Below are positions 1-64,000 of a stretch of DNA of 64,000 nt, in pieces (the stretch's first letter is position 1; each line of letters begins with the position of its first letter). A program made the translations under genes and the position numbers. Origin of the DNA: an uncultured Bacteroidota bacterium (GTDB lineage: Bacteria > Bacteroidota > Bacteroidia > Flavobacteriales > Flavobacteriaceae); the NCBI GenBank assembly GCA_902597545.1, contig CACJYD010000008.1, positions 1-64,000 of the forward strand, in the 5' to 3' direction. The notes under the pieces were generated by a model. That model saw only the letters and a list, made by a program, of their open reading frames with translations, was not told the DNA's origin and made no database searches.

Positions 1-1833
1 AAGACTGCTGCTAAGAAAACAGCAACGAAGACTGCTGCTAAGAAGACAACTAAAAAAACAGAAATTAAATCTGATAAATCAACGGTAAAAAAAGTTGAAA
101 TATCTGATGATGGATTTAATTGGACGGAGTTTGAGGAAGGAATACAGACTATCAGTAAAAAACAAATTGATGAATTTGATAAGCTTATTGATGATAATTT
201 TGTTGATACATACTCTGAAAGTGTAATCTCAGGTACTGTTGTAAATATCACTGAAAGAGAAGCAATAATTGATATTAATGCTAAATCAGAAGGTGTTATT
301 TCTTTAAATGAATTTAGGTATAATCCAGACTTGAAGGTTGGAGATAATGTTGAAGTAATTGTTGATATTCAAGAAGATAAAACTGGTCAATTAATTCTGT
401 CCCACAGAAAAGCAAGAACAATCAAAGCTTGGGAAAGGGTCATTGAGGCACATGACAAAGAAACTGTGGTAACAGGATTTGTTAAATGTAGAACTAAAGG
501 TGGAATGATTGTAGATGTTTTCGGACTTGAAGCCTTTTTGCCAGGTTCTCAAATTGATGTTAAACCAATTAGAGATTATGATCAGTACGTGAATAAAAAC
601 ATGGAGTTTAGAATTGTTAAAATTAACCATGAGTTTAAAAATGTTGTTGTTTCACACAAAGCATTGATAGAGGCTGATATCGAGGAGCAGAAAAAAGAAA
701 TTATATCTCAGTTAAAGAAAGGCCAGGTACTTGAAGGAATTGTTAAAAATATTACGACTTACGGAGTATTTGTTGATTTAGGAGGAGTTGATGGTTTAAT
801 ACACATAACCGATCTATCATGGAATAGAATAAATCATCCAACTGAAATTTTAGAATTAGATCAAAAACTGAATGTTGTTATATTAGATTTTGATGATGAT
901 AAATCTCGAATTCAGTTAGGAGTCAAACAACTGAGTAAACATCCATGGGAAAATCTTGATGGTGATTTAAAAGAAGGTGATAAAGTTAAAGGTAAGGTAT
1001 CTGTTCTAGCGGATTATGGTGCATTTGTAGAAATTGTTGATGGGGTAGAAGGTCTTGTTCATGTTTCTGAGATGTCGTGGTCAACTCATCTAAGATCAGC
1101 TCAAGATTTTGTAAAAGTTGGAGACGAGGTTGAGGCAATTATATTAACATTGGACCGTGAAGAAAGAAAAATGTCATTAGGTATTAAACAACTATCCTCG
1201 GATCCTTGGACTGATATAACTAATAAATATCCAATTGATTCAAAACATAAAGGTAAGATTAGAAATTTTACAAACTTTGGAGTATTTGTAGAATTGGAGG
1301 AAGGTATTGATGGTTTAATTTATATTTCTGATTTATCGTGGACTAAAAAAATTAAACATCCCTCTGAACTATTTTCAATTGGTGATAAAATTGATGTAAT
1401 TGTTTTAGAACTTGATGTTGATGAGAGAAAACTTAGTCTAGGGCATAAACAAACTAAGAAAAATCCATGGGATGATTATTTAAAGAAATACCCTGTTGAT
1501 TCAATTCATAGTTTTAAGTTGGAGTCAATTTCAGAAAGAGGTGGTTCAATATTTTTAAATGATGATTTGAGTGCATTTGTTCCCAAAAAACATACAATAA
1601 AAGAAGATGGATCCAGTCTTAAAGATGGCGAAGAGGCTGATTTTAAAGTGATAGAGTTTAACAGCGATTTTAAAAGAATTGTAATGTCACACTCTGCAAC
1701 TTACAAGAAAGAGCCAGAAAAGAAAAAGACTAAAACAAAATCTAAAATAGAAAATGGCGATAAATCAACACTTGGAGATATTGAAGCATTAGCAGATTTG
1801 AAGAAAAAAATGGATGAGAATAAGGATAATTAA
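1..1833 (+). CDS. rpsA: 30S ribosomal protein S1 (5'-truncated by window edge)
   Basis: Ribosomal protein S1 binds mRNA on the small ribosomal subunit. The frame is open from base 1, so the start lies upstream of the window; 610 codons are visible. Six S1 (OB-fold) repeats can be followed from about codons 74, 155, 240, 327, 414 and 500, with typical phrases such as YGVFVDLGGVDGLIHITDLSW in the third; the sixth is degenerate. The visible N-terminus is a Lys/Thr/Ala-rich tail with the block KTAAKK twice, and the C-terminus is another Lys-rich tail ending DLKKKMDENKDN. A TTG at 331 falls inside repeat 1 and is not the start. It ends 2 bp from the convergent leuB. Repeat count and order fit S1 well; only the basic N-terminal tail is unusual. 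Confidence 0.95.
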   Translation, partial: KTAAKKTATKTAAKKTTKKTEIKSDKSTVKKVEISDDGFNWTEFEEGIQTISKKQIDEFDKLIDDNFVDTYSESVISGTVVNITEREAIIDINAKSEGVISLNEFRYNPDLKVGDNVEVIVDIQEDKTGQLILSHRKARTIKAWERVIEAHDKETVVTGFVKCRTKGGMIVDVFGLEAFLPGSQIDVKPIRDYDQYVNKNMEFRIVKINHEFKNVVVSHKALIEADIEEQKKEIISQLKKGQVLEGIVKNITTYGVFVDLGGVDGLIHITDLSWNRINHPTEILELDQKLNVVILDFDDDKSRIQLGVKQLSKHPWENLDGDLKEGDKVKGKVSVLADYGAFVEIVDGVEGLVHVSEMSWSTHLRSAQDFVKVGDEVEAIILTLDREERKMSLGIKQLSSDPWTDITNKYPIDSKHKGKIRNFTNFGVFVELEEGIDGLIYISDLSWTKKIKHPSELFSIGDKIDVIVLELDVDERKLSLGHKQTKKNPWDDYLKKYPVDSIHSFKLESISERGGSIFLNDDLSAFVPKKHTIKEDGSSLKDGEEADFKVIEFNSDFKRIVMSHSATYKKEPEKKKTKTKSKIENGDKSTLGDIEALADLKKKMDENKDN

Positions 1834-1835
1834 AA

Positions 1836-2903
1836 TTATTTTTTTCTAATTCTTTCTACAATCCAATCGCCGACTTCCTCGGTCGTAAATGATTTCCCAT
1901 CCCCAGAAAGATCTTTCGTAACAATATTGTTGGAAATTGATTCATTCACCAGATCGCGGATTAATTTAGATTCTTCATAAAGATTAAAACTTCTTTCAAA
2001 CATCATTGATGCTGAAAGTATTGTTGCTAGTGGATTAGCAATGTTTTTACCTTTTGCTTGTGGAAAAGATCCATGTATAGGTTCATATATTGAAGTCTCA
2101 ACACCAACTGATGCAGAAGGCATCAAGCCCATGGATCCAGATATTACAGATGCCTCATCAGTTAGTATATCTCCAAATAAATTACTGGTGATTAAAACAT
2201 CATAGTAACTTGGAGAATGGATTAACCTCATAGCTACTGCATCAACAAATTCATATGAAACATTAACTTCTGGGTAATTTTTCTCTAATGACTGTACTGT
2301 TTGTCTCCAAAGTCTCGACGTTTCTAGCACATTTGCTTTATCAATACAACATAATTTTTTTGATCTTTTCATAGCAAGTTCAAATCCAATTTTAGCTAAT
2401 CTCTTTATTTCATTTACATTGTATTCACAAGTGTCGTATGCATAATCATCAGTTTTATTTCTTCCTCTTTTTCCAAAATATATACCGCCAGTCAGTTCTC
2501 TTACAAAAACCAAATCTGTACCTTGAATTATTGATTTTTTAATTGGAGATTTTTCTAAAAGTGAGTCAAAAGTATAGGTTGGCCTTATATTAGCATACAA
2601 TCCAAGTTTTTTCCTCATTCTTAGTAGTCCTTCCTCAGGTCTAATTTTTGCAGTTGGATCGTTGTCATATTTTGGGTCTCCTACTGCACCAAACAAAACA
2701 GCATCAGAATTTAAACAAATTTTATGTGTTTCGTCTGGGTATGGATCACCCGTAACATCAATTGCTGCAGCTCCAACAAGTCCTTCATTCCAAAAAATTT
2801 TATGATTAAATTTATTTGCAATTGAATCTAAAACTTTAACTGCTTCTTTAATTACTTCGGGACCAATGCCATCACCAGGTAATAATCCAATCTTAAGTTC
2901 CAT
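1836..2903 (-). CDS. leuB: 3-isopropylmalate dehydrogenase
   Basis: LeuB oxidises and decarboxylates 3-isopropylmalate to 2-oxoisocaproate in leucine synthesis, using NAD and a divalent metal. The 355-residue protein starts MELKIGLLPGDGIGPE, the family N-terminus. It carries the substrate-binding arginine region, the DKANVLETSRLWR stretch near residue 190, the NLFGDILTDEAS metal-binding segment and the GSMGLMPSASVG nucleotide loop. Length is normal. It is the last gene of the minus-strand leu operon, 4 bp after the upstream synthase gene. In isoleucine synthesis by the citramalate route the same enzyme would also act on 3-methylmalate (family knowledge). Confidence 0.95.
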   Translation of the reverse strand: MELKIGLLPGDGIGPEVIKEAVKVLDSIANKFNHKIFWNEGLVGAAAIDVTGDPYPDETHKICLNSDAVLFGAVGDPKYDNDPTAKIRPEEGLLRMRKKLGLYANIRPTYTFDSLLEKSPIKKSIIQGTDLVFVRELTGGIYFGKRGRNKTDDYAYDTCEYNVNEIKRLAKIGFELAMKRSKKLCCIDKANVLETSRLWRQTVQSLEKNYPEVNVSYEFVDAVAMRLIHSPSYYDVLITSNLFGDILTDEASVISGSMGLMPSASVGVETSIYEPIHGSFPQAKGKNIANPLATILSASMMFERSFNLYEESKLIRDLVNESISNNIVTKDLSGDGKSFTTEEVGDWIVERIRKK

Positions 2904-2907
2904 ATAA

Positions 2908-4425
2908 TTATATAATATTTAACATTTTCTCAGTGGCTTTAATCGCAGAAACAGTTTGATCTGAATCTAAACCTCTGGTAATAAATTCCTTATTTGAATT
3001 TTTCCATGTTATAAATGTTTCACACAAGGCATCAGAATTACTTCCTGGCGGAATAGTAACTGAATAATCTGTTAGTGTGGGGAGTTTATATCCATTTGTT
3101 TTATAAAGCTTTTTCAATGCATTCATAAATGCATCAAATTGTCCATCACCTGTTCCTTTTTCTGAGAATATTTTACCATCTATTTCGATTTTAATGTCTG
3201 CTGATGGTTTTTTGTTTTTCATGTGTTGGAGGAAATAGGATTTAATTTTTATTTTATTATGAATACTTCCCATATTTAATACATCAGAAATTATATATGG
3301 TAAATCTTCTGCTGTTACTTTTTCTTTCTTATCTCCAAGTTCAATAATTTTTTGAGTAACTTTCTTAAGGTTTTCATCAGATAATTTAAGTCCAAGTTCA
3401 TCAATATTTTTTTTGATATTAGCCTTTCCAGATGTTTTTCCAAGTGCATATTTTCTTTTTCTTCCAAATCTTTCAGGCAGTAAATTGTTGTAATACAGAT
3501 TTTTTTTGGTGTCGCCATCTGCATGTATTCCTGCAGTTTGAGTAAAAACATATTCACCAACAATTGGTTTATTTGGTGGAATTCTAAAACCACTAAATGT
3601 TGACACTAATTTACTTACATTATAGAGTGCATGTTCATCAATATTAATGGTGTAACCAGGATAAAAATCTTTGATGGCAGCAACAATGCTTGCCATTGGT
3701 GTATTTCCAGCTCTTTCTCCCATTCCATTAATAGTTGTATGAATACCACTGCAACCCGCATTTATAGCCTCCAATGTATTAGCTACACTTAAATCATAAT
3801 CATTATGCGCATGAAAATCGAAATGAATTCCAGGGAAAGTACCTATAATTTCTTTTAAGTATTGAGAAGTCTCATATGGATTTAAAACCCCTAAGGTATC
3901 AGGTAATAAAATTCTGTCTACGGGCTGGTTTTTTAAAAAGTTTAAAAATTTGATCACATAGTTTTTTGAATCTTTCATTCCATTACTCCAGTCTTCGAGA
4001 TATATGTTGGTTTTAATATTATTTTTATATGCTTTTCTAATAGCTAAATCAACATCTTTAAAGTGCTCTTCAGGGGTTTTTTTTAGTTGGTGTTTTAAAT
4101 GATTAAGTGACCCTTTAGAAAGTAGATTTTGTACTTTAGCTCCACTTTTTTTCATCCAATTAATAGAAATTCCATTATCAATAAAAGTTAAGATTTCTAC
4201 TTTATTCTCTAAATTTTCTGACGTAGCCCAATCAATAATTTTTGAAACAGCTTTAAATTCACCGCTAGATACTCGCGCTGATGCAACTTCAATTCTATCC
4301 ACTCTTAACTCTTTTAATAAAAGTTTTGAAATAGTAAGCTTCTCATCTTCTGAAAATGACATACCTGACGTTTGTTCACCATCACGCAGGGTAGTATCCA
4401 TTATTTCAATTTTTTTCTTTTTCAC
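2908..4425 (-). CDS. DRE-TIM synthase with regulatory domain: (R)-citramalate or 2-isopropylmalate synthase
   Basis: This enzyme condenses acetyl-CoA with a 2-oxoacid. The 505-residue protein opens with a GTG codon ([21 protein letters not shown]) and has the DTTLRDGEQ catalytic motif, the HAHNDYDLSVANTLEA metal-binding motif and NGMGERAGNTPMAS of the HMGL-like TIM barrel. A C-terminal LeuA-type allosteric domain follows from about residue 380 (SYFLQHMKNKKPSADIKIEIDG, then GDGQFDAFMNALKKLY). The TSG after RDGEQ differs from the VPG in the neighbouring LeuA and resembles citramalate synthases. With leuCDB in the operon it could make 2-oxobutyrate for isoleucine. A second isopropylmalate synthase role cannot be excluded, so no symbol is given. 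Confidence 0.75.
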   Translation of the reverse strand: MKKKKIEIMDTTLRDGEQTSGMSFSEDEKLTISKLLLKELRVDRIEVASARVSSGEFKAVSKIIDWATSENLENKVEILTFIDNGISINWMKKSGAKVQNLLSKGSLNHLKHQLKKTPEEHFKDVDLAIRKAYKNNIKTNIYLEDWSNGMKDSKNYVIKFLNFLKNQPVDRILLPDTLGVLNPYETSQYLKEIIGTFPGIHFDFHAHNDYDLSVANTLEAINAGCSGIHTTINGMGERAGNTPMASIVAAIKDFYPGYTINIDEHALYNVSKLVSTFSGFRIPPNKPIVGEYVFTQTAGIHADGDTKKNLYYNNLLPERFGRKRKYALGKTSGKANIKKNIDELGLKLSDENLKKVTQKIIELGDKKEKVTAEDLPYIISDVLNMGSIHNKIKIKSYFLQHMKNKKPSADIKIEIDGKIFSEKGTGDGQFDAFMNALKKLYKTNGYKLPTLTDYSVTIPPGSNSDALCETFITWKNSNKEFITRGLDSDQTVSAIKATEKMLNII

Positions 4426-4426
4426 T

Positions 4427-5023
4427 TTACAATGGAGTTTTTTTAGAGAAATTTTTTATTGATTCTTTTAAATTCAAAAGGTAATCGATGTCATCATAAC
4501 CATTAAGCATGTTATTTTTTTTGTAATTGTTAATTTCAAAATTTTCATAATACTCAGATCCTTGGATTTTTATTAATTGTTTTCTTAAGTCAACAATTAT
4601 TAATGTTAAGGGATCTTTATATATCCTTTCTAAGATTAATTCTAAGAATTTTGGAGAGATTTGAACAGGTAGTACTCCAATATTCAAACAATTATTTTTA
4701 AAAATATCAGCAAAAAAACTAGATACAACACATCTAAAACCATAATCATATATTGCCCATGCAGCATGTTCCCTAGATGATCCAGAACCAAAATTTTTTC
4801 CACCTATTAAAATCTTACCCGAATACTTATTATTATTAAGTACAAAATCTTTTTTAGGATTATTATTTGAATCATACCTCCAATCACGAAATAAATTTTC
4901 ACCAAAACCTTTTCTTTCTATTGCTTTCAGAAATCTTGCAGGTATTATTTGGTCTGTATCAATATTTTCTATGGGTAGAGGAACAGCTGTACTTTCTAAT
5001 ATGTTAAATTTTTCGTAAGCCAT
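4427..5023 (-). CDS. leuD: 3-isopropylmalate dehydratase small subunit
   Basis: LeuD is the small (swivelling) subunit of isopropylmalate isomerase and works with LeuC. The 198-residue protein has the family N-terminus (PLPIENIDTDQIIPARFLK) and the conserved GGKNFGSGSSREHAAWAI loop near residue 75-92 that closes over the substrate. Length is normal. It lies 5 bp after leuC and 1 bp before the GTG of the synthase gene, so translation is probably coupled within the operon. Confidence 0.95.
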   Translation of the reverse strand: MAYEKFNILESTAVPLPIENIDTDQIIPARFLKAIERKGFGENLFRDWRYDSNNNPKKDFVLNNNKYSGKILIGGKNFGSGSSREHAAWAIYDYGFRCVVSSFFADIFKNNCLNIGVLPVQISPKFLELILERIYKDPLTLIIVDLRKQLIKIQGSEYYENFEINNYKKNNMLNGYDDIDYLLNLKESIKNFSKKTPL

Positions 5024-5028
5024 ATAAT

Positions 5029-6420
5029 CTATAAATATCTAGGGTCAGTAACCTTTCCAGTAATTGCAGCAGCAGCAGCGACAATTGGACTGGCTAATAG
5101 TGTTCGTGATCCAGGACCTTGTCTTCCCTCAAAATTTCTATTTGACGTACTGACAGCATATTTTCCTGGCGGAATTTTATCATCATTCATAGCCAAACAT
5201 GCTGAACATCCTGGCTCTCTAAGTTCAAATCCAGATTCAGTTAAAATAGTTAAAAGTCCTTCATCCTTAATCGCTTTCTCGACCTTGTGTGATCCTGGAA
5301 CTAACCAAGCAGTAACATTTGGAGCTTTTTTTCTTCCTTTAACAATATTTGTAAAAGCTCTAAAATCTTCTATTCTACCATTTGTACAACTACCCAAGAA
5401 AACAAAATCTATTTTTTTCCCAAGAATTTTATCACCTTCTGAATAATCCATGTATTCAAGAGATTTTAAGAAAGTTTCTTTATTTCCTTCATGTTGATTT
5501 GAACTAGGAATTCCTGAATTTATTGAAATACCCATTCCAGGATTAGTTCCATAAGTAATCATGGGTTCAATCGTAGATCCATCAAACGTAAATTCTTTAT
5601 CAAAAACAGCATCATCATCTGATTTTAAAGTTTTCCAATATTCCATAGCAATATCCCAATTTTCATTTTTTGGGCTAAATTCTCTTCCTCTTATATAATT
5701 AAAAGTTTTATCATCAGGAGCAATCATGCCACCTCTTGCACCCATTTCAATGCTAAGGTTGCAAACTGTCATTCTTCCTTCCATTGTCATTGATGAAAAA
5801 ACCTCACCAGAATACTCAACAAAATATCCAGTAGCTCCAGATGTTGAAAGTTTTGAAATAAGAAATAATGCTACATCCTTTGGAGTTACAGCTTCATTTA
5901 GTTGACCATTTATATTAATTCTCATTTTCTTTGGTTTAGGCTGCATAACGCATTGAGTTGATAAAACCATTTCAACTTCAGATGTTCCTATACCAAAAGC
6001 TATCGCCCCAAAGGCACCATGTGTTGATGTATGCGAATCTCCACAAACAATAGTTGCACCTGGCAGGGTGATACCATGTTCAGGTCCAATAACATGTACT
6101 ATACCATTTTTTTCATGACCTAAACCCCAATATGAAATTCCATGATATTTAGCATTTTCTTCCAATGCTTTTAGTTGCTTTGAGGATAAATAATCTTTAA
6201 CCGGAAGATGTTGATTTCGTGTTGGAGTGTTGTGATCAGCTGTTGCAAATGTTTTTTCGGGGAAGAGAACTTTGATATCTCTATTTCTTAATCCTAAAAA
6301 AGCAACTGGACTTGTAACTTCATGAACCATGTGTCTATCAATAAATAAAACATCTGGTCCTTTTTCAATTTTTTTTACCACATGCGAATCCCACACTTTA
6401 TCAAACAATGTTTTTGCCAT
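5029..6420 (-). CDS. leuC: 3-isopropylmalate dehydratase large subunit
   Basis: LeuC is the aconitase-like subunit that isomerises 2- to 3-isopropylmalate using a 4Fe-4S cluster. The 463-residue protein shows the iron-sulfur ligands: one Cys in FLGSCTNGR near residue 342 and two in [10 protein letters not shown] near residue 405. It also has the [20 protein letters not shown] motif of the aconitase family. It begins directly next to the leuA stop codon (0 bp gap), supporting one transcript leuA-leuC-leuD. Confidence 0.96.
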
Positions 6421-7572
6421 TTATATTTTTGCTAATTGAATAATATCAGGTAGATCAGAGTCAGTTACTTCTTTATTTCTATCTGCAAATTTTAAGAATT
6501 GATTGTAAACCTTATCTAATTGAATTTTAGTTAAGTCGAAACCAATATTTTTAGCACGATATGCTAATGCAGCTCTTCCACTTCTTGCGGTTAATACAAT
6601 TGAAGATTCATTAACACCAACATCTTTTGGATCAATAATTTCATAAGTTTCTCTTTTCTTAATAACACCATCTTGATGAATTCCAGAACTGTGAGCAAAA
6701 GCATTTGCACCTACTATAGCTTTATTTGGTTGTACTATCATACCCATAAGATCAGAAACCATTCTGCTTGTTTCAAGCAAAAGTTTTGTGTTAATATTTG
6801 TATCCAAATTTAGTTCCTCGTGTTGTTTTAATATCATTACAACCTCCTCAAGAGATGTGTTTCCTGCTCTCTCTCCAATACCATTAATTGTACATTCAAT
6901 TTGCCTTGCTCCATTTATTACTCCTTCGATTGAATTTGCAGTTGCTAGGCCTAAATCGTTATGGCAATGACATGAAATTGTAGCTTTGTCAATATTTTTA
7001 ACGTTATTCATCAAGTAACTAATTTTTTTTCCATATTCAGAAGGAAGGCAATATCCAGTGGTATCTGGAATATTTAAAACAGTTGCGCCTGCATCAATTA
7101 CTTTTTCACAAACTAAAGCTAAAAAGTCATTATCTGTTCGTCCTGCATCTTCAGCATAGAATTCCACATCATTTACATACTTTTTTGAATACTTGACAGC
7201 CTCTACTGCTCTTTCTAATATTTTATCTCTTGTCGAATTGAATTTGTGTTTTATATGTGAATCCGATGTTCCTATTCCAGTATGAATTCTTGGGTTTTTA
7301 GCATGTTTTAAAGCTTTTACAGCAACATCAATATCATTTTGAACAGCTCTAGTTAAACCACAAACACTTGCATTTTTCACAACTTTTGAAATTTCTACTA
7401 CTGAATTAAAATCTCCAGGACTTGAAACAGGGAAGCCTGCCTCAATAATATCAACTCCCAAAGAATCTAATTTTTTAGCAATGGTTAGCTTCTGCGAAGT
7501 TTCTAATTTACAACCTGGAACTTGTTCTCCATCCCTTAAGGTTGTATCAAATATTTTGATAGTATTTTTCAT
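6421..7572 (-). CDS. leuA: 2-isopropylmalate synthase, short form
   Basis: LeuA commits carbon to leucine by joining acetyl-CoA to 2-oxoisovalerate. The protein has [16 protein letters not shown] at the N-terminus, [16 protein letters not shown] as metal ligands and [15 protein letters not shown]. The ATG at 7572 (MKNTIKIF) is preferred; a TTG one codon upstream would add one Met. At 383 residues the protein stops after the subdomain linker (ends PDIIQLAKI) and lacks the leucine-binding regulatory domain of 510-residue LeuA. The other synthase in this operon does carry that domain. It is the first gene of leuACD-synthase-leuB, 60 bp downstream of the pseudouridine synthase gene; no leader peptide or attenuator is evident in the gap. 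Confidence 0.93.
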
Positions 7573-7632
7573 CAAAACGATTACAAGCTCGTAAAAATAG
7601 TAAAATATATATAATTAACAGGGGAGTTTCTA

Positions 7633-8292
7633 TTAGTTTGACCAAATATTACTTTTAGGTGGATTAGCATCTAAAGAAATTTTAGCTTTAGTTATTGGGT
7701 GAATAAATTCTATATTTTTTGCATGTAAACAAATACTTTTGTCTTTGTTAGCTCTTTTTGCACCATATTTTACATCTCCTTTTATTACACAACCAATGTT
7801 TGCTAATTGGCTCCTTATTTGGTGATGTCTTCCAGTCTCTAACATTATTTCTATTAAAAAAAATTTTTTTAATTTTTTAATTAACGTGTAGTGGAGAATT
7901 GCTTTCTTAGATTTTAGTTCATTCTCATTTACTATAAATGATTTATTTTTTATTTGATTTTTTTTTAAAAAATTTATTAGAGTTCCTTTCTTTGGATTAG
8001 GAGATTTTTCGGTGATAGCATTATAGATTTTTTTAATTTTTCTTTCTTTTAATAACTTGTTCATTCTTGCAAGACTTTTACTTGTTTTAGAAAAAATTAC
8101 TAGACCACTAGTCGGTCTATCCAATCTATTAACCAAACCTAAGTATACGTTTCCAGGTTTTTTATATTTAGTTTTAATGTAGTTTTTAACTTTATCAAGC
8201 AGAGATAAGTCTCTTGTATAGTCCGATTGAGATAGTTCCCCTGCCGATTTATTAACTATAATTAAGTGGTTGTCCTCATAAACAATATCCAT
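7633..8292 (-). CDS. RluA-family RNA pseudouridine synthase
   Basis: This enzyme converts uridine to pseudouridine in rRNA or tRNA. The 219-residue protein has the RluA motif II as NRLDRPTSGLVIFSKT, with the catalytic Asp near residue 57, and the later RHHQIRSQLANIG motif. The N-terminal S4 domain found in RluD/RluC is absent (it begins MDIVYEDNHLIIVNKSAG), so it belongs to the short RluA/TruC-like group. Substrate cannot be told from sequence. It lies 5 bp downstream of panB and upstream of the leu genes on the same strand, so it is probably co-transcribed with panB. Confidence 0.9.
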   Translation of the reverse strand: MDIVYEDNHLIIVNKSAGELSQSDYTRDLSLLDKVKNYIKTKYKKPGNVYLGLVNRLDRPTSGLVIFSKTSKSLARMNKLLKERKIKKIYNAITEKSPNPKKGTLINFLKKNQIKNKSFIVNENELKSKKAILHYTLIKKLKKFFLIEIMLETGRHHQIRSQLANIGCVIKGDVKYGAKRANKDKSICLHAKNIEFIHPITKAKISLDANPPKSNIWSN

Positions 8293-8297
8293 GAGAA

Positions 8298-9110
8298 TTA
8301 ATACATTTCTTTTTTATTGGGAAATTTTTTTGACTTGACATCTGAAACATACTTTTTTACTGCTTTTTTAATGGTTGAATTTAGATCTAAATATCTTCTT
8401 AAAAATCTTGGATTAAATTCATTTGTTAAACCTAGGAGATCATGAATAACAAGTACCTGACCATCTACAGCATCCCCTGCACCAATTCCAATAAGGGGAA
8501 TATTAGTTTCTTTATGGATTTTTTTTGAAAGTTTTGAGGGGATTTTTTCTAACACACATGCAAAGCATCCTAATTTTTCTAATTTTTTAATATCACTTAA
8601 AAGTTGATTGGCTTCAGACTTGTCTGCACCTCTAACACGGTATGTTCCAAATTTATATATTGATTGTGGTGTTAGACCTAAGTGTCCCATAACAGGTATC
8701 CCTGCATTGATTATTTTTGAAATTGATTCACTTATTTCACTTCCGCCTTCCAATTTAACAGCGTGAGCTCCAGATTCTTTCATAATTCTGATTGCTGATC
8801 TTAGAGCCTCCTGAGGATCAGATTGATAAGTTCCAAAAGGAAGGTCTACTACTATAAGTGCTCTGTTAACTGCTTTAACTACAGATTTAGCATGATAAAT
8901 CATTTCATCTAACGTGATAGGAACAGTTGTTTCATTTCCTGCAATAACATTAGAAGCTGAGTCTCCAACTAATATAACGTCTACACTAGATTCATCAATA
9001 ATTCTTGCAAAAGTGTAATCATAAGCAGTAAGCATACTTATTTTTTGATTGTTATCCTTCATTTCTGAAAGAGTTTTTGTTGTGATTCGTCTGTAGGACG
9101 TTTTTTTCAT
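8298..9110 (-). CDS. panB: 3-methyl-2-oxobutanoate hydroxymethyltransferase
   Basis: PanB transfers a hydroxymethyl group from methylene-tetrahydrofolate to 2-oxoisovalerate, the first step to pantothenate. The 270-residue protein has ITMLTAYDY-like KISMLTAYDYTFARIID, the metal-binding ILVGDSASNVIAGNETT, the GHLGLTPQS loop near residue 140 and the GIGAGDAVDGQVLV motif. Its substrate is also the LeuA substrate, which makes its position upstream of the leu genes sensible. The ATG at 9110 is 4 nt from a TAnnTTTG box on the same strand (9115-9122), so the message may be leaderless. Confidence 0.96.
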   Translation of the reverse strand: MKKTSYRRITTKTLSEMKDNNQKISMLTAYDYTFARIIDESSVDVILVGDSASNVIAGNETTVPITLDEMIYHAKSVVKAVNRALIVVDLPFGTYQSDPQEALRSAIRIMKESGAHAVKLEGGSEISESISKIINAGIPVMGHLGLTPQSIYKFGTYRVRGADKSEANQLLSDIKKLEKLGCFACVLEKIPSKLSKKIHKETNIPLIGIGAGDAVDGQVLVIHDLLGLTNEFNPRFLRRYLDLNSTIKKAVKKYVSDVKSKKFPNKKEMY

Positions 9111-9114
9111 TTGC

Positions 9115-9122
9115 CAAATGTA
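9115..9122 (-). promoter_or_regulatory. Bacteroidota -7 box upstream of panB
   Basis: On the minus strand this reads TACATTTG, a full match to the TAnnTTTG -7 consensus of the flavobacterial housekeeping sigma factor. Only four bases (GCAA) separate it from the panB ATG, so transcription would begin at or next to the start codon. No clear TTG-type -33 element is present. Confidence 0.55.
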
Positions 9123-9145
9123 ATTAAAAATTAAACTAAAAAAAC

Positions 9146-9184
9146 TGCCATAGTGTCAGCTATACAAAATGGCATAAATCTTGG
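9146..9184 (+). promoter_or_regulatory. Inverted repeat and sigma-54-like element upstream of dnaK
   Basis: TGCCAT at 9146-9151 and ATGGCA at 9169-9174 form a perfect 6-bp inverted repeat with a 17-bp spacer. The right arm is the start of TGGCAT-N5-TTGG (9170-9184), which fits the sigma-54 -24/-12 spacing (TGGCAC-N5-TTGC) with two mismatches. Either could provide stress control of dnaK. The reading as an operator or as a sigma-54 promoter is inference. Confidence 0.35.
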
Positions 9185-9195
9185 ACTAGGTCTGC

Positions 9196-9203
9196 TAAAT
9201 TTG
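9196..9203 (+). promoter_or_regulatory. Bacteroidota -7 box upstream of dnaK
   Basis: TAAATTTG fully matches TAnnTTTG and is followed by four bases and the dnaK ATG. If used, the transcript would be leaderless or nearly so. It lies just downstream of the sigma-54-like element, so dnaK may have two start sites. Confidence 0.5.
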
Positions 9204-9207
9204 AATT

Positions 9208-11112
9208 ATGAGTAAAATAATTGGTATAGATTTAGGAACAACAAATTCATGTGTTTCTGTAATGGAAGGTAATGAACCGGTTGTTATTCCTAACGCGGAG
9301 GGTAAAAGAACAACTCCATCGGTGATTGCATTTGTTGAAGGCGGTGAGATTAAAGTTGGTGATCCTGCCAAAAGACAGGCTGTTACAAATCCAACAAAAA
9401 CAATATCATCCATCAAGAGATTCATGGGAAGCAAATTTTCAGAGTCAAAAGATGATGCTAAAAGATCTGCTTATAAAGTTGTAAAAGGTGATAATGATAC
9501 ATCAAGAGTTGATATTGATGGAAGATTATACACTCCACAGGAATTGTCTGCTATGATTCTTCAAAAAATGAAAAAAACTGCAGAGGATTATCTAGGCACA
9601 ACTGTTTCGGAGGCTGTTGTTACAGTTCCAGCATATTTTAATGATGCACAAAGACAAGCAACTAAAGAAGCAGGTGAGATATCAGGTTTGAAGGTTCAAA
9701 GAATTATTAACGAACCAACTGCTGCAGCATTAGCATATGGCCTTGATAAATCAAATAAAGATCAAAAAATTGCTGTATACGACTTAGGTGGAGGTACTTT
9801 TGACATATCTATCCTTGAATTAGGAGATGGAGTGTTTGAAGTGTTATCAACCAATGGTGATACTAGACTGGGTGGTGATGATTTTGATGAAGCAATAATC
9901 CAGTGGATGGCATTTGAATATGAGGAAGAAGAAGGTGTTGATTTGAGAAAAGACCCAATGGCTCTTCAAAGACTGAAAGAGGCGGCTGAAAAAGCTAAGA
10001 TTGAATTATCTTCATCTACACAAACTGAAATTAATTTACCTTACATTTCTGCAACTGATGCAGGCCCAAAACACTTAGTTAAAACTTTAACTAGGTCTAA
10101 GTTTGAACAATTATGTTCAGATCTTGTTAAAAGATCTATGGAACCTGTTAAGAAAGCTTTAAAGGATGCAGGATTAAATAAATCGGATATTGATGAGGTT
10201 ATTTTAGTTGGAGGTTCAACTAGAATCCCTGTTATTCAAAATGAAGTAGAAAAATTCTTTGGTAAAAAGCCATCAAAAGGTGTAAATCCAGATGAAGTTG
10301 TCGCTGTAGGTGCAGCCATCCAGGGTGGTGTACTAACTGGAGATGTTAAAGATGTCTTATTGTTAGACGTTACACCTTTATCTTTAGGTATTGAAACAAT
10401 GGGTGGGGTAATGACTAAGTTAATTGAATCCAATACTACAATTCCATCAAAAAAATCACAGGTCTTCTCAACTGCTGCTGATAACCAACCATCTGTAGAA
10501 ATCCATGTTTTACAGGGTGAAAGATCAATGGCAAAAGACAATAAAACCATTGGAAGATTCCACTTAGATGGTATTCCTCCTTCACCGAGAGGTGTACCTC
10601 AAATAGAGGTAACTTTTGACATTGATGCAAATGGTATTATTCAGGTTACAGCTTTGGATAAAGCTACTAATAAATCACAGGATATTAGAATTGAAGCGTC
10701 CTCTGGACTCACTGAAGAAGAGATTGAAAAAATGAAAAAAGAAGCTGAAGCAAATGCTGAATCTGATAAAAAATTGAAAGAAGAAGTTGATACTCTAAAC
10801 AGTGCTGATGCTATGATTTTTCAAACTGAAAGTCAGTTAAAAGAATATGGCGATAAAATACCTGATGATAAAAAGAAGGCTATTGAAGATGCTCTTGAAA
10901 CATTAAAAAAAGCTCATGAATCAAAAGATATTGAATTGATAAAAACTGAGCTTGAAAAAATTAATGAAACGTGGAAAAATGCATCTGAAGAATTGTATAA
11001 AGCTCAGGCAGAATCTGCAAAATCAACTGATCAAGAACCTAAAAATTCTAGTAAGAAAAATAAAGGTTCTGATGATGATGTTCAAGATGTAGATTTTGAG
11101 GAAGTAAAATAA
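9208..11112 (+). CDS. dnaK: Molecular chaperone DnaK (Hsp70)
   Basis: DnaK is the ATP-driven cytoplasmic chaperone that folds and disaggregates proteins with DnaJ and GrpE. The 634-residue protein has the three ATPase signatures [26 protein letters not shown] and [11 protein letters not shown], then the interdomain linker [14 protein letters not shown], the substrate-binding domain and an acidic tail ending [11 protein letters not shown]. Length is typical. dnaJ and grpE are not next to it. It is a single-gene unit with its own upstream control region (9146-9203) and a strong terminator directly after it. Confidence 0.98.
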
Positions 11113-11130
11113 TTAAGACTTCTATTTATA

Positions 11131-11159
11131 AAAACGTGTCTTTGGACACGTTTTTTTTT
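11131..11159 (+). terminator. Rho-independent terminator after dnaK
   Basis: AAAACGTGTC (11131-11140) and GACACGTTTT (11145-11154) form a perfect 10-bp stem closed by a TTTG loop, followed by a T run to 11159. It starts 18 bp after the dnaK stop codon. Confidence 0.93.
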
Positions 11160-11191
11160 GCTTTGTGTTAAAAATTTATACACATATGTAT

Positions 11192-11199
11192 TACATTTG
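11192..11199 (+). promoter_or_regulatory. Bacteroidota -7 box upstream of the PAS-UbiA gene
   Basis: TACATTTG matches TAnnTTTG and lies 18 nt before the chosen ATG at 11218. It follows the dnaK terminator, so the downstream cluster probably has its own promoter here. Confidence 0.5.
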
Positions 11200-11217
11200 C
11201 CATCTAATTTATTCTAT

Positions 11218-12582
11218 ATGAAAAGTGTTATAACATGCGACTTAGAAGGTGTAATAGAAACTATAAACTCAGATGGTGAAAAACTATTTGGTTATCCAAA
11301 AGAAGAGCTTATCGGTAAAAAGAGAGTGTCTTTATTTTCCTCTGGTGAAGTAGTAATTCAGAATGTTGGAAAATGGCTTTCATCTGCAATAAAAGATGGA
11401 GAACATAATACCAAGACATATTTTATAAGAAAGGATGGATCCAAGTTTAATGCTGCAATAAAAATAACCCCAACTTTTAAAAATGGAAAAAATAAGCCTC
11501 AAACTGGATATTGTGGAATTACAATTCCAATTACTGAGGAAGTAAAAATTCCAATTAAATTTTCAACAATATTTATTAAGTGGGCCTTTGCTATTACAAG
11601 AGGAGGTTTTACAAGCGCATCATTGTTTCCAATTTTTACGCTAGCTGCATTTTTTGCAGGATCTGGTGATGGTTTATTTAATGTACTTTCTTTGATATTA
11701 TGTTGTCTAGGTATAGTTTTATTGCATGTTTCTTCCAACTTATTTAATGATTATTATGATGTAAAGGATGGTACTGATGGTGCCAATACAGAATATTTTA
11801 ATGCTGGTTTAAATTCAACCGTTCTTGAGGGAGCTCAACTTTCAGGTGGAAGCAGAGCAGTCGAGCTAGGTTTAATTACACATAAGGGAACATTGTCATT
11901 GGCTAGAAAAATGTTACTTGGAGCATTACTAGTTACTGCACTCTTACTTTATAATAGCTTTTTAATAACTGGAGAAATAGCAAATGCACAAAATGCTCTC
12001 ATCATAGGAGTTGTTGGAGGTCTGTTAGGTTATTTTTATACAGCTAGACCCATTAGGTTAGTCTCGAGAAGAGGTCTTGGTGAAGTTGCTATTTTTTTAG
12101 CATTTGGACCAGTACTTACACTTGGAGCTTTATTTGCAATCTCAAGCAATACTGTTGAACTATTTTCAACTGAATTTTATAATGCTATATATCTTGGAAT
12201 TCCTTTTGGTTTTTTGACAACAAATATATTATACATTAATCAGTACCCAGATACTGTCAGTGATGCTACGACAGGTAAAAATCACTTAATTGTTACTCTT
12301 GGCAAGAAAAATGCTAGATGGGGTTATTTGTTATTATTATCTGCAGCATTTGGATCCTCAATTTATATGACAGATATATTTGCTGACAATCTATTAAACT
12401 TTAATAAAAATATATTTTATGCTGGTAATGCAATATTGTTTATCTATGGTTTTTTTGCATTTATCAACTTGTTTAAAAATTATGATAATAGAGAATTGAT
12501 TCATTCAAACCTAAAAACGATATATTTGCAGATATTTTATGGATTGTTTATGATAATAGTTCTTAATTTATTTTTTATTTAA
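11218..12582 (+). CDS. PAS domain-UbiA prenyltransferase fusion
   Basis: UbiA enzymes attach polyprenyl chains to aromatic or other acceptors in the membrane (menaquinone, haem O and similar). From the ATG at 11218 the protein has 454 residues. Residues 1 to about 105 form a PAS fold (CDLEGVIETINSDGEKLFGY, then KEELIGKKRVSLFS, then a FIRKDGSKFNAAI strand). The rest is a multi-span UbiA domain with both Asp-rich motifs: NLFNDYYDVKDGTD and NQYPDTVSDATTG. A TTG 20 codons upstream lies in the dnaK terminator and is rejected as start. The acceptor is unknown; the first motif resembles dihydroxynaphthoate prenyltransferases. It is followed 0 bp later by the CPBP gene. A sensor domain joined to a prenyltransferase is uncommon; I believe the architecture recurs in flavobacteria. 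Confidence 0.8.
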   Translation: MKSVITCDLEGVIETINSDGEKLFGYPKEELIGKKRVSLFSSGEVVIQNVGKWLSSAIKDGEHNTKTYFIRKDGSKFNAAIKITPTFKNGKNKPQTGYCGITIPITEEVKIPIKFSTIFIKWAFAITRGGFTSASLFPIFTLAAFFAGSGDGLFNVLSLILCCLGIVLLHVSSNLFNDYYDVKDGTDGANTEYFNAGLNSTVLEGAQLSGGSRAVELGLITHKGTLSLARKMLLGALLVTALLLYNSFLITGEIANAQNALIIGVVGGLLGYFYTARPIRLVSRRGLGEVAIFLAFGPVLTLGALFAISSNTVELFSTEFYNAIYLGIPFGFLTTNILYINQYPDTVSDATTGKNHLIVTLGKKNARWGYLLLLSAAFGSSIYMTDIFADNLLNFNKNIFYAGNAILFIYGFFAFINLFKNYDNRELIHSNLKTIYLQIFYGLFMIIVLNLFFI

Positions 12583-13512
12583 ATGTTTATTGAAAAAGCA
12601 AAAAATATTAAAAATGATTGGTGGAGATATTTTCTTGTTGGTCCACTAATTATTTTTTCCTTTTGGCAAATTTTAGGAGGAATACCTTTTGGAGTAGGAC
12701 TTGCCCTAAATATGAATCCAGACAATCTTGATGCACTTCAATCCAATGATACGGCTGCCATGTTTTCTTTATTTCCAACAAAAAATGTTGGATTGGTATT
12801 ATTTTTATTAATGTTTGCTGTAGGCTCTCTAGGATTGTACATAACGATTAAGTTTTTACACAATCAATCTTTAACATCATTGACCACATCAAGAGATAAA
12901 ATTGATTTTTCAAGAGTATTTTATTCTTTTTTCTTAGTTATTGGTATTACAATAATTTTATTTCCAATTGATATATTACTGTCCCCAGAAGATTATGAAC
13001 TCACCTTTAACCTAAATCAATTTTTAATCCTTCTTATAATTTGCTTAACACTATTGCCAATTCAAACAAGTTTTGAAGAATATTTGATGAGAGGCTATTT
13101 GCTACAAGGCATTGGAATAACTACTAAAAGTAGATTTTTAGCGTTTACAATACCATCCATATTGTTCGGTCTATTACATTTTACCAACCCTGAGATCGAT
13201 AAACTCGGTAATACATTTATTTTCGCTTACCTAATTATGGGTTTTTTCCTTGGTTTGATAACACTAATGGATGAAGGATTAGAATTAGCATTGGGGTGGC
13301 ACTACGCGAACAATGTTGCAGCTGCATTATTAGTTACCGCAGATTGGACAGTTTTGCAAACTGATTCAATCTATAAATATGTTGGTGAACCTGATGTGAC
13401 TTCACAAATATTACCAGCATTAATTATTTTTCCTATTCTTATCTATCATTTTTCTGTCAAATACAAGTGGTCTGGGTGGAAAGAAAAATTATTTGGAAAA
13501 GTAAAAATTTAA
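12583..13512 (+). CDS. CPBP family intramembrane metalloprotease
   Basis: Members of the CAAX protease/bacteriocin-processing (CPBP, Abi) family are membrane-embedded glutamate/histidine proteases, often of unknown substrate. The 309-residue protein is very hydrophobic with about eight spans. It has all three family motifs: EEYLMRG near residue 165, FGLLH near 195 and WHYANN near 240. The first codon directly abuts the stop of the PAS-UbiA gene, so the two are translated together. Association with prenyl chemistry recalls the CAAX-prenyl link, but this is only suggestive. Confidence 0.85.
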   Translation: MFIEKAKNIKNDWWRYFLVGPLIIFSFWQILGGIPFGVGLALNMNPDNLDALQSNDTAAMFSLFPTKNVGLVLFLLMFAVGSLGLYITIKFLHNQSLTSLTTSRDKIDFSRVFYSFFLVIGITIILFPIDILLSPEDYELTFNLNQFLILLIICLTLLPIQTSFEEYLMRGYLLQGIGITTKSRFLAFTIPSILFGLLHFTNPEIDKLGNTFIFAYLIMGFFLGLITLMDEGLELALGWHYANNVAAALLVTADWTVLQTDSIYKYVGEPDVTSQILPALIIFPILIYHFSVKYKWSGWKEKLFGKVKI

Positions 13513-13513
13513 T

Positions 13514-13693
13514 ATGGGAATGAATAAAAATTCAATTTTTGCTTGGGCATCATTTATCCTTTTTTTAATTGGATCTTCGCTTATACTTTTAGGAGTATTT
13601 AAATACCCAGAATATTTAGTTGAGCTTACACTTGCTGGATTAGGTTTTATAACAATTGGATGGGCTTTTAATGCCCTCAAGGGGAGAGTTTAA
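13514..13693 (+). CDS. Small two-span membrane protein, CAL67264 family
   Basis: A 59-residue gene starting one base after the CPBP stop codon. The protein begins MGMNKNSIFAWASFI, has two hydrophobic segments (about residues 8-28 and 36-53) and ends FNALKGRV. The beginning and end match my memory of the flavobacterial CAL67264 family of small membrane proteins, whose function is unknown. Its position as third gene after PAS-UbiA and CPBP makes it a candidate partner of one of these. Family assignment is from recall of the conserved ends; function is not known. Confidence 0.75.
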   Translation: MGMNKNSIFAWASFILFLIGSSLILLGVFKYPEYLVELTLAGLGFITIGWAFNALKGRV

Positions 13694-13698
13694 CTAAT

Positions 13699-15090
13699 TT
13701 ATTTTCCTGTCATTTTTTTTGGATCAACCCACTGATCAAACTCATTACTTGTTAAGTACTTTGATTTAATCGCTTCTTCTTTAAGAGTTGTACCATTTCT
13801 ATATGCATTGTTAGCAATTTCTGCAGCTTTATAATATCCAATTTTATTGTTCAGTGCAGTAACGAGCATTAATGAATTATTTAGATGTTCTTCAATTATT
13901 TTTTTATTTGCTTTTAATCCCGAAACACAATTTTTTTCGAAACTAATTACAGAATCAGTTAATAATTTTAAGGATTCTATAATTTTTGAAGCCATTAGTG
14001 GTTTATACACATTTAGTTCAAGATGACCTTGAGTACCAGCAAAGCTTATAGTGTGATCATTACCAATAATTTGAGCACAAACCATGCAAATTGCCTCACA
14101 TTGTGTTGGATTAATTTTTCCAGGCATAATAGAACTTCCAGGCTCATTTGCAGGTAATATCAACTCTGAAAAACCAGCTCTTGGACCACTTCCTAACAAT
14201 CTAATATCATTTGCTATTTTGTAAATTGATATAGCAAGTTGTTTAATAGATGAGTGTGTTTCAACTATAGCATCATGAGACGCAATCGCTTCAAATTTGT
14301 TTTCTGCAACCTTGAAATTAATATTACAATACTTTGAAATATTTTTCACTGTTAATTTGTCAAATCCCTCCGGACAATTTAATCCAGTCCCAACTGCTGT
14401 TCCACCAATTGCCAATTCAGATAGATGATCTAATGAGTTTCGTAAAGATTTTAAACCATGCTTTATTTGTGATGCATATCCTGAAAATTCCTGTCCCAAA
14501 GTCAATGGTGTGGCATCCATTAAATGGGTTCTACCAATTTTTACATCCTTATCAAATTCTTTTTCCTTTGCTATTAAAGTTTTATGAAAGCTCTCAAGTG
14601 CTGGAATAACTTTTTCCTTAACCAATTTAAAAGTTGCTATATGCATGGCAGTAGGAAATGAGTCATTTGAAGATTGGGATTTGTTGACATCATCATTTGG
14701 CTTTAGAGTTTTATTAATATCACTTAACTTTTTACCTTCCAATATGTGTGCAATATTTGAGATAACTTCGTTGAGATTCATATTAGTTTGAGTACCAGAA
14801 CCAGTTTGCCAAATAACTAATGGGAATTCTTTGTCATGTTTACCCTCAATTATTTCATCACATGCTTTAACAATTAACTCCATCTTCGCTTTTTCAACTG
14901 TTCCCAGTTCATAATTAGACTTGGCACAAGCTTTTTTTAAAATAGCATATGCATATATGATTTCAATGGGCATTGAACCCTCTTTTCCTATTTTAAAGTT
15001 ATTGATTGATCTTTGAGTCTGCGGTCCCCACAGTGAATCCATAGGGATTTGTACTTTTCCAAGGGTATCTGACTCTGTTCTGAATTTCAT
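13699..15090 (-). CDS. fumC: Class II fumarate hydratase
   Basis: FumC interconverts fumarate and malate in the TCA cycle without an iron-sulfur cluster. From the ATG at 15090 (MKFRTESDTLGKVQIP) the protein has 463 residues, the usual length; a start seven codons upstream would add a non-family MYYIFCS peptide. Motifs are SGTQTNMNLNEV, GRTHLMDATPLTLGQEFSGY and the fumarase/aspartase signature GSSIMPGKINP near residue 318. It is a single-gene unit. A TAACTTTG box lies 18 nt upstream. Class II fumarase rather than argininosuccinate or aspartate lyase is supported by overall similarity. Confidence 0.95.
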   Translation of the reverse strand: MKFRTESDTLGKVQIPMDSLWGPQTQRSINNFKIGKEGSMPIEIIYAYAILKKACAKSNYELGTVEKAKMELIVKACDEIIEGKHDKEFPLVIWQTGSGTQTNMNLNEVISNIAHILEGKKLSDINKTLKPNDDVNKSQSSNDSFPTAMHIATFKLVKEKVIPALESFHKTLIAKEKEFDKDVKIGRTHLMDATPLTLGQEFSGYASQIKHGLKSLRNSLDHLSELAIGGTAVGTGLNCPEGFDKLTVKNISKYCNINFKVAENKFEAIASHDAIVETHSSIKQLAISIYKIANDIRLLGSGPRAGFSELILPANEPGSSIMPGKINPTQCEAICMVCAQIIGNDHTISFAGTQGHLELNVYKPLMASKIIESLKLLTDSVISFEKNCVSGLKANKKIIEEHLNNSLMLVTALNNKIGYYKAAEIANNAYRNGTTLKEEAIKSKYLTSNEFDQWVDPKKMTGK

Positions 15091-15108
15091 AGAACAAAAA
15101 ATATAATA

Positions 15109-15116
15109 CAAAGTTA
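15109..15116 (-). promoter_or_regulatory. Bacteroidota -7 box upstream of fumC
   Basis: TAACTTTG on the minus strand matches TAnnTTTG and lies 18 nt before the fumC ATG, leaving a short leader. Confidence 0.5.
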
Positions 15117-15184
15117 CAAAATAGCGTTTAAAACATGTTCATAAACTATTTATAATAGTTTTTTTCGGAAATAAAACTTATGCG

Positions 15185-15192
15185 TATCTTTG
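15185..15192 (+). promoter_or_regulatory. Bacteroidota -7 box before the 54-residue membrane protein gene
   Basis: TATCTTTG matches TAnnTTTG exactly. Six bases separate it from the ATG at 15199, so the message is probably leaderless. It also supports the reality of that very small gene. Confidence 0.5.
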
Positions 15193-15198
15193 ATTATC

Positions 15199-15363
15199 AT
15201 GTTTGAATTTGATCAATATCTTGGCTTTCTTTTATTTATGACAGTCGTAACAATGGGATTCTGGCTCATGATACTTCTTTTAACTTTTATAATACCTTAC
15301 TGGGTTACTGGTTCCTTTTTTGAATGGTTAAATGAAAGAAAAAATAAAAATTCTAGTAAGTAG
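15199..15363 (+). CDS. Small single-span membrane protein, unknown function
   Basis: A 54-codon reading frame starting MFEFDQYLGFLLFMTVVT. One long hydrophobic segment (about residues 8-33) is followed by YWVTGSFFEWLNERKNKNSSK, a polar, basic tail typical of a cytoplasmic end. It lies alone on the plus strand between fumC and prfB (both minus), ends one base from the prfB stop codon, and has a good -7 box six bases before its ATG. I do not recognise the family. The combination of promoter, start, membrane profile and basic tail makes it more likely than not to be a real gene. Confidence 0.6.
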   Translation: MFEFDQYLGFLLFMTVVTMGFWLMILLLTFIIPYWVTGSFFEWLNERKNKNSSK

Positions 15364-15364
15364 T

Positions 15365-16454
15365 TTATTTATCTTCCTTGCTCATCAAATAAGACTTTAA
15401 AAAAACATCTATATCTCCATCTAGAACTGCATTAGCATCTACATTTTCTGTAGAAGTTCTAACATCTTTAACCATTTTGTAAGGGTGTAATACGTAATTT
15501 CTTATCTGAGAGCCCCATTCAATTTTCTTTTTACTTTCTTCAATTTCTTTTCTTGTTTCTAACTTCTTATTTAGTTCTATTTCATACAATTGAGATTTTA
15601 ATAGGAGTAGAGCTTTGTTTTTATTGTCTAATTGCGAGCGAGTTTCTGAGTTTTCAATCACAATTCCGCTAGGAATATGTTTTAATCTTACTGCAGTTTC
15701 TATTTTATTGACACTTTGTCCACCTGCTCCACTTGATCGCATTGTTTCCCATTCAATTTCTGAATTATTTATTTCGATATTGATTGTTTCATCAACAAGT
15801 GGGTAAACATAAACTGATGCAAATGATGTATGTCTTTTTGCATTGCTATCAAAGGGAGAAATTCTGACTAATCGGTGTACTCCATTTTCTCCTTTTAACC
15901 AGCCAAATGCATATTCTCCTTGGATCTCAATACTGATTGTTTTGATACCTGCAACATCTCCCTCAACAATATTTAACTCCTTTGTTTTGAATTTTCTTTT
16001 CTCGCACCACATTGAATACATTCGATATAGCATGTTTGCCCAATCACAACTTTCTGTTCCTCCAGCTCCAGCTGTAATTTGAAGAACAGCTGACATCTCA
16101 TCGCCCTCACTTGATAGCATATTTTTAAATTCAATTGATTCAATTGTATTTTTTGCTTTTTCAAAGGATTTTGCTAAATCTTCTTCACTAACATCATTGT
16201 TTTTAAAGTAATCATAAGTAATTTCTAGCTCATCACATAGACTAAGAGCATCATTATAATCATCAACCCAATCTTTCAGTAATTTGATTTTTTTTAGGGT
16301 AATCTGAGCATCACTCGGGTTGTCCCAAAATGTTGATTCGAATGTTAGATTTTCTAATGTAGATATTTGACTTTTTTTTTCGTCTAAGTCAAAGATACCG
16401 CCTTAAAGCACCAAGGCGTTCTATTAAGTTTTTTATTTGTTCAAGGGTTATCAA
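15365..16454 (-). CDS. prfB: Peptide chain release factor 2 with programmed +1 frameshift
   Basis: RF2 ends translation at UAA and UGA. The coding sequence is split: a short first frame from a TTG at 16454 reads MITLEQIKNLIERLGALRRYL and stops at an in-frame TGA (16389-16391). Shifting +1 on the CTT codon (16392-16394) continues with DLDEKKSQISTLENLTFEST and runs to 15365, for 362 residues in total, the usual RF2 length. The long frame has the GGQ peptidyl-hydrolysis motif (RSSGAGGQSVNKIETAVR). The TTG start is inferred: there is no ATG between the upstream stop and the conserved MIT-type N-terminus. Autoregulation is the known role of the shift: low RF2 favours reading through its own UGA. 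Confidence 0.95.
16388..16403 (-). promoter_or_regulatory. RF2 programmed frameshift site
   Basis: On the minus strand the order is AGGCGG (16403-16398), TAT, then CTTTGAC (16394-16388). This is the classic RF2 arrangement: an internal Shine-Dalgarno-like element three bases before the slippery CTT, then the UGA stop followed by C. It is kept even though Bacteroidota ribosomes are known to make little use of Shine-Dalgarno pairing for initiation. Confidence 0.93.
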
Positions 16455-16539
16455 ACTACTGTAAAATTAAATAATTTAATTGTTTTAAAATACTACATAA
16501 ATTATATTTATAGTAGAGCAAACATATTCTTAATTACAA

Positions 16540-17565
16540 ATGGAAATAAATTTAATTAGTGATACAGTTACTAAGCCATCAGATGAAATGATAAAATTCA
16601 TGAATAACTGTGAGGTTGGTGATGATGTATTTAAAGATGACCCAACTGTCAATATGCTTGAGGAAAAAGTTGCAAAAATGTTTAATATGGATAAGGCATT
16701 ATTTTTTCCGTCAGGTACTATGACAAACCAAACTGCTATTAAAATTAATACCAATCCAGGTGATCAATTAATTTGTAGTAAAACTGCACATGTTTATAAT
16801 TACGAAGGTGGTGGAGTTAGTTTCAATTCTGGTGTTTCTTGTAAACTCATAGATAAAGAGAGGGGGTTTTTTAATGCCAAGGATGTTTTAAATTCAATTA
16901 ATCCACCTGATTTTTACCATAGTCCAAAGACAAGTTTGGTTTGTGTAGAAAATACAACTAATAAAGGTGGAGGAGCATGCTGGGATATGAATGATTTAAG
17001 AGAGATTGCTGATTTATGTAAAGATAATGATCTTAAATATCATTTAGATGGGGCAAGAATTTGGAATGCTTCAGTAAAAAAAGGTATTGACTTTTCGCTT
17101 TTTGGAGAACTTTTCGATACAATTTCTGTTTGTTTAAGTAAAGGATTAGGTTGTCCGGTAGGATCTCTTTTGCTTTGTTCTGAAAAAGATTTTAACAATG
17201 CTATAAAGTATCGAAAGATGTTTGGTGGAGGCATGAGACAGTCAGGATATTTAGCAGCTTGTGGATTATATGCTTTGGAAAATAATATCAATAGATTGGA
17301 GGAAGATCACAAAAAGGCAAAAGATATTGAAGAAACTTTAAAATCACTTTATTTTGTGAAAAAAGTTGAAGAAGTTGAGACCAATATCATCATTTTTGAA
17401 ATTAATAGTAATTATAGCTCAGAAATTTTTATGAGTAAACTTCAAAATAAAGGAGTTAAACTCATTGGAATGGGTGATAATAAACTTCGTTTAGTTACTC
17501 ATCTTGATTACTCTGACAATCATCACGAAGCTTTCCTAGATATACTTTCAAAGGTCACTCTGTGA
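16540..17565 (+). CDS. ltaE: Low-specificity L-threonine aldolase
   Basis: This PLP enzyme cleaves threonine or allo-threonine to glycine and acetaldehyde. The 341-residue protein begins MEINLISDTVTKPSDEM, has the conserved HVYNYEGGG segment, the cofactor-binding HLDGARIWNA near residue 168 and the PLP lysine in SVCLSKGLGCPVGS near residue 197, followed by YRKMFGGGMRQSG. These match the threonine aldolase/beta-eliminating lyase family. The gene stands alone with an 85-bp upstream gap from prfB. A kbl gene at the far end of the window offers a second threonine/glycine route. Confidence 0.9.
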   Translation: MEINLISDTVTKPSDEMIKFMNNCEVGDDVFKDDPTVNMLEEKVAKMFNMDKALFFPSGTMTNQTAIKINTNPGDQLICSKTAHVYNYEGGGVSFNSGVSCKLIDKERGFFNAKDVLNSINPPDFYHSPKTSLVCVENTTNKGGGACWDMNDLREIADLCKDNDLKYHLDGARIWNASVKKGIDFSLFGELFDTISVCLSKGLGCPVGSLLLCSEKDFNNAIKYRKMFGGGMRQSGYLAACGLYALENNINRLEEDHKKAKDIEETLKSLYFVKKVEEVETNIIIFEINSNYSSEIFMSKLQNKGVKLIGMGDNKLRLVTHLDYSDNHHEAFLDILSKVTL

Positions 17566-17594
17566 TATTTAATAAAGCTTTTGGTTTTTTTCCG

Positions 17595-17602
17595 TACTTT
17601 TG
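17595..17602 (+). promoter_or_regulatory. Bacteroidota -7 box upstream of the PLP beta-synthase gene
   Basis: TACTTTTG matches TAnnTTTG and lies 23 nt before the chosen ATG at 17626. It helps to exclude the TTG at 17581 as start, because that codon would be upstream of the transcription start. Confidence 0.45.
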
Positions 17603-17625
17603 CTCATTCTGGTATACACAGGTGC

Positions 17626-18663
17626 ATGAAAAACAAAATTAATGCTCACGAAAATATACTTTCTTTAGTTGGGAAAACTCCTCTCATAAAGTTAAATAGA
17701 GTAACCAGCAAATTAAAGGGCTCATTCTATGCCAAGTATGAGGCATTCAATCCTGGACATTCAAATAAAGATAGAATTGCTTTACACATTATTGAATCTG
17801 CAGAAAAAAAAGGATTGATTGATAAGCATACAACCATTATAGAAACATCATCTGGAAATACTGGTTTTAGTCTTTCAATGGTATCAATGGTAAAAGGTTA
17901 TAAATGCATTGTTGCTGTTTCATCAAAATCTTCACCTGATAAAATTGATATGTTAAAATCAATGGGAGCAAAGGTTTATGTTTGTCCTTCAAATGTTCCA
18001 GCTGATGATAAAAGATCTTATTATCAAGTAGCAAAAAGACTGAATGAAGAAATAAAAGACTCATTTTATGTTAATCAATATTTTAATGAATTAAATATTG
18101 ATGCTCATTATGAAACAACAGGTCCTGAAATTTGGAATCAAACAAATGGTAATATTACTCATTTAATTGCTAGTAGTGGCACAGGAGGAACTATTTCAGG
18201 GATTGGAAGATTTTTAAAAGAAAAAAATCCAGAAATTAAAATTATTGGAGTAGACGCTTATGGTTCTGTGTTGAAAAAGTTTCATGAAACAGGTGAATTT
18301 GATTCAAAAGAGATATATCCTTATAGGATTGAGGGCTTAGGTAAAAATTTAATTCCTACATCTACAGACTTTTCAATCATTGATTTATATGAAAAAGTAA
18401 CTGACGAGGATAGCGCACATGCATCAAGAGAAATAGCTGTAAAGGAAGGAATGTTTGTTGGTTATACATCCGGAGCTTGTTTACAGGCAATTAGGCAGCT
18501 AAACAAAAAAAAGCTGTTTTCTAAAAACAGTGTAATCGTTACTGTTTTCTGTGATCATGGATCAAGATATATGAGCAAAATTTACAGTGATAAATGGATG
18601 AATGATCAAGGTTTTGAAGAAAAAAGTATCGAGCAAGAATCATCAATAGAATATATACGTTAA
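17626..18663 (+). CDS. PLP-dependent beta-synthase (cysteine/cysteate synthase-like)
   Basis: A 345-residue fold-type II PLP enzyme of the cysteine synthase/cystathionine beta-synthase group. It begins MKNKINAHENILSLVGKTPLI, carries the cofactor lysine in GHSNKDRIALHI (near residue 48), the substrate loop ETSSGNTGFSLSM, the phosphate-binding SSGTGGTISGIGRF and a late GYTSGACLQA. It lacks CBS domains. The next gene, 1 bp away, encodes a serine-palmitoyltransferase-like enzyme. In Bacteroidota a cysteate-forming PLP enzyme and a cysteate fatty acyltransferase start sulfonolipid synthesis, so cysteate synthase is the best contextual guess; ordinary cysteine synthase is the alternative. Confidence 0.75.
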   Translation: MKNKINAHENILSLVGKTPLIKLNRVTSKLKGSFYAKYEAFNPGHSNKDRIALHIIESAEKKGLIDKHTTIIETSSGNTGFSLSMVSMVKGYKCIVAVSSKSSPDKIDMLKSMGAKVYVCPSNVPADDKRSYYQVAKRLNEEIKDSFYVNQYFNELNIDAHYETTGPEIWNQTNGNITHLIASSGTGGTISGIGRFLKEKNPEIKIIGVDAYGSVLKKFHETGEFDSKEIYPYRIEGLGKNLIPTSTDFSIIDLYEKVTDEDSAHASREIAVKEGMFVGYTSGACLQAIRQLNKKKLFSKNSVIVTVFCDHGSRYMSKIYSDKWMNDQGFEEKSIEQESSIEYIR

Positions 18664-18664
18664 A

Positions 18665-19912
18665 ATGTCAGATTTATTTCAAAAATTCGAAAATAATATG
18701 GGACCATTAGGAAAATGGGCCTCAATTGCTGAGGGATATTTTGTATTCCCTAAACTTGAAGGAAAAATATCAAATAGGATGACTTTCAATGGAAAAGAAG
18801 TTATCACTTGGAGTGTAAATGATTATCTGGGTTTATCAAATCACCCTGAAGTTAGAAAAGTTGATAGTGAAGCTGCTAAAAATTATGGATCTGCTTATCC
18901 AATGGGAGCAAGAATGATGTCAGGTCACACAGATATGCACGAAAAGCTAGAAAACGATTTAGCTGAATTTGTGTCAAAAGAAAGCGCATATGTGCTAAAC
19001 TTTGGATATCAGGGTATTCTATCAATTGTTGACACTTTGGTAAATAAAAATGATGTTATTGTATATGATATTGATTCTCATGCGTGCATAGTTGATGGTG
19101 TTAGATTACATGTTGGAAAAAGATTTACTTTTCAACACAATGACATTGGAAGTCTTGAAAAAAATATAATAAGAGCGCAAAAAATAGTTGATAAGACAGG
19201 AGGAGGGATTTTAGTAATTTCTGAGGGTGTTTTTGGTATGAGAGGAGAGCAAGGTAAAATAAAAGAGATAGTTGAATTAAAGAAAAAATATGATTTCAGG
19301 TTGTTAGTTGATGATGCTCATGGATTTGGAACACTTGGAGATGATGGATCAGGCGTTGGTAAAGAGCAGAATGTTATGGATGATATTGACGTTTATTTTG
19401 CCACCTTTGCAAAATCCTTAGCTTCAACTGGTGCTTTTGTTGCAGGCTCAAAAAATGTAATTAAGTTCTTAAAATATAACATGAGGTCACAAATGTTTGC
19501 AAAATCTCTGCAAATGCAGTTAGTTGTAGGTGCAATAAAAAGACTTGAAATTCTCAAAAATGAGCCTCAACACAGAGAAAAGTTATGGAAAAATGTTAAA
19601 GCACTTCAAACAGGCTTAGTAAAAAGTGGATTTGATATCGGAACAACAAAAAGTTGTGTTACACCTGTTTTTTTAAAGGGTGATGTTCCTGAAGCAATGG
19701 TACTTGTAAAAGATTTAAGAGAGAAATACAATATTTTTTGCTCCATAGTAGTTTATCCAGTAATTCCTAAAGGTTTAATTCTTTTAAGATTAATACCAAC
19801 TGCAACCCACACCATTGATGATATAAATGAAACTTTAAACTCATTTTTAGCAATAAGAGACAAATTACAGAACGGTTACTATAAAAAATTATCCGAGAGA
19901 ATTTCTGTATAA
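18665..19912 (+). CDS. Alpha-oxoamine synthase (serine palmitoyltransferase/cysteate acyltransferase-like)
   Basis: This PLP enzyme condenses an amino acid with an acyl-CoA, losing CO2. The 415-residue protein has GARMMSGHTDMHEKLENDLA, DIDSHACIVDGVRLH (the substrate-contacting His region), VDDAHGFGTLGDDGSG and the PLP lysine in ATFAKSLASTGAFVAG near residue 250. It is longer at the N-terminus (MSDLFQKFENNMGPLGKWAS) than BioF or Kbl, as in bacterial serine palmitoyltransferases and the cysteate fatty acyltransferases of Bacteroidota. Tight coupling to the PLP synthase supports a capnine-type lipid role. A sphinganine-forming role on serine is the main alternative. Confidence 0.8.
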   Translation: MSDLFQKFENNMGPLGKWASIAEGYFVFPKLEGKISNRMTFNGKEVITWSVNDYLGLSNHPEVRKVDSEAAKNYGSAYPMGARMMSGHTDMHEKLENDLAEFVSKESAYVLNFGYQGILSIVDTLVNKNDVIVYDIDSHACIVDGVRLHVGKRFTFQHNDIGSLEKNIIRAQKIVDKTGGGILVISEGVFGMRGEQGKIKEIVELKKKYDFRLLVDDAHGFGTLGDDGSGVGKEQNVMDDIDVYFATFAKSLASTGAFVAGSKNVIKFLKYNMRSQMFAKSLQMQLVVGAIKRLEILKNEPQHREKLWKNVKALQTGLVKSGFDIGTTKSCVTPVFLKGDVPEAMVLVKDLREKYNIFCSIVVYPVIPKGLILLRLIPTATHTIDDINETLNSFLAIRDKLQNGYYKKLSERISV

Positions 19913-19934
19913 ATTTTAGTTTATAAAATTTTTT

Positions 19935-19942
19935 TACATTTG
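19935..19942 (+). promoter_or_regulatory. Bacteroidota -7 box upstream of pyrR
   Basis: TACATTTG matches TAnnTTTG with seven bases to the pyrR ATG at 19950. It probably drives the long pyrR-to-ppx transcript, with no room for a PyrR attenuator in the leader. Confidence 0.55.
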
Positions 19943-19949
19943 CACTTTG

Positions 19950-20510
19950 ATGAGCGTGAAGAACCACAAAAAAATTATTGACGCCTCAAAACTTTCATTA
20001 ATTCTTAATCGATTAGCAAGTCAGTTATTTGAAAAACACAATGACTTTTCTAATGCTGTCATAATTGGTATTCAACCAAGAGGTAAAGAGTTGTCCATCA
20101 AGTTGAAGGAATTAATCGAAAAGAATTATAATATTTCAAAAATTGATATTGGATTTTTAGACGTCACTTTTTTTAGAGATGATTTTGGAAGAGAAAATAA
20201 GATTTTAAGTGCAAATAAAACATCCATTGATTTTATTGTGGAGGATAAAATAGTGATTTTGGTTGATGATGTTTTGTACACTGGAAGGAGCATTCGGTCT
20301 GCTTTGACTGCATTGCAGTCATTTGGAAGACCAAAAAAAGTTGAACTATTAACTTTAATTGATAGAAGATTTTCCAGGCATTTACCGATTCAACCTGATT
20401 ATTGTGGAATTCAAGTTGATTCAATAAACAACCAAAGACTGACTGTTAAGTGGAAAGAGAATGATGGTGAGGATGCAGTTTACATATATATAAAAGATGG
20501 GAAAAATTAG
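19950..20510 (+). CDS. pyrR: PyrR-type uracil phosphoribosyltransferase/regulator
   Basis: PyrR proteins have uracil phosphoribosyltransferase activity and in Firmicutes also bind pyr mRNA. From the ATG at 19950 (MSVKNHKKIIDASKL) the protein has 186 residues. It shows the NAVIIGIQPRGKELS segment and the PRPP-binding loop VILVDDVLYTGRSIRSAL near residue 93-110, both typical of PyrR. It overlaps pyrB by 14 bp. The start codon lies seven bases after a -7 box, so there is no leader in which RNA attenuation could occur; the enzymatic role is more likely here. Confidence 0.88.
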   Translation: MSVKNHKKIIDASKLSLILNRLASQLFEKHNDFSNAVIIGIQPRGKELSIKLKELIEKNYNISKIDIGFLDVTFFRDDFGRENKILSANKTSIDFIVEDKIVILVDDVLYTGRSIRSALTALQSFGRPKKVELLTLIDRRFSRHLPIQPDYCGIQVDSINNQRLTVKWKENDGEDAVYIYIKDGKN

Positions 20511-21420
20511 TGTTTCTAATTTATTGGGAATTAAATATTTATCAGAGAATGATATTAATCTAATTTTTGAAACTACTACCAACTTCAAAGAGGTTATAAA
20601 CAGAAAGATTAAAAAGGTTCCAAGTTTAAGGGATATTACTATCGCTAATCTATTTTTCGAAAACAGTACACGAACAAAAATATCATTTGAACTAGCTCAA
20701 AAAAGACTTTCTGCTGATGTAGTGAATTTTAGTTCATCTGGTTCATCAATAAAAAAAGGTGAAACCCTAGCTGATACAGTTAACAACATTTTATCTATGA
20801 AAGTTGATATGGTTGTAATGAGGCATCCTAGCCCTGGTGCTAGTGTCTTTTTATCTAAAAATGTTAAATCTTGTATTATTAATGCTGGTGATGGATGTCA
20901 CGAGCATCCTACTCAAGCATTATTAGACGCATTTACAATTAAAGAGAGATTAGGGGCTATCAGTAATAAAAAAATTCTTATAACTGGGGATATAATGCAT
21001 TCAAGAGTAGCACTTTCAAGTATATTTATTTATAAAAAATTGGGAGCCAAAGTCAAAGTATGTGGTCCCAAAAGTTTAATACCTAAATATATCAATGAGC
21101 TTGGAATTGATTATGAACCAAACTTTGATAAAGGTCTTTTGTGGTGTGATGTTGCTAGCATGCTTAGAATACAAAATGAGAGAATGAAAGATAGCTATTT
21201 TCCAACAACAAGAGAGTATGCTCAACAATATGGTTTAGACTTGAATAGACTAAATTCTATAAATAAAGAAATTGTGATTACCCATCCAGGACCAATTAAC
21301 AGAGGTGTTGAATTAAATAGTGATGTCATAGATTCCGGTAAAACAGTTATTCTAGATCAGGTTGAAAATGGTGTTGCAGTTAGAATGGCCGTTATGTATT
21401 TACTAGCATCTAAACTATGA
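20497..21420 (+). CDS. pyrB: Aspartate carbamoyltransferase catalytic subunit
   Basis: PyrB forms carbamoyl-aspartate in pyrimidine synthesis. The 307-residue protein has the carbamoyl phosphate loop FFENSTRTKISFELA near residue 50, the MRHPSPGAS motif, DGCHEHPTQALLDAF near residue 130 and THPGPINRGVEL near the end. A pyrI regulatory subunit gene is not adjacent. It overlaps pyrR at the 5' end and the next small gene by 4 bp (ATGA), so the cluster is translationally coupled. Confidence 0.96.
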   Translation: MGKISVSNLLGIKYLSENDINLIFETTTNFKEVINRKIKKVPSLRDITIANLFFENSTRTKISFELAQKRLSADVVNFSSSGSSIKKGETLADTVNNILSMKVDMVVMRHPSPGASVFLSKNVKSCIINAGDGCHEHPTQALLDAFTIKERLGAISNKKILITGDIMHSRVALSSIFIYKKLGAKVKVCGPKSLIPKYINELGIDYEPNFDKGLLWCDVASMLRIQNERMKDSYFPTTREYAQQYGLDLNRLNSINKEIVITHPGPINRGVELNSDVIDSGKTVILDQVENGVAVRMAVMYLLASKL

Positions 21421-21710
21421 GCAGTAATTTTATTAGAATTTTTTTTAAAAAAAACAGTGATTTAAAGCAAGTTGAAACTCAATTATCAAATAATTTAGAT
21501 TCAAATTTAGTTTTGGAAATTGATGACTCAATTATTATTGACAAAAAAATAATAGATTTCTTAAATTCGTATAGTAATAAATCAAAAAAATCCTTTGTTG
21601 TTGTCTCATCTAACCTAAATTATCAAGTGCATTCTTTTACTCTTGTGCCTACATTTCAAGAGGCAAAGGATATAATTCAGATTGAGGAAATAGAGAGGCT
21701 TATTGGCTAA
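21417..21710 (+). CDS. Conserved flavobacterial small protein, STAS-like (unknown function)
   Basis: A 97-residue cytoplasmic protein between pyrB and rnz, overlapping both (4 bp and 1 bp). The order of predicted elements, short strand, LVLEIDDSIIIDKKIIDFLNSY, SKKSFVVVSSNLN, resembles a small alpha/beta STAS-like fold. The C-terminus VPTFQEAKDIIQIEEIERLIG is, from memory, the conserved end of this family next to rnz in flavobacteria. Function is unknown; the overlap with rnz suggests they are produced together. No catalytic motif is visible. Confidence 0.7.
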   Translation: MSSNFIRIFFKKNSDLKQVETQLSNNLDSNLVLEIDDSIIIDKKIIDFLNSYSNKSKKSFVVVSSNLNYQVHSFTLVPTFQEAKDIIQIEEIERLIG

Positions 21711-22483
21711 TGAATAATTCATTAAGAATATTAGGTTGCTACTCAGGTTCGGGCGGTTATAGAAGATATCCTTCTTCTCAGTTATTAATACTAAACAATA
21801 AAAATTATTTAGTTGACTGTGGTGAGGGTACTCAATTTCTATTAAAAAAATATGAAACTAAATTAAATTCAATAGATAATATTTTTATCTCTCACCTTCA
21901 TGGTGATCATTATTTTGGATTGCCAGGGCTGATTTCTCATTATAACCTTAAGGGAAGGACCAAAGATTTATCCATTTATGGTCCAATTGGATTAAAAAAA
22001 ATTATTTCATTAATCATGAAATCTAGTAATTCATGGACAAGCTATAAATTAAATATAATTGAACTGGAACCGAAAGATTTGACATTTATTGATAATGATA
22101 AAATTAGTGTAAGTAGTATTAAATTATCTCACAGGATTCCTTGTACAGGATTTCTTTTCAAGTTAAAAAAAAATAATTCAAATATTTCATATGCTTATTG
22201 TTCTGATACTGCTTATGAGCCATCGATTTCTGATAAACTAAAAAATATAAATATTTTATACCATGAGTCAACTTTTTTAGAAAAACATGTACACTTGGCT
22301 AAAAAAACAAAGCATTCAACCGCATTGCAAGCCTCAAAAATTGCAAAAGCAGCTAATGTTAATAAACTAATTTTAGGTCATTTCTCAGCTCGATACAAAG
22401 ATTTAAATGAATTTAAAATTGAAGCCCAATCAAATTTTAAAAACACATTTCTAGCTCAGGAGGGAGAGTTATTTACATTTTAA
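21710..22483 (+). CDS. rnz: Ribonuclease Z
   Basis: RNase Z cuts the 3' trailer from tRNA precursors and is a metallo-beta-lactamase fold enzyme. The 257-residue protein has the zinc motif ISHLHGDHYFGLPGL near residue 60, the AYCSDTAYEPSI stretch (motif IV Asp), HESTFLEKHVHLAKKTKHST and GHFSARY. This combination is specific for RNase Z. It is about 45 residues shorter than the usual 300, mainly from compact loops in the exosite region; all metal ligands appear to be kept. It starts inside the stop codon of the preceding gene (TAATG). Confidence 0.93.
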   Translation: MNNSLRILGCYSGSGGYRRYPSSQLLILNNKNYLVDCGEGTQFLLKKYETKLNSIDNIFISHLHGDHYFGLPGLISHYNLKGRTKDLSIYGPIGLKKIISLIMKSSNSWTSYKLNIIELEPKDLTFIDNDKISVSSIKLSHRIPCTGFLFKLKKNNSNISYAYCSDTAYEPSISDKLKNINILYHESTFLEKHVHLAKKTKHSTALQASKIAKAANVNKLILGHFSARYKDLNEFKIEAQSNFKNTFLAQEGELFTF

Positions 22484-22499
22484 TATTAAATTTAATATT

Positions 22500-23138
22500 A
22501 TGAAAGATTTGTCAGATTTCAGAGTTAGTTATGAAAAATATAATCTTAGTGAAGAATCAATTGTTGATGACCCATTAATACTTTTTAAAGAATGGTTTGA
22601 ACAAATTTGTGATTCAAAACAAATTAAAGAGCCTAATGCAATGACACTTAGCACTGTTGATAATAATAATACACCAAATAACAGAGTTGTTTTATTAAAA
22701 AAGTTTTCAAATGAAGGTTTTATTTTTTATACAAACTACATGAGCAATAAAGGTAAAAGCATGTCAAATAATTCAAATGTTTGTTTGTCTTTTTTTTGGC
22801 CATCTCATGAAAGACAAGTTATTATTAAGGGTAAATGTATTTTTATGTCTAAAAAAGAATCAGATGAGTATTTTTACTCGCGTCCTATTGATAGTCAAAT
22901 TGGTGCGATTGCCTCTGATCAGAGCAGTGAAATTCCCAATAGAAAGTATATTGTTGACAAATTTGATGATTTAAAAAAAAATCATAAGAAAATTACAAGA
23001 CCAGAACATTGGGGAGGTGTGATTGTTCATCATGAAACTATCGAATTTTGGCAAGGGAGAAAAAATAGACTTCATGATCGAATTTTTTTCACCCAATCAG
23101 CAAAAGGAAAATGGAGTTATTCCAGACTTAGTCCGTGA
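22500..23138 (+). CDS. pdxH: Pyridoxamine 5'-phosphate oxidase
   Basis: PdxH uses FMN and oxygen to make pyridoxal 5'-phosphate. The 212-residue protein starts MKDLSDFRVSYEKYNLSEES, has the FMN-binding NRVVLLKKFSNEGFIFYTNY and SFFWPSHERQVIIKG segments, and ends with the signature EFWQGRKNRLHDR...YSRLSP. Length is normal. The stop overlaps the GTG of the sixA-like gene. The window is rich in PLP enzymes, which fits but does not show a link. Confidence 0.95.
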   Translation: MKDLSDFRVSYEKYNLSEESIVDDPLILFKEWFEQICDSKQIKEPNAMTLSTVDNNNTPNNRVVLLKKFSNEGFIFYTNYMSNKGKSMSNNSNVCLSFFWPSHERQVIIKGKCIFMSKKESDEYFYSRPIDSQIGAIASDQSSEIPNRKYIVDKFDDLKKNHKKITRPEHWGGVIVHHETIEFWQGRKNRLHDRIFFTQSAKGKWSYSRLSP

Positions 23139-23617
23139 AAAAGCTTTCAATCATAAGACATGCAAAGTCGGATTGGAGTCATAATCTTCCTGATATGGAC
23201 AGACCTATATCTCAAAGAGGAAGAAATGATGCAGACGTGATGTCTAACGTAATTCAAGATTTAAATTTAGAACCGCAAATTATATTTTCTAGTCCTGCAA
23301 CAAGAACGATTCAAACTTATCAACGTTTAAAAAAAAATATTTCAAGTTTCAGTGAAATCAGTTTTATCAAATCGAAAATGCTTTATGATTTTTCAGGTTA
23401 TAATGTTTTAGAATTTATTCATTCAATTGATGATATATACTCGGATGTCATGATATTTTCTCATAACAACTCATGTTCGTTTTTAACAGCTGAATTAGGA
23501 TTAAGTTATATCCATGTTCCAACATGCGGATTATTAATTTTTGATTTTGATGTATCTTTGTGGAGTCAAGTTTCTGTTGGAAAATTCAATCATTATTTTC
23601 CAAAATCATTTAGATGA
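23135..23617 (+). CDS. sixA: SixA-like histidine phosphatase
   Basis: Members of the phosphoglycerate-mutase-like superfamily with the RHG/RHA motif remove phosphate from phosphohistidine or small substrates. The 160-residue protein begins (GTG) MKKLSIIRHAKSDWSHNL, with the catalytic RHA at residues 8-10, has the SPATRTIQTYQRL segment and a second His in FSHNNSCSF. It overlaps pdxH and ppk by 4 bp each. Position just before polyphosphate kinase suggests a role tied to phosphate metabolism; the true substrate is unknown. Confidence 0.85.
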   Translation: MKKLSIIRHAKSDWSHNLPDMDRPISQRGRNDADVMSNVIQDLNLEPQIIFSSPATRTIQTYQRLKKNISSFSEISFIKSKMLYDFSGYNVLEFIHSIDDIYSDVMIFSHNNSCSFLTAELGLSYIHVPTCGLLIFDFDVSLWSQVSVGKFNHYFPKSFR

Positions 23618-25659
23618 AAGATTATATTTTTAAAAATAGAGAATTAAGTTGGCTAGATTTTAATGCTAGAGTATTGCAAGAGGCTGAAGATAAAAAAGTG
23701 CCAATCATTGAAAGATTGAGATTCATAGGAATTTTCTCTAACAATCTTGATGAGTTTTTTAAGGTTAGATATGCTACTGTTAAAAGGATTGCTTTGTCAG
23801 GAAAAAAGCAAAAAAAGCTATATAAAGGCCCAAATGCTACTGATTTACTTCAAATGATAACAAACAAAGCTATTGAGCTTCAAGAGAAAAGTGACCAGGT
23901 ATTAGAATCTATTATTGATGATTTAAAAGATGAAAATATTTTTTTTGTTGATGAAAAATCAATTCCGCAAGAATTTATAGAATATATAAATACTTTTTTC
24001 ATTGAAAAGATTCAACCTCAACTTGAGGTGGTCATTCTTAATAAAAAATCTAAATTTCCAAATTTATCCGATACATCATCTTTTTTGACAATAAAAATTG
24101 AAACTAAAGATGAGAAGATAAAGTTTGCTTTGATCAAACTTCCAAATCAAATTGATAGATTTATTGTGTTAAGTAAGTCTGAAAAAAAGTATATCATTCT
24201 CATTGATGATATAATTAGGTTTCATTTAAATGAAATCTTTGAAATTTTTGCCCCAAAAAAAATAGTGGCAAACATGATAAAAATTAGTAGAGATGCAGAG
24301 CTTGATTTTGCTTATGATATTTCTAAAAGTTACTTGGAAAAAATATCTCAAAGCATAAAAAATAGATCTATTGGGGAACCAGTAAGATTCCTTTATGATC
24401 AAGATATTGATAAAAGCACATTGAAATTTCTCATAAATAAGTTAAACTTTGATGACAACACTGATAGTATAATTCCAGGATCAAAATACCATAATCGAAG
24501 GGATTATATGAATTTTCCCACAATAGGTAATAGTACTTTAGTTTATAAGGATTTAACTCCACTTAATATTAAAGATTTTAATCTTAATCAAAATATTTTT
24601 GATGCAATTAAAAGAAGAGATTTTTTATTACACACGCCCTACCAAAAATTTACTTACATCCAAAAATTTCTTACAGAGGCTTCAATAGACCCAAGTGTAA
24701 AAAAGATATCAATTACAATTTATAGATTATCTAAATTATCAAGTGTTGCAAATGCCTTGATTAATGCTGCTAAAAATGGAAAAGAAGTTATAGTTCAAAT
24801 TGAATTACAAGCTAGATTTGATGAAAAAGCTAATATAAATTATGCTAAAATTCTTGAGGAGAATGGTGTTAAATTAATTTTTGGAATTGAAAGTTTAAAA
24901 GTTCACGCTAAGATTTGCGTTATTGAAAGAAAAAATAAAAATAGGATTGAAAAGTTTGGTTTTATTAGTACTGGGAACTTTAATGAGTCGACTGCAAAAG
25001 TCTATACAGATTTAACTTTATTTACATCAAACAAAGATATCTTGGATGATCTTTCAAAAGTTTTCAATTTTTTTAACATTAACTATAAAAAATACAGATT
25101 TAAACAAATAAAAATTTCTCCTTTTGAAACTCAATCTTTTTTTACTAAAATGCTTAAGCGTGAAATTAAAAATGCTAAAAAAGGATTGCCAGCATCTATT
25201 AAGATAAAACTTAATAGTTTGACAAGTTATGCAATGGTTGAGCAACTGTATAAAGCAGCTGATAATGGAGTAAAAATTAAGATGATTATAAGAGGAATAT
25301 GTTGTTTAATTCCAACACATCATAAAAACATCAAGGTAATTAGTATAATTGATAGATTCCTAGAGCACACACGCATTTTTATTTTCAATAATAATAAGAA
25401 AAATGAAACTTATATTTCCTCAGCTGACTGGATGACAAGAAATTTAGATAACAGGGTAGAGGTTACTTGTCCAATTTATGATTCTAAAATTAAAAAAGAG
25501 ATAAATGATATTTTTAATATTTACTGGTCTGATAACGTAAAATCAAGACTAATTAATCAGAAAGATGCTAATGTATACAAATCTGATATTAAAAAATCAA
25601 ATTCATTAAGATCTCAATTGGAAATATATAATTATTACAAATCTAAAATTGAAAACTAA
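23614..25659 (+). CDS. ppk1: Polyphosphate kinase 1
   Basis: PPK1 reversibly polymerises the terminal phosphate of ATP into polyphosphate. The 681-residue protein opens NRELSWLDFNARVLQEAED, the family N-terminus, and has the phospholipase-D-like catalytic histidines: KVHAKICVIER near residue 430 (autophosphorylated His) and FLEHTRIFIF near residue 584. SNNLDEFFKVRYATVKR is also conserved. It overlaps sixA by 4 bp and ppx by 11 bp, so synthesis and breakdown enzymes for polyphosphate are made from one transcript. Confidence 0.96.
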   Translation: MKDYIFKNRELSWLDFNARVLQEAEDKKVPIIERLRFIGIFSNNLDEFFKVRYATVKRIALSGKKQKKLYKGPNATDLLQMITNKAIELQEKSDQVLESIIDDLKDENIFFVDEKSIPQEFIEYINTFFIEKIQPQLEVVILNKKSKFPNLSDTSSFLTIKIETKDEKIKFALIKLPNQIDRFIVLSKSEKKYIILIDDIIRFHLNEIFEIFAPKKIVANMIKISRDAELDFAYDISKSYLEKISQSIKNRSIGEPVRFLYDQDIDKSTLKFLINKLNFDDNTDSIIPGSKYHNRRDYMNFPTIGNSTLVYKDLTPLNIKDFNLNQNIFDAIKRRDFLLHTPYQKFTYIQKFLTEASIDPSVKKISITIYRLSKLSSVANALINAAKNGKEVIVQIELQARFDEKANINYAKILEENGVKLIFGIESLKVHAKICVIERKNKNRIEKFGFISTGNFNESTAKVYTDLTLFTSNKDILDDLSKVFNFFNINYKKYRFKQIKISPFETQSFFTKMLKREIKNAKKGLPASIKIKLNSLTSYAMVEQLYKAADNGVKIKMIIRGICCLIPTHHKNIKVISIIDRFLEHTRIFIFNNNKKNETYISSADWMTRNLDNRVEVTCPIYDSKIKKEINDIFNIYWSDNVKSRLINQKDANVYKSDIKKSNSLRSQLEIYNYYKSKIEN

Positions 25660-26533
25660 TTTAAAATTAAGCAAGGTTGCTACAATTGATATTGGTTCTA
25701 ATGCAATAAGATTACTAATATCAAATGTGTTTGAAATTAAAGGAGTGAAATATCACACAAAAAATTCATTATACAGAGTTCAATTACGCTTGGGTGATGA
25801 TTCTTTTAAGTATGGAACTTTGAGTGAAAAGAATTATGGAAAACTAAAGTCAACATTAAAATCTTTTAAATTAATTCTGGAAATAAACGAAATAAAAAAA
25901 TATCTAGCTTATGCAACCTCTGCAATGAGAAATTTGAATAATGGAGAAAAAATATTAATGTCTTTGGAGAAAGAAACTGGAATTAAAGTTGAAATCATTT
26001 CTGGGAAAAAAGAGTCAGAGATAGTTGCAAAAAATGACATCAGTTCTCACATTGGAAAGACTAAAAATTATTGTTTTATTGATGTTGGTGGAGGTAGTAC
26101 AGAAGTTATTATTTATAAAAAAAATACATTTTATAAATCTAAATCGTTTAAAATTGGTGGTGTTAGATTAATTAATGGTTTAGTAACTGATTCAACCTGG
26201 AATGATTTTAAAATTTGGATAGAGACAAATGCTACAGAATTAAAAAAATTAAAAATAATTGGAATAGGAGGTAATATCAATAAGATTTATAAGATTTCAG
26301 GTGTAAAATATACTAAACCTTTAACCTTAAAAAAATTTAAAAATACTTTGGATAAACTCGAAAAAATGTCCTATCAAAAAAAATTAATTAAACTTAAATT
26401 AAATCCTGATAGAATTGATGTTATTCACCCTGCAGGCAGAATTTACTATTTTCTATTAAAAACACTCTCAATTAAAGAAATTTATGTTCCTAAGATTGGT
26501 TTAGCTGATGGAATGGTAAGTGAAATAATTTAA
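25649..26533 (+). CDS. ppx: Exopolyphosphatase/guanosine pentaphosphate phosphatase family
   Basis: Ppx/GppA enzymes release phosphate from polyphosphate ends or from pppGpp. The 294-residue protein starts at a TTG within ppk1 (no ATG is available before the conserved core), reading MKTNLKLSKVATIDIGSNAIRLL. The two actin-like ATPase phosphate loops are visible: DIGSNAIRLLI and FIDVGGGSTEVII. It is a single-domain form without the C-terminal HD domain of long Ppx. The stop directly abuts the convergent dnaX stop codon. Confidence 0.9.
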   Translation: MKTNLKLSKVATIDIGSNAIRLLISNVFEIKGVKYHTKNSLYRVQLRLGDDSFKYGTLSEKNYGKLKSTLKSFKLILEINEIKKYLAYATSAMRNLNNGEKILMSLEKETGIKVEIISGKKESEIVAKNDISSHIGKTKNYCFIDVGGGSTEVIIYKKNTFYKSKSFKIGGVRLINGLVTDSTWNDFKIWIETNATELKKLKIIGIGGNINKIYKISGVKYTKPLTLKKFKNTLDKLEKMSYQKKLIKLKLNPDRIDVIHPAGRIYYFLLKTLSIKEIYVPKIGLADGMVSEII

Positions 26534-28231
26534 TCATAAATCTAGTTTTAAATCTTTTTTAAACTCATTTAAAATTGGATTTATTTCATTTAATTTATCA
26601 AATTTTTCTTGAGGAGTAGAATAATATTCTTTATTAATTGATTCATCAATATTTACCTCAAGTACTATTTGGTCATTTTTGAGATTTGATTTTAAAAAGT
26701 CACAAATATTTTCTCTATCTAAGTCAATTTCTTTTTTATTACTTTTTGAAGGGACATTAAATAAAATTTTATTTTCTTCAAAAATTGAAGGTTCACTAAT
26801 TTCCATTAAGCTTGATAAGCTATTGTTTCCTTTTTCTGATAAATTTTTTGAATATTTTTTCCAATATAGTTTTAATGCATCTAAATCAAATTTATTTTCT
26901 AAGGATATTTTGTTTTCCTTTTCCTTTTCCTTTTCGATATTTACTTCCTTTTTTAGTTTAAGACTTGATAATGATAATGCACTTATTTCTGGATTTTCAA
27001 TTTTTTTAGGTTCTATTTCAGATCCTATATTTAAATCTTTAATTTTCTCTCTTTTTGTATCAATCTTTGTATTTATTTTTTGGTGTGGTTCATTTTTTTC
27101 AATCTTTGAGTCTTGGATACTTTTTCCTAAATCATCTTTTTTTTTTTCGACTGTTTTATCATTAATTTGATTGCTTTGATTGACTTTACATAATTTCATT
27201 AATGTGATTTCAACCAATAACTTTTTATTTTCAACCTGATTATATTTAAATATAGAACTTTCAACTATTGTAATGTGATCAACCAACTCAGAATTAGATA
27301 ACATATTACCTTGTTCGATAAAGGAATTCATGATTTCATTGCTAAATTCAAATAAACTATGTGATTCATTGGATTTAGAGATAAGAATATTTCTAAAATG
27401 ACTAGCTAAGCCAGTTAAAAAATCTTTTTCATTGAAACCTTTTTCACAAATTTTATTGAATGAAATTATTGACGATATAAGATCTTTTTCAAAAATATTT
27501 TTTGAAATATTTAAATATGATTCATTATCTAAAATATTAAGAAGTGCAGAGGTCTTTTCTGTAGTTATATTTTTATTTGTAAAACTTACAATTCTGTCGA
27601 GGATAGTTAACGAATCTCGCAAGGAACCATCAGATTTTCTTGATATAATTGAAACTGCTTCATCTTCAAATTCAAACCCTTCTTTTTTACAAATATCCTT
27701 TAGACAATTACTTATTTCTGAATCCTTAATTCTATTAAAATCATAAATCTGACACCTAGATAAAATTGTTGGAAGAATTTTATTTTTTTCAGTAGTTGCT
27801 AGAATAAAAACTATATGAGGTGGAGGTTCTTCGAGAGTTTTTAAAAAAGCATTTTCAGCTTGTTTGGATAGCATGTGGACTTCATCAATGATATATACTT
27901 TATATTTTCCAATCTGCGGAGGAATTCTAACTTTTTCAATTAAATCCCTAATATCATCTGTCTTATTATTTGAAGCAGCGTCTATTTCAAAAATATTAAA
28001 TGAGTAGTCTGGATTTTCTAAATTTTGAACACTTTCTGAATTTATTTCTTTAGCATAAATTCTAGCACAAGATGTTTTACCAACGCCCCTAGGGCCACAA
28101 AAAAGTAAAGCCGATGGAATTTTATTTTCAATAATTGAGTTTTTTAATGTCTTTGTAACATGGTCTTGCCCAACCACTGAGTCAAAATCTTTTGGTCTGT
28201 ATTTAAGCGAGGAAACAACAAAATTACTCAT
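26534..28231 (-). CDS. dnaX: DNA polymerase III subunit gamma/tau
   Basis: DnaX is the motor of the clamp loader and, in its long form, tethers polymerases at the fork. The 565-residue protein has the Walker A loop CGPRGVGKTSCAR near residue 45, IDEVHMLSKQAENAFLK near 115 and the ILSRCQIYDFNRI Arg-finger segment. A charged low-complexity linker (about 360-430, with runs such as EKEKEKEN) leads to a C-terminal tau-type domain. The Cys residues of the zinc module seen in E. coli are absent, as I recall for relatives. An 11-A tract at codon 362 could give a shorter gamma form. The ATG is 5 nt after a TATATTTG box. Confidence 0.95.
   Translation of the reverse strand: MSNFVVSSLKYRPKDFDSVVGQDHVTKTLKNSIIENKIPSALLFCGPRGVGKTSCARIYAKEINSESVQNLENPDYSFNIFEIDAASNNKTDDIRDLIEKVRIPPQIGKYKVYIIDEVHMLSKQAENAFLKTLEEPPPHIVFILATTEKNKILPTILSRCQIYDFNRIKDSEISNCLKDICKKEGFEFEDEAVSIISRKSDGSLRDSLTILDRIVSFTNKNITTEKTSALLNILDNESYLNISKNIFEKDLISSIISFNKICEKGFNEKDFLTGLASHFRNILISKSNESHSLFEFSNEIMNSFIEQGNMLSNSELVDHITIVESSIFKYNQVENKKLLVEITLMKLCKVNQSNQINDKTVEKKKDDLGKSIQDSKIEKNEPHQKINTKIDTKREKIKDLNIGSEIEPKKIENPEISALSLSSLKLKKEVNIEKEKEKENKISLENKFDLDALKLYWKKYSKNLSEKGNNSLSSLMEISEPSIFEENKILFNVPSKSNKKEIDLDRENICDFLKSNLKNDQIVLEVNIDESINKEYYSTPQEKFDKLNEINPILNEFKKDLKLDL
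27137..27147 (-). promoter_or_regulatory. 11-A slippage tract in dnaX
   Basis: The coding strand reads GTCG, eleven A, then GATGATTTAGG (Val-Glu-Lys-Lys-Lys-Asp-Asp). It sits near codon 362, at the junction between the clamp-loader core and the tau-specific part. One extra A gives AGA TGA, and one fewer gives AAG ATG ATT TAG, so either slip stops translation within three codons. That would yield a gamma-sized protein, as known for Thermus dnaX. Confidence 0.5.
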
Positions 28232-28236
28232 TACTA

Positions 28237-28244
28237 CAAATATA
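28237..28244 (-). promoter_or_regulatory. Bacteroidota -7 box upstream of dnaX
   Basis: TATATTTG on the minus strand matches TAnnTTTG and is five bases from the dnaX ATG, indicating a leaderless or near-leaderless message. Confidence 0.5.
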
Positions 28245-28286
28245 ATCGAGCTATTCGATAATTCTAAAATAATATTTAAAATATAT

Positions 28287-28294
28287 TAAATTTG
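28287..28294 (+). promoter_or_regulatory. Bacteroidota -7 box upstream of rnpB
   Basis: TAAATTTG matches TAnnTTTG and ends 4-5 bases before the predicted first base of RNase P RNA. Because the RNA 5' end is set by its terminal helix, this acts as an internal calibration for box-to-start distance in this genome. Confidence 0.6.
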
Positions 28295-28297
28295 TTT

Positions 28298-28580
28298 TGG
28301 CAGGCTACCTTATCGCTTTTTTAAAGAGGAAAGTCCGGACACCAAAGAGCATTACAACGGGTAACACCCGTCGCTAGTAATAGTAGGAAAAGTGCAACAG
28401 AAAGAATGTACAGTCAGGCTGTAGTGAAATCATGTAAACTCTGTAAGGTGAAACGCCAAGTATATCAACTTTAAGGATTGCTCGTCCAATGTTGAAGGGT
28501 AGGCGGTTTGAGTATAATAGTAATATTATGCCAAGATAAATGATAAGGCTTGACAGAATCCGGCTTACAGGCCTGCCTTT
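28298..28580 (+). ncRNA. rnpB: RNase P RNA, class A
   Basis: Catalytic RNA that matures tRNA 5' ends. Conserved elements appear in the right order: GAGGAAAGTCCGGAC near 28324, CAACAGAAA near 28397, GGTGAAACGCCAAG near 28447, AGGGTAGGCGG near 28495 and TGACAGAATCCGGCTTA near 28552. The 5' GGCAGGC pairs with 3' GCCTGCC (ending about 28577) to form helix P1. It lies between divergent dnaX and convergent wbqC. The ends are accurate to a few bases. Confidence 0.95.
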
Positions 28581-28582
28581 TA

Positions 28583-29173
28583 TTAAAAATAATTTTTAGA
28601 GTCTGGTCCGCAATTGAATATCAAATCAAGAATACTCAAATCATTTATAAAACCATTAGAAACTTGAAATGTTTGAGTGTATTTCTTTTCTAATAATTCA
28701 CGTGTTCTTTTAGTATTTGATAAATAAAATAAGTTAATAAATTCCTTTTCTTTAGCGTTAAAGTTTTCTTTAGGCATTTCTAGATTAATCCATTTACAAA
28801 CTAAATTTATTGAAGCAAAATTTAATTGATGTAGATATTCATAGTCTGATTCATAAAAAAATGAAATATCATCTTCATAAAATTCAAAAAAAGGGGATGA
28901 CTGATAACATATTTTAATGGATTTAAAATGAGTTTTTTTCCAGTTTGAAGAATTATCTATTTTAATTTTAGAAAATTTTCGCGGAACATTTTTTCCAGAA
29001 TGCTTGATTGGAACTGTTAACATTAATTCGCCATTAGATGAGTCGATGTAAGTTCTATTGGTTAGTGTTTGTTTATTGTACCTAGAGTTGATACTCCATT
29101 GTAAGTTATTTGATGAAATGTGTTTCCAGTGCGAAATTGGAGGAAAATAAGTAGGTTCAAGGACCTTAAGCAT
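28583..29173 (-). CDS. WbqC family protein
   Basis: WbqC-like proteins occur in surface polysaccharide loci; some are thought to modify amino-sugar nucleotides, but the reaction is not well established. The 196-residue protein has the family pattern: EPTYFPPISHWKHI at the N-terminus, the RTYIDSSNGELMLTVPIKHSG segment and a WKKTHFKSIKICYQSSPFF stretch near the middle. It overlaps the lepB end by 8 bp and is the last gene of the parA-parB-dapB-lepB operon, where I recall it in other flavobacteria. Confidence 0.8.
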   Translation of the reverse strand: MLKVLEPTYFPPISHWKHISSNNLQWSINSRYNKQTLTNRTYIDSSNGELMLTVPIKHSGKNVPRKFSKIKIDNSSNWKKTHFKSIKICYQSSPFFEFYEDDISFFYESDYEYLHQLNFASINLVCKWINLEMPKENFNAKEKEFINLFYLSNTKRTRELLEKKYTQTFQVSNGFINDLSILDLIFNCGPDSKNYF

Positions 29174-30869
29174 TTTTTAATACTTTTTTAGTCAAATACT
29201 TATTAATTAGCCAGACAATAAGGCAAAAGACAATAAAATGGATGAAATATGATTTTGGTTCACCATCCTCATGAATTGTAGTAAAAACTCTATCCCATCT
29301 AATTTTCCAATTTTTAATCCCATCGTTTATTCCATCGATGCTCATCCATATAAAAATTGGTTTTCCAACAATATGATCCTCTGGGACAAATCCCCACATT
29401 CTGCTATCTTCAGAACTATATCGATTATCTCCCATCATCCAATAATAATCCATTTTAAATTTGTAATCATTAGTTTCTTTTTTATTAATAAATATTTTTC
29501 CATCCTTGACTTCAATAATGTTATTCTCGTAATCTTTAATTATTTTTTTATAAATAGGAAGATTTGATTGAGTTAGAGAAACAGAACTATTTTTTTTGGG
29601 AATAATTACAGGGCCAAAGTTGTCCTCATTCCAATCATATGTAATATCATTTGGAAAAAAAGACGTATTATATGATTTTGTTTTTTTATAATTTTTGATA
29701 ATACTGTCTACCGTATTACTTTTTAAAATTTGACTGTAATCTTTTTCAGTCAATGTTAGTTTTTTTTCTCTTTCAGTAATTTCAGAAATTGACAATCTAT
29801 GCTTTCTGATTTTTTCTGTTGGAATTCCCTTTGAGTTGGTAATTATTGTAAAATTTTCAATGTTATTATTAACTAAACTTAAAATATGAGGCTTGATATC
29901 ATCAAAAGAACTCTGGTTAATATTTTTAATTACAAATTTTCTTTGAAAATCATATAAACCCAGTTTATTTAAATTTTGACTTGAGATTCCTTTGGAATTA
30001 TATGCTGTGTATTTAAATAAAGGCTTTGCTCTTTCTGGAAGAATGCTAATTTGACCATTAATTTTTAAATCACCATTATTTATTTCCAAAGTGTCGCCTG
30101 GGATTCCAACACATCTTTTAACATAATTTGATTTTTTATCAATGGGTTTAATAACACCTTTTTCTCTTACAAAAAATTTTCTAACAGTATCAGCAGGCCA
30201 ATTAAAAGTTACAATATCATTTCTTTTGATTTTTTGAAATTTTGGAAACCTTAGATAAGGTAATTGAGGCTTGTTCAAATATGACCTAATTCCCGTCCCA
30301 ACAATTGTATCATGAACCATTGGAAATGAAACAACAGTTTTAGGCACCCTAGCTCCGTAGTGGTATTTGCTCACAAAAAGAAAGTCACCAACAAGAAGTG
30401 TTCTTTCCAATGATCCTGTGGGAATAATAAATGGTTGAATAAAGTAAGTATGTACAACAGTAGCTAAAATAACTGCAAAAATTATGGAGCTAAACCATTC
30501 TTCAATGCCGCTTTGGGGATTCAAATCCCTGTTTTCAATGTATTTTACTTTACTTTCATAATTTACATAGACAATGTAGAGACCTAGAGAGAAGATTACT
30601 AAAAGAGTATCCTTAATTTTATTCTTTCCAAAACTTCTGATTGTTTCAATCCAAATTATTGGGAAAATAAGGAGGTTTACAATTGGAATGATTACTAAAA
30701 TCATCCACCACCATGGTCTTTTAATTATCCTCATAAGAACAAGACCGCTGTATATTGGTATTAGAGAGTGTATTGGATTAAATCCAGCTTTTTTATAAAG
30801 ACGCCATGTACCAAATGAATAAATTAATTGATAAATAAGAAAAAATAGTAACCATTCTGTCCAAGTCAT
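29166..30869 (-). CDS. lepB: Signal peptidase I, long Bacteroidota form
   Basis: LepB cleaves signal peptides in the inner membrane. The 567-residue protein has three or so N-terminal membrane spans (residues 1-90), a further span near 130, the catalytic Ser in IPTGSLERTLL near residue 151, the Lys in NYVKRCVGIPGDTLEI near residue 250, and box D as WMMGDNRYSSEDSRMWG near residue 481. A C-terminal span follows (FIVFCLIVWLINKYL). The region of about 220 residues between the GD motif and MGDNR is much longer than in E. coli, as in other Bacteroidota. It lies 4 bp after dapB. Confidence 0.93.
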   Translation of the reverse strand: MTWTEWLLFFLIYQLIYSFGTWRLYKKAGFNPIHSLIPIYSGLVLMRIIKRPWWWMILVIIPIVNLLIFPIIWIETIRSFGKNKIKDTLLVIFSLGLYIVYVNYESKVKYIENRDLNPQSGIEEWFSSIIFAVILATVVHTYFIQPFIIPTGSLERTLLVGDFLFVSKYHYGARVPKTVVSFPMVHDTIVGTGIRSYLNKPQLPYLRFPKFQKIKRNDIVTFNWPADTVRKFFVREKGVIKPIDKKSNYVKRCVGIPGDTLEINNGDLKINGQISILPERAKPLFKYTAYNSKGISSQNLNKLGLYDFQRKFVIKNINQSSFDDIKPHILSLVNNNIENFTIITNSKGIPTEKIRKHRLSISEITEREKKLTLTEKDYSQILKSNTVDSIIKNYKKTKSYNTSFFPNDITYDWNEDNFGPVIIPKKNSSVSLTQSNLPIYKKIIKDYENNIIEVKDGKIFINKKETNDYKFKMDYYWMMGDNRYSSEDSRMWGFVPEDHIVGKPIFIWMSIDGINDGIKNWKIRWDRVFTTIHEDGEPKSYFIHFIVFCLIVWLINKYLTKKVLKNA

Positions 30870-30873
30870 ATAG

Positions 30874-31584
30874 CTAAATCTTTAAGTTATTAATTACATC
30901 ATCAATACTGTACACTCCTTTTTTACCAAAAATAAATTCAGCTGATAGAACTGCACCATATGCAAAACTGTGCCTGCTATTTGCATTGTGACAAATCTTT
31001 ATTGAATCATTTTCACTTATATATTCAACTTCATGATATCCTTTTATTTCCCCCTCTCTAATTGATTTGATATTAAATGTTTTTTGATCTACATTATTAT
31101 CTGTAGTCCATTCAGAATAATTTGAATTTAGTATTATATCATCAGCTAATTTAATTGCTGTACCACTTGGTTTATCAACTTTTTCTGTATGATGCTTCTC
31201 TAAAATTTCTAATCTATAATCAGAGTGATTTTTCATTATTTTTCCAAGAAAATTATTCAATTTGAAAAATAAATTAACACCAATACTAAAATTTGGAGAG
31301 AAAATAAAACTGCCATCTAGTGATTTACAATAATTTACTGAATCTTCTAACTTTCCTGTCCATCCAGTTGAGCCACAAACTACTGCTACTTTTGAGTCTA
31401 AACAGTTGATAATATGTTTATATACACTTTTTGGTGCTGAAAAAATTATTGCAACATCACTATTTCCTAAATCCATGTCATGAGTTTCAATGTCAATAAT
31501 TTTTGATATTACATGACCTCTTTCAGAAAGTATTTTTTCAACTTCTTTTCCCATTTTTCCATATCCAATTATCGCAACATTCAT
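30874..31584 (-). CDS. dapB: 4-hydroxy-tetrahydrodipicolinate reductase
   Basis: DapB performs the NAD(P)H-dependent step to tetrahydrodipicolinate for lysine and peptidoglycan synthesis. The 236-residue protein has the nucleotide loop IIGYGKMGKEVE at the N-terminus, FSPNFSIGVNLFFKL, and the substrate motif EKHHTEKVDKPSGTAIKLAD near residue 130-150. The compact length is usual in Bacteroidota. It overlaps the DUF5683 gene by 4 bp (ATGA). Confidence 0.94.
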   Translation of the reverse strand: MNVAIIGYGKMGKEVEKILSERGHVISKIIDIETHDMDLGNSDVAIIFSAPKSVYKHIINCLDSKVAVVCGSTGWTGKLEDSVNYCKSLDGSFIFSPNFSIGVNLFFKLNNFLGKIMKNHSDYRLEILEKHHTEKVDKPSGTAIKLADDIILNSNYSEWTTDNNVDQKTFNIKSIREGEIKGYHEVEYISENDSIKICHNANSRHSFAYGAVLSAEFIFGKKGVYSIDDVINNLKI

Positions 31585-32111
31585 AAGGTAATTTTTAATT
31601 TTATACCTAAATTTTGGTTGAATATAGCATCATTTTCAAAATAAGGTTCAAATGAAAGATTTTCATCTACATTAAAATCAAGTAAATGAGCGTCAATATT
31701 AGCATCTAAAATATTTAAAAAATAAAATCCAACTAAAAAGACCATTGATAAATCTTTATATTTTTTATGAAAATCTTGGCCGTCCAGTAATCTGTCATCA
31801 TTTATAATTATGCCCTGATATTGGTCATCACTATAACCTGCCTTTCTTCTCTTGTATGCATCTCTGTACGACCAAAACTTTTTTTTATTAAAATCATATG
31901 AATATCCAGAAATACCAATTGCTGCATAAACAATCGGTACCTTCCACGCTTTCTTGTTATATATTTGGCCTAGTCCTGGAAGTACAGCAGAATAAAAAGC
32001 AGCTTTTGATGGCCTTAAAATATCTATTTGACTATTTGTTTCCTCCTCTTGAGAATATGAGAATACTGATAGGAATGTAATAGAAAAAATTAAAAAGAAT
32101 TTATGATTCAT
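31581..32111 (-). CDS. DUF5683 membrane protein
   Basis: A 176-residue exported or membrane protein with an N-terminal signal (HKFFLIFSITFLSVFSYSQ) and the DUF5683-type core PSKAAFYSAVLPGLGQIYNKKAWKVPIVYAAIG. A second hydrophobic stretch is MVFLVGFYFLNILDANIDAHL. The family is conserved in Bacteroidota between parB and dapB, but its function is unknown. It overlaps parB by 11 bp. The position suggests a cell-envelope role tied to growth or division. Confidence 0.82.
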   Translation of the reverse strand: MNHKFFLIFSITFLSVFSYSQEEETNSQIDILRPSKAAFYSAVLPGLGQIYNKKAWKVPIVYAAIGISGYSYDFNKKKFWSYRDAYKRRKAGYSDDQYQGIIINDDRLLDGQDFHKKYKDLSMVFLVGFYFLNILDANIDAHLLDFNVDENLSFEPYFENDAIFNQNLGIKLKITL

Positions 32112-32964
32112 TGAGTCTTTTGATCAATTTATTAAGTTCTGCAACATTCTTAAACTTAAATGATAGTTGTCCCTTTTCATTTCTCATTTTTAATTCGAGA
32201 GTTGTTTTATATTTTGTCTCAAGTAATTTTATTTTTTTTAATAACCCTTCATTATAATTTGTAACTCGTGATACTTTTTTATTATTAAGTTCTTGAACTA
32301 TTTTTTCAGTTTGTCTGACTGAAAGACCGTTTCTGAGTATTTTTTCATAAATAATTAGTTGCGTATCCTTGGACTTAATGTTAATTAATGATCTTCCATG
32401 ACCCATTGAAATAAAATTATCTCTGATGCCGCTTTGAATAATTGGGTCTAGTTTAAGTAATCTAATATAATTTGAAATAGTTGATCTGTCTTTACCAACT
32501 CTTTTACTCATTTCCTCATGTGATATACTCAATTCTTCAATCAGACGATTATATGAGATTGCAATTTCAATAGGGTCTAGATCTTTTCTTTGAATATTTT
32601 CAACTAATGCCATTTCAAGCGAGGCTTGATCATCAGCTTTTCTGACATATGCTGGAATTGATTTAAGTTTTAAAATTTTAAATGCTCTTAACCTTCTTTC
32701 GCCAGAAATTAATTCATATCTATTATCTTTTGTCTTGATTGTAATTGGTTGAATTAATCCGAGTTCTTTTATTGAGGATGCTAATTCATCTATATCTTTT
32801 TGATTAAAGTTTGTTCTTGGCTGATAAGGATTCAAATCGATTAAATCAATTTCAATTTCATCAAAATTTAAAGAAGCAGATTTTGTAAATCTATTATTAT
32901 CCTCATCACTTAAAATTGCTGAAAGACCTCTCCCTAATGCTCTTTTTCTATATGCTTTAGCCAA
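32101..32964 (-). CDS. parB: Chromosome partitioning protein ParB
   Basis: ParB is a CTP-dependent clamp that loads at parS sites and works with ParA in chromosome segregation. The 287-residue protein has the start ALGRGLSAILSD, the ParB/Srx domain (LIDLNPYQPRTNF, GLIQPITIK, ELISGERRLRAF), a helix-turn-helix around EEMSKRVGKDRSTISNYIRLL and a C-terminal dimer region. The likely start is TTG at 32964 (MAKAYRKRALGRG). It lies 1 bp after parA. No parS palindrome was found in the window. Confidence 0.95.
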   Translation of the reverse strand: MAKAYRKRALGRGLSAILSDEDNNRFTKSASLNFDEIEIDLIDLNPYQPRTNFNQKDIDELASSIKELGLIQPITIKTKDNRYELISGERRLRAFKILKLKSIPAYVRKADDQASLEMALVENIQRKDLDPIEIAISYNRLIEELSISHEEMSKRVGKDRSTISNYIRLLKLDPIIQSGIRDNFISMGHGRSLINIKSKDTQLIIYEKILRNGLSVRQTEKIVQELNNKKVSRVTNYNEGLLKKIKLLETKYKTTLELKMRNEKGQLSFKFKNVAELNKLIKRLNES

Positions 32965-32965
32965 A

Positions 32966-33727
32966 CTAATTTAAATTTATTACTTCTTGAGCAAATTTAA
33001 TATAACTTTTTGACCCTTTGCTAGTGGAGTTATATACAATTATGCTTTCACCATAACTTGGAGCTTCGCCTAAACTAACATTTCTAGGGATTATTGTTGA
33101 GAAAACCATACTACCAAAATGTTTTTTTACATCATTTTTAACTTGGTTTGAAAGCCTAAGTCTTGAATCAAACATAGTCAATAGAATTCCCTCAATTTCT
33201 AGTTTTTCATTGTGAACCTTTTGAACTCCCTTTATAGTATTTAATAATTTTCCGAGACCTTCTAAAGCATAATATTCACACTGGATAGGTATTATTACTG
33301 AGTCAGATGAAGTTAAGGCGTTTATAGTAATTAATCCTAAAGATGGTGGACAATCGATAATAATAAAATCATAAATTTCTTTAATTTTATCAAGCATATT
33401 ACTCAACATATATTCTCTTTTATTTACATCAACAAGTTCAATTTCTACTGCTACCAAATCTATGTTAGCAGGAATAATATCAAGGTTCGGGCTTTTAGTT
33501 TGTATGATTGATTCTTCAATTTTACATTGATTTAAAAGGATATCATAACTAGACTTTTCATAATCATCTTTTGAAATACCTATTCCAGATGATGCATTTC
33601 CCTGTGGATCAGCATCTACTAATAATACTTTTTTTTCTAATACACCAAGAGATGCGGCAAGACTGAGTGAAGTTGTTGTTTTTCCAACTCCACCTTTTTG
33701 ATTTGAAACTGAAATTATTTTACCCAT
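32966..33727 (-). CDS. parA: Chromosome partitioning ATPase ParA
   Basis: ParA is a deviant-Walker ATPase that binds DNA and drives segregation with ParB. The 253-residue protein begins MGKIISVSNQKGGVGKTTTSLSL, with the deviant Walker A lysine at residue 11, then VDADPQGNASSGIG and DFIIIDCPPSLGL (Walker B). It is a chromosomal Soj-type form without an N-terminal helix-turn-helix. Its ATG overlaps the stop of the ftsB-like gene by one base. Confidence 0.96.
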   Translation of the reverse strand: MGKIISVSNQKGGVGKTTTSLSLAASLGVLEKKVLLVDADPQGNASSGIGISKDDYEKSSYDILLNQCKIEESIIQTKSPNLDIIPANIDLVAVEIELVDVNKREYMLSNMLDKIKEIYDFIIIDCPPSLGLITINALTSSDSVIIPIQCEYYALEGLGKLLNTIKGVQKVHNEKLEIEGILLTMFDSRLRLSNQVKNDVKKHFGSMVFSTIIPRNVSLGEAPSYGESIIVYNSTSKGSKSYIKFAQEVINLN

Positions 33728-34038
33728 TATTTTTCAAATTCTATTATAAAAATTTCTTCATTTTCTTTTTTCATGTAAAGCTTTTCTCTTGCATATTTTT
33801 CTAGGCTATCTGGATTTTGCAAGTTTGATATTATCTTCTTATCCATTTGGATTTGATTTTCTAAGATGTCTTTCCTCTCCTTTAATTCGCTTATTTCCTT
33901 ATTCAACTTAATATTCACTAATATTGAGTTTGAGTCTATAAAAAAAATCCAAATGAAAAATACAACAGAGATTAAAATGTATAAGTTGCTAACAATTTTA
34001 AAAAATTTAGAGTTTTTAATTTTTTTGAAGATTTCCAT
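33727..34038 (-). CDS. Septum formation initiator (FtsB/DivIC-like)
   Basis: FtsB/DivIC proteins are single-span coiled-coil members of the divisome. From the ATG at 34038 (MEIFKKIKNSKFF) the protein has 103 residues: a membrane span at about 16-34 (VSNLYILISVVFFIWIFFI), a coiled coil at about 40-75 (KLNKEISELKERKDILENQI) and the PDSLEKYAREKLYMKKENEE motif typical of the family. An upstream TTG would add MISYC. It overlaps udk by 23 bp. Confidence 0.9.
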   Translation of the reverse strand: MEIFKKIKNSKFFKIVSNLYILISVVFFIWIFFIDSNSILVNIKLNKEISELKERKDILENQIQMDKKIISNLQNPDSLEKYAREKLYMKKENEEIFIIEFEK

Positions 34039-34630
34039 ACAGTAGCTGATCAATTTTATTCTTAATCAATTTAAAATCATAATCCTCATCTAAAATTAAA
34101 TCCGCATATTTTTTTGATGGTTCAACAAATTTGTCATGCATAGGATTTATCATTTTGATAAATCTTTTTTGAACTTCAGCTTGACTTCTTCCTCTCTCTT
34201 CAACATCTCTAATTATTCTCCTATTTAACCTCTTAGATGAATCTAGGTTCAAAAATATACTTAAATCAAAAAAATCTCTAATACTTTTTTTTAACAAAAT
34301 CAAAATACCGTCTAAAATTAGAAGATCTCCTTGTCTAAGCAATAATGTTTTTTTAAGTCTTTTATGACTTTTATATGAGTAACGCGGTGTTTTGATAATG
34401 GAACCATTTAAATATTCATTTATCTGTTGATAAAAAAAATCAAAATCTAATGATTCAGGGTCATCAAAATTAATTTTTGATCTTTCACTGAACGATAGAT
34501 TGCTAAAATCTTTATAATATGAATCTAGTGAAAGATACTTTACATTAAAATTTTTGTAATGCTCAACAATTCTATTCGAAAGGGTAGTTTTTCCTGAGGC
34601 TGTTCCTCCTGCAATTGCAACAACAATCAC
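34016..34630 (-). CDS. udk: Uridine kinase
   Basis: Udk phosphorylates uridine and cytidine in pyrimidine salvage. The 204-residue protein begins at a GTG (MIVVAIAGGTASGKTTLSNR) with the P-loop at residues 8-15, then LSLDSYYKDFSNLSF, INFDDPESLDFDF and GRSQAEVQKRF. These are classic uridine kinase motifs. It lies 2 bp after the sugar dehydrogenase gene. Confidence 0.93.
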   Translation of the reverse strand: MIVVAIAGGTASGKTTLSNRIVEHYKNFNVKYLSLDSYYKDFSNLSFSERSKINFDDPESLDFDFFYQQINEYLNGSIIKTPRYSYKSHKRLKKTLLLRQGDLLILDGILILLKKSIRDFFDLSIFLNLDSSKRLNRRIIRDVEERGRSQAEVQKRFIKMINPMHDKFVEPSKKYADLILDEDYDFKLIKNKIDQLLYGNLQKN

Positions 34631-34632
34631 TC

Positions 34633-35730
34633 TTAAGGAACTATTTTAAAAATGCCCTTGTTATCCACTGCTAAATAAATAAATCCATCAGGGCTTATTT
34701 TTACATCTCGAACTCTACCTATGTTTTCAGCAACTTTCTCTCTGTATTTAACATTGTTATTCTGATCTAACACCAATCTTTCTAGATACATGTATTTTAA
34801 AGAACCTACAAGAATACTTCCATTCCAATCATAATATTTTTTAGAATTTAAATATTCAAATCCACTCGGTGCAATTGAAGGAACCCAATAATACAGCGGT
34901 TGTTCCATCCCTGGTAGATCTTTGTCATTTGTTATGGTAGTACCACTATAATTAATACCATATGTAATTTTTGGCCAACCATAATTTTTCCCAGATGAAA
35001 TTATGTTAATTTCGTCGCCTCCTCTAGGACCATGTTCATTAGTCCATATTTCACCTGTTAATGGATGTTTAAACATTCCTTGAGGGTTTCTGTGGCCATA
35101 AGAAAAAATTGCTTTTTTTGCTCCACTTTCATTTACAAATGGATTATCATTGGGAATTGTCCCATCCTCGTTAATTCTGTAAACTTTACCACCGTCTAAT
35201 GCGATATTCTGAGGATTTTTATTTCTATTTCCTCTGTCTCCAATTGTAAAAAATAAATAACCATCGTTATTAAATTGTAACCTGCATCCCCAATGTAAAG
35301 ATGATGTAGTTAGTTCTTCACCATGGTATAAAATTTCAATATTTTCAAGAGAGTTATTAATTAGTGTAGCACTTGCAACTGCAGTGTTTGCTCCAGTGTC
35401 ATTATCCCCCTTTGAAAATGAAAAGAAAATTTTATTATTCACACTAAAATTGGGATGTAACTCAATGTCAAGAAGACCACCTTGATTTTTCAAAAAAACA
35501 TCGGGTATGTTTTCAATTTCAATTGATTCTCCATTGTAAACTTTAAACATTTTACCCCGTCTTTCAGTATATAAGAATGTGTTTTTATCAATAAATTCTA
35601 TACTCCAGGGAACATAGTCTGTTTCATGAATTTTTTCAATTGTGTAATTTATTTCTGTTGGAGTAATTATAGTCTCGTCCGTTTGAGCACATGAAATGCA
35701 AAAAGTAAGAATTAAAATTAGTTTTTTCAT
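34633..35730 (-). CDS. PQQ-dependent sugar dehydrogenase-like lipoprotein
   Basis: Soluble glucose/sorbosone dehydrogenase-like beta-propellers oxidise aldoses with PQQ in the periplasm. The 365-residue protein starts with a lipoprotein signal (MKKLILILTFCISC, Cys at 14). Motifs include VPWSIEFID, RGKMFKVYNG, GGLLDIELHPNF, HWGCRLQFNNDGYLFFTIGDRG, SYGHRNPQGM and NEHGPRGGDEINII. The last two carry the conserved His/Arg of the family. PQQ synthesis genes are not in the window, so the cofactor may be scavenged. It is the first gene of the minus-strand udk-to-wbqC run. Confidence 0.85.
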   Translation of the reverse strand: MKKLILILTFCISCAQTDETIITPTEINYTIEKIHETDYVPWSIEFIDKNTFLYTERRGKMFKVYNGESIEIENIPDVFLKNQGGLLDIELHPNFSVNNKIFFSFSKGDNDTGANTAVASATLINNSLENIEILYHGEELTTSSLHWGCRLQFNNDGYLFFTIGDRGNRNKNPQNIALDGGKVYRINEDGTIPNDNPFVNESGAKKAIFSYGHRNPQGMFKHPLTGEIWTNEHGPRGGDEINIISSGKNYGWPKITYGINYSGTTITNDKDLPGMEQPLYYWVPSIAPSGFEYLNSKKYYDWNGSILVGSLKYMYLERLVLDQNNNVKYREKVAENIGRVRDVKISPDGFIYLAVDNKGIFKIVP

Positions 35731-35747
35731 TGAATAAAATTAATAAA

Positions 35748-35826
<79 letters not shown>

Positions 35827-35842
35827 CAGCTACAAATATAAT

Positions 35843-36262
35843 TTAATGACAACTAACGTTATACTTTTTTAGTCTCCAATAATTGTAGGGGAGAGGTGTG
35901 TAAAAACCAGCAAGAAGCATTATTGGAACTACCCACCATGTCAGCATTGCACCACCTGTAAGTAAGAGATCTGTTAAATTCATGGCTATTTCCATTCCAA
36001 TCATGGAAATAAAGGACATGCCAAGAGCAGTTTTTAGTGAGGAAAAAAAATCCATTTGTTTTAATAAAATTATTGTTTCAAGAATTATTGAAGTAATTAA
36101 ACCATTTATTATTGCTAAACCCATTACTTCAAAGTTATTCCAATTATGATCTATGTTTTGGAAATAAAATATTGTACCAAAATCTCCAATTGAACATCCA
36201 GCAAGACACCAAAGAGTATTTGACTTAGCTCTTTTCCAAGTTGACTTACAGTTCCAATTCAT
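35843..36262 (-). CDS. DUF4396 membrane protein
   Basis: A 139-residue protein with the start MNWNCKSTWKRAKSNTLWCLAGCSIGDFGTI, which carries the paired Cys and GCSIGDFG motif of the DUF4396 family, and three to four hydrophobic helices. A Met/His-containing end (AMLTWWVVPIMLLAGFYTPLPYNYW) suggests possible metal transport or binding, which is inference. It sits alone between two proline tRNA genes on the same strand. Confidence 0.8.
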   Translation of the reverse strand: MNWNCKSTWKRAKSNTLWCLAGCSIGDFGTIFYFQNIDHNWNNFEVMGLAIINGLITSIILETIILLKQMDFFSSLKTALGMSFISMIGMEIAMNLTDLLLTGGAMLTWWVVPIMLLAGFYTPLPYNYWRLKKYNVSCH

Positions 36263-36321
36263 ACAAGGCTAAAAATAAGAAAAACCAATTAATTGAAATC
36301 AACTAATTGGCTCTTAGATTG

Positions 36322-36396
36322 TCGGGGTGGCAGGATTCGAACCTACGACCTCCGCGTCCCAAACGCGGCGCGATAACCGGGCTACGCTACACCCCG
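36322..36396 (-). tRNA. tRNA-Pro (TGG)
   Basis: A 75-nt cloverleaf on the minus strand. The acceptor CGGGGTG pairs with CACCCCG, the anticodon stem CCGCG/CGCGG encloses loop TTTGGGA, giving anticodon TGG, and the T-loop is GTTCGAATCC. Discriminator A; CCA is not encoded. Confidence 0.95.
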
Positions 36397-36452
36397 AAAA
36401 CGGGTGCTAATATAAAACTCTTTATATTAACAACAAACACAAATTTTTATAT

Positions 36453-36460
36453 TAATTTTG
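36453..36460 (+). promoter_or_regulatory. Bacteroidota -7 box upstream of trxB
   Basis: TAATTTTG matches TAnnTTTG with five bases to the trxB ATG. It lies 56 bp beyond the divergent tRNA-Pro gene. Confidence 0.55.
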
Positions 36461-36465
36461 GGACC

Positions 36466-37410
36466 ATGTCTCATGAAAAAATTAAAACTTTAATTATCGG
36501 TTCAGGGCCTGCTGGTTATACAGCTGCTATTTATGCCTCAAGAGCTGATTTAAAACCAGTTTTATATACTGGAATGGAACCTGGTGGTCAGCTTACTACA
36601 ACAACAGATGTTGATAATTTTCCTGGATATCCAAATGGAATTGATGGGCCAAAAATGATGGAAGAACTTAAAGCGCAAGCTGAGAGGTTTGGAACAGACG
36701 TTAGAATTGGAGAAGCCACTAAAGTAAAATTTTCTAAAAATGGTAATGATTTGCATGAAATAACAATTGATCATGATAAGGTTCTTCAAGCTGAGACAGT
36801 AATAATCTCTACTGGTGCATCAGCAAAGTATTTAGGTTTGGAAAGTGAGCAAAGATTAATTGGAGGAGGTGTCTCTGCATGTGCTGTTTGTGATGGTTTT
36901 TTTTATAAAGGTCAAGAGGTTGCAATAGTTGGTGGTGGTGATACGGCAGCTGAGGAAGCAACGTACCTTTCAAATATATGTTCAAAGGTTACTATGCTCG
37001 TAAGAAAAGGTGAAATGAGAGCTTCAAAGGCTATGCAACATAGAGTTAACTCTAAAGCTAATATTGATCTTAGATACAATACTGAGGTAGTTGAAGTTCT
37101 TGGCGATAATGTTGTAGAGGGTTTAAAAATTGTCAACAATAAAACACAAGAAATTGAGGACATTAACATTACAGGGTTTTTTGTTGCTATTGGTCATAAA
37201 CCAAATACTGATTTATTTCAAGGACAGTTAGATATGGATGAGACTGGATATATTAAAACAAATGGAAAGACAACCAAAACTAATATTCCTGGTGTTTTTG
37301 CATCTGGGGACGTTCAAGATAAAGAATACAGGCAAGCTGTGACTGCAGCAGGAACCGGCTGTATGGCTGCATTGGATGCAGAAAGATATTTAGCCTCTAG
37401 AGCTAATTAG
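36466..37410 (+). CDS. trxB: Thioredoxin reductase
   Basis: TrxB is an FAD enzyme that reduces thioredoxin with NADPH. From the ATG at 36466 (MSHEKIKTLIIGSGPAGYTAA) it has 314 residues. It shows the FAD loop GSGPAGYTAAIYASRA, the redox pair in SACAVCDGFFYKG near residue 137, the NADPH loop VAIVGGGDTAAEEA and GVFASGDVQDKEYRQAVTAAG. An open frame continues upstream through the tRNA-Pro gene, but only the ATG start fits the family. It is followed 1 bp later by a DUF4442 gene. Confidence 0.96.
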   Translation: MSHEKIKTLIIGSGPAGYTAAIYASRADLKPVLYTGMEPGGQLTTTTDVDNFPGYPNGIDGPKMMEELKAQAERFGTDVRIGEATKVKFSKNGNDLHEITIDHDKVLQAETVIISTGASAKYLGLESEQRLIGGGVSACAVCDGFFYKGQEVAIVGGGDTAAEEATYLSNICSKVTMLVRKGEMRASKAMQHRVNSKANIDLRYNTEVVEVLGDNVVEGLKIVNNKTQEIEDINITGFFVAIGHKPNTDLFQGQLDMDETGYIKTNGKTTKTNIPGVFASGDVQDKEYRQAVTAAGTGCMAALDAERYLASRAN

Positions 37411-37411
37411 T

Positions 37412-37855
37412 ATGTTTAAATACAATTTATTTCTTTTTAAGGATTTGCCATCTGCATGGCTATGTGGTGTGCGTGTAATCAAATTAGATGATCAAGGTTG
37501 CCATGTTAAAGTAAAACATAATTGGTTTAACAGTAATCCATTCAAATCATTGTACTGGGCTGTTCAGGGAATGGCTAGTGAACTTGCAACAGGTATGCTA
37601 ATAATAAATGTAAAAGAATCTTTAGGTTATGATATTTCAATGTTAGTAACTGCTAATTCCTCAAAATTTTATAAAAAAGCGAGAGGAAAAATCATTTTTA
37701 GATGTGATGAAATGGATAAGGTAAAAGAAGTTTTTTCTAATTTAAATTCAAAAAATCAAACAGACTTTTTAAAATTAAAGTCTAAAGGTTTTGATAGTAA
37801 AGGTGATTTAGTTTCTGAATTTACGTATGAGTGGAGCCTAAAGAGAAAATTTTAA
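37412..37855 (+). CDS. DUF4442 hotdog-fold protein
   Basis: A 147-residue protein of the DUF4442 family, related to hotdog-fold acyl-CoA thioesterases. The conserved part is CHVKVKHNWFNSNPFKSLYWAVQGMASELATGM, where the helix with NPFKSLYWAVQGMA is the family hallmark. No experimentally known substrate is recalled. It is likely co-transcribed with trxB because the gap is one base. Confidence 0.8.
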   Translation: MFKYNLFLFKDLPSAWLCGVRVIKLDDQGCHVKVKHNWFNSNPFKSLYWAVQGMASELATGMLIINVKESLGYDISMLVTANSSKFYKKARGKIIFRCDEMDKVKEVFSNLNSKNQTDFLKLKSKGFDSKGDLVSEFTYEWSLKRKF

Positions 37856-37900
37856 CATTTTTTTAAATAAAAACTATCACTATTGTTTATAATTTTAGAT

Positions 37901-38083
37901 ATGTCGCGTCAAGTTTTCAAGTACACAAAAAAAGTTTTAAAGAAAGTTACATTTAACTTTTATTTATTTAAAAAAGAATTAAAAAAAGCTTCTTTAGTTT
38001 TATTACCCCATGAATATGAAGAGCTTAAAATATGGGTTGAAAATTATATAAACAAACACCCACACCTAATTGGTGTACTTTAA
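37901..38083 (+). CDS. Conserved 60-residue flavobacterial protein, unknown function
   Basis: From the ATG at 37901 the protein reads MSRQVFKYTKKVLKKVTFN and continues with LLPHEYEELKIWVENYINKH. I recall this start and the LLPxExEEL pattern as a conserved small protein in Bacteroidota, usually slightly longer at the C-terminus. It has no signal or membrane segment and is likely all-helical and cytoplasmic. An upstream in-frame ATG at 37883 would add MFIILD, which does not fit the conserved start. Its stop overlaps the convergent isomerase gene by 4 bp. Confidence 0.7.
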   Translation: MSRQVFKYTKKVLKKVTFNFYLFKKELKKASLVLLPHEYEELKIWVENYINKHPHLIGVL

Positions 38084-38775
38084 TCAATAATTTTAACTTT
38101 TATTTTAACATTATCAATTGGCCACTCTCTTTTATCGGTTTCAATGTTGGAAATAATATCAACAACATCCATCCCCTTAATTACTTTACCAAATGGTGTA
38201 TAATTCTTATCTAAGTGATAAGCCCCATTTTTATCTACAACAATAAAAAATTCATATGGTGAGGCTAGTTTATAAGGATTATCTATATCACTGCTTGGTA
38301 TTGATATAACTCCTCTATGATGCTTAAATCCTTTCTTGGTATCGGGTGGTAATAAGTATCTTCCTATTTTACGTCTTCTTTTGGAAATTTCATATGAATC
38401 TGAATTTCCACCTTGAATAATAAAATCCTTTACCACTCTATGAAATGAAGTCCCATCAAAATATTTTTTTTTGGTTAAGTAGATAAAATTAGATCTGTGA
38501 TATGGTGTTTCATTAAATAATTGAATATCTATATTACCAAATCTTGTTTCTATACGAACTTTATTTTCTTTATTTTGTTTATCATATTCAAAAAAGAATG
38601 GTATTGCATTCTCATCATTTAAAATAAATTCATTTGCTACAGACTTGACTGCATTTTTTTCTATTTTTTTTACTGATTTTTGTTCAATTATAGGTTTAGG
38701 TTTATTTTGACATGATGTTATCATGATTGCGCAAATCAATAAATTTGGAAAATGAAATTTGATGTATTTAAACAT
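38080..38775 (-). CDS. Peptidyl-prolyl isomerase, cyclophilin-type lipoprotein
   Basis: Cyclophilins catalyse cis-trans isomerisation at proline. The 231-residue protein has a lipoprotein signal (FPNLLICAIMITSC), so it is placed in the cell envelope. A linker leads to the cyclophilin domain from about residue 77 (VRIETRFGNIDIQLFNETPYHRSNFIYL, then FDGTSFHRVVKDFIIQGGNSD). A 20-residue insert rich in basic residues follows the FIIQGG core. Its first 24 bases overlap, on the opposite strand, the start of the NUDIX gene. Confidence 0.9.
   Translation of the reverse strand: MFKYIKFHFPNLLICAIMITSCQNKPKPIIEQKSVKKIEKNAVKSVANEFILNDENAIPFFFEYDKQNKENKVRIETRFGNIDIQLFNETPYHRSNFIYLTKKKYFDGTSFHRVVKDFIIQGGNSDSYEISKRRRKIGRYLLPPDTKKGFKHHRGVISIPSSDIDNPYKLASPYEFFIVVDKNGAYHLDKNYTPFGKVIKGMDVVDIISNIETDKREWPIDNVKIKVKIID
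38740..38747 (+). promoter_or_regulatory. Bacteroidota -7 box upstream of the NUDIX gene
   Basis: TAAATTTG matches TAnnTTTG with four bases to the ATG at 38752. It lies inside the signal-peptide coding part of the divergent isomerase gene. Confidence 0.5.
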
Positions 38776-39372
38776 AGATTGATAAAATTAAAAAATAAAT
38801 CTCTTCCTGGTGTTCAATCTCATTTAGAATTAGCACCAAAAAACAGAATTCAACTATTAAAAAAGTTTAAATTAAATTCGAAAACCCATGATGCAGCAGT
38901 CTCATTATGTTTTTACCCAGATTTAAACAACGATGTCATACTTCCATTAATTTTAAGAAATGAATATGATGGAGTTCACTCTAATCAGATTTCTCTCCCT
39001 GGTGGAAAAAAAGAGTATGATGATTCAGATTTAATTGAAACATCGAAAAGAGAAACTTTTGAAGAAATTGGGATAAAAAAAGGAAATATGAATTTTCAAT
39101 TCAAACTAACCGATATTTATATTCCACCTAGTAATTTTTTAGTTAGGCCATACATTTTTATTATTGAGAATACACCTTTACTAAATCCTAATCGTGATGA
39201 AGTTGTTAAAGTAATTAAACCAAAACTTACATCTTTGATGAATTTAAATATTCAGTACGGTTACATTAATGAAAAAAAAATAGAGTGCCCCTTTTTTTTA
39301 ATTGAAAATCATGTCGTTTGGGGAGCAACCGCTATGATTTTAAATGAATTTTTATCACTATTTGACCAATAA
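38752..39372 (+). CDS. NUDIX hydrolase, CoA pyrophosphatase-like
   Basis: CoA pyrophosphatases hydrolyse CoA or its oxidised form to phosphopantetheine and ADP. The 206-residue protein has the extended signature LPGGKKEYDDSDLIETSKRE followed by TFEEIGI, i.e. a Nudix box with REx2EE. An HLELAPKNRIQLL segment upstream fits the NudL/UPF0035 type. The N-terminus MKFDVFKHRLIKLKNKSLPG fits relatives, supporting the ATG at 38752 although it overlaps the divergent gene. Confidence 0.85.
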   Translation: MKFDVFKHRLIKLKNKSLPGVQSHLELAPKNRIQLLKKFKLNSKTHDAAVSLCFYPDLNNDVILPLILRNEYDGVHSNQISLPGGKKEYDDSDLIETSKRETFEEIGIKKGNMNFQFKLTDIYIPPSNFLVRPYIFIIENTPLLNPNRDEVVKVIKPKLTSLMNLNIQYGYINEKKIECPFFLIENHVVWGATAMILNEFLSLFDQ

Positions 39373-39404
39373 TTTATTGTCTTATATTTACCTAATTCAA
39401 AAAG

Positions 39405-40202
39405 GTGTCATTGTTCAAGAGAAATCCATTCGGTCATATACTTTTTATTAAAACCTGGTTGATTAGAATTTTAGGTCTTTTAACTCACCAAAGATTCAAA
39501 GGTTTTAATAAATTAAAAATTGAGGGCTCAGAAATTTTAAACAAAATTCCTCAGAAAAATGTATTATTTGTCTCAAATCATCAAACTTATTTTGCTGATG
39601 TTGTAGCGATGTTTCATGTTTTTAATGCGGGGCTGAGCGGGAGAGTTGACTCAATTAAAAATATCGGTTACTTGTGGAAACCAAAACTCAATATATATTT
39701 TGTTGCAGCTAAAGAAACAATGAAGGCAGGTCCTCTTCCTAGAATTTTAGCATATGCTGGCTCAGTTTCAATAGAAAGAACTTGGAGAGACAAAGGAAAA
39801 GATATTAATAGGCAAGTAAAAATGAGTGATATTTCTAATATAGGAATTGCACTAAATGATGGATGGGTTATAACTTTTCCCCAAGGTACTACAACACCAT
39901 TTAAACCAATTCGGAAAGGTACAGCACATATAATAAAAGAATTTAAGCCTGTAGTTATTCCTATTGTTATCGATGGATTTAGAAGATCCTTTGACAAAAA
40001 AGGTATCCGAATTAAAAAGAAAGGAATCCTTCAAAGTATGGAAATTAAAGAACCGTTAAAAATTGACTATCAAAATGATTCAATTGATTCAATTGTTGAA
40101 AAAATTGAATTTGCAATTGAACAACATCCTTCTTTTTTAAAGGTTATCTCAAATGAAGATCTAAGTGATATAGAGAAACTAAATACTAAAAGGAAATTTT
40201 AA
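39405..40202 (+). CDS. Lysophospholipid acyltransferase (PlsC-like)
   Basis: This membrane-associated enzyme esterifies lysophospholipids or related acceptors. The 265-residue protein starts at a GTG (MSLFKRNPFGHILFIKTWL). The acyltransferase motif I is SNHQTYFADVVAMFHVF, with His and Asp five residues apart instead of the canonical four. Motif III is FPQGTTTPF, where E of FPEG is Gln. I recall both changes as common to this flavobacterial subfamily. A role in ornithine or sulfonolipid acylation is possible but not shown. It converges on a lipoprotein gene. Confidence 0.82.
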   Translation: MSLFKRNPFGHILFIKTWLIRILGLLTHQRFKGFNKLKIEGSEILNKIPQKNVLFVSNHQTYFADVVAMFHVFNAGLSGRVDSIKNIGYLWKPKLNIYFVAAKETMKAGPLPRILAYAGSVSIERTWRDKGKDINRQVKMSDISNIGIALNDGWVITFPQGTTTPFKPIRKGTAHIIKEFKPVVIPIVIDGFRRSFDKKGIRIKKKGILQSMEIKEPLKIDYQNDSIDSIVEKIEFAIEQHPSFLKVISNEDLSDIEKLNTKRKF

Positions 40203-40204
40203 AA

Positions 40205-40954
40205 TTATTTTAACGTTACAACTCTTTCTGAGGGATTAAAAGGAGTTTCAATCAAGTTGCCTTCATTATCAACTAGTTCCAGTTTTATCGTAACATCACC
40301 TTTATCCAATCCTTCAATGTAATATGCATCCCAGCTGTCAATCATAAATTGATGAGTGAATGTTCCTTGCTTGATTGTTAATTTCACTTTATTACCTGTA
40401 GCTGATAATTTTGTATTTACCAAGTAAAAATCAAGTAACAATTTTTCAGTATCCAAACCTTCATATGTTCCTTTTGGCCTGCTGTAGAAAAGAAACTCAC
40501 TTTCTAAGTTGATTTTATTTGAATCACCAATTTGAGTGAGAACATAAGCATCAGAATTTTTAACTGACTCATGGTATGATCTGGATAGGAAAGCTAAAAC
40601 TACATTGTTTCCATTAGGCAGTTCATAATCAAAGTTTTGATCATAGTGCGCAGAGTATGGGCCATTATTTAAAATAAAATGGATGTGTTGTCCTTTAGCT
40701 GAATTTGCCAAGTCATAATCAAATTCTTTTTTTGTCTTGATGCCTAGATCATAATTGTTAATATCAAAAGAAAAATTATATTTTTCACCAGATTTAACTA
40801 TTTCTTTGATTTGTAGAGAAGAGTCTTCATAGGCAGGAGAGCCTTCAATTTTTTTCAAATAAACTTTTTGTTGATTAAATGAACAAGAAATTAATGATAT
40901 TGAAATAATAGATATAAATAATTCTCTAAAGAAATTGCCTTTTGATTTCATCAT
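40205..40954 (-). CDS. Conserved flavobacterial lipoprotein, unknown function
   Basis: A 249-residue protein with a lipoprotein signal (LFISIISISLISC, Cys near residue 24). The core reads ANSAKGQHIHFILNNGPYSAHY, then VVLAFLSRSYHESVKNSDAY, and later FYSRPKGTYEGLDTEKLLLDF, suggesting two immunoglobulin-like beta domains with a His-rich patch that might bind a ligand or metal. I recall close relatives in flavobacteria under a vague phosphopeptide-binding label. No enzymatic motif is seen. It is divergent from the DUF3089 gene with an 18-bp gap. Confidence 0.7.
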   Translation of the reverse strand: MMKSKGNFFRELFISIISISLISCSFNQQKVYLKKIEGSPAYEDSSLQIKEIVKSGEKYNFSFDINNYDLGIKTKKEFDYDLANSAKGQHIHFILNNGPYSAHYDQNFDYELPNGNNVVLAFLSRSYHESVKNSDAYVLTQIGDSNKINLESEFLFYSRPKGTYEGLDTEKLLLDFYLVNTKLSATGNKVKLTIKQGTFTHQFMIDSWDAYYIEGLDKGDVTIKLELVDNEGNLIETPFNPSERVVTLK

Positions 40955-40960
40955 ATTTGA

Positions 40961-40968
40961 TAAATTTG
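40961..40968 (+). promoter_or_regulatory. Bacteroidota -7 box upstream of the DUF3089 gene
   Basis: TAAATTTG matches TAnnTTTG with four bases to the ATG at 40973, in the 18-bp gap between divergent genes. Confidence 0.5.
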
Positions 40969-40972
40969 AATA

Positions 40973-42043
40973 ATGTCTTTTAAAAGTAGTAAAATATATA
41001 TCATTATTTCTTTTTTCTTTCTATTAAATTCTTGTGGTCTTTTAAGATCGGATAATAGAGACATAAATTATAAAATTGTAGATTTTGAGGAAAATACACC
41101 ACCTGAAAAACCAACATATGAGAATGTTGAAGATTGGTTAGTGCATCCTCAAAAAGATCTAAAAGAGTATCCTTTTTTAGATAAAAACAATGGTTTGATG
41201 AGGGCAGATGTTTTCTTCATTGTACCTACTTTATTCACAGATAAAAGAAATAAAAATTGGAATTCGGATGTATACGATAATGATTTCGCAAATACTATGA
41301 TGGAGTCAACAATCAAATATCAGTCAACCGCCTGGTTAGATTCAGGAAATTTATATTCCCCAAATTATAGGCAGGCTCATTATAAAGTTTTTGATGAGTT
41401 TAGATGGGAAAATGGAGGGAAGAGAGCATTTGAACTAGCTTATGCGGATATTAAAAGATCTTTTGAGGTATACTTGCAAAAATACAATGAGGGAAGACCA
41501 ATTATTATTGCAGGACACAGTCAAGGTTCAGGACACGCAATAAGGCTTTTGCAAGACTTTTTTGATGGTAAGAAATTGAAAAGTAAGTTGATAGCAGCAT
41601 ACTTACCAGGCACTAGGGTGACATCTAATGATTTTTTTGATTTAGAGTTGATGAGTTCACCAACTCAAACTGGAGGATATTTAACATGGAATACATATAA
41701 AATATTTAAAAAAGATAAAAAAAGAAATGTTACTGTCGATAGAGAATGGTTAATGGATGCTGAATGTTCAAATCCAGTAACATGGAATTCAAGTGGAACA
41801 AGTACGTATTCACAACACAAGGGTTTACTATTTTTAAATGAAAAGATATTCAGCAATGCCCTTGAAATTGAATATATACAAAATGGAGTTTTTTTACGAA
41901 CTCCAAAAATTGGCCTTTTCAAGTCTCTGATAATATCTACTTTGCACGATTATCACAGAGGAGATATTAATTTATTTTGGGAAGACATAAGACTTAATGC
42001 AATAATTAGGGTCCAGGAATATTTCAAAAATCTAGCTAATTGA
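40973..42043 (+). CDS. DUF3089 alpha/beta-hydrolase lipoprotein
   Basis: A 356-residue exported protein with a lipoprotein signal (IYIIISFFFLLNSC, Cys near residue 21). The DUF3089 core has ADVFFIVPTLF, the AWLDSGNLYSPNYRQAHY segment and the nucleophile elbow IIAGHSQGSGHAIRLL with Ser in GHSQG near residue 185. A late His in LHDYHRGDINLFW may complete the triad. It is probably an esterase or lipase with unknown substrate. The stop overlaps the convergent oxidoreductase gene by 12 bp. Confidence 0.85.
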   Translation: MSFKSSKIYIIISFFFLLNSCGLLRSDNRDINYKIVDFEENTPPEKPTYENVEDWLVHPQKDLKEYPFLDKNNGLMRADVFFIVPTLFTDKRNKNWNSDVYDNDFANTMMESTIKYQSTAWLDSGNLYSPNYRQAHYKVFDEFRWENGGKRAFELAYADIKRSFEVYLQKYNEGRPIIIAGHSQGSGHAIRLLQDFFDGKKLKSKLIAAYLPGTRVTSNDFFDLELMSSPTQTGGYLTWNTYKIFKKDKKRNVTVDREWLMDAECSNPVTWNSSGTSTYSQHKGLLFLNEKIFSNALEIEYIQNGVFLRTPKIGLFKSLIISTLHDYHRGDINLFWEDIRLNAIIRVQEYFKNLAN

Positions 42044-43408
42044 GCTACCATATTCCCATCCCTCTCTTACAGGTTCTTTTATATATGCGTCTATATCTGG
42101 ACGGTTGGTAATTTTCATATTTTTTGAATCATAATTTATTTTAGCTCCAAACCTTTGAGATAGTGTTCCAATTAGTGCCATCTCTGTTAGATCTGCCCCA
42201 TAACTAAAGTTTGATTCTGGCAGATAGTCGTTTTTAATAGCATCAATCCATTCTTGAACTGGGGTTTCATCACCCCATTTAAGTCTTGGTATTGTTTCTT
42301 TTGGTAAATTATTTTTGAACTCTAACCATTCTTCATCAGAAATTAAAAGTTTTGGGTTATTAGGTCTCCCTCCAGTTATCAGAGAGTTTTTTGAACCAAC
42401 CATAATCATACCTCCACCCCAAAGCTCTTTGATTGGCCATGATGGATCAATTTCTGGTTTAAAACCACCTTCATACCATTTCATTGTTACACCTGGTCTA
42501 TTGTTCTTTTCTGGAAATTTATATGTAACAATTGATTTCTCACATACAAAATGATGGTCATTAATTCTATTTTCAACATATGAATCAACTTCGTATGGCA
42601 TTCCTAGATCTAAAGCCCAAAAAGGGCCATCTAAAGTGTGACAAGACCAATCGCCTAATTGACCATTTCCAAAATCATAAAATCCTCTCCATGATTTAGG
42701 GACATATACTGGATTATAGTCTCTACGTTTTGCAGGTCCTAACCATAAATCCCAATCCAGATGATTAGGAATCTCATACTTGGGAGGAGGAAAACTTTCT
42801 GGAAGTGTCCAATAGTGACCTGGTCTAAAATCAAAACTTCCAATCCATGCATGAACTTCACGAACTTCGCCCAATAACCCAGCTTCATACCACTCTTTGA
42901 TTTGTCTTACTCCATTTGTTGTATGCCCTTGATTACCCATTTGAGATACAATATTGTAATAACTGGCAGCCTTTTTTAATGTTCTGCATTCCCAGACATT
43001 ATGGGCCAATGGTTTTTCCATGTAGACATGTTTACCTAACTCCATAGAAATCATAGCAGGAGCAAAGTGAGTGTGATCAGGTGTACTTATAATTACAGCA
43101 TCAATATCCTTATGCATTTTGTCGAACATCACTCTAAAATCAGTGAATTTTTTTACACTTGGGAAAAGAGACTTAATTTTTTCATAACCATTTTTTGCTC
43201 TGTTATCATCAACATCGCACATGGCAACTATATTTTCTGATTCAAGAACAGGGTTAAAATTAGCGCCACCTCTTCCACCAACTCCAATTACAGCAATATT
43301 TAATTTACTATTTGGATTTTGACAACTTAGTATAGATGGATTTATTAAAGTTGCACCAGTAAAAATTGCAGTTGATTTTAAAAAACTTCGTCTGTTTAAA
43401 TTATTCAT
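42032..43408 (-). CDS. Secreted Gfo/Idh/MocA oxidoreductase (first copy)
   Basis: NAD(P)-dependent oxidoreductases of this family act on sugars; exported ones in Bacteroidota oxidise glycosides or act as GH109-like glycosidases. The 458-residue protein has a twin-arginine signal (NLNRRSFLKSTAIFTG), the nucleotide loop IAVIGVGGRGGANF, the MEKPLAHNVWECR motif near residue 120 and the C-terminal sugar-binding domain. A Tat signal implies export with the cofactor already bound. It lies 3 bp after a second copy, which suggests sequential or paired action. Confidence 0.85.
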   Translation of the reverse strand: MNNLNRRSFLKSTAIFTGATLINPSILSCQNPNSKLNIAVIGVGGRGGANFNPVLESENIVAMCDVDDNRAKNGYEKIKSLFPSVKKFTDFRVMFDKMHKDIDAVIISTPDHTHFAPAMISMELGKHVYMEKPLAHNVWECRTLKKAASYYNIVSQMGNQGHTTNGVRQIKEWYEAGLLGEVREVHAWIGSFDFRPGHYWTLPESFPPPKYEIPNHLDWDLWLGPAKRRDYNPVYVPKSWRGFYDFGNGQLGDWSCHTLDGPFWALDLGMPYEVDSYVENRINDHHFVCEKSIVTYKFPEKNNRPGVTMKWYEGGFKPEIDPSWPIKELWGGGMIMVGSKNSLITGGRPNNPKLLISDEEWLEFKNNLPKETIPRLKWGDETPVQEWIDAIKNDYLPESNFSYGADLTEMALIGTLSQRFGAKINYDSKNMKITNRPDIDAYIKEPVREGWEYGSSIS

Positions 43409-43411
43409 AAA

Positions 43412-44752
43412 TTAAAAATCTCTGTAAGTTGAATCTAAATAGATATTCGCCTCATCTTCCTCAAACTTTGCTTTAGAATTATCCCAGTGAAGTGTTTTTC
43501 CTGGAAATCTTCCAGCAATGACACCAAGAAGGATGGTTTCTGTCAATCTAGATGAGTATGAAAAAGGTGCGGTACACTCATCTTTACCAAGACATGCATC
43601 TATGAACTGATGATAGTGCAAGTGGGACTCCTTTCCATAATCTCTTACTGGAATTTCACTTAAATCACCATTTTTAACAAATTTTGAAACATCAAAATCC
43701 AAATATTTATTATCCACAATCAATTTTGGAAGCTCCATAAAATGGGGGAGGAGTAGTTTTCCCTTTTCACCCATAAACATAGCTCCTTGTAATGGAAGTT
43801 TATCACCATTAGGTAATTTTAAATCTTTATGTTTTCTTGGTGAACCTTTTCCATCTTCCCAAATCCATGTTAGTTTATCAGTTGTATATTTTGTTCCGGG
43901 AAAAACATACTCAACATAATTTTTTTCAGGAAAACCAAAGTTATTAGGCTTTCTACATTTATTTTTGATAGTAATGGGAACGTCAAGTTCCAAAGCATTA
44001 TAAGGAGTGTCAAAAATATGAACACCCATATCACCCAAAGTTCCACAACCAAAATCGACAATTTTTCTCCACATGCCAGGGTGATAAATTTTTTCTTTGT
44101 AGGGTCTTTCTTTTGCTGTTCCAAGCCATAAATTCCAATCAAGAGAGTTTGGTATTGAATCTTCTCCTATTGGTGCAGGCCCATCATATCCCCAATTTTT
44201 TGGACACCATGCTCTTACTGTGCTAACTTTTCCAATAATTCCTGATTTAATTAGAAGAGTGGCTAACTTATAGTCATAAAAAGAATGAACCTGAATACCC
44301 ATTTGAGTTATTAAATTTTTTTCTTCAGCTAATTTTTTCATTTTTCTAGCCTCAGAAACGTGGTGAGTCAATGGTTTTTGACAGTAAACATGTTTATTAA
44401 GGTTCATTGCCATTATGGATGCAGGTGCGTGAGTGTGATCTGGTGTTGAGACAATGACCGCATCAATTTCATCATGAATATTTTTTAACATTTCACGATA
44501 GTCTTTAAAAAGCTTGGCATTAGGGAATAATTTTCCTGCCTCAATTAAAGCTTTATTATCAACATCACAAAGTGCAAAAACTTCAACATTTTTATGAGAT
44601 GCAATGTCATTGAGGTCTGATTTTCCCATTCCTCCTACGCCTATGTGGGCAGTTTTTACTTTATCATTTATATTTAACAAATTAAAATTAGGTATTAGTG
44701 GTGTTAATCCTAAAAGAGATGTGTTTTTTAAAAAGGTCCTTCTTTTTGTCAT
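43412..44752 (-). CDS. Secreted Gfo/Idh/MocA oxidoreductase (second copy)
   Basis: A 446-residue paralogue of the downstream gene, with a twin-arginine-like signal (TKRRTFLKNTSLLGLTPLIP), loop TAHIGVGGMGKSDL and VYCQKPLTHHVSEARKM. The Glu of the usual EKP is Gln here, a form common in the secreted subgroup. Both copies keep DHTHAPAS/DHTHFAPA after the STP motif, the loop that contacts cofactor and substrate. It lies 2 bp downstream of the DUF1080 gene. Likely oxidises a glycoside in the periplasm; substrate unknown. Confidence 0.84.
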   Translation of the reverse strand: MTKRRTFLKNTSLLGLTPLIPNFNLLNINDKVKTAHIGVGGMGKSDLNDIASHKNVEVFALCDVDNKALIEAGKLFPNAKLFKDYREMLKNIHDEIDAVIVSTPDHTHAPASIMAMNLNKHVYCQKPLTHHVSEARKMKKLAEEKNLITQMGIQVHSFYDYKLATLLIKSGIIGKVSTVRAWCPKNWGYDGPAPIGEDSIPNSLDWNLWLGTAKERPYKEKIYHPGMWRKIVDFGCGTLGDMGVHIFDTPYNALELDVPITIKNKCRKPNNFGFPEKNYVEYVFPGTKYTTDKLTWIWEDGKGSPRKHKDLKLPNGDKLPLQGAMFMGEKGKLLLPHFMELPKLIVDNKYLDFDVSKFVKNGDLSEIPVRDYGKESHLHYHQFIDACLGKDECTAPFSYSSRLTETILLGVIAGRFPGKTLHWDNSKAKFEEDEANIYLDSTYRDF

Positions 44753-44754
44753 TT

Positions 44755-45555
44755 CTATAATTTTTTAATTTTAATTTCTCTAAACCAAATCGGGCTATCA
44801 TGGTCTTGTAAAGCTATATATCCTTTTTTGAATTTACCATAGTCGGGAAATTCATCCCATTTTCCTGAATTTCTTCTTTCATACCAATCATCAGAATAAG
44901 GAACAAATGAAACAATTAGCTCACCATTTAGCCAGTGCTCAACTCTCTCTTGAGTATATTTTATTTTTGTAGAATTCCATTCACCTGCAGGCTTTAACTT
45001 TTTAATTTTTTCATCAGCAGGATACATGGCATAGTCAGCGCCTGCTTTTTGCCAGTCTTCAAGCTCAGAGTTATTTAGTTTCCCCCAACCAAAATCATCA
45101 ATTAGTTGATATTCGGGGGATACTGCATAGGGTGCAGAATATCCTTCTTTTACGTGGTAAAAAACACCACTATTTCCACCGACAGGAAGTTTCCACTCAA
45201 GATATAATTCAAAATTTTCAAACTCCTCCACGTGATATATTATATCACCTCCGCCTTCCCAATTTTCTTCTTTTTTTAATTGAGTATCAAAGGTTAAATT
45301 ACCATCAATTGCAGCCCACTTTTTGGGGATTTCTTTACCATTATATGCTCTCCATCCATTTGTTGTTTCTCCATCAAATAAATAAGTCCATTCAGAGGAT
45401 TTTTTTGAATTTTCACATGAAAATAAAAATCCAATCAAAAAACCCATCACGATGCCTTTGAACCAAGATATCCAGTATGCTTGATAATGTGTTACTTTCC
45501 AGAATAATCTCTTTTTTTCAGTAAACTTTTCGTGCCAAACACATAAATTTTTCAT
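44755..45555 (-). CDS. DUF1080 (3-keto-glycoside hydrolase-type) protein
   Basis: DUF1080 proteins have a concanavalin-like fold; some hydrolyse 3-keto-disaccharides. The core reads WTYLFDGETTNGWRAYNGKEIP, GGDIIYHVEEFENFELYLEW, GNSGVFYHVKEG and YQLIDDFGWGK, ending ALQDHDSPIWFREIKIKKL. The start at 45555 lies 1 bp after the GH20 stop and adds a basic, aromatic 36-residue leader (MKNLCVWHEKFTEKKRLFW) before MGFLIGFLFSC. An internal ATG at 45447 would give an ordinary lipoprotein. The neighbouring oxidoreductases support a 3-keto-glycoside pathway. Fold call is firm, start uncertain. Confidence 0.82.
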   Translation of the reverse strand: MKNLCVWHEKFTEKKRLFWKVTHYQAYWISWFKGIVMGFLIGFLFSCENSKKSSEWTYLFDGETTNGWRAYNGKEIPKKWAAIDGNLTFDTQLKKEENWEGGGDIIYHVEEFENFELYLEWKLPVGGNSGVFYHVKEGYSAPYAVSPEYQLIDDFGWGKLNNSELEDWQKAGADYAMYPADEKIKKLKPAGEWNSTKIKYTQERVEHWLNGELIVSFVPYSDDWYERRNSGKWDEFPDYGKFKKGYIALQDHDSPIWFREIKIKKL

Positions 45556-45556
45556 A

Positions 45557-47593
45557 TTAATTATAAGTTAAGTTAATTTTTTCAAAAAGTTTAATTTCAG
45601 CTATAAATTGCCAATCCATATTTAATGTTTGATTAGCAGTATGATTGTGATGATCTTGATCAAGAATATAATTTTCAGGTTTGATTATGTTTCTGCTTTT
45701 TGAATATACTTTTTCAAAATTGTCTCTTATTGAGGTAAATTCTTCCATTTTATTTAATAATAAACTTAAATCATTTTCTCCTTTGTCAAAATTTGAAATA
45801 GCAATGAAAGTTTCATAGCTAAATAAAGCTAGTTTTGCAACTTGTTCATACACCTCTAATGCATAACTTCCTCTAATTGTTTTTGTTTGTTGCAGATTTA
45901 TTTTTTCTATTATTATTTTTAAATCTTTAATGTGGTTCTGAGCAATAGTTATTTTTTTATCAAATTTTTGATTCCATTTTCCTGGATTATTAATTTCTGG
46001 AAGATCTACAATATGAGTTTCTAGTGGCAAACTGGTTTTTGTTATTTGATTTCTGTGCTTTTTTTCCTTAATAAATAAATTTGCCCAATCTCTTACAGGT
46101 TTGTCTAGATCGTCAATAAATTCAAATTTTGGATCATTAAATGATGGTGAGAAAAATTTATGTCGAAATTTTGATTTAAAGTCTTTGGAACTCAAATCAT
46201 TTCCTGCCCAGGTGTATTCAGCAAAAGCGTAAATTCCACGTTTATAAAGTTCAAAGTGTGGCGAGTCATCATCCCATAAAGTAAGTAGCAGACCATCGAG
46301 TTCTTTTTCAACTGAAGTTAAAGAAAATGATTTAATTGATTCAATATTACTATAATCTTGTGGCATTAAAACCCATCTGGTTTGACCAGCTGTTGCACCC
46401 ATTACTTTTAGATTATTTTCTTTATACCAGTCTATTGTTTTTAGATTTCCTTCTGCCCAAGGGTAAAAATAATTCCATCTCATATATATGCAGTTTTTTG
46501 GAAAATCATTAAGATATTCAGTTAATTTTTTTTCATTTTTAATCCATATGCTATCAACTTTTTCTTTTGAAAGTTTTGTATTTCTAGTAACCATCCAAAC
46601 TCCACCATGTTTAAGATACATATCATCCCAAAATATTGGTATCCTATTATTTTGCTTAGCGAATTCAGAAACTTTATTCAACCACAGTAGATTAAGCTCG
46701 AATCCCTTTTTTCCATCTCTATCAATAACTCTTACCTCATCACCTCCTACATGCAAAAATTGACCATAAGGTGTAGCTTCAATTGCGTCTTTATAAAGAT
46801 CAAATTGAACATCATATGTTTCTGGATTTAGGGGATTGAAAGCCCAATCATTATCTGAGACATCTCTCAAAGCTTTGTACTTGTCATGTTTAAGAATAAA
46901 AGAAGCATGCCCTAAACCTTGGATTAAGGGACTGATCTTAATATTCCTATCATTCGCATAGTCACTTAAGCTCTTCCACCAAGAAATGGAATAACTATCT
47001 GGAGCAGCAATAATTGGTCTTTTTTCATATCCGAGTTTATCTTCAAATTCTATGATTATGCCATTGATTTTTAAAGAAGCTAATTCGTCAATAAGTTTGA
47101 AATAATATTCTTTTTTTTCAGTATGGTGCTTAACATCTATATGAATTGATCTATACTTTAGAGAAGGAAAGTCCTTTATTGTGATAATTGGTAAATTGAT
47201 ATTTAGATCATTTGAATCAGTAATTAATTGGTTTAATGAATTAAATGAATAAAATAATCCAGCTTTATCCTTTGCTATAATTTCAATTTTTTCTTTAGAA
47301 ATATTTAAATGATAACCCTCATCAGCTATGTCTAATTCATTGTCAATTTTAAATGATAAGTTATGTTTATTAGCTGTACCTTTTTTCAAATTTAATGTTT
47401 GACTTAGTAAAACTGGAAGCTCATTTGATTGCGAGTAAAAAATAAAATCTGATTTGCTATTAAATGACGATGATTTCCCATTGTGCTCTGCTTTTTTTAC
47501 AGAGGGCAATAAAACAAAATTGTCTTCAATTTTATTTTTTTGACAAGAAGAAAAAAATATAATTATTAATATTATTTTGAGGACGACTTTCAT
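45557..47593 (-). CDS. Glycoside hydrolase family 20 lipoprotein (beta-hexosaminidase-like)
   Basis: GH20 enzymes remove terminal N-acetylhexosamine by substrate-assisted catalysis. From the ATG at 47593 the protein has 678 residues with a lipoprotein signal (VLKIILIIIFFSSC, Cys near residue 17). An N-terminal GH20b-type domain (KDKAGLFYSFNSLNQL) precedes the barrel (LKYRSIHIDVKHHTEKKEY), the catalytic pair Asp-Glu in FLHVGGDEVRV near residue 295 and IPIFWDDMYLKHGG. An upstream in-frame ATG would place 19 unlikely residues before the signal. It is the first gene of the oxidoreductase/DUF1080 operon. Confidence 0.86.
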   Translation of the reverse strand: MKVVLKIILIIIFFSSCQKNKIEDNFVLLPSVKKAEHNGKSSSFNSKSDFIFYSQSNELPVLLSQTLNLKKGTANKHNLSFKIDNELDIADEGYHLNISKEKIEIIAKDKAGLFYSFNSLNQLITDSNDLNINLPIITIKDFPSLKYRSIHIDVKHHTEKKEYYFKLIDELASLKINGIIIEFEDKLGYEKRPIIAAPDSYSISWWKSLSDYANDRNIKISPLIQGLGHASFILKHDKYKALRDVSDNDWAFNPLNPETYDVQFDLYKDAIEATPYGQFLHVGGDEVRVIDRDGKKGFELNLLWLNKVSEFAKQNNRIPIFWDDMYLKHGGVWMVTRNTKLSKEKVDSIWIKNEKKLTEYLNDFPKNCIYMRWNYFYPWAEGNLKTIDWYKENNLKVMGATAGQTRWVLMPQDYSNIESIKSFSLTSVEKELDGLLLTLWDDDSPHFELYKRGIYAFAEYTWAGNDLSSKDFKSKFRHKFFSPSFNDPKFEFIDDLDKPVRDWANLFIKEKKHRNQITKTSLPLETHIVDLPEINNPGKWNQKFDKKITIAQNHIKDLKIIIEKINLQQTKTIRGSYALEVYEQVAKLALFSYETFIAISNFDKGENDLSLLLNKMEEFTSIRDNFEKVYSKSRNIIKPENYILDQDHHNHTANQTLNMDWQFIAEIKLFEKINLTYN

Positions 47594-47632
47594 AACGTCA
47601 TTTTTCACTCTGAAATTAGTAAATATTAAAGT

Positions 47633-47660
47633 AAAAAAAAACCCCAACATGGCGTTGAGG
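47633..47660 (-). terminator. Duplicated copy of the tRNA-Arg terminator
   Basis: Read on the minus strand, CCTCAAC-loop-GTTGGGG is followed by nine T. It is identical to the terminator behind the intact tRNA-Arg and may end transcription of the two small genes upstream on this strand. Confidence 0.75.
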
Positions 47661-47667
47661 TTTGATG

Positions 47668-47688
47668 TGATCGCGGCACGATTCGAAC
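47668..47688 (-). pseudogene. tRNA-Arg 3'-end fragment
   Basis: The 21 bases from the T-loop to the discriminator of tRNA-Arg (GTTCGAATCGTGCCGCGATCA on the minus strand, split here only for naming: T-loop GTTCGAAT, stem CGTGC, acceptor CGCGATC, A). The rest of the tRNA is missing. Confidence 0.9.
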
Positions 47689-47825
47689 TAACAGAATTAA
47701 AAGAAGAAGATATGCCTGTGGTTTAGTTAATTTTTTTAATCAGAAAAAGCAGGAAATTTAAAATGGAAATCTACTAATAAGAATGCAGGAGAAAATTGCG
47801 ATTACTAATTGCCTTAAAAATAAAA

Positions 47826-48329
47826 TTATTTAAGGTATTTATTTGGTATTTTGGTTTTTTCTGATTCTTGCATCCAAAAAATATTTATAACATACCACCT
47901 TTTGTTATCGTACATTAACTGTATACTGTTTATACCTCTCATAAATGGTATTGTATCTGTTTTTTTTCTAAAAGACTCATAGCTTGAAAATACATGAGCA
48001 ATATTTCCAAATCTTTCAATTGTATTATTCATTCCAACTTCGTGAAAACCATTTTCATAAAGCCATTTACCAGATGTTTCAATATATTCTTTAGGCGTCA
48101 TATACCTAGCTGTGTGAGATTCTTGAGAAGGCCCTGTTGGGATTAATTTTGCGTCTTTATGAAATAAGTTTAGAAATAGATCCCAGTCTCTTTCCTCACC
48201 TTTGTCTCCAGAAATAACATCGTAAAGACTTTCTATTGTTGATTCAATAGTTTTTGTCTTTTGTTCCACAGAAATCTGTGAATTTAAACTTAGAGATGCT
48301 ATTAAAAAAAGTATATATATATTTTTCAT
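47826..48329 (-). CDS. Exported NTF2-like (SnoaL/DUF4440-type) protein
   Basis: A 167-residue protein with a signal peptide (MKNIYILFLIASLSLNSQ). The mature part, with SLYDVISGDKGEERDWDLFLNLFHKDAKLIPTG, ERFGNIAHVFSSYESF and GINSIQLMYDNKRWYVINIFW, has the cone-shaped NTF2-like pattern of SnoaL/DUF4440 proteins, which bind small ligands or act as isomerases and hydrolases. No catalytic residues can be assigned. It lies 2 bp after the small lipoprotein gene, within the segment bounded by tRNA-Arg repeats. Confidence 0.75.
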   Translation of the reverse strand: MKNIYILFLIASLSLNSQISVEQKTKTIESTIESLYDVISGDKGEERDWDLFLNLFHKDAKLIPTGPSQESHTARYMTPKEYIETSGKWLYENGFHEVGMNNTIERFGNIAHVFSSYESFRKKTDTIPFMRGINSIQLMYDNKRWYVINIFWMQESEKTKIPNKYLK

Positions 48330-48331
48330 TA

Positions 48332-48547
48332 TTATAAATCAGATTTTTCAATTCTAACAATAATAATTTCTTTACCATCTTCTTCTTTTTCCTCTGAGGT
48401 TATTTTCCATTCTCCTTGGATACCATCAACATTATCACCATCAATTGAAATATTAATATGGTTGTCAACTTCTATATTAGGGTTCGCATCAACACAAGAT
48501 GTAAACATAAAAGGAATAAATAGTAATAGTAGAATTAGTTTTTTCAT
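48332..48547 (-). CDS. Small lipoprotein, unknown function
   Basis: A 71-residue protein with a clear lipoprotein signal (MKKLILLLLFIPFMFTSC, Cys at 18) and a short acidic mature part (VDNHINISIDGDNVDGIQGEW, ending IIIVRIEKSDL) that looks like a small beta-sheet unit. I do not recognise it. It precedes the NTF2-like gene by 2 bp, so both are probably expressed together as cargo of the tRNA-Arg-bounded segment. Confidence 0.65.
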   Translation of the reverse strand: MKKLILLLLFIPFMFTSCVDANPNIEVDNHINISIDGDNVDGIQGEWKITSEEKEEDGKEIIIVRIEKSDL

Positions 48548-48636
48548 AATTAGTTATTTGTCAACCTAATATATAAAATTATCTCCCTTAATCTTAATAG
48601 TCACAGTTTTTAAATGTTGAGTGCCCCGATATACAG

Positions 48637-48664
48637 AAAAAAAAACCCCAACATGGCGTTGAGG
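48637..48664 (-). terminator. Terminator of tRNA-Arg
   Basis: On the minus strand CCTCAAC (48664-48658) pairs with GTTGGGG (48652-48646), one G-U pair included, followed by nine T. It lies 7 bp after the tRNA discriminator base. Confidence 0.85.
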
Positions 48665-48692
48665 TTTGATGTGATCGCGGCACGATTCGAAC
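48637..48692 (-). repeat. 56-bp direct repeat, tRNA-proximal copy
   Basis: Identical to 47633-47688; here it continues into the complete tRNA-Arg. The repeat edge falls in the T-loop, a known sub-site for tyrosine recombinases that integrate at tRNA genes. Confidence 0.9.
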
Positions 48693-48745
48693 GTGCGACC
48701 GTCTGCTTAGAAGGCAGATGCTCTATCCAGCTGAGCTACGCGACC
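48672..48745 (-). tRNA. tRNA-Arg (TCT)
   Basis: A 74-nt cloverleaf on the minus strand. Acceptor GGTCGCG pairs with CGCGATC (one G-U), the anticodon stem TCTGC/GCAGA encloses CTTCTAA, giving anticodon TCT, and the T-arm is GCACG-TTCGAAT-CGTGC. Discriminator A; CCA not encoded. Confidence 0.96.
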
Positions 48746-48974
48746 AATTGGAGTATGCAAAAGTAATTAATTATATTTTTTTTGCAATTGATTTTACATC
48801 ATATGTTAAAAATTCAAATTATCAAATTAGCAATAAATTAATTAAGGATTAATTAATTATTCAAAACTGTCTCTAAAAAAATATGATTTTGACTTTTTAT
48901 ACTATACTTTTTTGCATATTTGTAAAAGAAGGGAGTAAAAGTTACACCCAACAACAATTAACTAACTAAGTAAT

Positions 48975-51900
48975 ATGAAAAAATTTTTAGTATTATTTCT
49001 ATTTCCTTTATTTGTTTTTTCACAATCTAAAACAGTTACTGGGATAGTAAATGATGAAAATAGTTCTCCATTGCCTGGAGCAACTGTTCAACTCAAAGGT
49101 TCTGAATCGATTGGTGCTATCACGGATTTTGATGGAAATTTTTCTATCACAATTCCTTCAGATGCTGAGCAAGTTCTAATCATCTCTTACATTGGATATC
49201 TAAATGAAGAGGTCGATGTTACAAATCAAATCTCCATAACAGTAGATCTTCAACCTGACACTGAAGCACTTGAAGAGGTTGTAGTTATTGGTTATGGTAC
49301 TGTACTTAAAAGAGACTTGACTGGATCAGTTAGTTCTATTAAGGTTGAAGATGATGTATCACGAGCTGCAGCAACAGTAGATCAACTTTTACAAGGTAGA
49401 GCAGCTGGTGTCCAGGTTACTCAAAATGCTGCCAATCCCAACTCTGGTGTTAGTGTTAGAATTAGAGGAACGAATAGTTTAAGAGGAAATAATGAACCGT
49501 TATACGTGGTGGATGGTGTTATTATATCGTCTGCTGGTGAAGATGTAAATGCAGTTGGAACTGGGAATACAGGTCAAGACCCTCAAAGTGGATTAAATGG
49601 GATTAATCCTAGAGACATTGAAAGTATTGAAATTTTAAAAGATGCTTCTGCAACAGCAATATATGGTTCAAGAGGTGCAAATGGAGTTGTATTAATTACC
49701 ACTAAATCAGGCTCAAAAGAAGATGGTAAAGGAAAATTTAATGTATACTTTACATCAACTGTAGCTGATATTACTAAGACATATGACATGTTGGATGGAG
49801 TTGGATATGCAAATTATTCAAATGCTGCTAGAGTTGCAGCTGGAGAAAGCCCTAGATATAGAGTTGAAGGTGATAATGTTTTTTCATTTCTAACAAATCC
49901 TGACGGTACTCCGTCTGATGTTATAGATAATACCCCCAATGAACTTTATGATTGGCAAGATTATATATATGAACAAGGCATTAGCTCTAATTTGGGAGTT
50001 ACATTTTCTGGTGCATCAGATAATGGTGACTATTACCTTTCTGCTGGATTTAACGACATGAATGGTTTGATAGAAAATGCAAACTTTCAGACTACAGATC
50101 TAAGGCTAAACCTTAATTATGATATTAATGATAAGTTAAGAGTTGAAGCAAGACTATCAACATTTTTTAGTGAATCTGACTTTGCAGAGGGTGGAGATTT
50201 AATTGGTGGTGACCAAAGTTTTGTACAACAAACAGTATCATACAATCCTATTATCGCAAATGGTTTAGAAGATATTAGTGATTTTTTTGATGGAAATGTT
50301 TTATCAAATCCTATTGCTTGGATTGATGATTTTACTGATGAATCTAAAGAAAACAGAGTTATTGCATCTTTGGCTGTTAAATATAAATTTAATGTCCCTG
50401 GCCTTCAATATGAGTTTAGGGTAGGAGGTAATTTAAGAGATAAAGATAGAAGCAGATTCTATGGTTTAACAACATGGCAAGGTGCTAATGCAAATGGTTT
50501 GTATCAACAAATGAAATTAAACGCTCTTACCTATCAAGTAAATAATTTTTTAAGATATAATAGAAATTACAACAGAAATCACAGGGTTAATGCAACATTA
50601 GGTGTTACTTATGATGTTAGAGATGTTTCAAGTAGTACTTATGCTGTGCAAGATTTTGTTACTGCTCAGTTAGGAACAGATCAACCATTTTTAGGACAAG
50701 TAATTTCAAATCCGCTATTACTTAGAGCAGCCGATCAACAAATGTTTTCATTACTTGGTCGTTTTAATTATACTTTTAAAAACAAATATGTTTTAACAGC
50801 TAGTTTTAGACGAGATGGTGTATCTAAGTTTTCAGAAAATAATCGTTATGGATTTTTCCCATCATTTGCCTTAGCTTGGAGAGCTGGTTCTGAGAAATTT
50901 ATTCAAAACCTAGATTTGTTTTCAAGTCTTAAATTTAGAGCTGGATGGGGGCAAATTGGTAATCATGGTATTGGTCCTTATGGAACCTTACCTAATTACG
51001 GTGCATCATCAAGTCTATATGGTACTCCAACTAATGGAACAACTGTACCAATTGTTTTAAGTAACATACCAAATCCTGATTTGACTTGGGAAACAACTGA
51101 ACAATTAAATGTTGGAGTTGATTTTGGATTTGATAATGGTAAAATTTCAGGTACTGTTGATATCTATGAAAAGAATACCAAAGATTTATTACAACAAACA
51201 CCGATTCCCACTTCGACAGGGTTCTCTAATATGTTAATAAATAGAGGTACTCTTGAAAATAAAGGTGTTGAGTTAGGTTTAGATGTTACTGTCCTTGATC
51301 AAGGTGATTTAAATATTACCGTAGGTGGTAATATTGCATTTAATAAGACTAAGATTGAAAATTTAGGACTTATTCCTGGAGATATTTTGATGGATAACGG
51401 ATCTGGAATCTATGGTGTTCAACAAATTCCATCATATTTAGGAAATACTCCAAGTCGTGGAAATAGCATAAAATTCCCGTTAAATATTTTCTTAGAAGGT
51501 CATGAGACAGCATTGTTTTATGGTTGGAAAACCGATGGTATTTTTAAGTCAGGGGATCAAATGTATAGAATTAACGGATCCATGTCTCAACCTGGAGATA
51601 TTAAAGTTTTAGATTTAAATGGAGATGGTCAAGTTGATTTGGCAGACAGAACTATAATTGGAAATCCTAACCCAGATTATATCTACGGTTTCAATGTTAA
51701 TTTATCATATAAAGGGTTTTCCATGAGAGCTTTATTTAATGGAACCGAAGGAAATGATATTGTAAATGGAAATATGTACAGATTCGGTTATGCTGAAGGA
51801 ACCTATAGAAATATTATTAAAGAGGCTTGGACTGATAGATGGTCTGCAGACAATCCTAACGGTACATACCCAAGACTCGGATATTCATCCAATTTATTTG

Positions 51901-52169
51901 CTGCAGCAATGGACAGGTTTGTAGAGGATGGTAGTTATTTAAGGTTAAAAAATATTACTTTAAACTATGATATTCCAATTAAACCTGACAATTTCATTGA
52001 TTCTGCTAATGTATATGTAACTGGAACAAATTTGTTTACATGGACTGATTATTCTGGTTATGATCCTGAAATAACGACCTTCATGTATGATGGACTTATT
52101 CAGGGTGTTGACTGGAATAATAAACCAAACTCTAAGTCTATTTTGGTTGGTGTCAATTTAACTTTTTAA
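48975..52169 (+). CDS. susC: SusC/RagA family TonB-dependent outer membrane transporter
   Basis: SusC proteins are TonB-driven pores that import oligosaccharides together with SusD. The 1064-residue protein has a signal peptide (LVLFLFPLFVFSQ), a carboxypeptidase-D-like N-terminal domain (VTGIVNDENSSPLPGATVQL, about 20-95), the LEEVVVIGYGT segment, a plug (VRIRGTNSLRGNNEPLYVVDG; DASATAIYGSRGANGVVLIT) and a long beta-barrel ending SILVGVNLTF. The extra N-terminal domain that signals to anti-sigma factors is absent. First gene of a xylan locus after a 229-bp gap that holds its promoter. No regulator gene adjoins it. Confidence 0.94.
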   Translation: MKKFLVLFLFPLFVFSQSKTVTGIVNDENSSPLPGATVQLKGSESIGAITDFDGNFSITIPSDAEQVLIISYIGYLNEEVDVTNQISITVDLQPDTEALEEVVVIGYGTVLKRDLTGSVSSIKVEDDVSRAAATVDQLLQGRAAGVQVTQNAANPNSGVSVRIRGTNSLRGNNEPLYVVDGVIISSAGEDVNAVGTGNTGQDPQSGLNGINPRDIESIEILKDASATAIYGSRGANGVVLITTKSGSKEDGKGKFNVYFTSTVADITKTYDMLDGVGYANYSNAARVAAGESPRYRVEGDNVFSFLTNPDGTPSDVIDNTPNELYDWQDYIYEQGISSNLGVTFSGASDNGDYYLSAGFNDMNGLIENANFQTTDLRLNLNYDINDKLRVEARLSTFFSESDFAEGGDLIGGDQSFVQQTVSYNPIIANGLEDISDFFDGNVLSNPIAWIDDFTDESKENRVIASLAVKYKFNVPGLQYEFRVGGNLRDKDRSRFYGLTTWQGANANGLYQQMKLNALTYQVNNFLRYNRNYNRNHRVNATLGVTYDVRDVSSSTYAVQDFVTAQLGTDQPFLGQVISNPLLLRAADQQMFSLLGRFNYTFKNKYVLTASFRRDGVSKFSENNRYGFFPSFALAWRAGSEKFIQNLDLFSSLKFRAGWGQIGNHGIGPYGTLPNYGASSSLYGTPTNGTTVPIVLSNIPNPDLTWETTEQLNVGVDFGFDNGKISGTVDIYEKNTKDLLQQTPIPTSTGFSNMLINRGTLENKGVELGLDVTVLDQGDLNITVGGNIAFNKTKIENLGLIPGDILMDNGSGIYGVQQIPSYLGNTPSRGNSIKFPLNIFLEGHETALFYGWKTDGIFKSGDQMYRINGSMSQPGDIKVLDLNGDGQVDLADRTIIGNPNPDYIYGFNVNLSYKGFSMRALFNGTEGNDIVNGNMYRFGYAEGTYRNIIKEAWTDRWSADNPNGTYPRLGYSSNLFAAAMDRFVEDGSYLRLKNITLNYDIPIKPDNFIDSANVYVTGTNLFTWTDYSGYDPEITTFMYDGLIQGVDWNNKPNSKSILVGVNLTF

Positions 52170-52172
52170 AAA

Positions 52173-53780
52173 ATGAAAAAATTAAAATCTATAAATAAAA
52201 TGAAATACTTAAAATATTTATTAATAATCCCAATTCTCTTTACTTCGTCATGTGACTTAGAAGAGAATCCTCCTTTCCTTGATGAAACATTATATCAAGA
52301 TGTTCAAAGTGCTGAGGCGGCTAGAGATGGTATTTACCAGTCAATTACTGGTTATAATACTCAGGAAAGACGTTTATTTCTTGAAAATCTTTTTTCAGGC
52401 TTAATGTATACTGGAAAAGGTGGAAATAGAGTCACAACAAGAGATATGTCAACATTATGCTCTTTAAAGCCTGGATATCATATGGATGCCCAGTTTTTAT
52501 GGCAAGGTTTATATCAAACTATTGCTAGAGCTAATGGTGCTATAGCTGCTGTATCTACTGTTTCTGATCCACAAACCCAGGACGAAGTTGCATTTAACGA
52601 TGTTGCTGGACACGCTTATTTTGTTAGAGCTTGGTCATATTTCAGGCTAGCAAGACTATGGGGTGATCTTCCGTTGTGGTTAGAATTACCATCTCAAGGA
52701 AATACAAATAAAGCCTTGTCGCCTGAGGTTGATGTTTACAGTCAAATTATTTCAGATTTACAGTCAGCTTCAGCTTTATTAAATGGTAATGCAGGGATAG
52801 GATATCCAAAGCAATATGCTGCAAACATGTTATTGTCAAAAGTTTACATGGCTATAGCAACAAATGCAAGTTTACAAACCGCTGGAGGAGCAATGGATTA
52901 TTGGAATATGGCATATGAGGAGGGAATGAAGGCATATGGTCAATATGCCCTTGTTAATGATTTTGGCAGTTTATTTACAGTTGAAGGTGAAAATTCAAGT
53001 GAATCAATTTTTGAGTTACAAATCTCTCAAGATGCAACTAACTCTCAAATGGGTAGAAATTTTACGCCTTGGAAATACAAGGCGGGAATGCATTTTGGAT
53101 GGTTTAGAGTTACTGCATTTCAGCATGATAATCATCTTTTAACTTATGGGGGAAATACAGTTTATAATCCAAATAATTTAAACACTATGCCCGACAAAAG
53201 ATATGCTGCTACGTATTTATATGATTATTATAGGTTTGATAGACCAGCTGCTAGGGTTAGAGCATATCCATCTGCGACATGGAGAAGTTCATTTGGAAAT
53301 TCTCACCCATATTTGTTCAAATGGACAGAGAAAGATAGAACTCATAAAAACCAATTCAATAGTCAAAATATAGTTGATATGAGATATGGTGAATTATTAC
53401 TTATGCTTGCTGAAATCTCGAACGAGTTAGGTAATGGTCAAGAGATGACATATTTAAAACCTGTTCTTGATCGAGCTGGTGTGCCAGTTAGACCTGAATT
53501 TACACAAGGCCAAGCTTCATTTAGAGATGCTATAATGGAAGAATATAAGTTTGAATTAATTGGTGAGGGCCAAGATTCATTTCATGTTAGAAGAAGAGGA
53601 ATGCAGTACTTTTTAAATCACACTATATTACCACACAATAATTCATTTGGTAAAAAAGTTGCTGTTGGTGCAAAGAAGTATGTTGCAAACAGAGAGGTAA
53701 AATTCTCTACTAATGAAGCTGAAATTATGAAATTTTTAATTCCATTAAGTGAGATAAATACTAATGAGTTAATTAATTAA
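52173..53780 (+). CDS. susD: SusD/RagB family surface glycan-binding lipoprotein
   Basis: SusD forms the lid of the SusC pore and binds glycan at the surface. The 535-residue protein has a lipoprotein signal (YLLIIPILFTSSC, Cys near residue 27), the early SAEAARDGIYQSITGYNTQ helix, TPR-like helices including FVRAWSYFRLARLWGDLPLW, and a C-terminal EEYKFELIGEGQDSFHVRRRG typical of the family. An internal ATG nine codons in (52200) is an equally good start. It lies 3 bp after susC. From the neighbours, the ligand is probably xylan-derived. Confidence 0.92.
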   Translation: MKKLKSINKMKYLKYLLIIPILFTSSCDLEENPPFLDETLYQDVQSAEAARDGIYQSITGYNTQERRLFLENLFSGLMYTGKGGNRVTTRDMSTLCSLKPGYHMDAQFLWQGLYQTIARANGAIAAVSTVSDPQTQDEVAFNDVAGHAYFVRAWSYFRLARLWGDLPLWLELPSQGNTNKALSPEVDVYSQIISDLQSASALLNGNAGIGYPKQYAANMLLSKVYMAIATNASLQTAGGAMDYWNMAYEEGMKAYGQYALVNDFGSLFTVEGENSSESIFELQISQDATNSQMGRNFTPWKYKAGMHFGWFRVTAFQHDNHLLTYGGNTVYNPNNLNTMPDKRYAATYLYDYYRFDRPAARVRAYPSATWRSSFGNSHPYLFKWTEKDRTHKNQFNSQNIVDMRYGELLLMLAEISNELGNGQEMTYLKPVLDRAGVPVRPEFTQGQASFRDAIMEEYKFELIGEGQDSFHVRRRGMQYFLNHTILPHNNSFGKKVAVGAKKYVANREVKFSTNEAEIMKFLIPLSEINTNELIN

Positions 53781-53785
53781 AATAA

Positions 53786-54127
53786 ATGAAGAAGCTACTT
53801 ATAATTTTATTGTTGATTTTACCCTCATTGATGCTGTCACAAAATGCTACAAAATGGCAACAAAAAAATGCTGACAAGATATCAAGCTATGTAATTGAAA
53901 AGATGGATTTAAATACGAAAGATGCAGCTTTTTTCAGTAAAGCACAGCTTGCTCAGATTGTAGAAAATGCAAATAATATTAAAGAAAGTGGGGCTTCAAC
54001 TGCAGAGGAAAAAAAAGCAGTTTATAGAATCGGTTACACTAACATTAAGGCCAAGCTTGAAAAAAGATTTGGAAAAAAATTAGCTGCTGATTTATTGAAA
54101 GCTGCAAATGAAGCAAGAAGCCAATAA
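53786..54127 (+). CDS. Small exported helical protein in the xylan locus, unknown
   Basis: A 113-residue protein with a signal peptide (LLIILLLILPSLMLSQ) and a charged, helical mature part (KNADKISSYVIEKMDLNTKD; KAQLAQIVENANNIKESG; IKAKLEKRFGKKLAADLLK). It resembles small periplasmic helical proteins such as the Spy/LTxxQ group only in general layout; no motif is shared. It lies 5 bp after susD and just before a strong terminator, so susC-susD and this gene form the first transcription unit. I do not recognise a family. Confidence 0.7.
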   Translation: MKKLLIILLLILPSLMLSQNATKWQQKNADKISSYVIEKMDLNTKDAAFFSKAQLAQIVENANNIKESGASTAEEKKAVYRIGYTNIKAKLEKRFGKKLAADLLKAANEARSQ

Positions 54128-54146
54128 TTAAATACAATTGATTTCT

Positions 54147-54176
54147 AAAAAAGGAGGAAATATCCTCCTTTTTTTT
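54147..54176 (+). terminator. Rho-independent terminator after the susCD unit
   Basis: AAAAAAGGAGGA (54147-54158) and TCCTCCTTTTTT (54163-54174) form a perfect 12-bp stem with a 4-base loop and a T-rich tail. It separates susC-susD-small protein from the enzyme genes; partial read-through would set the relative dose. Confidence 0.92.
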
Positions 54177-54180
54177 ATTT

Positions 54181-55629
54181 ATGATCAAATCATTTAATAT
54201 GAAAATAAAATATATTGTAACTATTTTAATATTTTTTATAGGTTACTCATATTCTCAAGATAAAAAACATAATATACTTTTTATTGGAATTGATGATATG
54301 AGGCCACAAACTAATTCTTATGGTCATTCTCAGATGATTACCCCAAATATTGATAATTTGGCATCCGATGGAATTCAGTTTAATCAAGCATATGTGAATA
54401 TTGCTGTGTGTGGAGCAAGTAGAGCTAGTATTTTAACTGGCATTAGAGGAAGTTTCACCAGGTTTGACTCTTATACATCAAGAGCAGATACTGATCTTCC
54501 TGATGCAATTACGTTACCTAGGCTGTTCAAGAATAATGGTTACAAAACAGCTTCTATTGGAAAAATTTATCACTTTGCTGATGATTCCAAAGGAGACTGG
54601 GATGATTTTTATAGTTTCCGAAATGGCTCGGATTATAAAAATCCAAATTCTCTAAGACGACAACTAGAAATAAAAAAAATAAGACCCGATGGAAAATATG
54701 CTGGCCCTCCATTTGAATATTCGGATGTTTTGGATCATGAATATAACGATGGTAAATTAACTGATGTTGCCATTAAACAATTGAAAAAATATAAGGATAA
54801 TAATGAATCTTTTTTTCTTGCCGTAGGATATATTCTTCCACATTTACCATTTATTCAACCTAGTAAATATGGGGAATTATACAATTATGATGATTTAGTT
54901 TTTACTGAGCAAAGAACACAACCATTAAACTCACCTAATAGATCAATTGCTCATGATTGGTCTGAGCTTAGAAATTGGTATATAGATATTCCCGAGTCAG
55001 GACCAGTTAGTTTAAAAATGGAAGAAGATTTAATTAAATCTTATTATGCTACAATTACATATTTAGATACATTGGTTGGAAAATTAATCAAGTCATTAGA
55101 TGATTTAGGTTTGAGTGATAATACAACTATTGTTTTTTGGAGTGACCATGGATTTTTTCTTGGTGAACATGGAATGTGGTGTAAACATCATACATTTCAA
55201 GAAGCTATACATGTTCCTCTAATTATCTCATCACCTAAAATGAAAAAAGGTTATGAAAGTAACACAATGATTGAATATATTGATTTATATCCGACTATTT
55301 GTGATATTGCCGGCATAAAAGCACCGAGCTACATTCATGGAAAAAGTTTTTTACCAGTTTTGGAAAATCCTGATTTAGAGCACAAATCTGAAATTTATAG
55401 TAGATATCAAACTTTAGAGGTTGTTCAAGATAAAAAATTTTCATATCATGAGGTTTTACAGCATAATACTGGTAAAGTTTTATACAACATGTTATTCGAT
55501 ATGGAAAATGACCAAAAGCAATATTTTAACATTTCAGGAAAACCTGGATACCAAGATATTGTTGATCTATATTCAAAGAAATTAAAAAAAATGAGAGATT
55601 TTACTAATAAACCAATAATTATAGAATGA
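54181..55629 (+). CDS. Sulfatase, S1 family (iduronate-sulfatase-like)
   Basis: S1 sulfatases hydrolyse sulfate esters with a formylglycine made from Cys or Ser. The 482-residue protein has a signal peptide (IKYIVTILIFFIGYSYSQ), the metal site NILFIGIDDMRP, the active-site sequence VCGASRASILTG (Cys-x-Ala-Ser-Arg, near residue 80), IGKIYHFADDSKGDWDDFYS and WSDHGFFLGEHGMWCKHHTF. Ala for Pro in the motif is tolerated. An internal ATG at 54199 is an alternative start. A formylglycine-generating enzyme is not in the window. Among xylanases it points to sulfated xylan. Confidence 0.88.
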   Translation: MIKSFNMKIKYIVTILIFFIGYSYSQDKKHNILFIGIDDMRPQTNSYGHSQMITPNIDNLASDGIQFNQAYVNIAVCGASRASILTGIRGSFTRFDSYTSRADTDLPDAITLPRLFKNNGYKTASIGKIYHFADDSKGDWDDFYSFRNGSDYKNPNSLRRQLEIKKIRPDGKYAGPPFEYSDVLDHEYNDGKLTDVAIKQLKKYKDNNESFFLAVGYILPHLPFIQPSKYGELYNYDDLVFTEQRTQPLNSPNRSIAHDWSELRNWYIDIPESGPVSLKMEEDLIKSYYATITYLDTLVGKLIKSLDDLGLSDNTTIVFWSDHGFFLGEHGMWCKHHTFQEAIHVPLIISSPKMKKGYESNTMIEYIDLYPTICDIAGIKAPSYIHGKSFLPVLENPDLEHKSEIYSRYQTLEVVQDKKFSYHEVLQHNTGKVLYNMLFDMENDQKQYFNISGKPGYQDIVDLYSKKLKKMRDFTNKPIIIE

Positions 55630-56669
55630 AAAAAATAGTATTAACAATTATGTTTTTTGCGACATTAGGGTATTCGCAGAAAAAATTTATTAATGAGCCT
55701 CTGGTTTCAGAAATTTTTACAGCTGATCCATCTGCTCATGTTTTTAATGGAAAAATATATGTATATCCCTCCCATGATATAATAGAGGAAAACCCCAAAT
55801 ATGATGATTGTGGTAGTCAATATGCTATGAGAGATTACAGAGTCTTATCAATGGATTACATTGGAGGACCAGTTACAATTCATGATGTTGCGCTTGATCT
55901 AGATGATGTTCCATGGGCTAAAAGACAGTTTTGGGCACCAGATGCAGCAGAAAAAGATGGTAAATATTACTTGTATTTTCCAACTAAGGATAAGCAAGAT
56001 ATTTTCAAAATAGGTGTCGCTGTTTCTGACAAACCTGAGGGACCATTTAAATCAAAAAAAACACCAATTGAGGGAAGTTACAGTATGGATCCAAGTGTTT
56101 TCAAAGATGATGATGGTAAATATTACATGTATTTAGGTGGTATATGGGGAGGCCAATTGCAAAGATGGGATGAGAATAATCAATATACACCATCTGGTTG
56201 TGAAACTCAGGACAGCGGCATAGCAAACAGCCCAGCTATATCTCCTAGAATTGCTCTTATGTCAGATGATATGGTATCTTTTGCTGAAGATCTTAAGCCA
56301 GTTAGAATAATTGATAAAGATGGAAATCCAATTTTAACCAAAGACCATGATAGAAGATTTTTTGAAGCAGCATGGATTCATAAAAAAGATGGTGTTTATT
56401 ATTTAAGTTATTCAACTGGAAATACACATTATATTGTTTATGCTACAAGTGATAATCCGTACGGTCCTTTTGTCTACCAGGGAGTGTTAAATAATCCTGT
56501 TCAAGGATGGACAAACCATCACTCAACATTGAAGTTTAATGATAAGTGGTATTTCTTTTATCATGATACTCAAATTTCAGGTAAAGATTTTCTAAGAAAT
56601 GTGAAGGTAACGGAGATGTTTCATAATGAAGATGGTACCATTGAAACAATTAATACAATTATTGATTAA
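55626..56669 (+). CDS. Glycoside hydrolase family 43
   Basis: GH43 enzymes are inverting beta-xylosidases or alpha-arabinofuranosidases with a five-bladed propeller. The 347-residue protein has a signal peptide (VLTIMFFATLGYSQ) and the catalytic residues in order: Asp in TADPSAHVFNGK near residue 35, Asp in SYSMDPSVFKDD near 155 and Glu in RFFEAAWIHKKDG near 240, followed by NHHSTLKFNDKWYFFYHDT. Start overlaps the sulfatase stop by 4 bp (ATGA). With XylA and XylB downstream, xylosidase activity is likely. Confidence 0.92.
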   Translation: MKKIVLTIMFFATLGYSQKKFINEPLVSEIFTADPSAHVFNGKIYVYPSHDIIEENPKYDDCGSQYAMRDYRVLSMDYIGGPVTIHDVALDLDDVPWAKRQFWAPDAAEKDGKYYLYFPTKDKQDIFKIGVAVSDKPEGPFKSKKTPIEGSYSMDPSVFKDDDGKYYMYLGGIWGGQLQRWDENNQYTPSGCETQDSGIANSPAISPRIALMSDDMVSFAEDLKPVRIIDKDGNPILTKDHDRRFFEAAWIHKKDGVYYLSYSTGNTHYIVYATSDNPYGPFVYQGVLNNPVQGWTNHHSTLKFNDKWYFFYHDTQISGKDFLRNVKVTEMFHNEDGTIETINTIID

Positions 56670-56672
56670 AAG

Positions 56673-58151
56673 ATGTATAATATTGGCTATGATCTGGGAA
56701 GCTCATCTATTAAAATAGCATTAACAAATGCTGTAACAGGTGAAAAATTCAATTTAATAAATGAGCCAGAACAAGAAATGCCAATTGTATCTAAATCTAA
56801 TGGATTCGCCGAGCAAGATCCAAATTATTGGTGGGAATTAATTTGTAAAGGAACAAAGAGAATAATAAAGGAAAGTAAGATTAATGCAAACGAGATTTTG
56901 GGTGTTGGGATCTCATATCAAATGCATGGACTTGTATTAATTGATAAGGATGGTAATTCACTCAGAGATTCAATCATTTGGTGCGATAGCAGAGCTGTAG
57001 AAATCGGGAATACTGCTTTTGAAGAAATCGGACATAAAAAGTGTGTTGAACACTTGTTAAATTCACCTGGAAATTTTACTGCATCAAAGCTTGCATGGGT
57101 TCTTAAAAATGAACCTCAAATTTATGAGAAAGTGTACAAGTTTTTGTTACCTGGAGATTTTATTGCTTATAAATTGTCTGGAGAAATTTCAACTACTGTT
57201 AATGGTCTCTCTGAGGGAATGTTTTGGGATTTCAAGGAGGATAAAACAGCTGATTGGTTGTTAGATTATTATGGTATCGAAAATGATCTTGTGCCAAATT
57301 TAGTTGATAATTTTTCAAATCAATGTTATATCTCATCTGAAGGTTCTAAAGAAACAGGTCTTAAAAAAGGTATTCCTATTAAATATAGGGCAGGTGATCA
57401 ACCTAATAATGCCATGGCATTAAACATATTAAATACTGGAGAGGTTGCAGCTACAGGTGGTACATCTGGTGTTTTGTATGCATTAACTGAAAGTTTGAAG
57501 TCAAATGAATCTTTGCGATTAAATAATTTCGCTCATGTCAACTATAGTAATAAAAATAAATTAATTGGAAAACTTCTTTGTATTAATGGCGCAGGTATTC
57601 AATATAAATGGATCAAAAACATTACAAATGCAAAAAATTATTCCCAAATGAATTTATTGGCGAGTAAAGTTAAGATTGGATCCGATGGTTTATTGTTATA
57701 TCCATTTGGAAATGGAAGTGAGAGAATGTTTAATAATAATGAGATTGGTTCATGTTTCAAAAATTTAAATCTCAATTTACATTCAAATAGTCACTTGTAT
57801 AGAGCTACACTAGAGGGAATTGCATTTTCATTCATGTATGGAATGGAGATTTTGATACAAGATAACTTCAGTCCAAGCTTAGTTAGAGCTGGTAATGACA
57901 ACCTATTTCAATCAGATTTGTTTTCACAAACCATATCTACTTTGATAGATAAAGAAATTGAAATATTTGATAGTACAGGAGCATACGGTGCTGCAAGAGC
58001 AGTTGGATGTGAACCTAATGATTTTAAATCTTACTCAGAAAAAATTACTAAAAATGACTATGTTAAATCTTTTGAACCGCAAAAGCAGAAAGAATTATAT
58101 TTAGATGCATATAAATCGTGGAAACAAAATTTAGAAAAAATTATAAATTAA
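56673..58151 (+). CDS. xylB: Xylulokinase
   Basis: XylB phosphorylates D-xylulose to xylulose 5-phosphate. The 492-residue FGGY kinase has the ATP loop [14 protein letters not shown] at the N-terminus, the substrate motif [15 protein letters not shown] with MHG near residue 80, [30 protein letters not shown] and the C-terminal [22 protein letters not shown] and the WCDSRA pair distinguish it from glycerol and ribulo kinases. It lies 3 bp after GH43. Confidence 0.94.
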
Positions 58152-58157
58152 AGTATT

Positions 58158-59486
58158 ATGGCAATAATTGGAAATAGAGAATTTTTTAAGGGAATCAATG
58201 AAATTAAGTTTGAAGGCAAAGATTCAAAAAACCCGCTAGCTTTTAAATATTATAATCCAGAACAAATAGTGGCTGGAAAATCAATGAAAGATCACTTCAA
58301 GTTTGCAGTTGCATATTGGCATTCATTTTGTGGTCAAGGAGCTGATCCTTTTGGTGCTGGAACTCAAAATTTTCCATGGGATGAATCTAATGACCCTTTT
58401 CAAGCAGCCAAAGATAAGGCTGATGCTGCATTTGAGTTTATTTCTAAAATGGGTTTTGAATATTTTTGTTTTCACGATTTTGATTTAATTCAAGAGCCAA
58501 CTGATTTTTCTGAGTCTGAGGACAGATTAAATTTTATTACTGATTATATTAAGGATAAAAAGAAAAATAGTGATATAAAACTACTATGGGGAACAGCTAA
58601 TTGTTTCTCAAATCCACACTATATGAATGGGGCTGCCACAAATCCAGATTTTGATGTGGTTTCTAGGGCTGGTGGTCAAATAAAATTAGCATTGGATGCA
58701 ACCATTAAATTAGGTGGTGAAAATTATGTTTTCTGGGGCGGAAGAGAGGGGTATATGTCTCTTTTGAATACAGATATGGGTAGAGAGCTTGATCATATGG
58801 CACAATTCCTTAAAATGTGTAGAGATTATGCAAGATCTCAAGGATTTAAAGGGACATTTTTTATTGAACCAAAACCGATGGAACCATCTAAACATCAATA
58901 TGATTTTGACACTGCAACATCAATTGGATTTCTCAGAGAGTATGGTTTGGATAAGGATTTTAAAATTAATATTGAAGTTAATCACGCAACTCTAGCTCAA
59001 CATACTTTTCAACATGAATTAACGGTTGCCGCAAAGGCTGGAATGCTAGGAAGTATTGATGCAAATAGAGGAGATTATCAAAATGGATGGGATACTGACC
59101 AATTTCCTACCAATATTCAAGAAACAACTGAAGCAATGTTGGTATTCTTGAAGGCTGGTGGTTTAAAAGGCGGAGGAATAAATTTTGATGCTAAATTAAG
59201 AAGAAACTCAACAGACCCTGAGGATTTATTTTTAGCACATGTTGGGGGAGCAGATACTTTTGCAAGAGCACTTTTAATTGCTGATAAATTGCTTACAGAT
59301 TCTCCTTTGTCTGAAATGCTCAAAAAAAGGTATGAAAGTTTCGATTCTGGAGATGGTAAAAAGTTTGAAGAGGGTAAATTAAAGTTAGAGGATTTGTATG
59401 ATCTTGCAAAAGCTAATGGAAAATTAAAATTAAAAAGTGGTAAACAAGAATTAATTGAAAATATATTATTTAACTATATAAAATAA
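58158..59486 (+). CDS. xylA: Xylose isomerase
   Basis: XylA converts D-xylose to D-xylulose. The 442-residue protein is the longer class II type. Catalytic His and Asp are in [16 protein letters not shown] near residue 100, and metal ligands are in [32 protein letters not shown] and [34 protein letters not shown] is also conserved. It lies 6 bp after xylB and 5 bp before the symporter. The set is a complete isomerase-type xylose pathway. Confidence 0.97.
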
Positions 59487-59491
59487 AAATT

Positions 59492-61171
59492 ATGGATGTA
59501 ACTAAATCAATATTTGAAGGATTAGATTGGTTTGTATTAGGACTATATTTTGCAATTCTTGTCGGAGTTGCCGTATGGGTTGCTTTGCAGAGAAATAAAA
59601 ATACTGAAGATTATTTTTTAGCAGGACGAAATGTCGGTTGGTTTGTAATAGGTGCTTCAATTTTTGCTTCAAATATAGGCTCTGAACATGTAGTAGGACT
59701 AGCTGGTACTGGTTTCTCGTCTGGAACCCCTCTTGCTCATTATGAACTTCATGCATGGATTGTATTACTTCTTGGTTGGTTGTTTTTACCTTTTTACATC
59801 AGAAGTGGAGCCTTTACGATGCCAGAATTCTTAGAAAAAAGATTTGATAGTAGATCTAGGTGGTTTCTTTCAGTTTTTTCTTTATTTGCATATGTTCTTA
59901 CAAAAGTATCTGTAACCATTTACGCTGGTGGAATTGTTGTTTCAGAACTATTGAATCTTGATTTTTGGGTTGGTGCAATTGGAATAGTTCTTTTTACAGG
60001 TATTTATACCATAATTGGAGGACTAAAAGCAGTTGTTTATACTGAAACCCTTCAAACAATTGTTTTAATTCTTGGTTCTGTGATTATTACCTTCCTAGGT
60101 TTCCAAGAAGTCGGAGGATGGGATGAATTAACAAAAACAGTTACAGAAGTTAGCCCCGATCATTTCAATATGTGGAGACCTTGGGATGATCCAGACTTTC
60201 CATGGGCGGGATTACTATTTGGTGGAACTATTGTAGGTATATGGTACTGGTGTACTGATCAGTATATAGTACAACGAACATTGGCTGCCAACAACATTAC
60301 AATAGGAAGAAGAGGTGCAATTTTTGGTGCTTATTTGAAACTTTTACCGATTTTAATTTTTTTAGTACCAGGGATAATTGCTTATGCACTTACGATTCAA
60401 AACCCAGAAATTTATAGTGTTATAGACCCAGTAACTGGTGTTGAAAGAGCAGATAGAGCTTTTCCAATGCTAGTTACTACCTTATTACCTGTAGGACTAA
60501 AAGGTTTAGTAGCTGGAGGTTTAATGGCAGCATTGATGAGTTCACTAGCATCAGTGTTTAATTCTTGCTCAACAATTTTTACAATAGATATATATAAACA
60601 AATTAGCCCTGAAAAATCAGAACAATTTTTAGTAAATGTTGGGAAAATAGCAACCGTTGTTATTGTTGTTCTTGGTATTGCTTGGATTCCTATTATGGAA
60701 AAAATTGGAGGTGGAGTAATGTATCAATATTTACAGAATGTTCAGGCCTATATTGCTCCACCTGTTACAACAGTTTTCTTGCTTGGAATAATATGGAAAA
60801 GGGTAAATGCTCAGGCAGCAATCGTGACGCTCTTTAGTGGTCTTTTTTTACTGATATTAAGGTTGGGCTCAGAGATTGCAAAAAATGAGGGTATTATTGA
60901 GAGTGGGTTTTTATATGATTTTGCATCTGTAAATTTTTCATATATGGCTATATGGATGTTTATTTTTTCTGTCGCTCTATGTATTTCAACATCATTATTA
61001 ACATCCAAGCCAGATTACAAAAAAATTCAAGGTCTTTCGTATGGAACATTAACTAGTTCTGATAGAATTAGCTCTGAAAAATCTTATACCACTATTGACT
61101 TAGTACTTTCAATAGTACTTGTTCTAATTGTGATCGGAATTTTATTATTTTTCTCACCAATATTTTTCTGA
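59492..61171 (+). CDS. Sodium/solute symporter, probable xylose transporter
   Basis: SSS/SGLT-family proteins couple sugar uptake to sodium. The 559-residue protein has about 14 membrane spans, begins near the membrane with WFVLGLYFAILVGVAVWVAL, and shows RNVGWFVIGASIFASNIGSEH (family-typical first helices), YTIIGGLKAVVYTETLQTIV and WYWCTDQYIVQRTLAA, which are SGLT hallmarks. Substrate is inferred from the neighbours xylA, xylB and GH10. It lies 1 bp before the GH10 gene start. Confidence 0.9.
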   Translation: MDVTKSIFEGLDWFVLGLYFAILVGVAVWVALQRNKNTEDYFLAGRNVGWFVIGASIFASNIGSEHVVGLAGTGFSSGTPLAHYELHAWIVLLLGWLFLPFYIRSGAFTMPEFLEKRFDSRSRWFLSVFSLFAYVLTKVSVTIYAGGIVVSELLNLDFWVGAIGIVLFTGIYTIIGGLKAVVYTETLQTIVLILGSVIITFLGFQEVGGWDELTKTVTEVSPDHFNMWRPWDDPDFPWAGLLFGGTIVGIWYWCTDQYIVQRTLAANNITIGRRGAIFGAYLKLLPILIFLVPGIIAYALTIQNPEIYSVIDPVTGVERADRAFPMLVTTLLPVGLKGLVAGGLMAALMSSLASVFNSCSTIFTIDIYKQISPEKSEQFLVNVGKIATVVIVVLGIAWIPIMEKIGGGVMYQYLQNVQAYIAPPVTTVFLLGIIWKRVNAQAAIVTLFSGLFLLILRLGSEIAKNEGIIESGFLYDFASVNFSYMAIWMFIFSVALCISTSLLTSKPDYKKIQGLSYGTLTSSDRISSEKSYTTIDLVLSIVLVLIVIGILLFFSPIFF

Positions 61172-61172
61172 T

Positions 61173-62276
61173 TTGAAATTTAATCAACTTATAATATTTT
61201 TCTTTTTTGCAGCTATCTGTTTTAGTCAGGAAAAGTATTCTATAAAAAATATTTTGAAAGAGAATAATTATAATTTGGACTCATTTTATATTGGTGCTAC
61301 TCTTAATCATTCTCAAATCAATACTAATGTTTCTAAACTTTTTTTAAGTGAGTTTACATATTCAACACCTGAGAATTGTTCAAAACAAGCCCAAATACAT
61401 CCTGAGCCTGGTATATGGAGATGGGAGAAATTAAATAATTACTTAAAGTTTGCGAAAGAAAATAATATAACCCTTCGAATACATGGTCCTATAAGTCCTC
61501 AGGCTTCAAGATGGGCAAAAAATGATATTAGAACTAAGAGTGAATTAATAAATAATTTAAATGAGTTTTTTACAGCATTATGTATAAAAATTAATGATGA
61601 ATCCTCAGTTAAATGGATGGATGTAGTAAATGAAACTGTGAGTCGGAATGGGGAATGGTTTGCTGAAAAACCAGGTGATAAAAAATGGGAAAATCCATGG
61701 ACACAAATTGGTTTAAATGATGATGGGATTCCAATTTATATTTTAAGAGCTTTTGAAATTGCAAATAAGTATGCGCCTAATGTTAGTTTAGTTTATAATC
61801 AGCACGGAGGAATGGAACCATTAATGTGGAAAAGAGTTTTAGAAACTATTTTATATTTAAAAGAAAATGGTTACCGAGTTGATGGAATAGGTTGGCAGGC
61901 ACATTTAAAAGATTTTGAAAAATTAGCACTTAATAAAGAGAAATTAGATTTTTTCACATCACTAATTGATTGGTCTCACAGAAATGGTTTAGATTTTCAT
62001 GTAACAGAGATGGACTATAGGATCAATAAGGACAACCCTAGTAATAAGGATTTACAAAGACAGGCTGCTGCTTATTCCAATATAATTAAGATTCTTATTT
62101 CTAGGAAAGATAATGGTGTTGTAACTTTTAATACGTGGGGAATGGTTGATAGGCCTGGGGAGCATACTAATGAAAATAGATTTCTTTTTGATTCTAACCT
62201 GAAGCCTAAACCAGCTGTCTTTGCAATAAAAAAAGCATTAATCGACAAGAATACCTCGCTGGTATTATATGATTAA
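61173..62276 (+). CDS. Endo-1,4-beta-xylanase, family GH10
   Basis: GH10 enzymes cut the xylan backbone with retention. The 367-residue protein starts at a TTG one base after the symporter stop (no ATG available) with a signal peptide (FNQLIIFFFFAAICFSQ). The barrel shows HSQINTNVSKLFLSEFTYSTPEN, NITLRIHGPISPQASRWAK, the acid/base Glu in WMDVVNETVSRNGEW near residue 155 and the nucleophile Glu in LDFHVTEMDYRI near residue 275, with GWQAHLK before it. It is a single catalytic domain without carbohydrate-binding modules. The likely action is on short xylan chains or at the cell surface. Confidence 0.92.
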   Translation: MKFNQLIIFFFFAAICFSQEKYSIKNILKENNYNLDSFYIGATLNHSQINTNVSKLFLSEFTYSTPENCSKQAQIHPEPGIWRWEKLNNYLKFAKENNITLRIHGPISPQASRWAKNDIRTKSELINNLNEFFTALCIKINDESSVKWMDVVNETVSRNGEWFAEKPGDKKWENPWTQIGLNDDGIPIYILRAFEIANKYAPNVSLVYNQHGGMEPLMWKRVLETILYLKENGYRVDGIGWQAHLKDFEKLALNKEKLDFFTSLIDWSHRNGLDFHVTEMDYRINKDNPSNKDLQRQAAAYSNIIKILISRKDNGVVTFNTWGMVDRPGEHTNENRFLFDSNLKPKPAVFAIKKALIDKNTSLVLYD

Positions 62277-62291
62277 TTAAAGTCGATTTTT

Positions 62292-63479
62292 TCAATTAAT
62301 AACACCAAATTTTTGACCAGCTTTTTTAAATAAGCTTACAGCTTTATCTATTTGTTTTTTGTTGTGTGAAGATGAGATTTGAACTCTTATTCTAGCTAAT
62401 CCTTTTGGCACAACAGGGTATGAAAAGCCAACAACATATATTCCGTTTTTTAACAAATAGTCAGACATTTCTGATGCAATTTTATCATCATAAATCATTA
62501 CAGGTACTATTGGGTGATTATCACCTTTGATATCAAATCCTAATTCTTTAATCTGATTTCTAAAGTAAGTTGTATTTTCATTCAACTTGCTAATAATTGA
62601 TTTGTTATTTTCAATTAGATCTATTGCTTTTAATGATGCACCAACAATTGCAGGAGCAAGTGTATTTGAAAACAAATATGGTCTTGACTTTTGTCTTAAA
62701 ATATCAATAATTTCCTTTTTCCCAGATGTAAATCCACCACTACCTCCACCTAGTGCTTTACCCAATGTCCCTGTTATGATATCAATTTTTCCAATAACAT
62801 TATTTTCCTCTTGTGAACCTTTGCCATTTTTACCAACAAATCCTGTTGCATGACAATCATCAACAAAAACTAAAGAATTATATTTTTTTGCTAATTCACA
62901 TATTTTATCAAGTTTAGCTATAGTTCCATCCATTGAAAAAACTCCATCAGTCACAATTACCCTGTTTCTGTAATTTGAGGATTCTATAAGTTTTTGCTCT
63001 AGATCTTTCATGTCATTATTTTTATATCTAAATCTAGCAGCTTTACAAAGTCTAATTCCGTCAATAATAGAAGCATGATTTAAGCTATCACTTACAATAG
63101 CATCGTTATGATCAAATAGAGGCTCAAATAATCCTCCGTTGGCATCAAATGCTGCAGCATAAAGAATAGTATCTTCTGTTTCTAAAAAATTTGATATTTT
63201 ATTTTCTAAATCTTTGTGAATATCCTGTGTTCCACAAATAAATCTTACAGATGCTAAACCAAAACCGTGGGTATCTAGTGCTCTTTTTGCTGCATCAATT
63301 ATCTCATCATTTGAAGCTAAACCTAGATAATTGTTTGCGCAAAAATTAATAACGTTTTCATCCTTAGTTTTAATAATGGATTTTTGTGGAGATAGTATTA
63401 TTCTTTCGTCCTTGTATCTTCCAGATTCTTTAATTTGATCAATCTCAACTTTTAATCTTTTTCTTAGTGAATTATACAT
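62292..63479 (-). CDS. kbl: Glycine C-acetyltransferase
   Basis: Kbl joins or splits glycine and acetyl-CoA (2-amino-3-oxobutyrate CoA ligase), the second step of threonine breakdown. The 395-residue protein has NFCANNYLGLASNDEIIDAA, FICGTQDIHKDLENKIS, VFVDDCHATGFVGKNGKGSQ and the PLP lysine in TGTLGKALGGGSGGFTSG near residue 245. The HKDLE phrase and length separate it from BioF and from the acyltransferase at 18665. It is divergent from the threonine dehydrogenase-type gene, 37 bp away. Confidence 0.93.
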   Translation of the reverse strand: MYNSLRKRLKVEIDQIKESGRYKDERIILSPQKSIIKTKDENVINFCANNYLGLASNDEIIDAAKRALDTHGFGLASVRFICGTQDIHKDLENKISNFLETEDTILYAAAFDANGGLFEPLFDHNDAIVSDSLNHASIIDGIRLCKAARFRYKNNDMKDLEQKLIESSNYRNRVIVTDGVFSMDGTIAKLDKICELAKKYNSLVFVDDCHATGFVGKNGKGSQEENNVIGKIDIITGTLGKALGGGSGGFTSGKKEIIDILRQKSRPYLFSNTLAPAIVGASLKAIDLIENNKSIISKLNENTTYFRNQIKELGFDIKGDNHPIVPVMIYDDKIASEMSDYLLKNGIYVVGFSYPVVPKGLARIRVQISSSHNKKQIDKAVSLFKKAGQKFGVIN

Positions 63480-63516
63480 ATTTTTTATAGCTTTTCGGAA
63501 CTAATTTAAGTGTTTT

Positions 63517-64000
63517 TTGAATAATAGAATTTTAATTACGGGTGCTTTAGGTCAGCTAGGTAAATTTTTTATAGATTCTTTGATAAATCAAGGCAATTAT
63601 GTTCTGGCAACAGACATAAAAAATTCAAATGATTTAAACTGCGATTTTGAAATTTTTGACGTTCATGATTTAAAAAAAGGTGATGAATTAATCAAAAAAT
63701 ATAAAATCAATCAAGTATATAACTTTGCGGCTATACTTTCAGCAAAAGGTGAAATTAACCCTGCCAAAACATGGGATTTAAATAATGCAGGATTTTTTAA
63801 CATAGTAGATATTTGTTTAAAAAATAAAATCAATAAGATTTTTTGGCCTAGTTCTATTGCAGTTTTTGGTAAAAATTCTAATTTGAATTTTGCTAGCATT
63901 GATGAACCTATGTGCCCAGAGACTATCTACGGTGCCTCTAAACTTGCATGTGAAAAAGCAATGTATTATTATAATTTTAAGAATATAATTGATATTAGAT
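63517..64000 (+). CDS. NAD-dependent epimerase-type L-threonine dehydrogenase (3'-truncated)
   Basis: The extended short-chain dehydrogenase form of threonine 3-dehydrogenase makes 2-amino-3-oxobutyrate, the Kbl substrate. Only 161 codons lie in the window. Starting at TTG 63517 it reads MNNRILITGALGQLGKFFIDS (nucleotide loop GALGQLG), then VYNFAAILSAKGEINPAKTW, FWPSSIAVFG (catalytic Ser region) and the YxxxK motif in TIYGASKLACEKA. ILSAKGE is characteristic of the threonine dehydrogenase subgroup. The divergent neighbour kbl fits this role. The end is outside the window. Confidence 0.85.
   Translation, partial: MNNRILITGALGQLGKFFIDSLINQGNYVLATDIKNSNDLNCDFEIFDVHDLKKGDELIKKYKINQVYNFAAILSAKGEINPAKTWDLNNAGFFNIVDICLKNKINKIFWPSSIAVFGKNSNLNFASIDEPMCPETIYGASKLACEKAMYYYNFKNIIDIR

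Follow-up and report, generated by a model that had tools for sequence, protein, structure and literature searches.

The window considered here is a 64,000-nt stretch of DNA from a small-genome, uncultivated marine genus of Flavobacteriaceae. Eight of its genes have a TAnnTTTG box only 4-7 nt before the start codon, and the original prediction read these as widespread leaderless mRNAs. In order to judge whether the boxes are promoters, and whether they imply transcripts that begin at the start codon, a box scan was combined with the open reading frame starts. All eight placements were present in the sequence, and the gene names given earlier matched the Pfam/NCBIfam assignments. The boxes are listed with the number of nucleotides separating them from the start codon (the gap).

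9115..9122, minus strand: TACATTTG, box of panB (CDS 8298-9110, start 9110), gap 4
9196..9203, plus strand: TAAATTTG, box ahead of dnaK (start 9208), gap 4, probably not a promoter
15185..15192, plus strand: TATCTTTG, box of a 54-residue membrane-protein gene (15199-15363), gap 6
19935..19942, plus strand: TACATTTG, box of pyrR (CDS 19950-20510), gap 7
28237..28244, minus strand: TATATTTG, box of dnaX (CDS 26534-28231, start 28231), gap 5
36453..36460, plus strand: TAATTTTG, box of trxB (CDS 36466-37410), gap 5
38740..38747, plus strand: TAAATTTG, box of a NUDIX gene (38752-39372), gap 4
40961..40968, plus strand: TAAATTTG, box of a DUF3089 gene (40973-42043), gap 4

As had been predicted, these placements are far above chance. 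With start codons supplied by a home-made caller that is blind to promoters, 7 of the 28 window genes called first in their transcript (leading genes) had a box at gap 4-7, versus a mean of 0.15 and a maximum of 3 in 300 shuffles; the 54-residue ORF is absent from the caller's gene list, so that seven genes rather than eight were counted. Across the whole window the TAnnTTTG motif occurs 89 times, fewer than the mean of 114 in dinucleotide shuffles, of which 100 of 100 had at least 89. The GC content of our first genome sample was 30%, and the assumed AT content of about 70% was therefore right.

The distance from box to transcription start was calibrated on the RNase P RNA gene.

28287..28294, plus strand: TAAATTTG, box before rnpB, used for the box-to-+1 calibration
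28299..28583, plus strand: rnpB, encoding RNase P RNA; conservation starts at 28299, and the Rfam match spans 28297-28583

The onset of the RNA differs by method, i.e., 28297 by the Rfam match and 28299, 4 nt past the box, by conservation among relatives. All 17 genus loci have the box, exactly four varying bases and then conserved RNA, in agreement with the claim that this box lies 4-5 nt from the RNA 5' end. By conservation, rnpB thus shows the 4-5 nt between box and transcription start that is expected of Bacteroidota primary-sigma promoters; transcription in F. johnsoniae also starts 4-5 nt past the box (PMC6847099). On this four-base spacing, a gap of 4-7 would mean a leader of 0-3 nt.

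Genuine flavobacterial promoters are also marked by avoidance of G at box positions 3 and 4 (PMC6847099). When our genome was pooled with genomes G021 and G017, 2 of 41 boxes at gap 4-7 had a G at these positions, versus 391 of 1405 within genes (p = 5e-4), i.e., boxes at this distance have the TAHHTTTG form of a primary-sigma -7 element; the pyrR box of 5 of 20 relatives carries a G at position 3. A -33 TTTG element was not seen in the column frequencies upstream of the box. Given that this element is much less evident in F. johnsoniae as well (PMC6847099), it was not treated as essential here. Spacer bases -4 to -1 were less A/T-rich at gap 4-7 than ahead of operon-internal starts (GC 0.27 vs 0.15, p = 0.002); the differences from genes at gap 9-14 (p = 0.07) and from those at gap 15-20 (p = 0.13) were not significant. 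The 41 genes at gap 4-7 start with ATG in 90% of cases; the caller favours ATG, and the other classes gave 90-100%.

Conservation among orthologs well supports predicted leaderless or near-leaderless promoters for trxB, pyrR, dnaX and the 54-residue gene. All 19 trxB loci of the genus have the box, 15 of them at gap 5 and the other four at gap 4, with 16 different spacers; trxB appears to be leaderless throughout these loci but not in the 30 other genera compared, none of which has a box at gap 4-7. The pyrR gap of 7 is held in 20/20 loci with spacers that stay CRCTTTR-like (five different in 20); since gaps of 5-7 correspond to leaders of 1-3 nt, "leaderless" is a loose term for this gene. 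In dnaX, TATATTTG and a TA directly after it are present in 17/17 loci, at gap 5 in 13, gap 8 in two and gap 2 in two. In 17 of 22 loci the 54-residue gene has a perfect box whose gap is 3-6, with 15 different spacers in those 17, and the remaining five read TATCTTTA. Its product had no relatives in NCBIfam at 0.001; the sole Pfam match was below cut-off (E 0.03) and the PDB matches all had E >0.5. Ortholog counts omit paralogs and fragments (dnaX, 3 of 20 matching genomes; trxB, 3 of 22; pyrR, 2 of 22; NUDIX, 1 of 13), and that for panB omits one locus on a contig that ends too early.

Leaderless or near-leaderless promoters are more weakly supported for panB, the NUDIX gene and the DUF3089 gene. 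The panB gap of 4 is kept in 7 of 21 loci, one of which starts with GTG rather than ATG; a further five have the box 15-17 nt ahead of a shifted ATG and nine have no box. The NUDIX gene has gap 4 in 5 of 12 loci, one fragment without the N-terminus being omitted, and the DUF3089 box is found in 7 of 21 (gap 4 in four, gap 5 in three).

The exception is dnaK, which has other candidate elements upstream.

9145..9159, plus strand: CTGCCATAGTGTCAG, imperfect palindrome upstream of the sigma-54-type element, possible regulator site
9170..9183, plus strand: TGGCAT-N5-TTG, sigma-54-type -24/-12 element of dnaK

The sigma-54 -24/-12 consensus is TGGCAY-N5-TTG. This pattern lies 22-25 nt ahead of the dnaK ATG in 22/22 genus loci, whereas the TAnnTTTG box is present in 1/22, so that dnaK is probably not leaderless and probably has a sigma-54-type promoter; it was rejected as a leaderless gene. 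Matching half-sites of the palindrome are also found in 22/22 loci, and CTGCCATAGTGTCAG is a possible regulator site. In F. psychrophilum, dnaK is listed with a sigma-54 promoter (PMC9723704). Judged by ortholog conservation, the leaderless reading of the original prediction thus stands for four genes and more weakly for three, and falls for dnaK.

The predicted genome-wide enrichment of the 4-7 nt distance was borne out by gene-anchored counts on the 395 leading genes of an 864-kb sample (60% of the genome, window included). A box at gap 4-7 preceded 23 of the 367 leading genes that lie outside the window (mean 1.69, maximum 6, in 300 shuffles), versus 3 of 283 operon-internal genes there, and four start rules yielded 23-24 genes outside and 6-7 inside the window. 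Such placements are more frequent in the window than elsewhere in the sample (7/28 vs 23/367, Fisher p = 0.003), and the window therefore overstates the genome-wide rate. "Widespread" holds in the sense of a minority. The sample has 30 leading genes out of 395 at gap 4-7, and about one third of its recognisable promoters look leaderless; another peak of equal size lies at gap 15-20 (31 of 367 leading genes outside the window). Recognisable promoters lay at gap 13 or less in 47/101 cases in our sample and in 21/33 in the congener G021, versus 4/36 in G023, a member of the same family and the sole genome from outside the genus profiled gene by gene (Fisher p = 1e-4 and 1e-5, respectively). Genome G017 had 0/6 recognisable promoters at gap 0-7.

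An unanchored whole-genome count of TAHHTTTG-N4-5-ATG gave no excess over the far-gap background (61 vs 60), and in G021 the count fell under it (47 vs 63); at gap 3-8, our genome had 266 matches versus 146 for the reversed pattern. The raw count was dropped as a gauge of the leaderless share, as it is dominated by chance matches and its outcome depends on which control is used. Non-start ATGs at gap 4-5 were depleted in our sample (20 vs about 36 expected from farther gaps), which hides true starts in the raw count. A first estimate of this avoidance outside gene starts (ratio 0.47, p = 3e-6) partly reflected codon phase; phase-matched, 28 ATGs were seen where 44.5 would be expected (ratio 0.63, p = 0.0055), and of 19 motifs ATG had the lowest ratio, followed by one at 0.67. 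ATG avoidance at this distance is suggestive only.

The explanation we favour, with a probability of roughly 0.78, is that primary-sigma promoters in this genus are set so that transcripts open with the start codon or with 1-3 nt preceding it. The TAHHTTTG -7 box would be read by the primary sigma factor and transcription would begin at the fifth base past the box, so that gap 4 would place the AUG at the extreme 5' end and gap 7 would leave a 3-nt leader. Such messages would lack room for a ribosome-binding region and would most likely be initiated at the 5'-terminal AUG by the leaderless route. In the sampled genome, leaders would be short overall: about one third of recognisable promoters would be leaderless, about half would have a leader no longer than 9 nt, and others would form a second group at about 11-16 nt. 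The boxes, their placement and conservation, the spacers that vary in trxB and the 54-residue gene, and the rnpB calibration are features of the sequence, from which we infer the actual 5' ends and the translation route.

Given that start codons were predicted from sequence alone, the boxes might be genuine promoters of ordinary short leaders, with the true starts further downstream. The five panB loci with a later ATG fit such an arrangement, as do two dnaX loci (L208 and L209) whose sole nearby ATG is at gap 8. We consider this improbable, since every trxB (19/19), pyrR (20/20) and 54-residue gene (22/22) locus retains the ATG directly behind the box region, protein similarity in these three starts at residue 1, and the four start rules give the same outcome. 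Less probable still is that the placements mostly arise by chance in a 70% AT genome, or are secondary promoters beside an unseen upstream one. That would suit dnaK and the flat raw count, but the gene-anchored excess, the avoidance of G and the conservation of the box in four genes argue against it, and the depletion of non-start ATGs masks starts in the raw count.

A more serious alternative, which we think possible while leaning against it, is that the leaderless promoters are real but ordinary, i.e., a family-wide minority as in Flavobacterium. Raw gap 4-5 counts exceeded the far-gap background in 55 of 75 Flavobacteriaceae genomes (chosen from 199), our genome ranking 52nd of 75 per Mb, and in G023 a gap of exactly 4 is found for 6 of 226 leading genes. 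Published figures of 5.5% leaderless in F. psychrophilum and 13% of leaders at 10 nt or less in F. johnsoniae point the same way. Against this stand the gap profiles of our genome and G021 relative to G023, and the trxB box, at gap 4-5 in all 19 genus loci and at gap 4-7 in 0/30 of the other genera compared.

Placement of promoters at the start codon, our preferred reading, has precedents in published Bacteroidota maps, in which 3.7-13% of leaders are short or absent. F. psychrophilum, of the same family, has a TAnnTTTG box at -12 to -5 and some leaderless mRNAs, but these were measured at 5.5% of 890 CDSs, with a median leader of 24 nt (PMC9723704), whereas about one third of recognisable promoters would be leaderless here, as judged from sequence. 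F. johnsoniae shares the TAHHTTTG box, 4-5 nt to the transcription start and the lack of Shine-Dalgarno use; translation there is Kozak-like, and leaders exceed 10 nt in 87% of predicted transcripts, with an average of 33 nt (PMC6847099), whereas about half of our recognisable promoters imply 9 nt or less. The dRNA-seq map of Bacteroides thetaiotaomicron describes the same promoter class, but about 3.7% of its leaders are <10 nt (PMC7366714). Leaderless messages or 1-9 nt leaders are rare both in that species and in the one large-genome family member that we profiled. A bacterial survey also called genes leaderless from a promoter box located about 10-12 nt ahead of the start codon, but used a TATAAT-like reference box. 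It reported such genes in 1 of 37 Bacteroidetes/Chlorobi genomes (2.4%), and the authors point out that non-Pribnow signals may be missed (PMC3160421). The available text of a Red Sea marine dRNA-seq paper holds no flavobacterial leader data (PMC5069720).

Our broader reading, a tentative one that falls a little short of even odds, is that a large share of transcripts in this genus may have come to carry no leader or one of just 1-9 nt, a shift traceable gene by gene, and that ATGs are avoided elsewhere at the leaderless distance because they would be translated. Bacteroidota initiate translation without Shine-Dalgarno sequences, and leaderless messages are few in the species with published maps. 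If our reading is true, orthologs differing mainly in leader length (trxB, panB and fumC) would allow leaderless and leadered initiation to be compared on the same gene, and promoter position would provide a rule by which to annotate start codons in similar uncultivated marine bacteria.

All eight TAnnTTTG boxes of the original prediction, as well as the start codons that follow them, were found at the positions claimed, with gaps (nt between the box, a promoter -7 element, and the start codon) of 4 for panB, 4 for dnaK, 6 for a 54-residue gene at 15199, 7 for pyrR, 5 for dnaX, 5 for trxB, 4 for a NUDIX gene and 4 for a DUF3089 gene. Across the window, TAnnTTTG was less frequent than in shuffled sequence. 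Pfam and NCBIfam backed every identity except that of the 54-residue ORF (15199-15363), which had no match in either at 0.001, its protein yielding nothing above cut-off in family searches. The ORF is nevertheless considered a real gene, because it is encoded in 22 of 23 genus genomes (own included) at 80-100% identity. Its product is probably a one-pass membrane protein.

Both its DnaK matches and a survey of the family assign the window's genome to Flavobacteriaceae. Gap statistics were obtained from an 864 kb sample, ~60% of the window's own genome (assembly 1.43 Mb, 85% complete; GC 30% in a first sample), using a gene caller written for this analysis and blind to promoters. A gene counted as leading if its upstream neighbour was divergent or if 15 nt or more of free space preceded it. 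Outside the window, gaps of 4-7 preceded 23/367 leading genes (mean 1.69, maximum 6 in 300 shuffles) and gaps of 15-20 preceded 31/367 (mean 2.81, maximum 8 in 300 shuffles), with 20/367 at gap 9-14; among operon-internal genes, 3/283 had gap 4-7. Inside the window, the counts were 7/28 at gap 4-7 (shuffle mean 0.15) and 2/28 at gap 15-20. This picture was unchanged under four start-codon rules. The distribution has two peaks, one leaderless and one with leaders of ~11-16 nt.

Flavobacterial promoters shun G as the third and fourth base of the box, and F. johnsoniae transcription starts 4-5 nt past the box (PMC6847099). In our sample combined with two further genomes (G021, a congener, and G017), G was avoided at these positions at gaps 4-7 (2/41), 8-14 (3/36) and 15-20 (1/43), but not at gaps 21-50 (9/34) or inside genes (391/1405). 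In 17/17 genus loci of rnpB (RNase P RNA), the box is followed by four variable bases and then conserved RNA. Together with the F. johnsoniae starts, this spacing equates gap 4 with a leader of 0 and gap 7 with one of 3.

Conservation within the genus differed between genes. Among 19 trxB loci, the gap was 5 in 15 and 4 in four, with 16 distinct spacers; pyrR had gap 7 in 20/20. The dnaX box was present in 17/17 loci (gap 5 in 13, 8 in two, 2 in two), and the 54-residue gene had a box at gap 3-6 in 17/22, the remaining five reading TATCTTTA. Placement was kept in 5/12 NUDIX and 7/21 DUF3089 loci. For panB, 7/21 had gap 4 (one with GTG), five had a box ahead of a shifted ATG, and nine had no box. 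By contrast with the freely varying trxB spacer, that of pyrR (19943-19949, CACTTTG in own genome) takes only five forms among 20 loci, ending CTTTR in 18/20; perhaps this reflects start-site or UTP-sensing control of pyrR-pyrB. For fumC (15090-15116), the box lies at gap 18 in own genome versus gap 4 in G021.

For dnaK, a leaderless-type box was found in 1/22 loci, and TGGCAY-N5-TTG, which resembles the sigma-54 consensus, lay 22-25 nt upstream of the ATG in 22/22. At 9145-9183, this element and an imperfect palindrome upstream of it are each kept in 22/22 loci. In F. psychrophilum, dnaK is assigned to a sigma-54 promoter (PMC9723704). The leaderless reading is well supported for four of the eight genes and possible for three more, but, on genus conservation, probably wrong for dnaK.

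A recognisable promoter (TAHHTTTG at most 50 nt before a leading gene) was present for 101/395 leading genes, at gap 0-7 in 30, 8-13 in 17 and farther in 54; after background correction, gaps up to 7 make up ~32% of these promoters and gaps up to 13 make up ~49%. Uncorrected counts for the same three classes were 11, 10 and 12 of 33 in G021, 0, 2 and 4 of 6 in G017, and 4, 0 and 32 of 36 in G023 (another genus of the family; 5.3 Mb, GC 43%), where the corrected share at gap 7 or less was 9%. In the G023 sample (L179-L198), boxes stood at exactly gap 4 (6/226 leading genes) or at 15 and beyond; gaps 5-14 were empty in this large-genome sample and are occupied in the small-genome genus. Published work gives 5.5% leaderless for F. 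psychrophilum (PMC9723704), 13% with leaders no longer than 10 nt for F. johnsoniae (PMC6847099), ~3.7% of leaders under 10 nt for B. thetaiotaomicron (PMC7366714) and, with a TATAAT-like reference, leaderless genes in 1/37 Bacteroidetes/Chlorobi genomes (PMC3160421). No Bacteroidota lineage with a comparable share was reported among the literature matches listed, whose scope mostly left out subscription journals and bioRxiv preprints.

Raw counts at gap 4-5 were in excess in 55 of 75 family genomes (chosen from 199), with no excess in own genome (61 vs 60) or G021 (47 vs 63), which argues against a special status for this genus. The missing excess is due in part to depletion of non-start ATGs at gap 4-5 (20 seen vs ~36 expected from farther gaps in our sample). 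Across the sampled genomes, 28 ATGs other than gene starts stood 4-5 nt past a TAHHTTTG box vs 44.5 expected when phase-matched; codon phase accounts for part of the depletion.

Leaderless mRNAs, predicted to be widespread, would be so as a large minority, and we infer the translation step for these genes. Outside the genus, trxB was compared in 30 other genera picked from the family survey (19 small and 11 large genomes): a box lay within 50 nt in 20/30, one of them at gap 8, and 0/30 had gap 4-7. Judged from this 30-genus sample of sequences, leaderless trxB would be a derived state of the genus.
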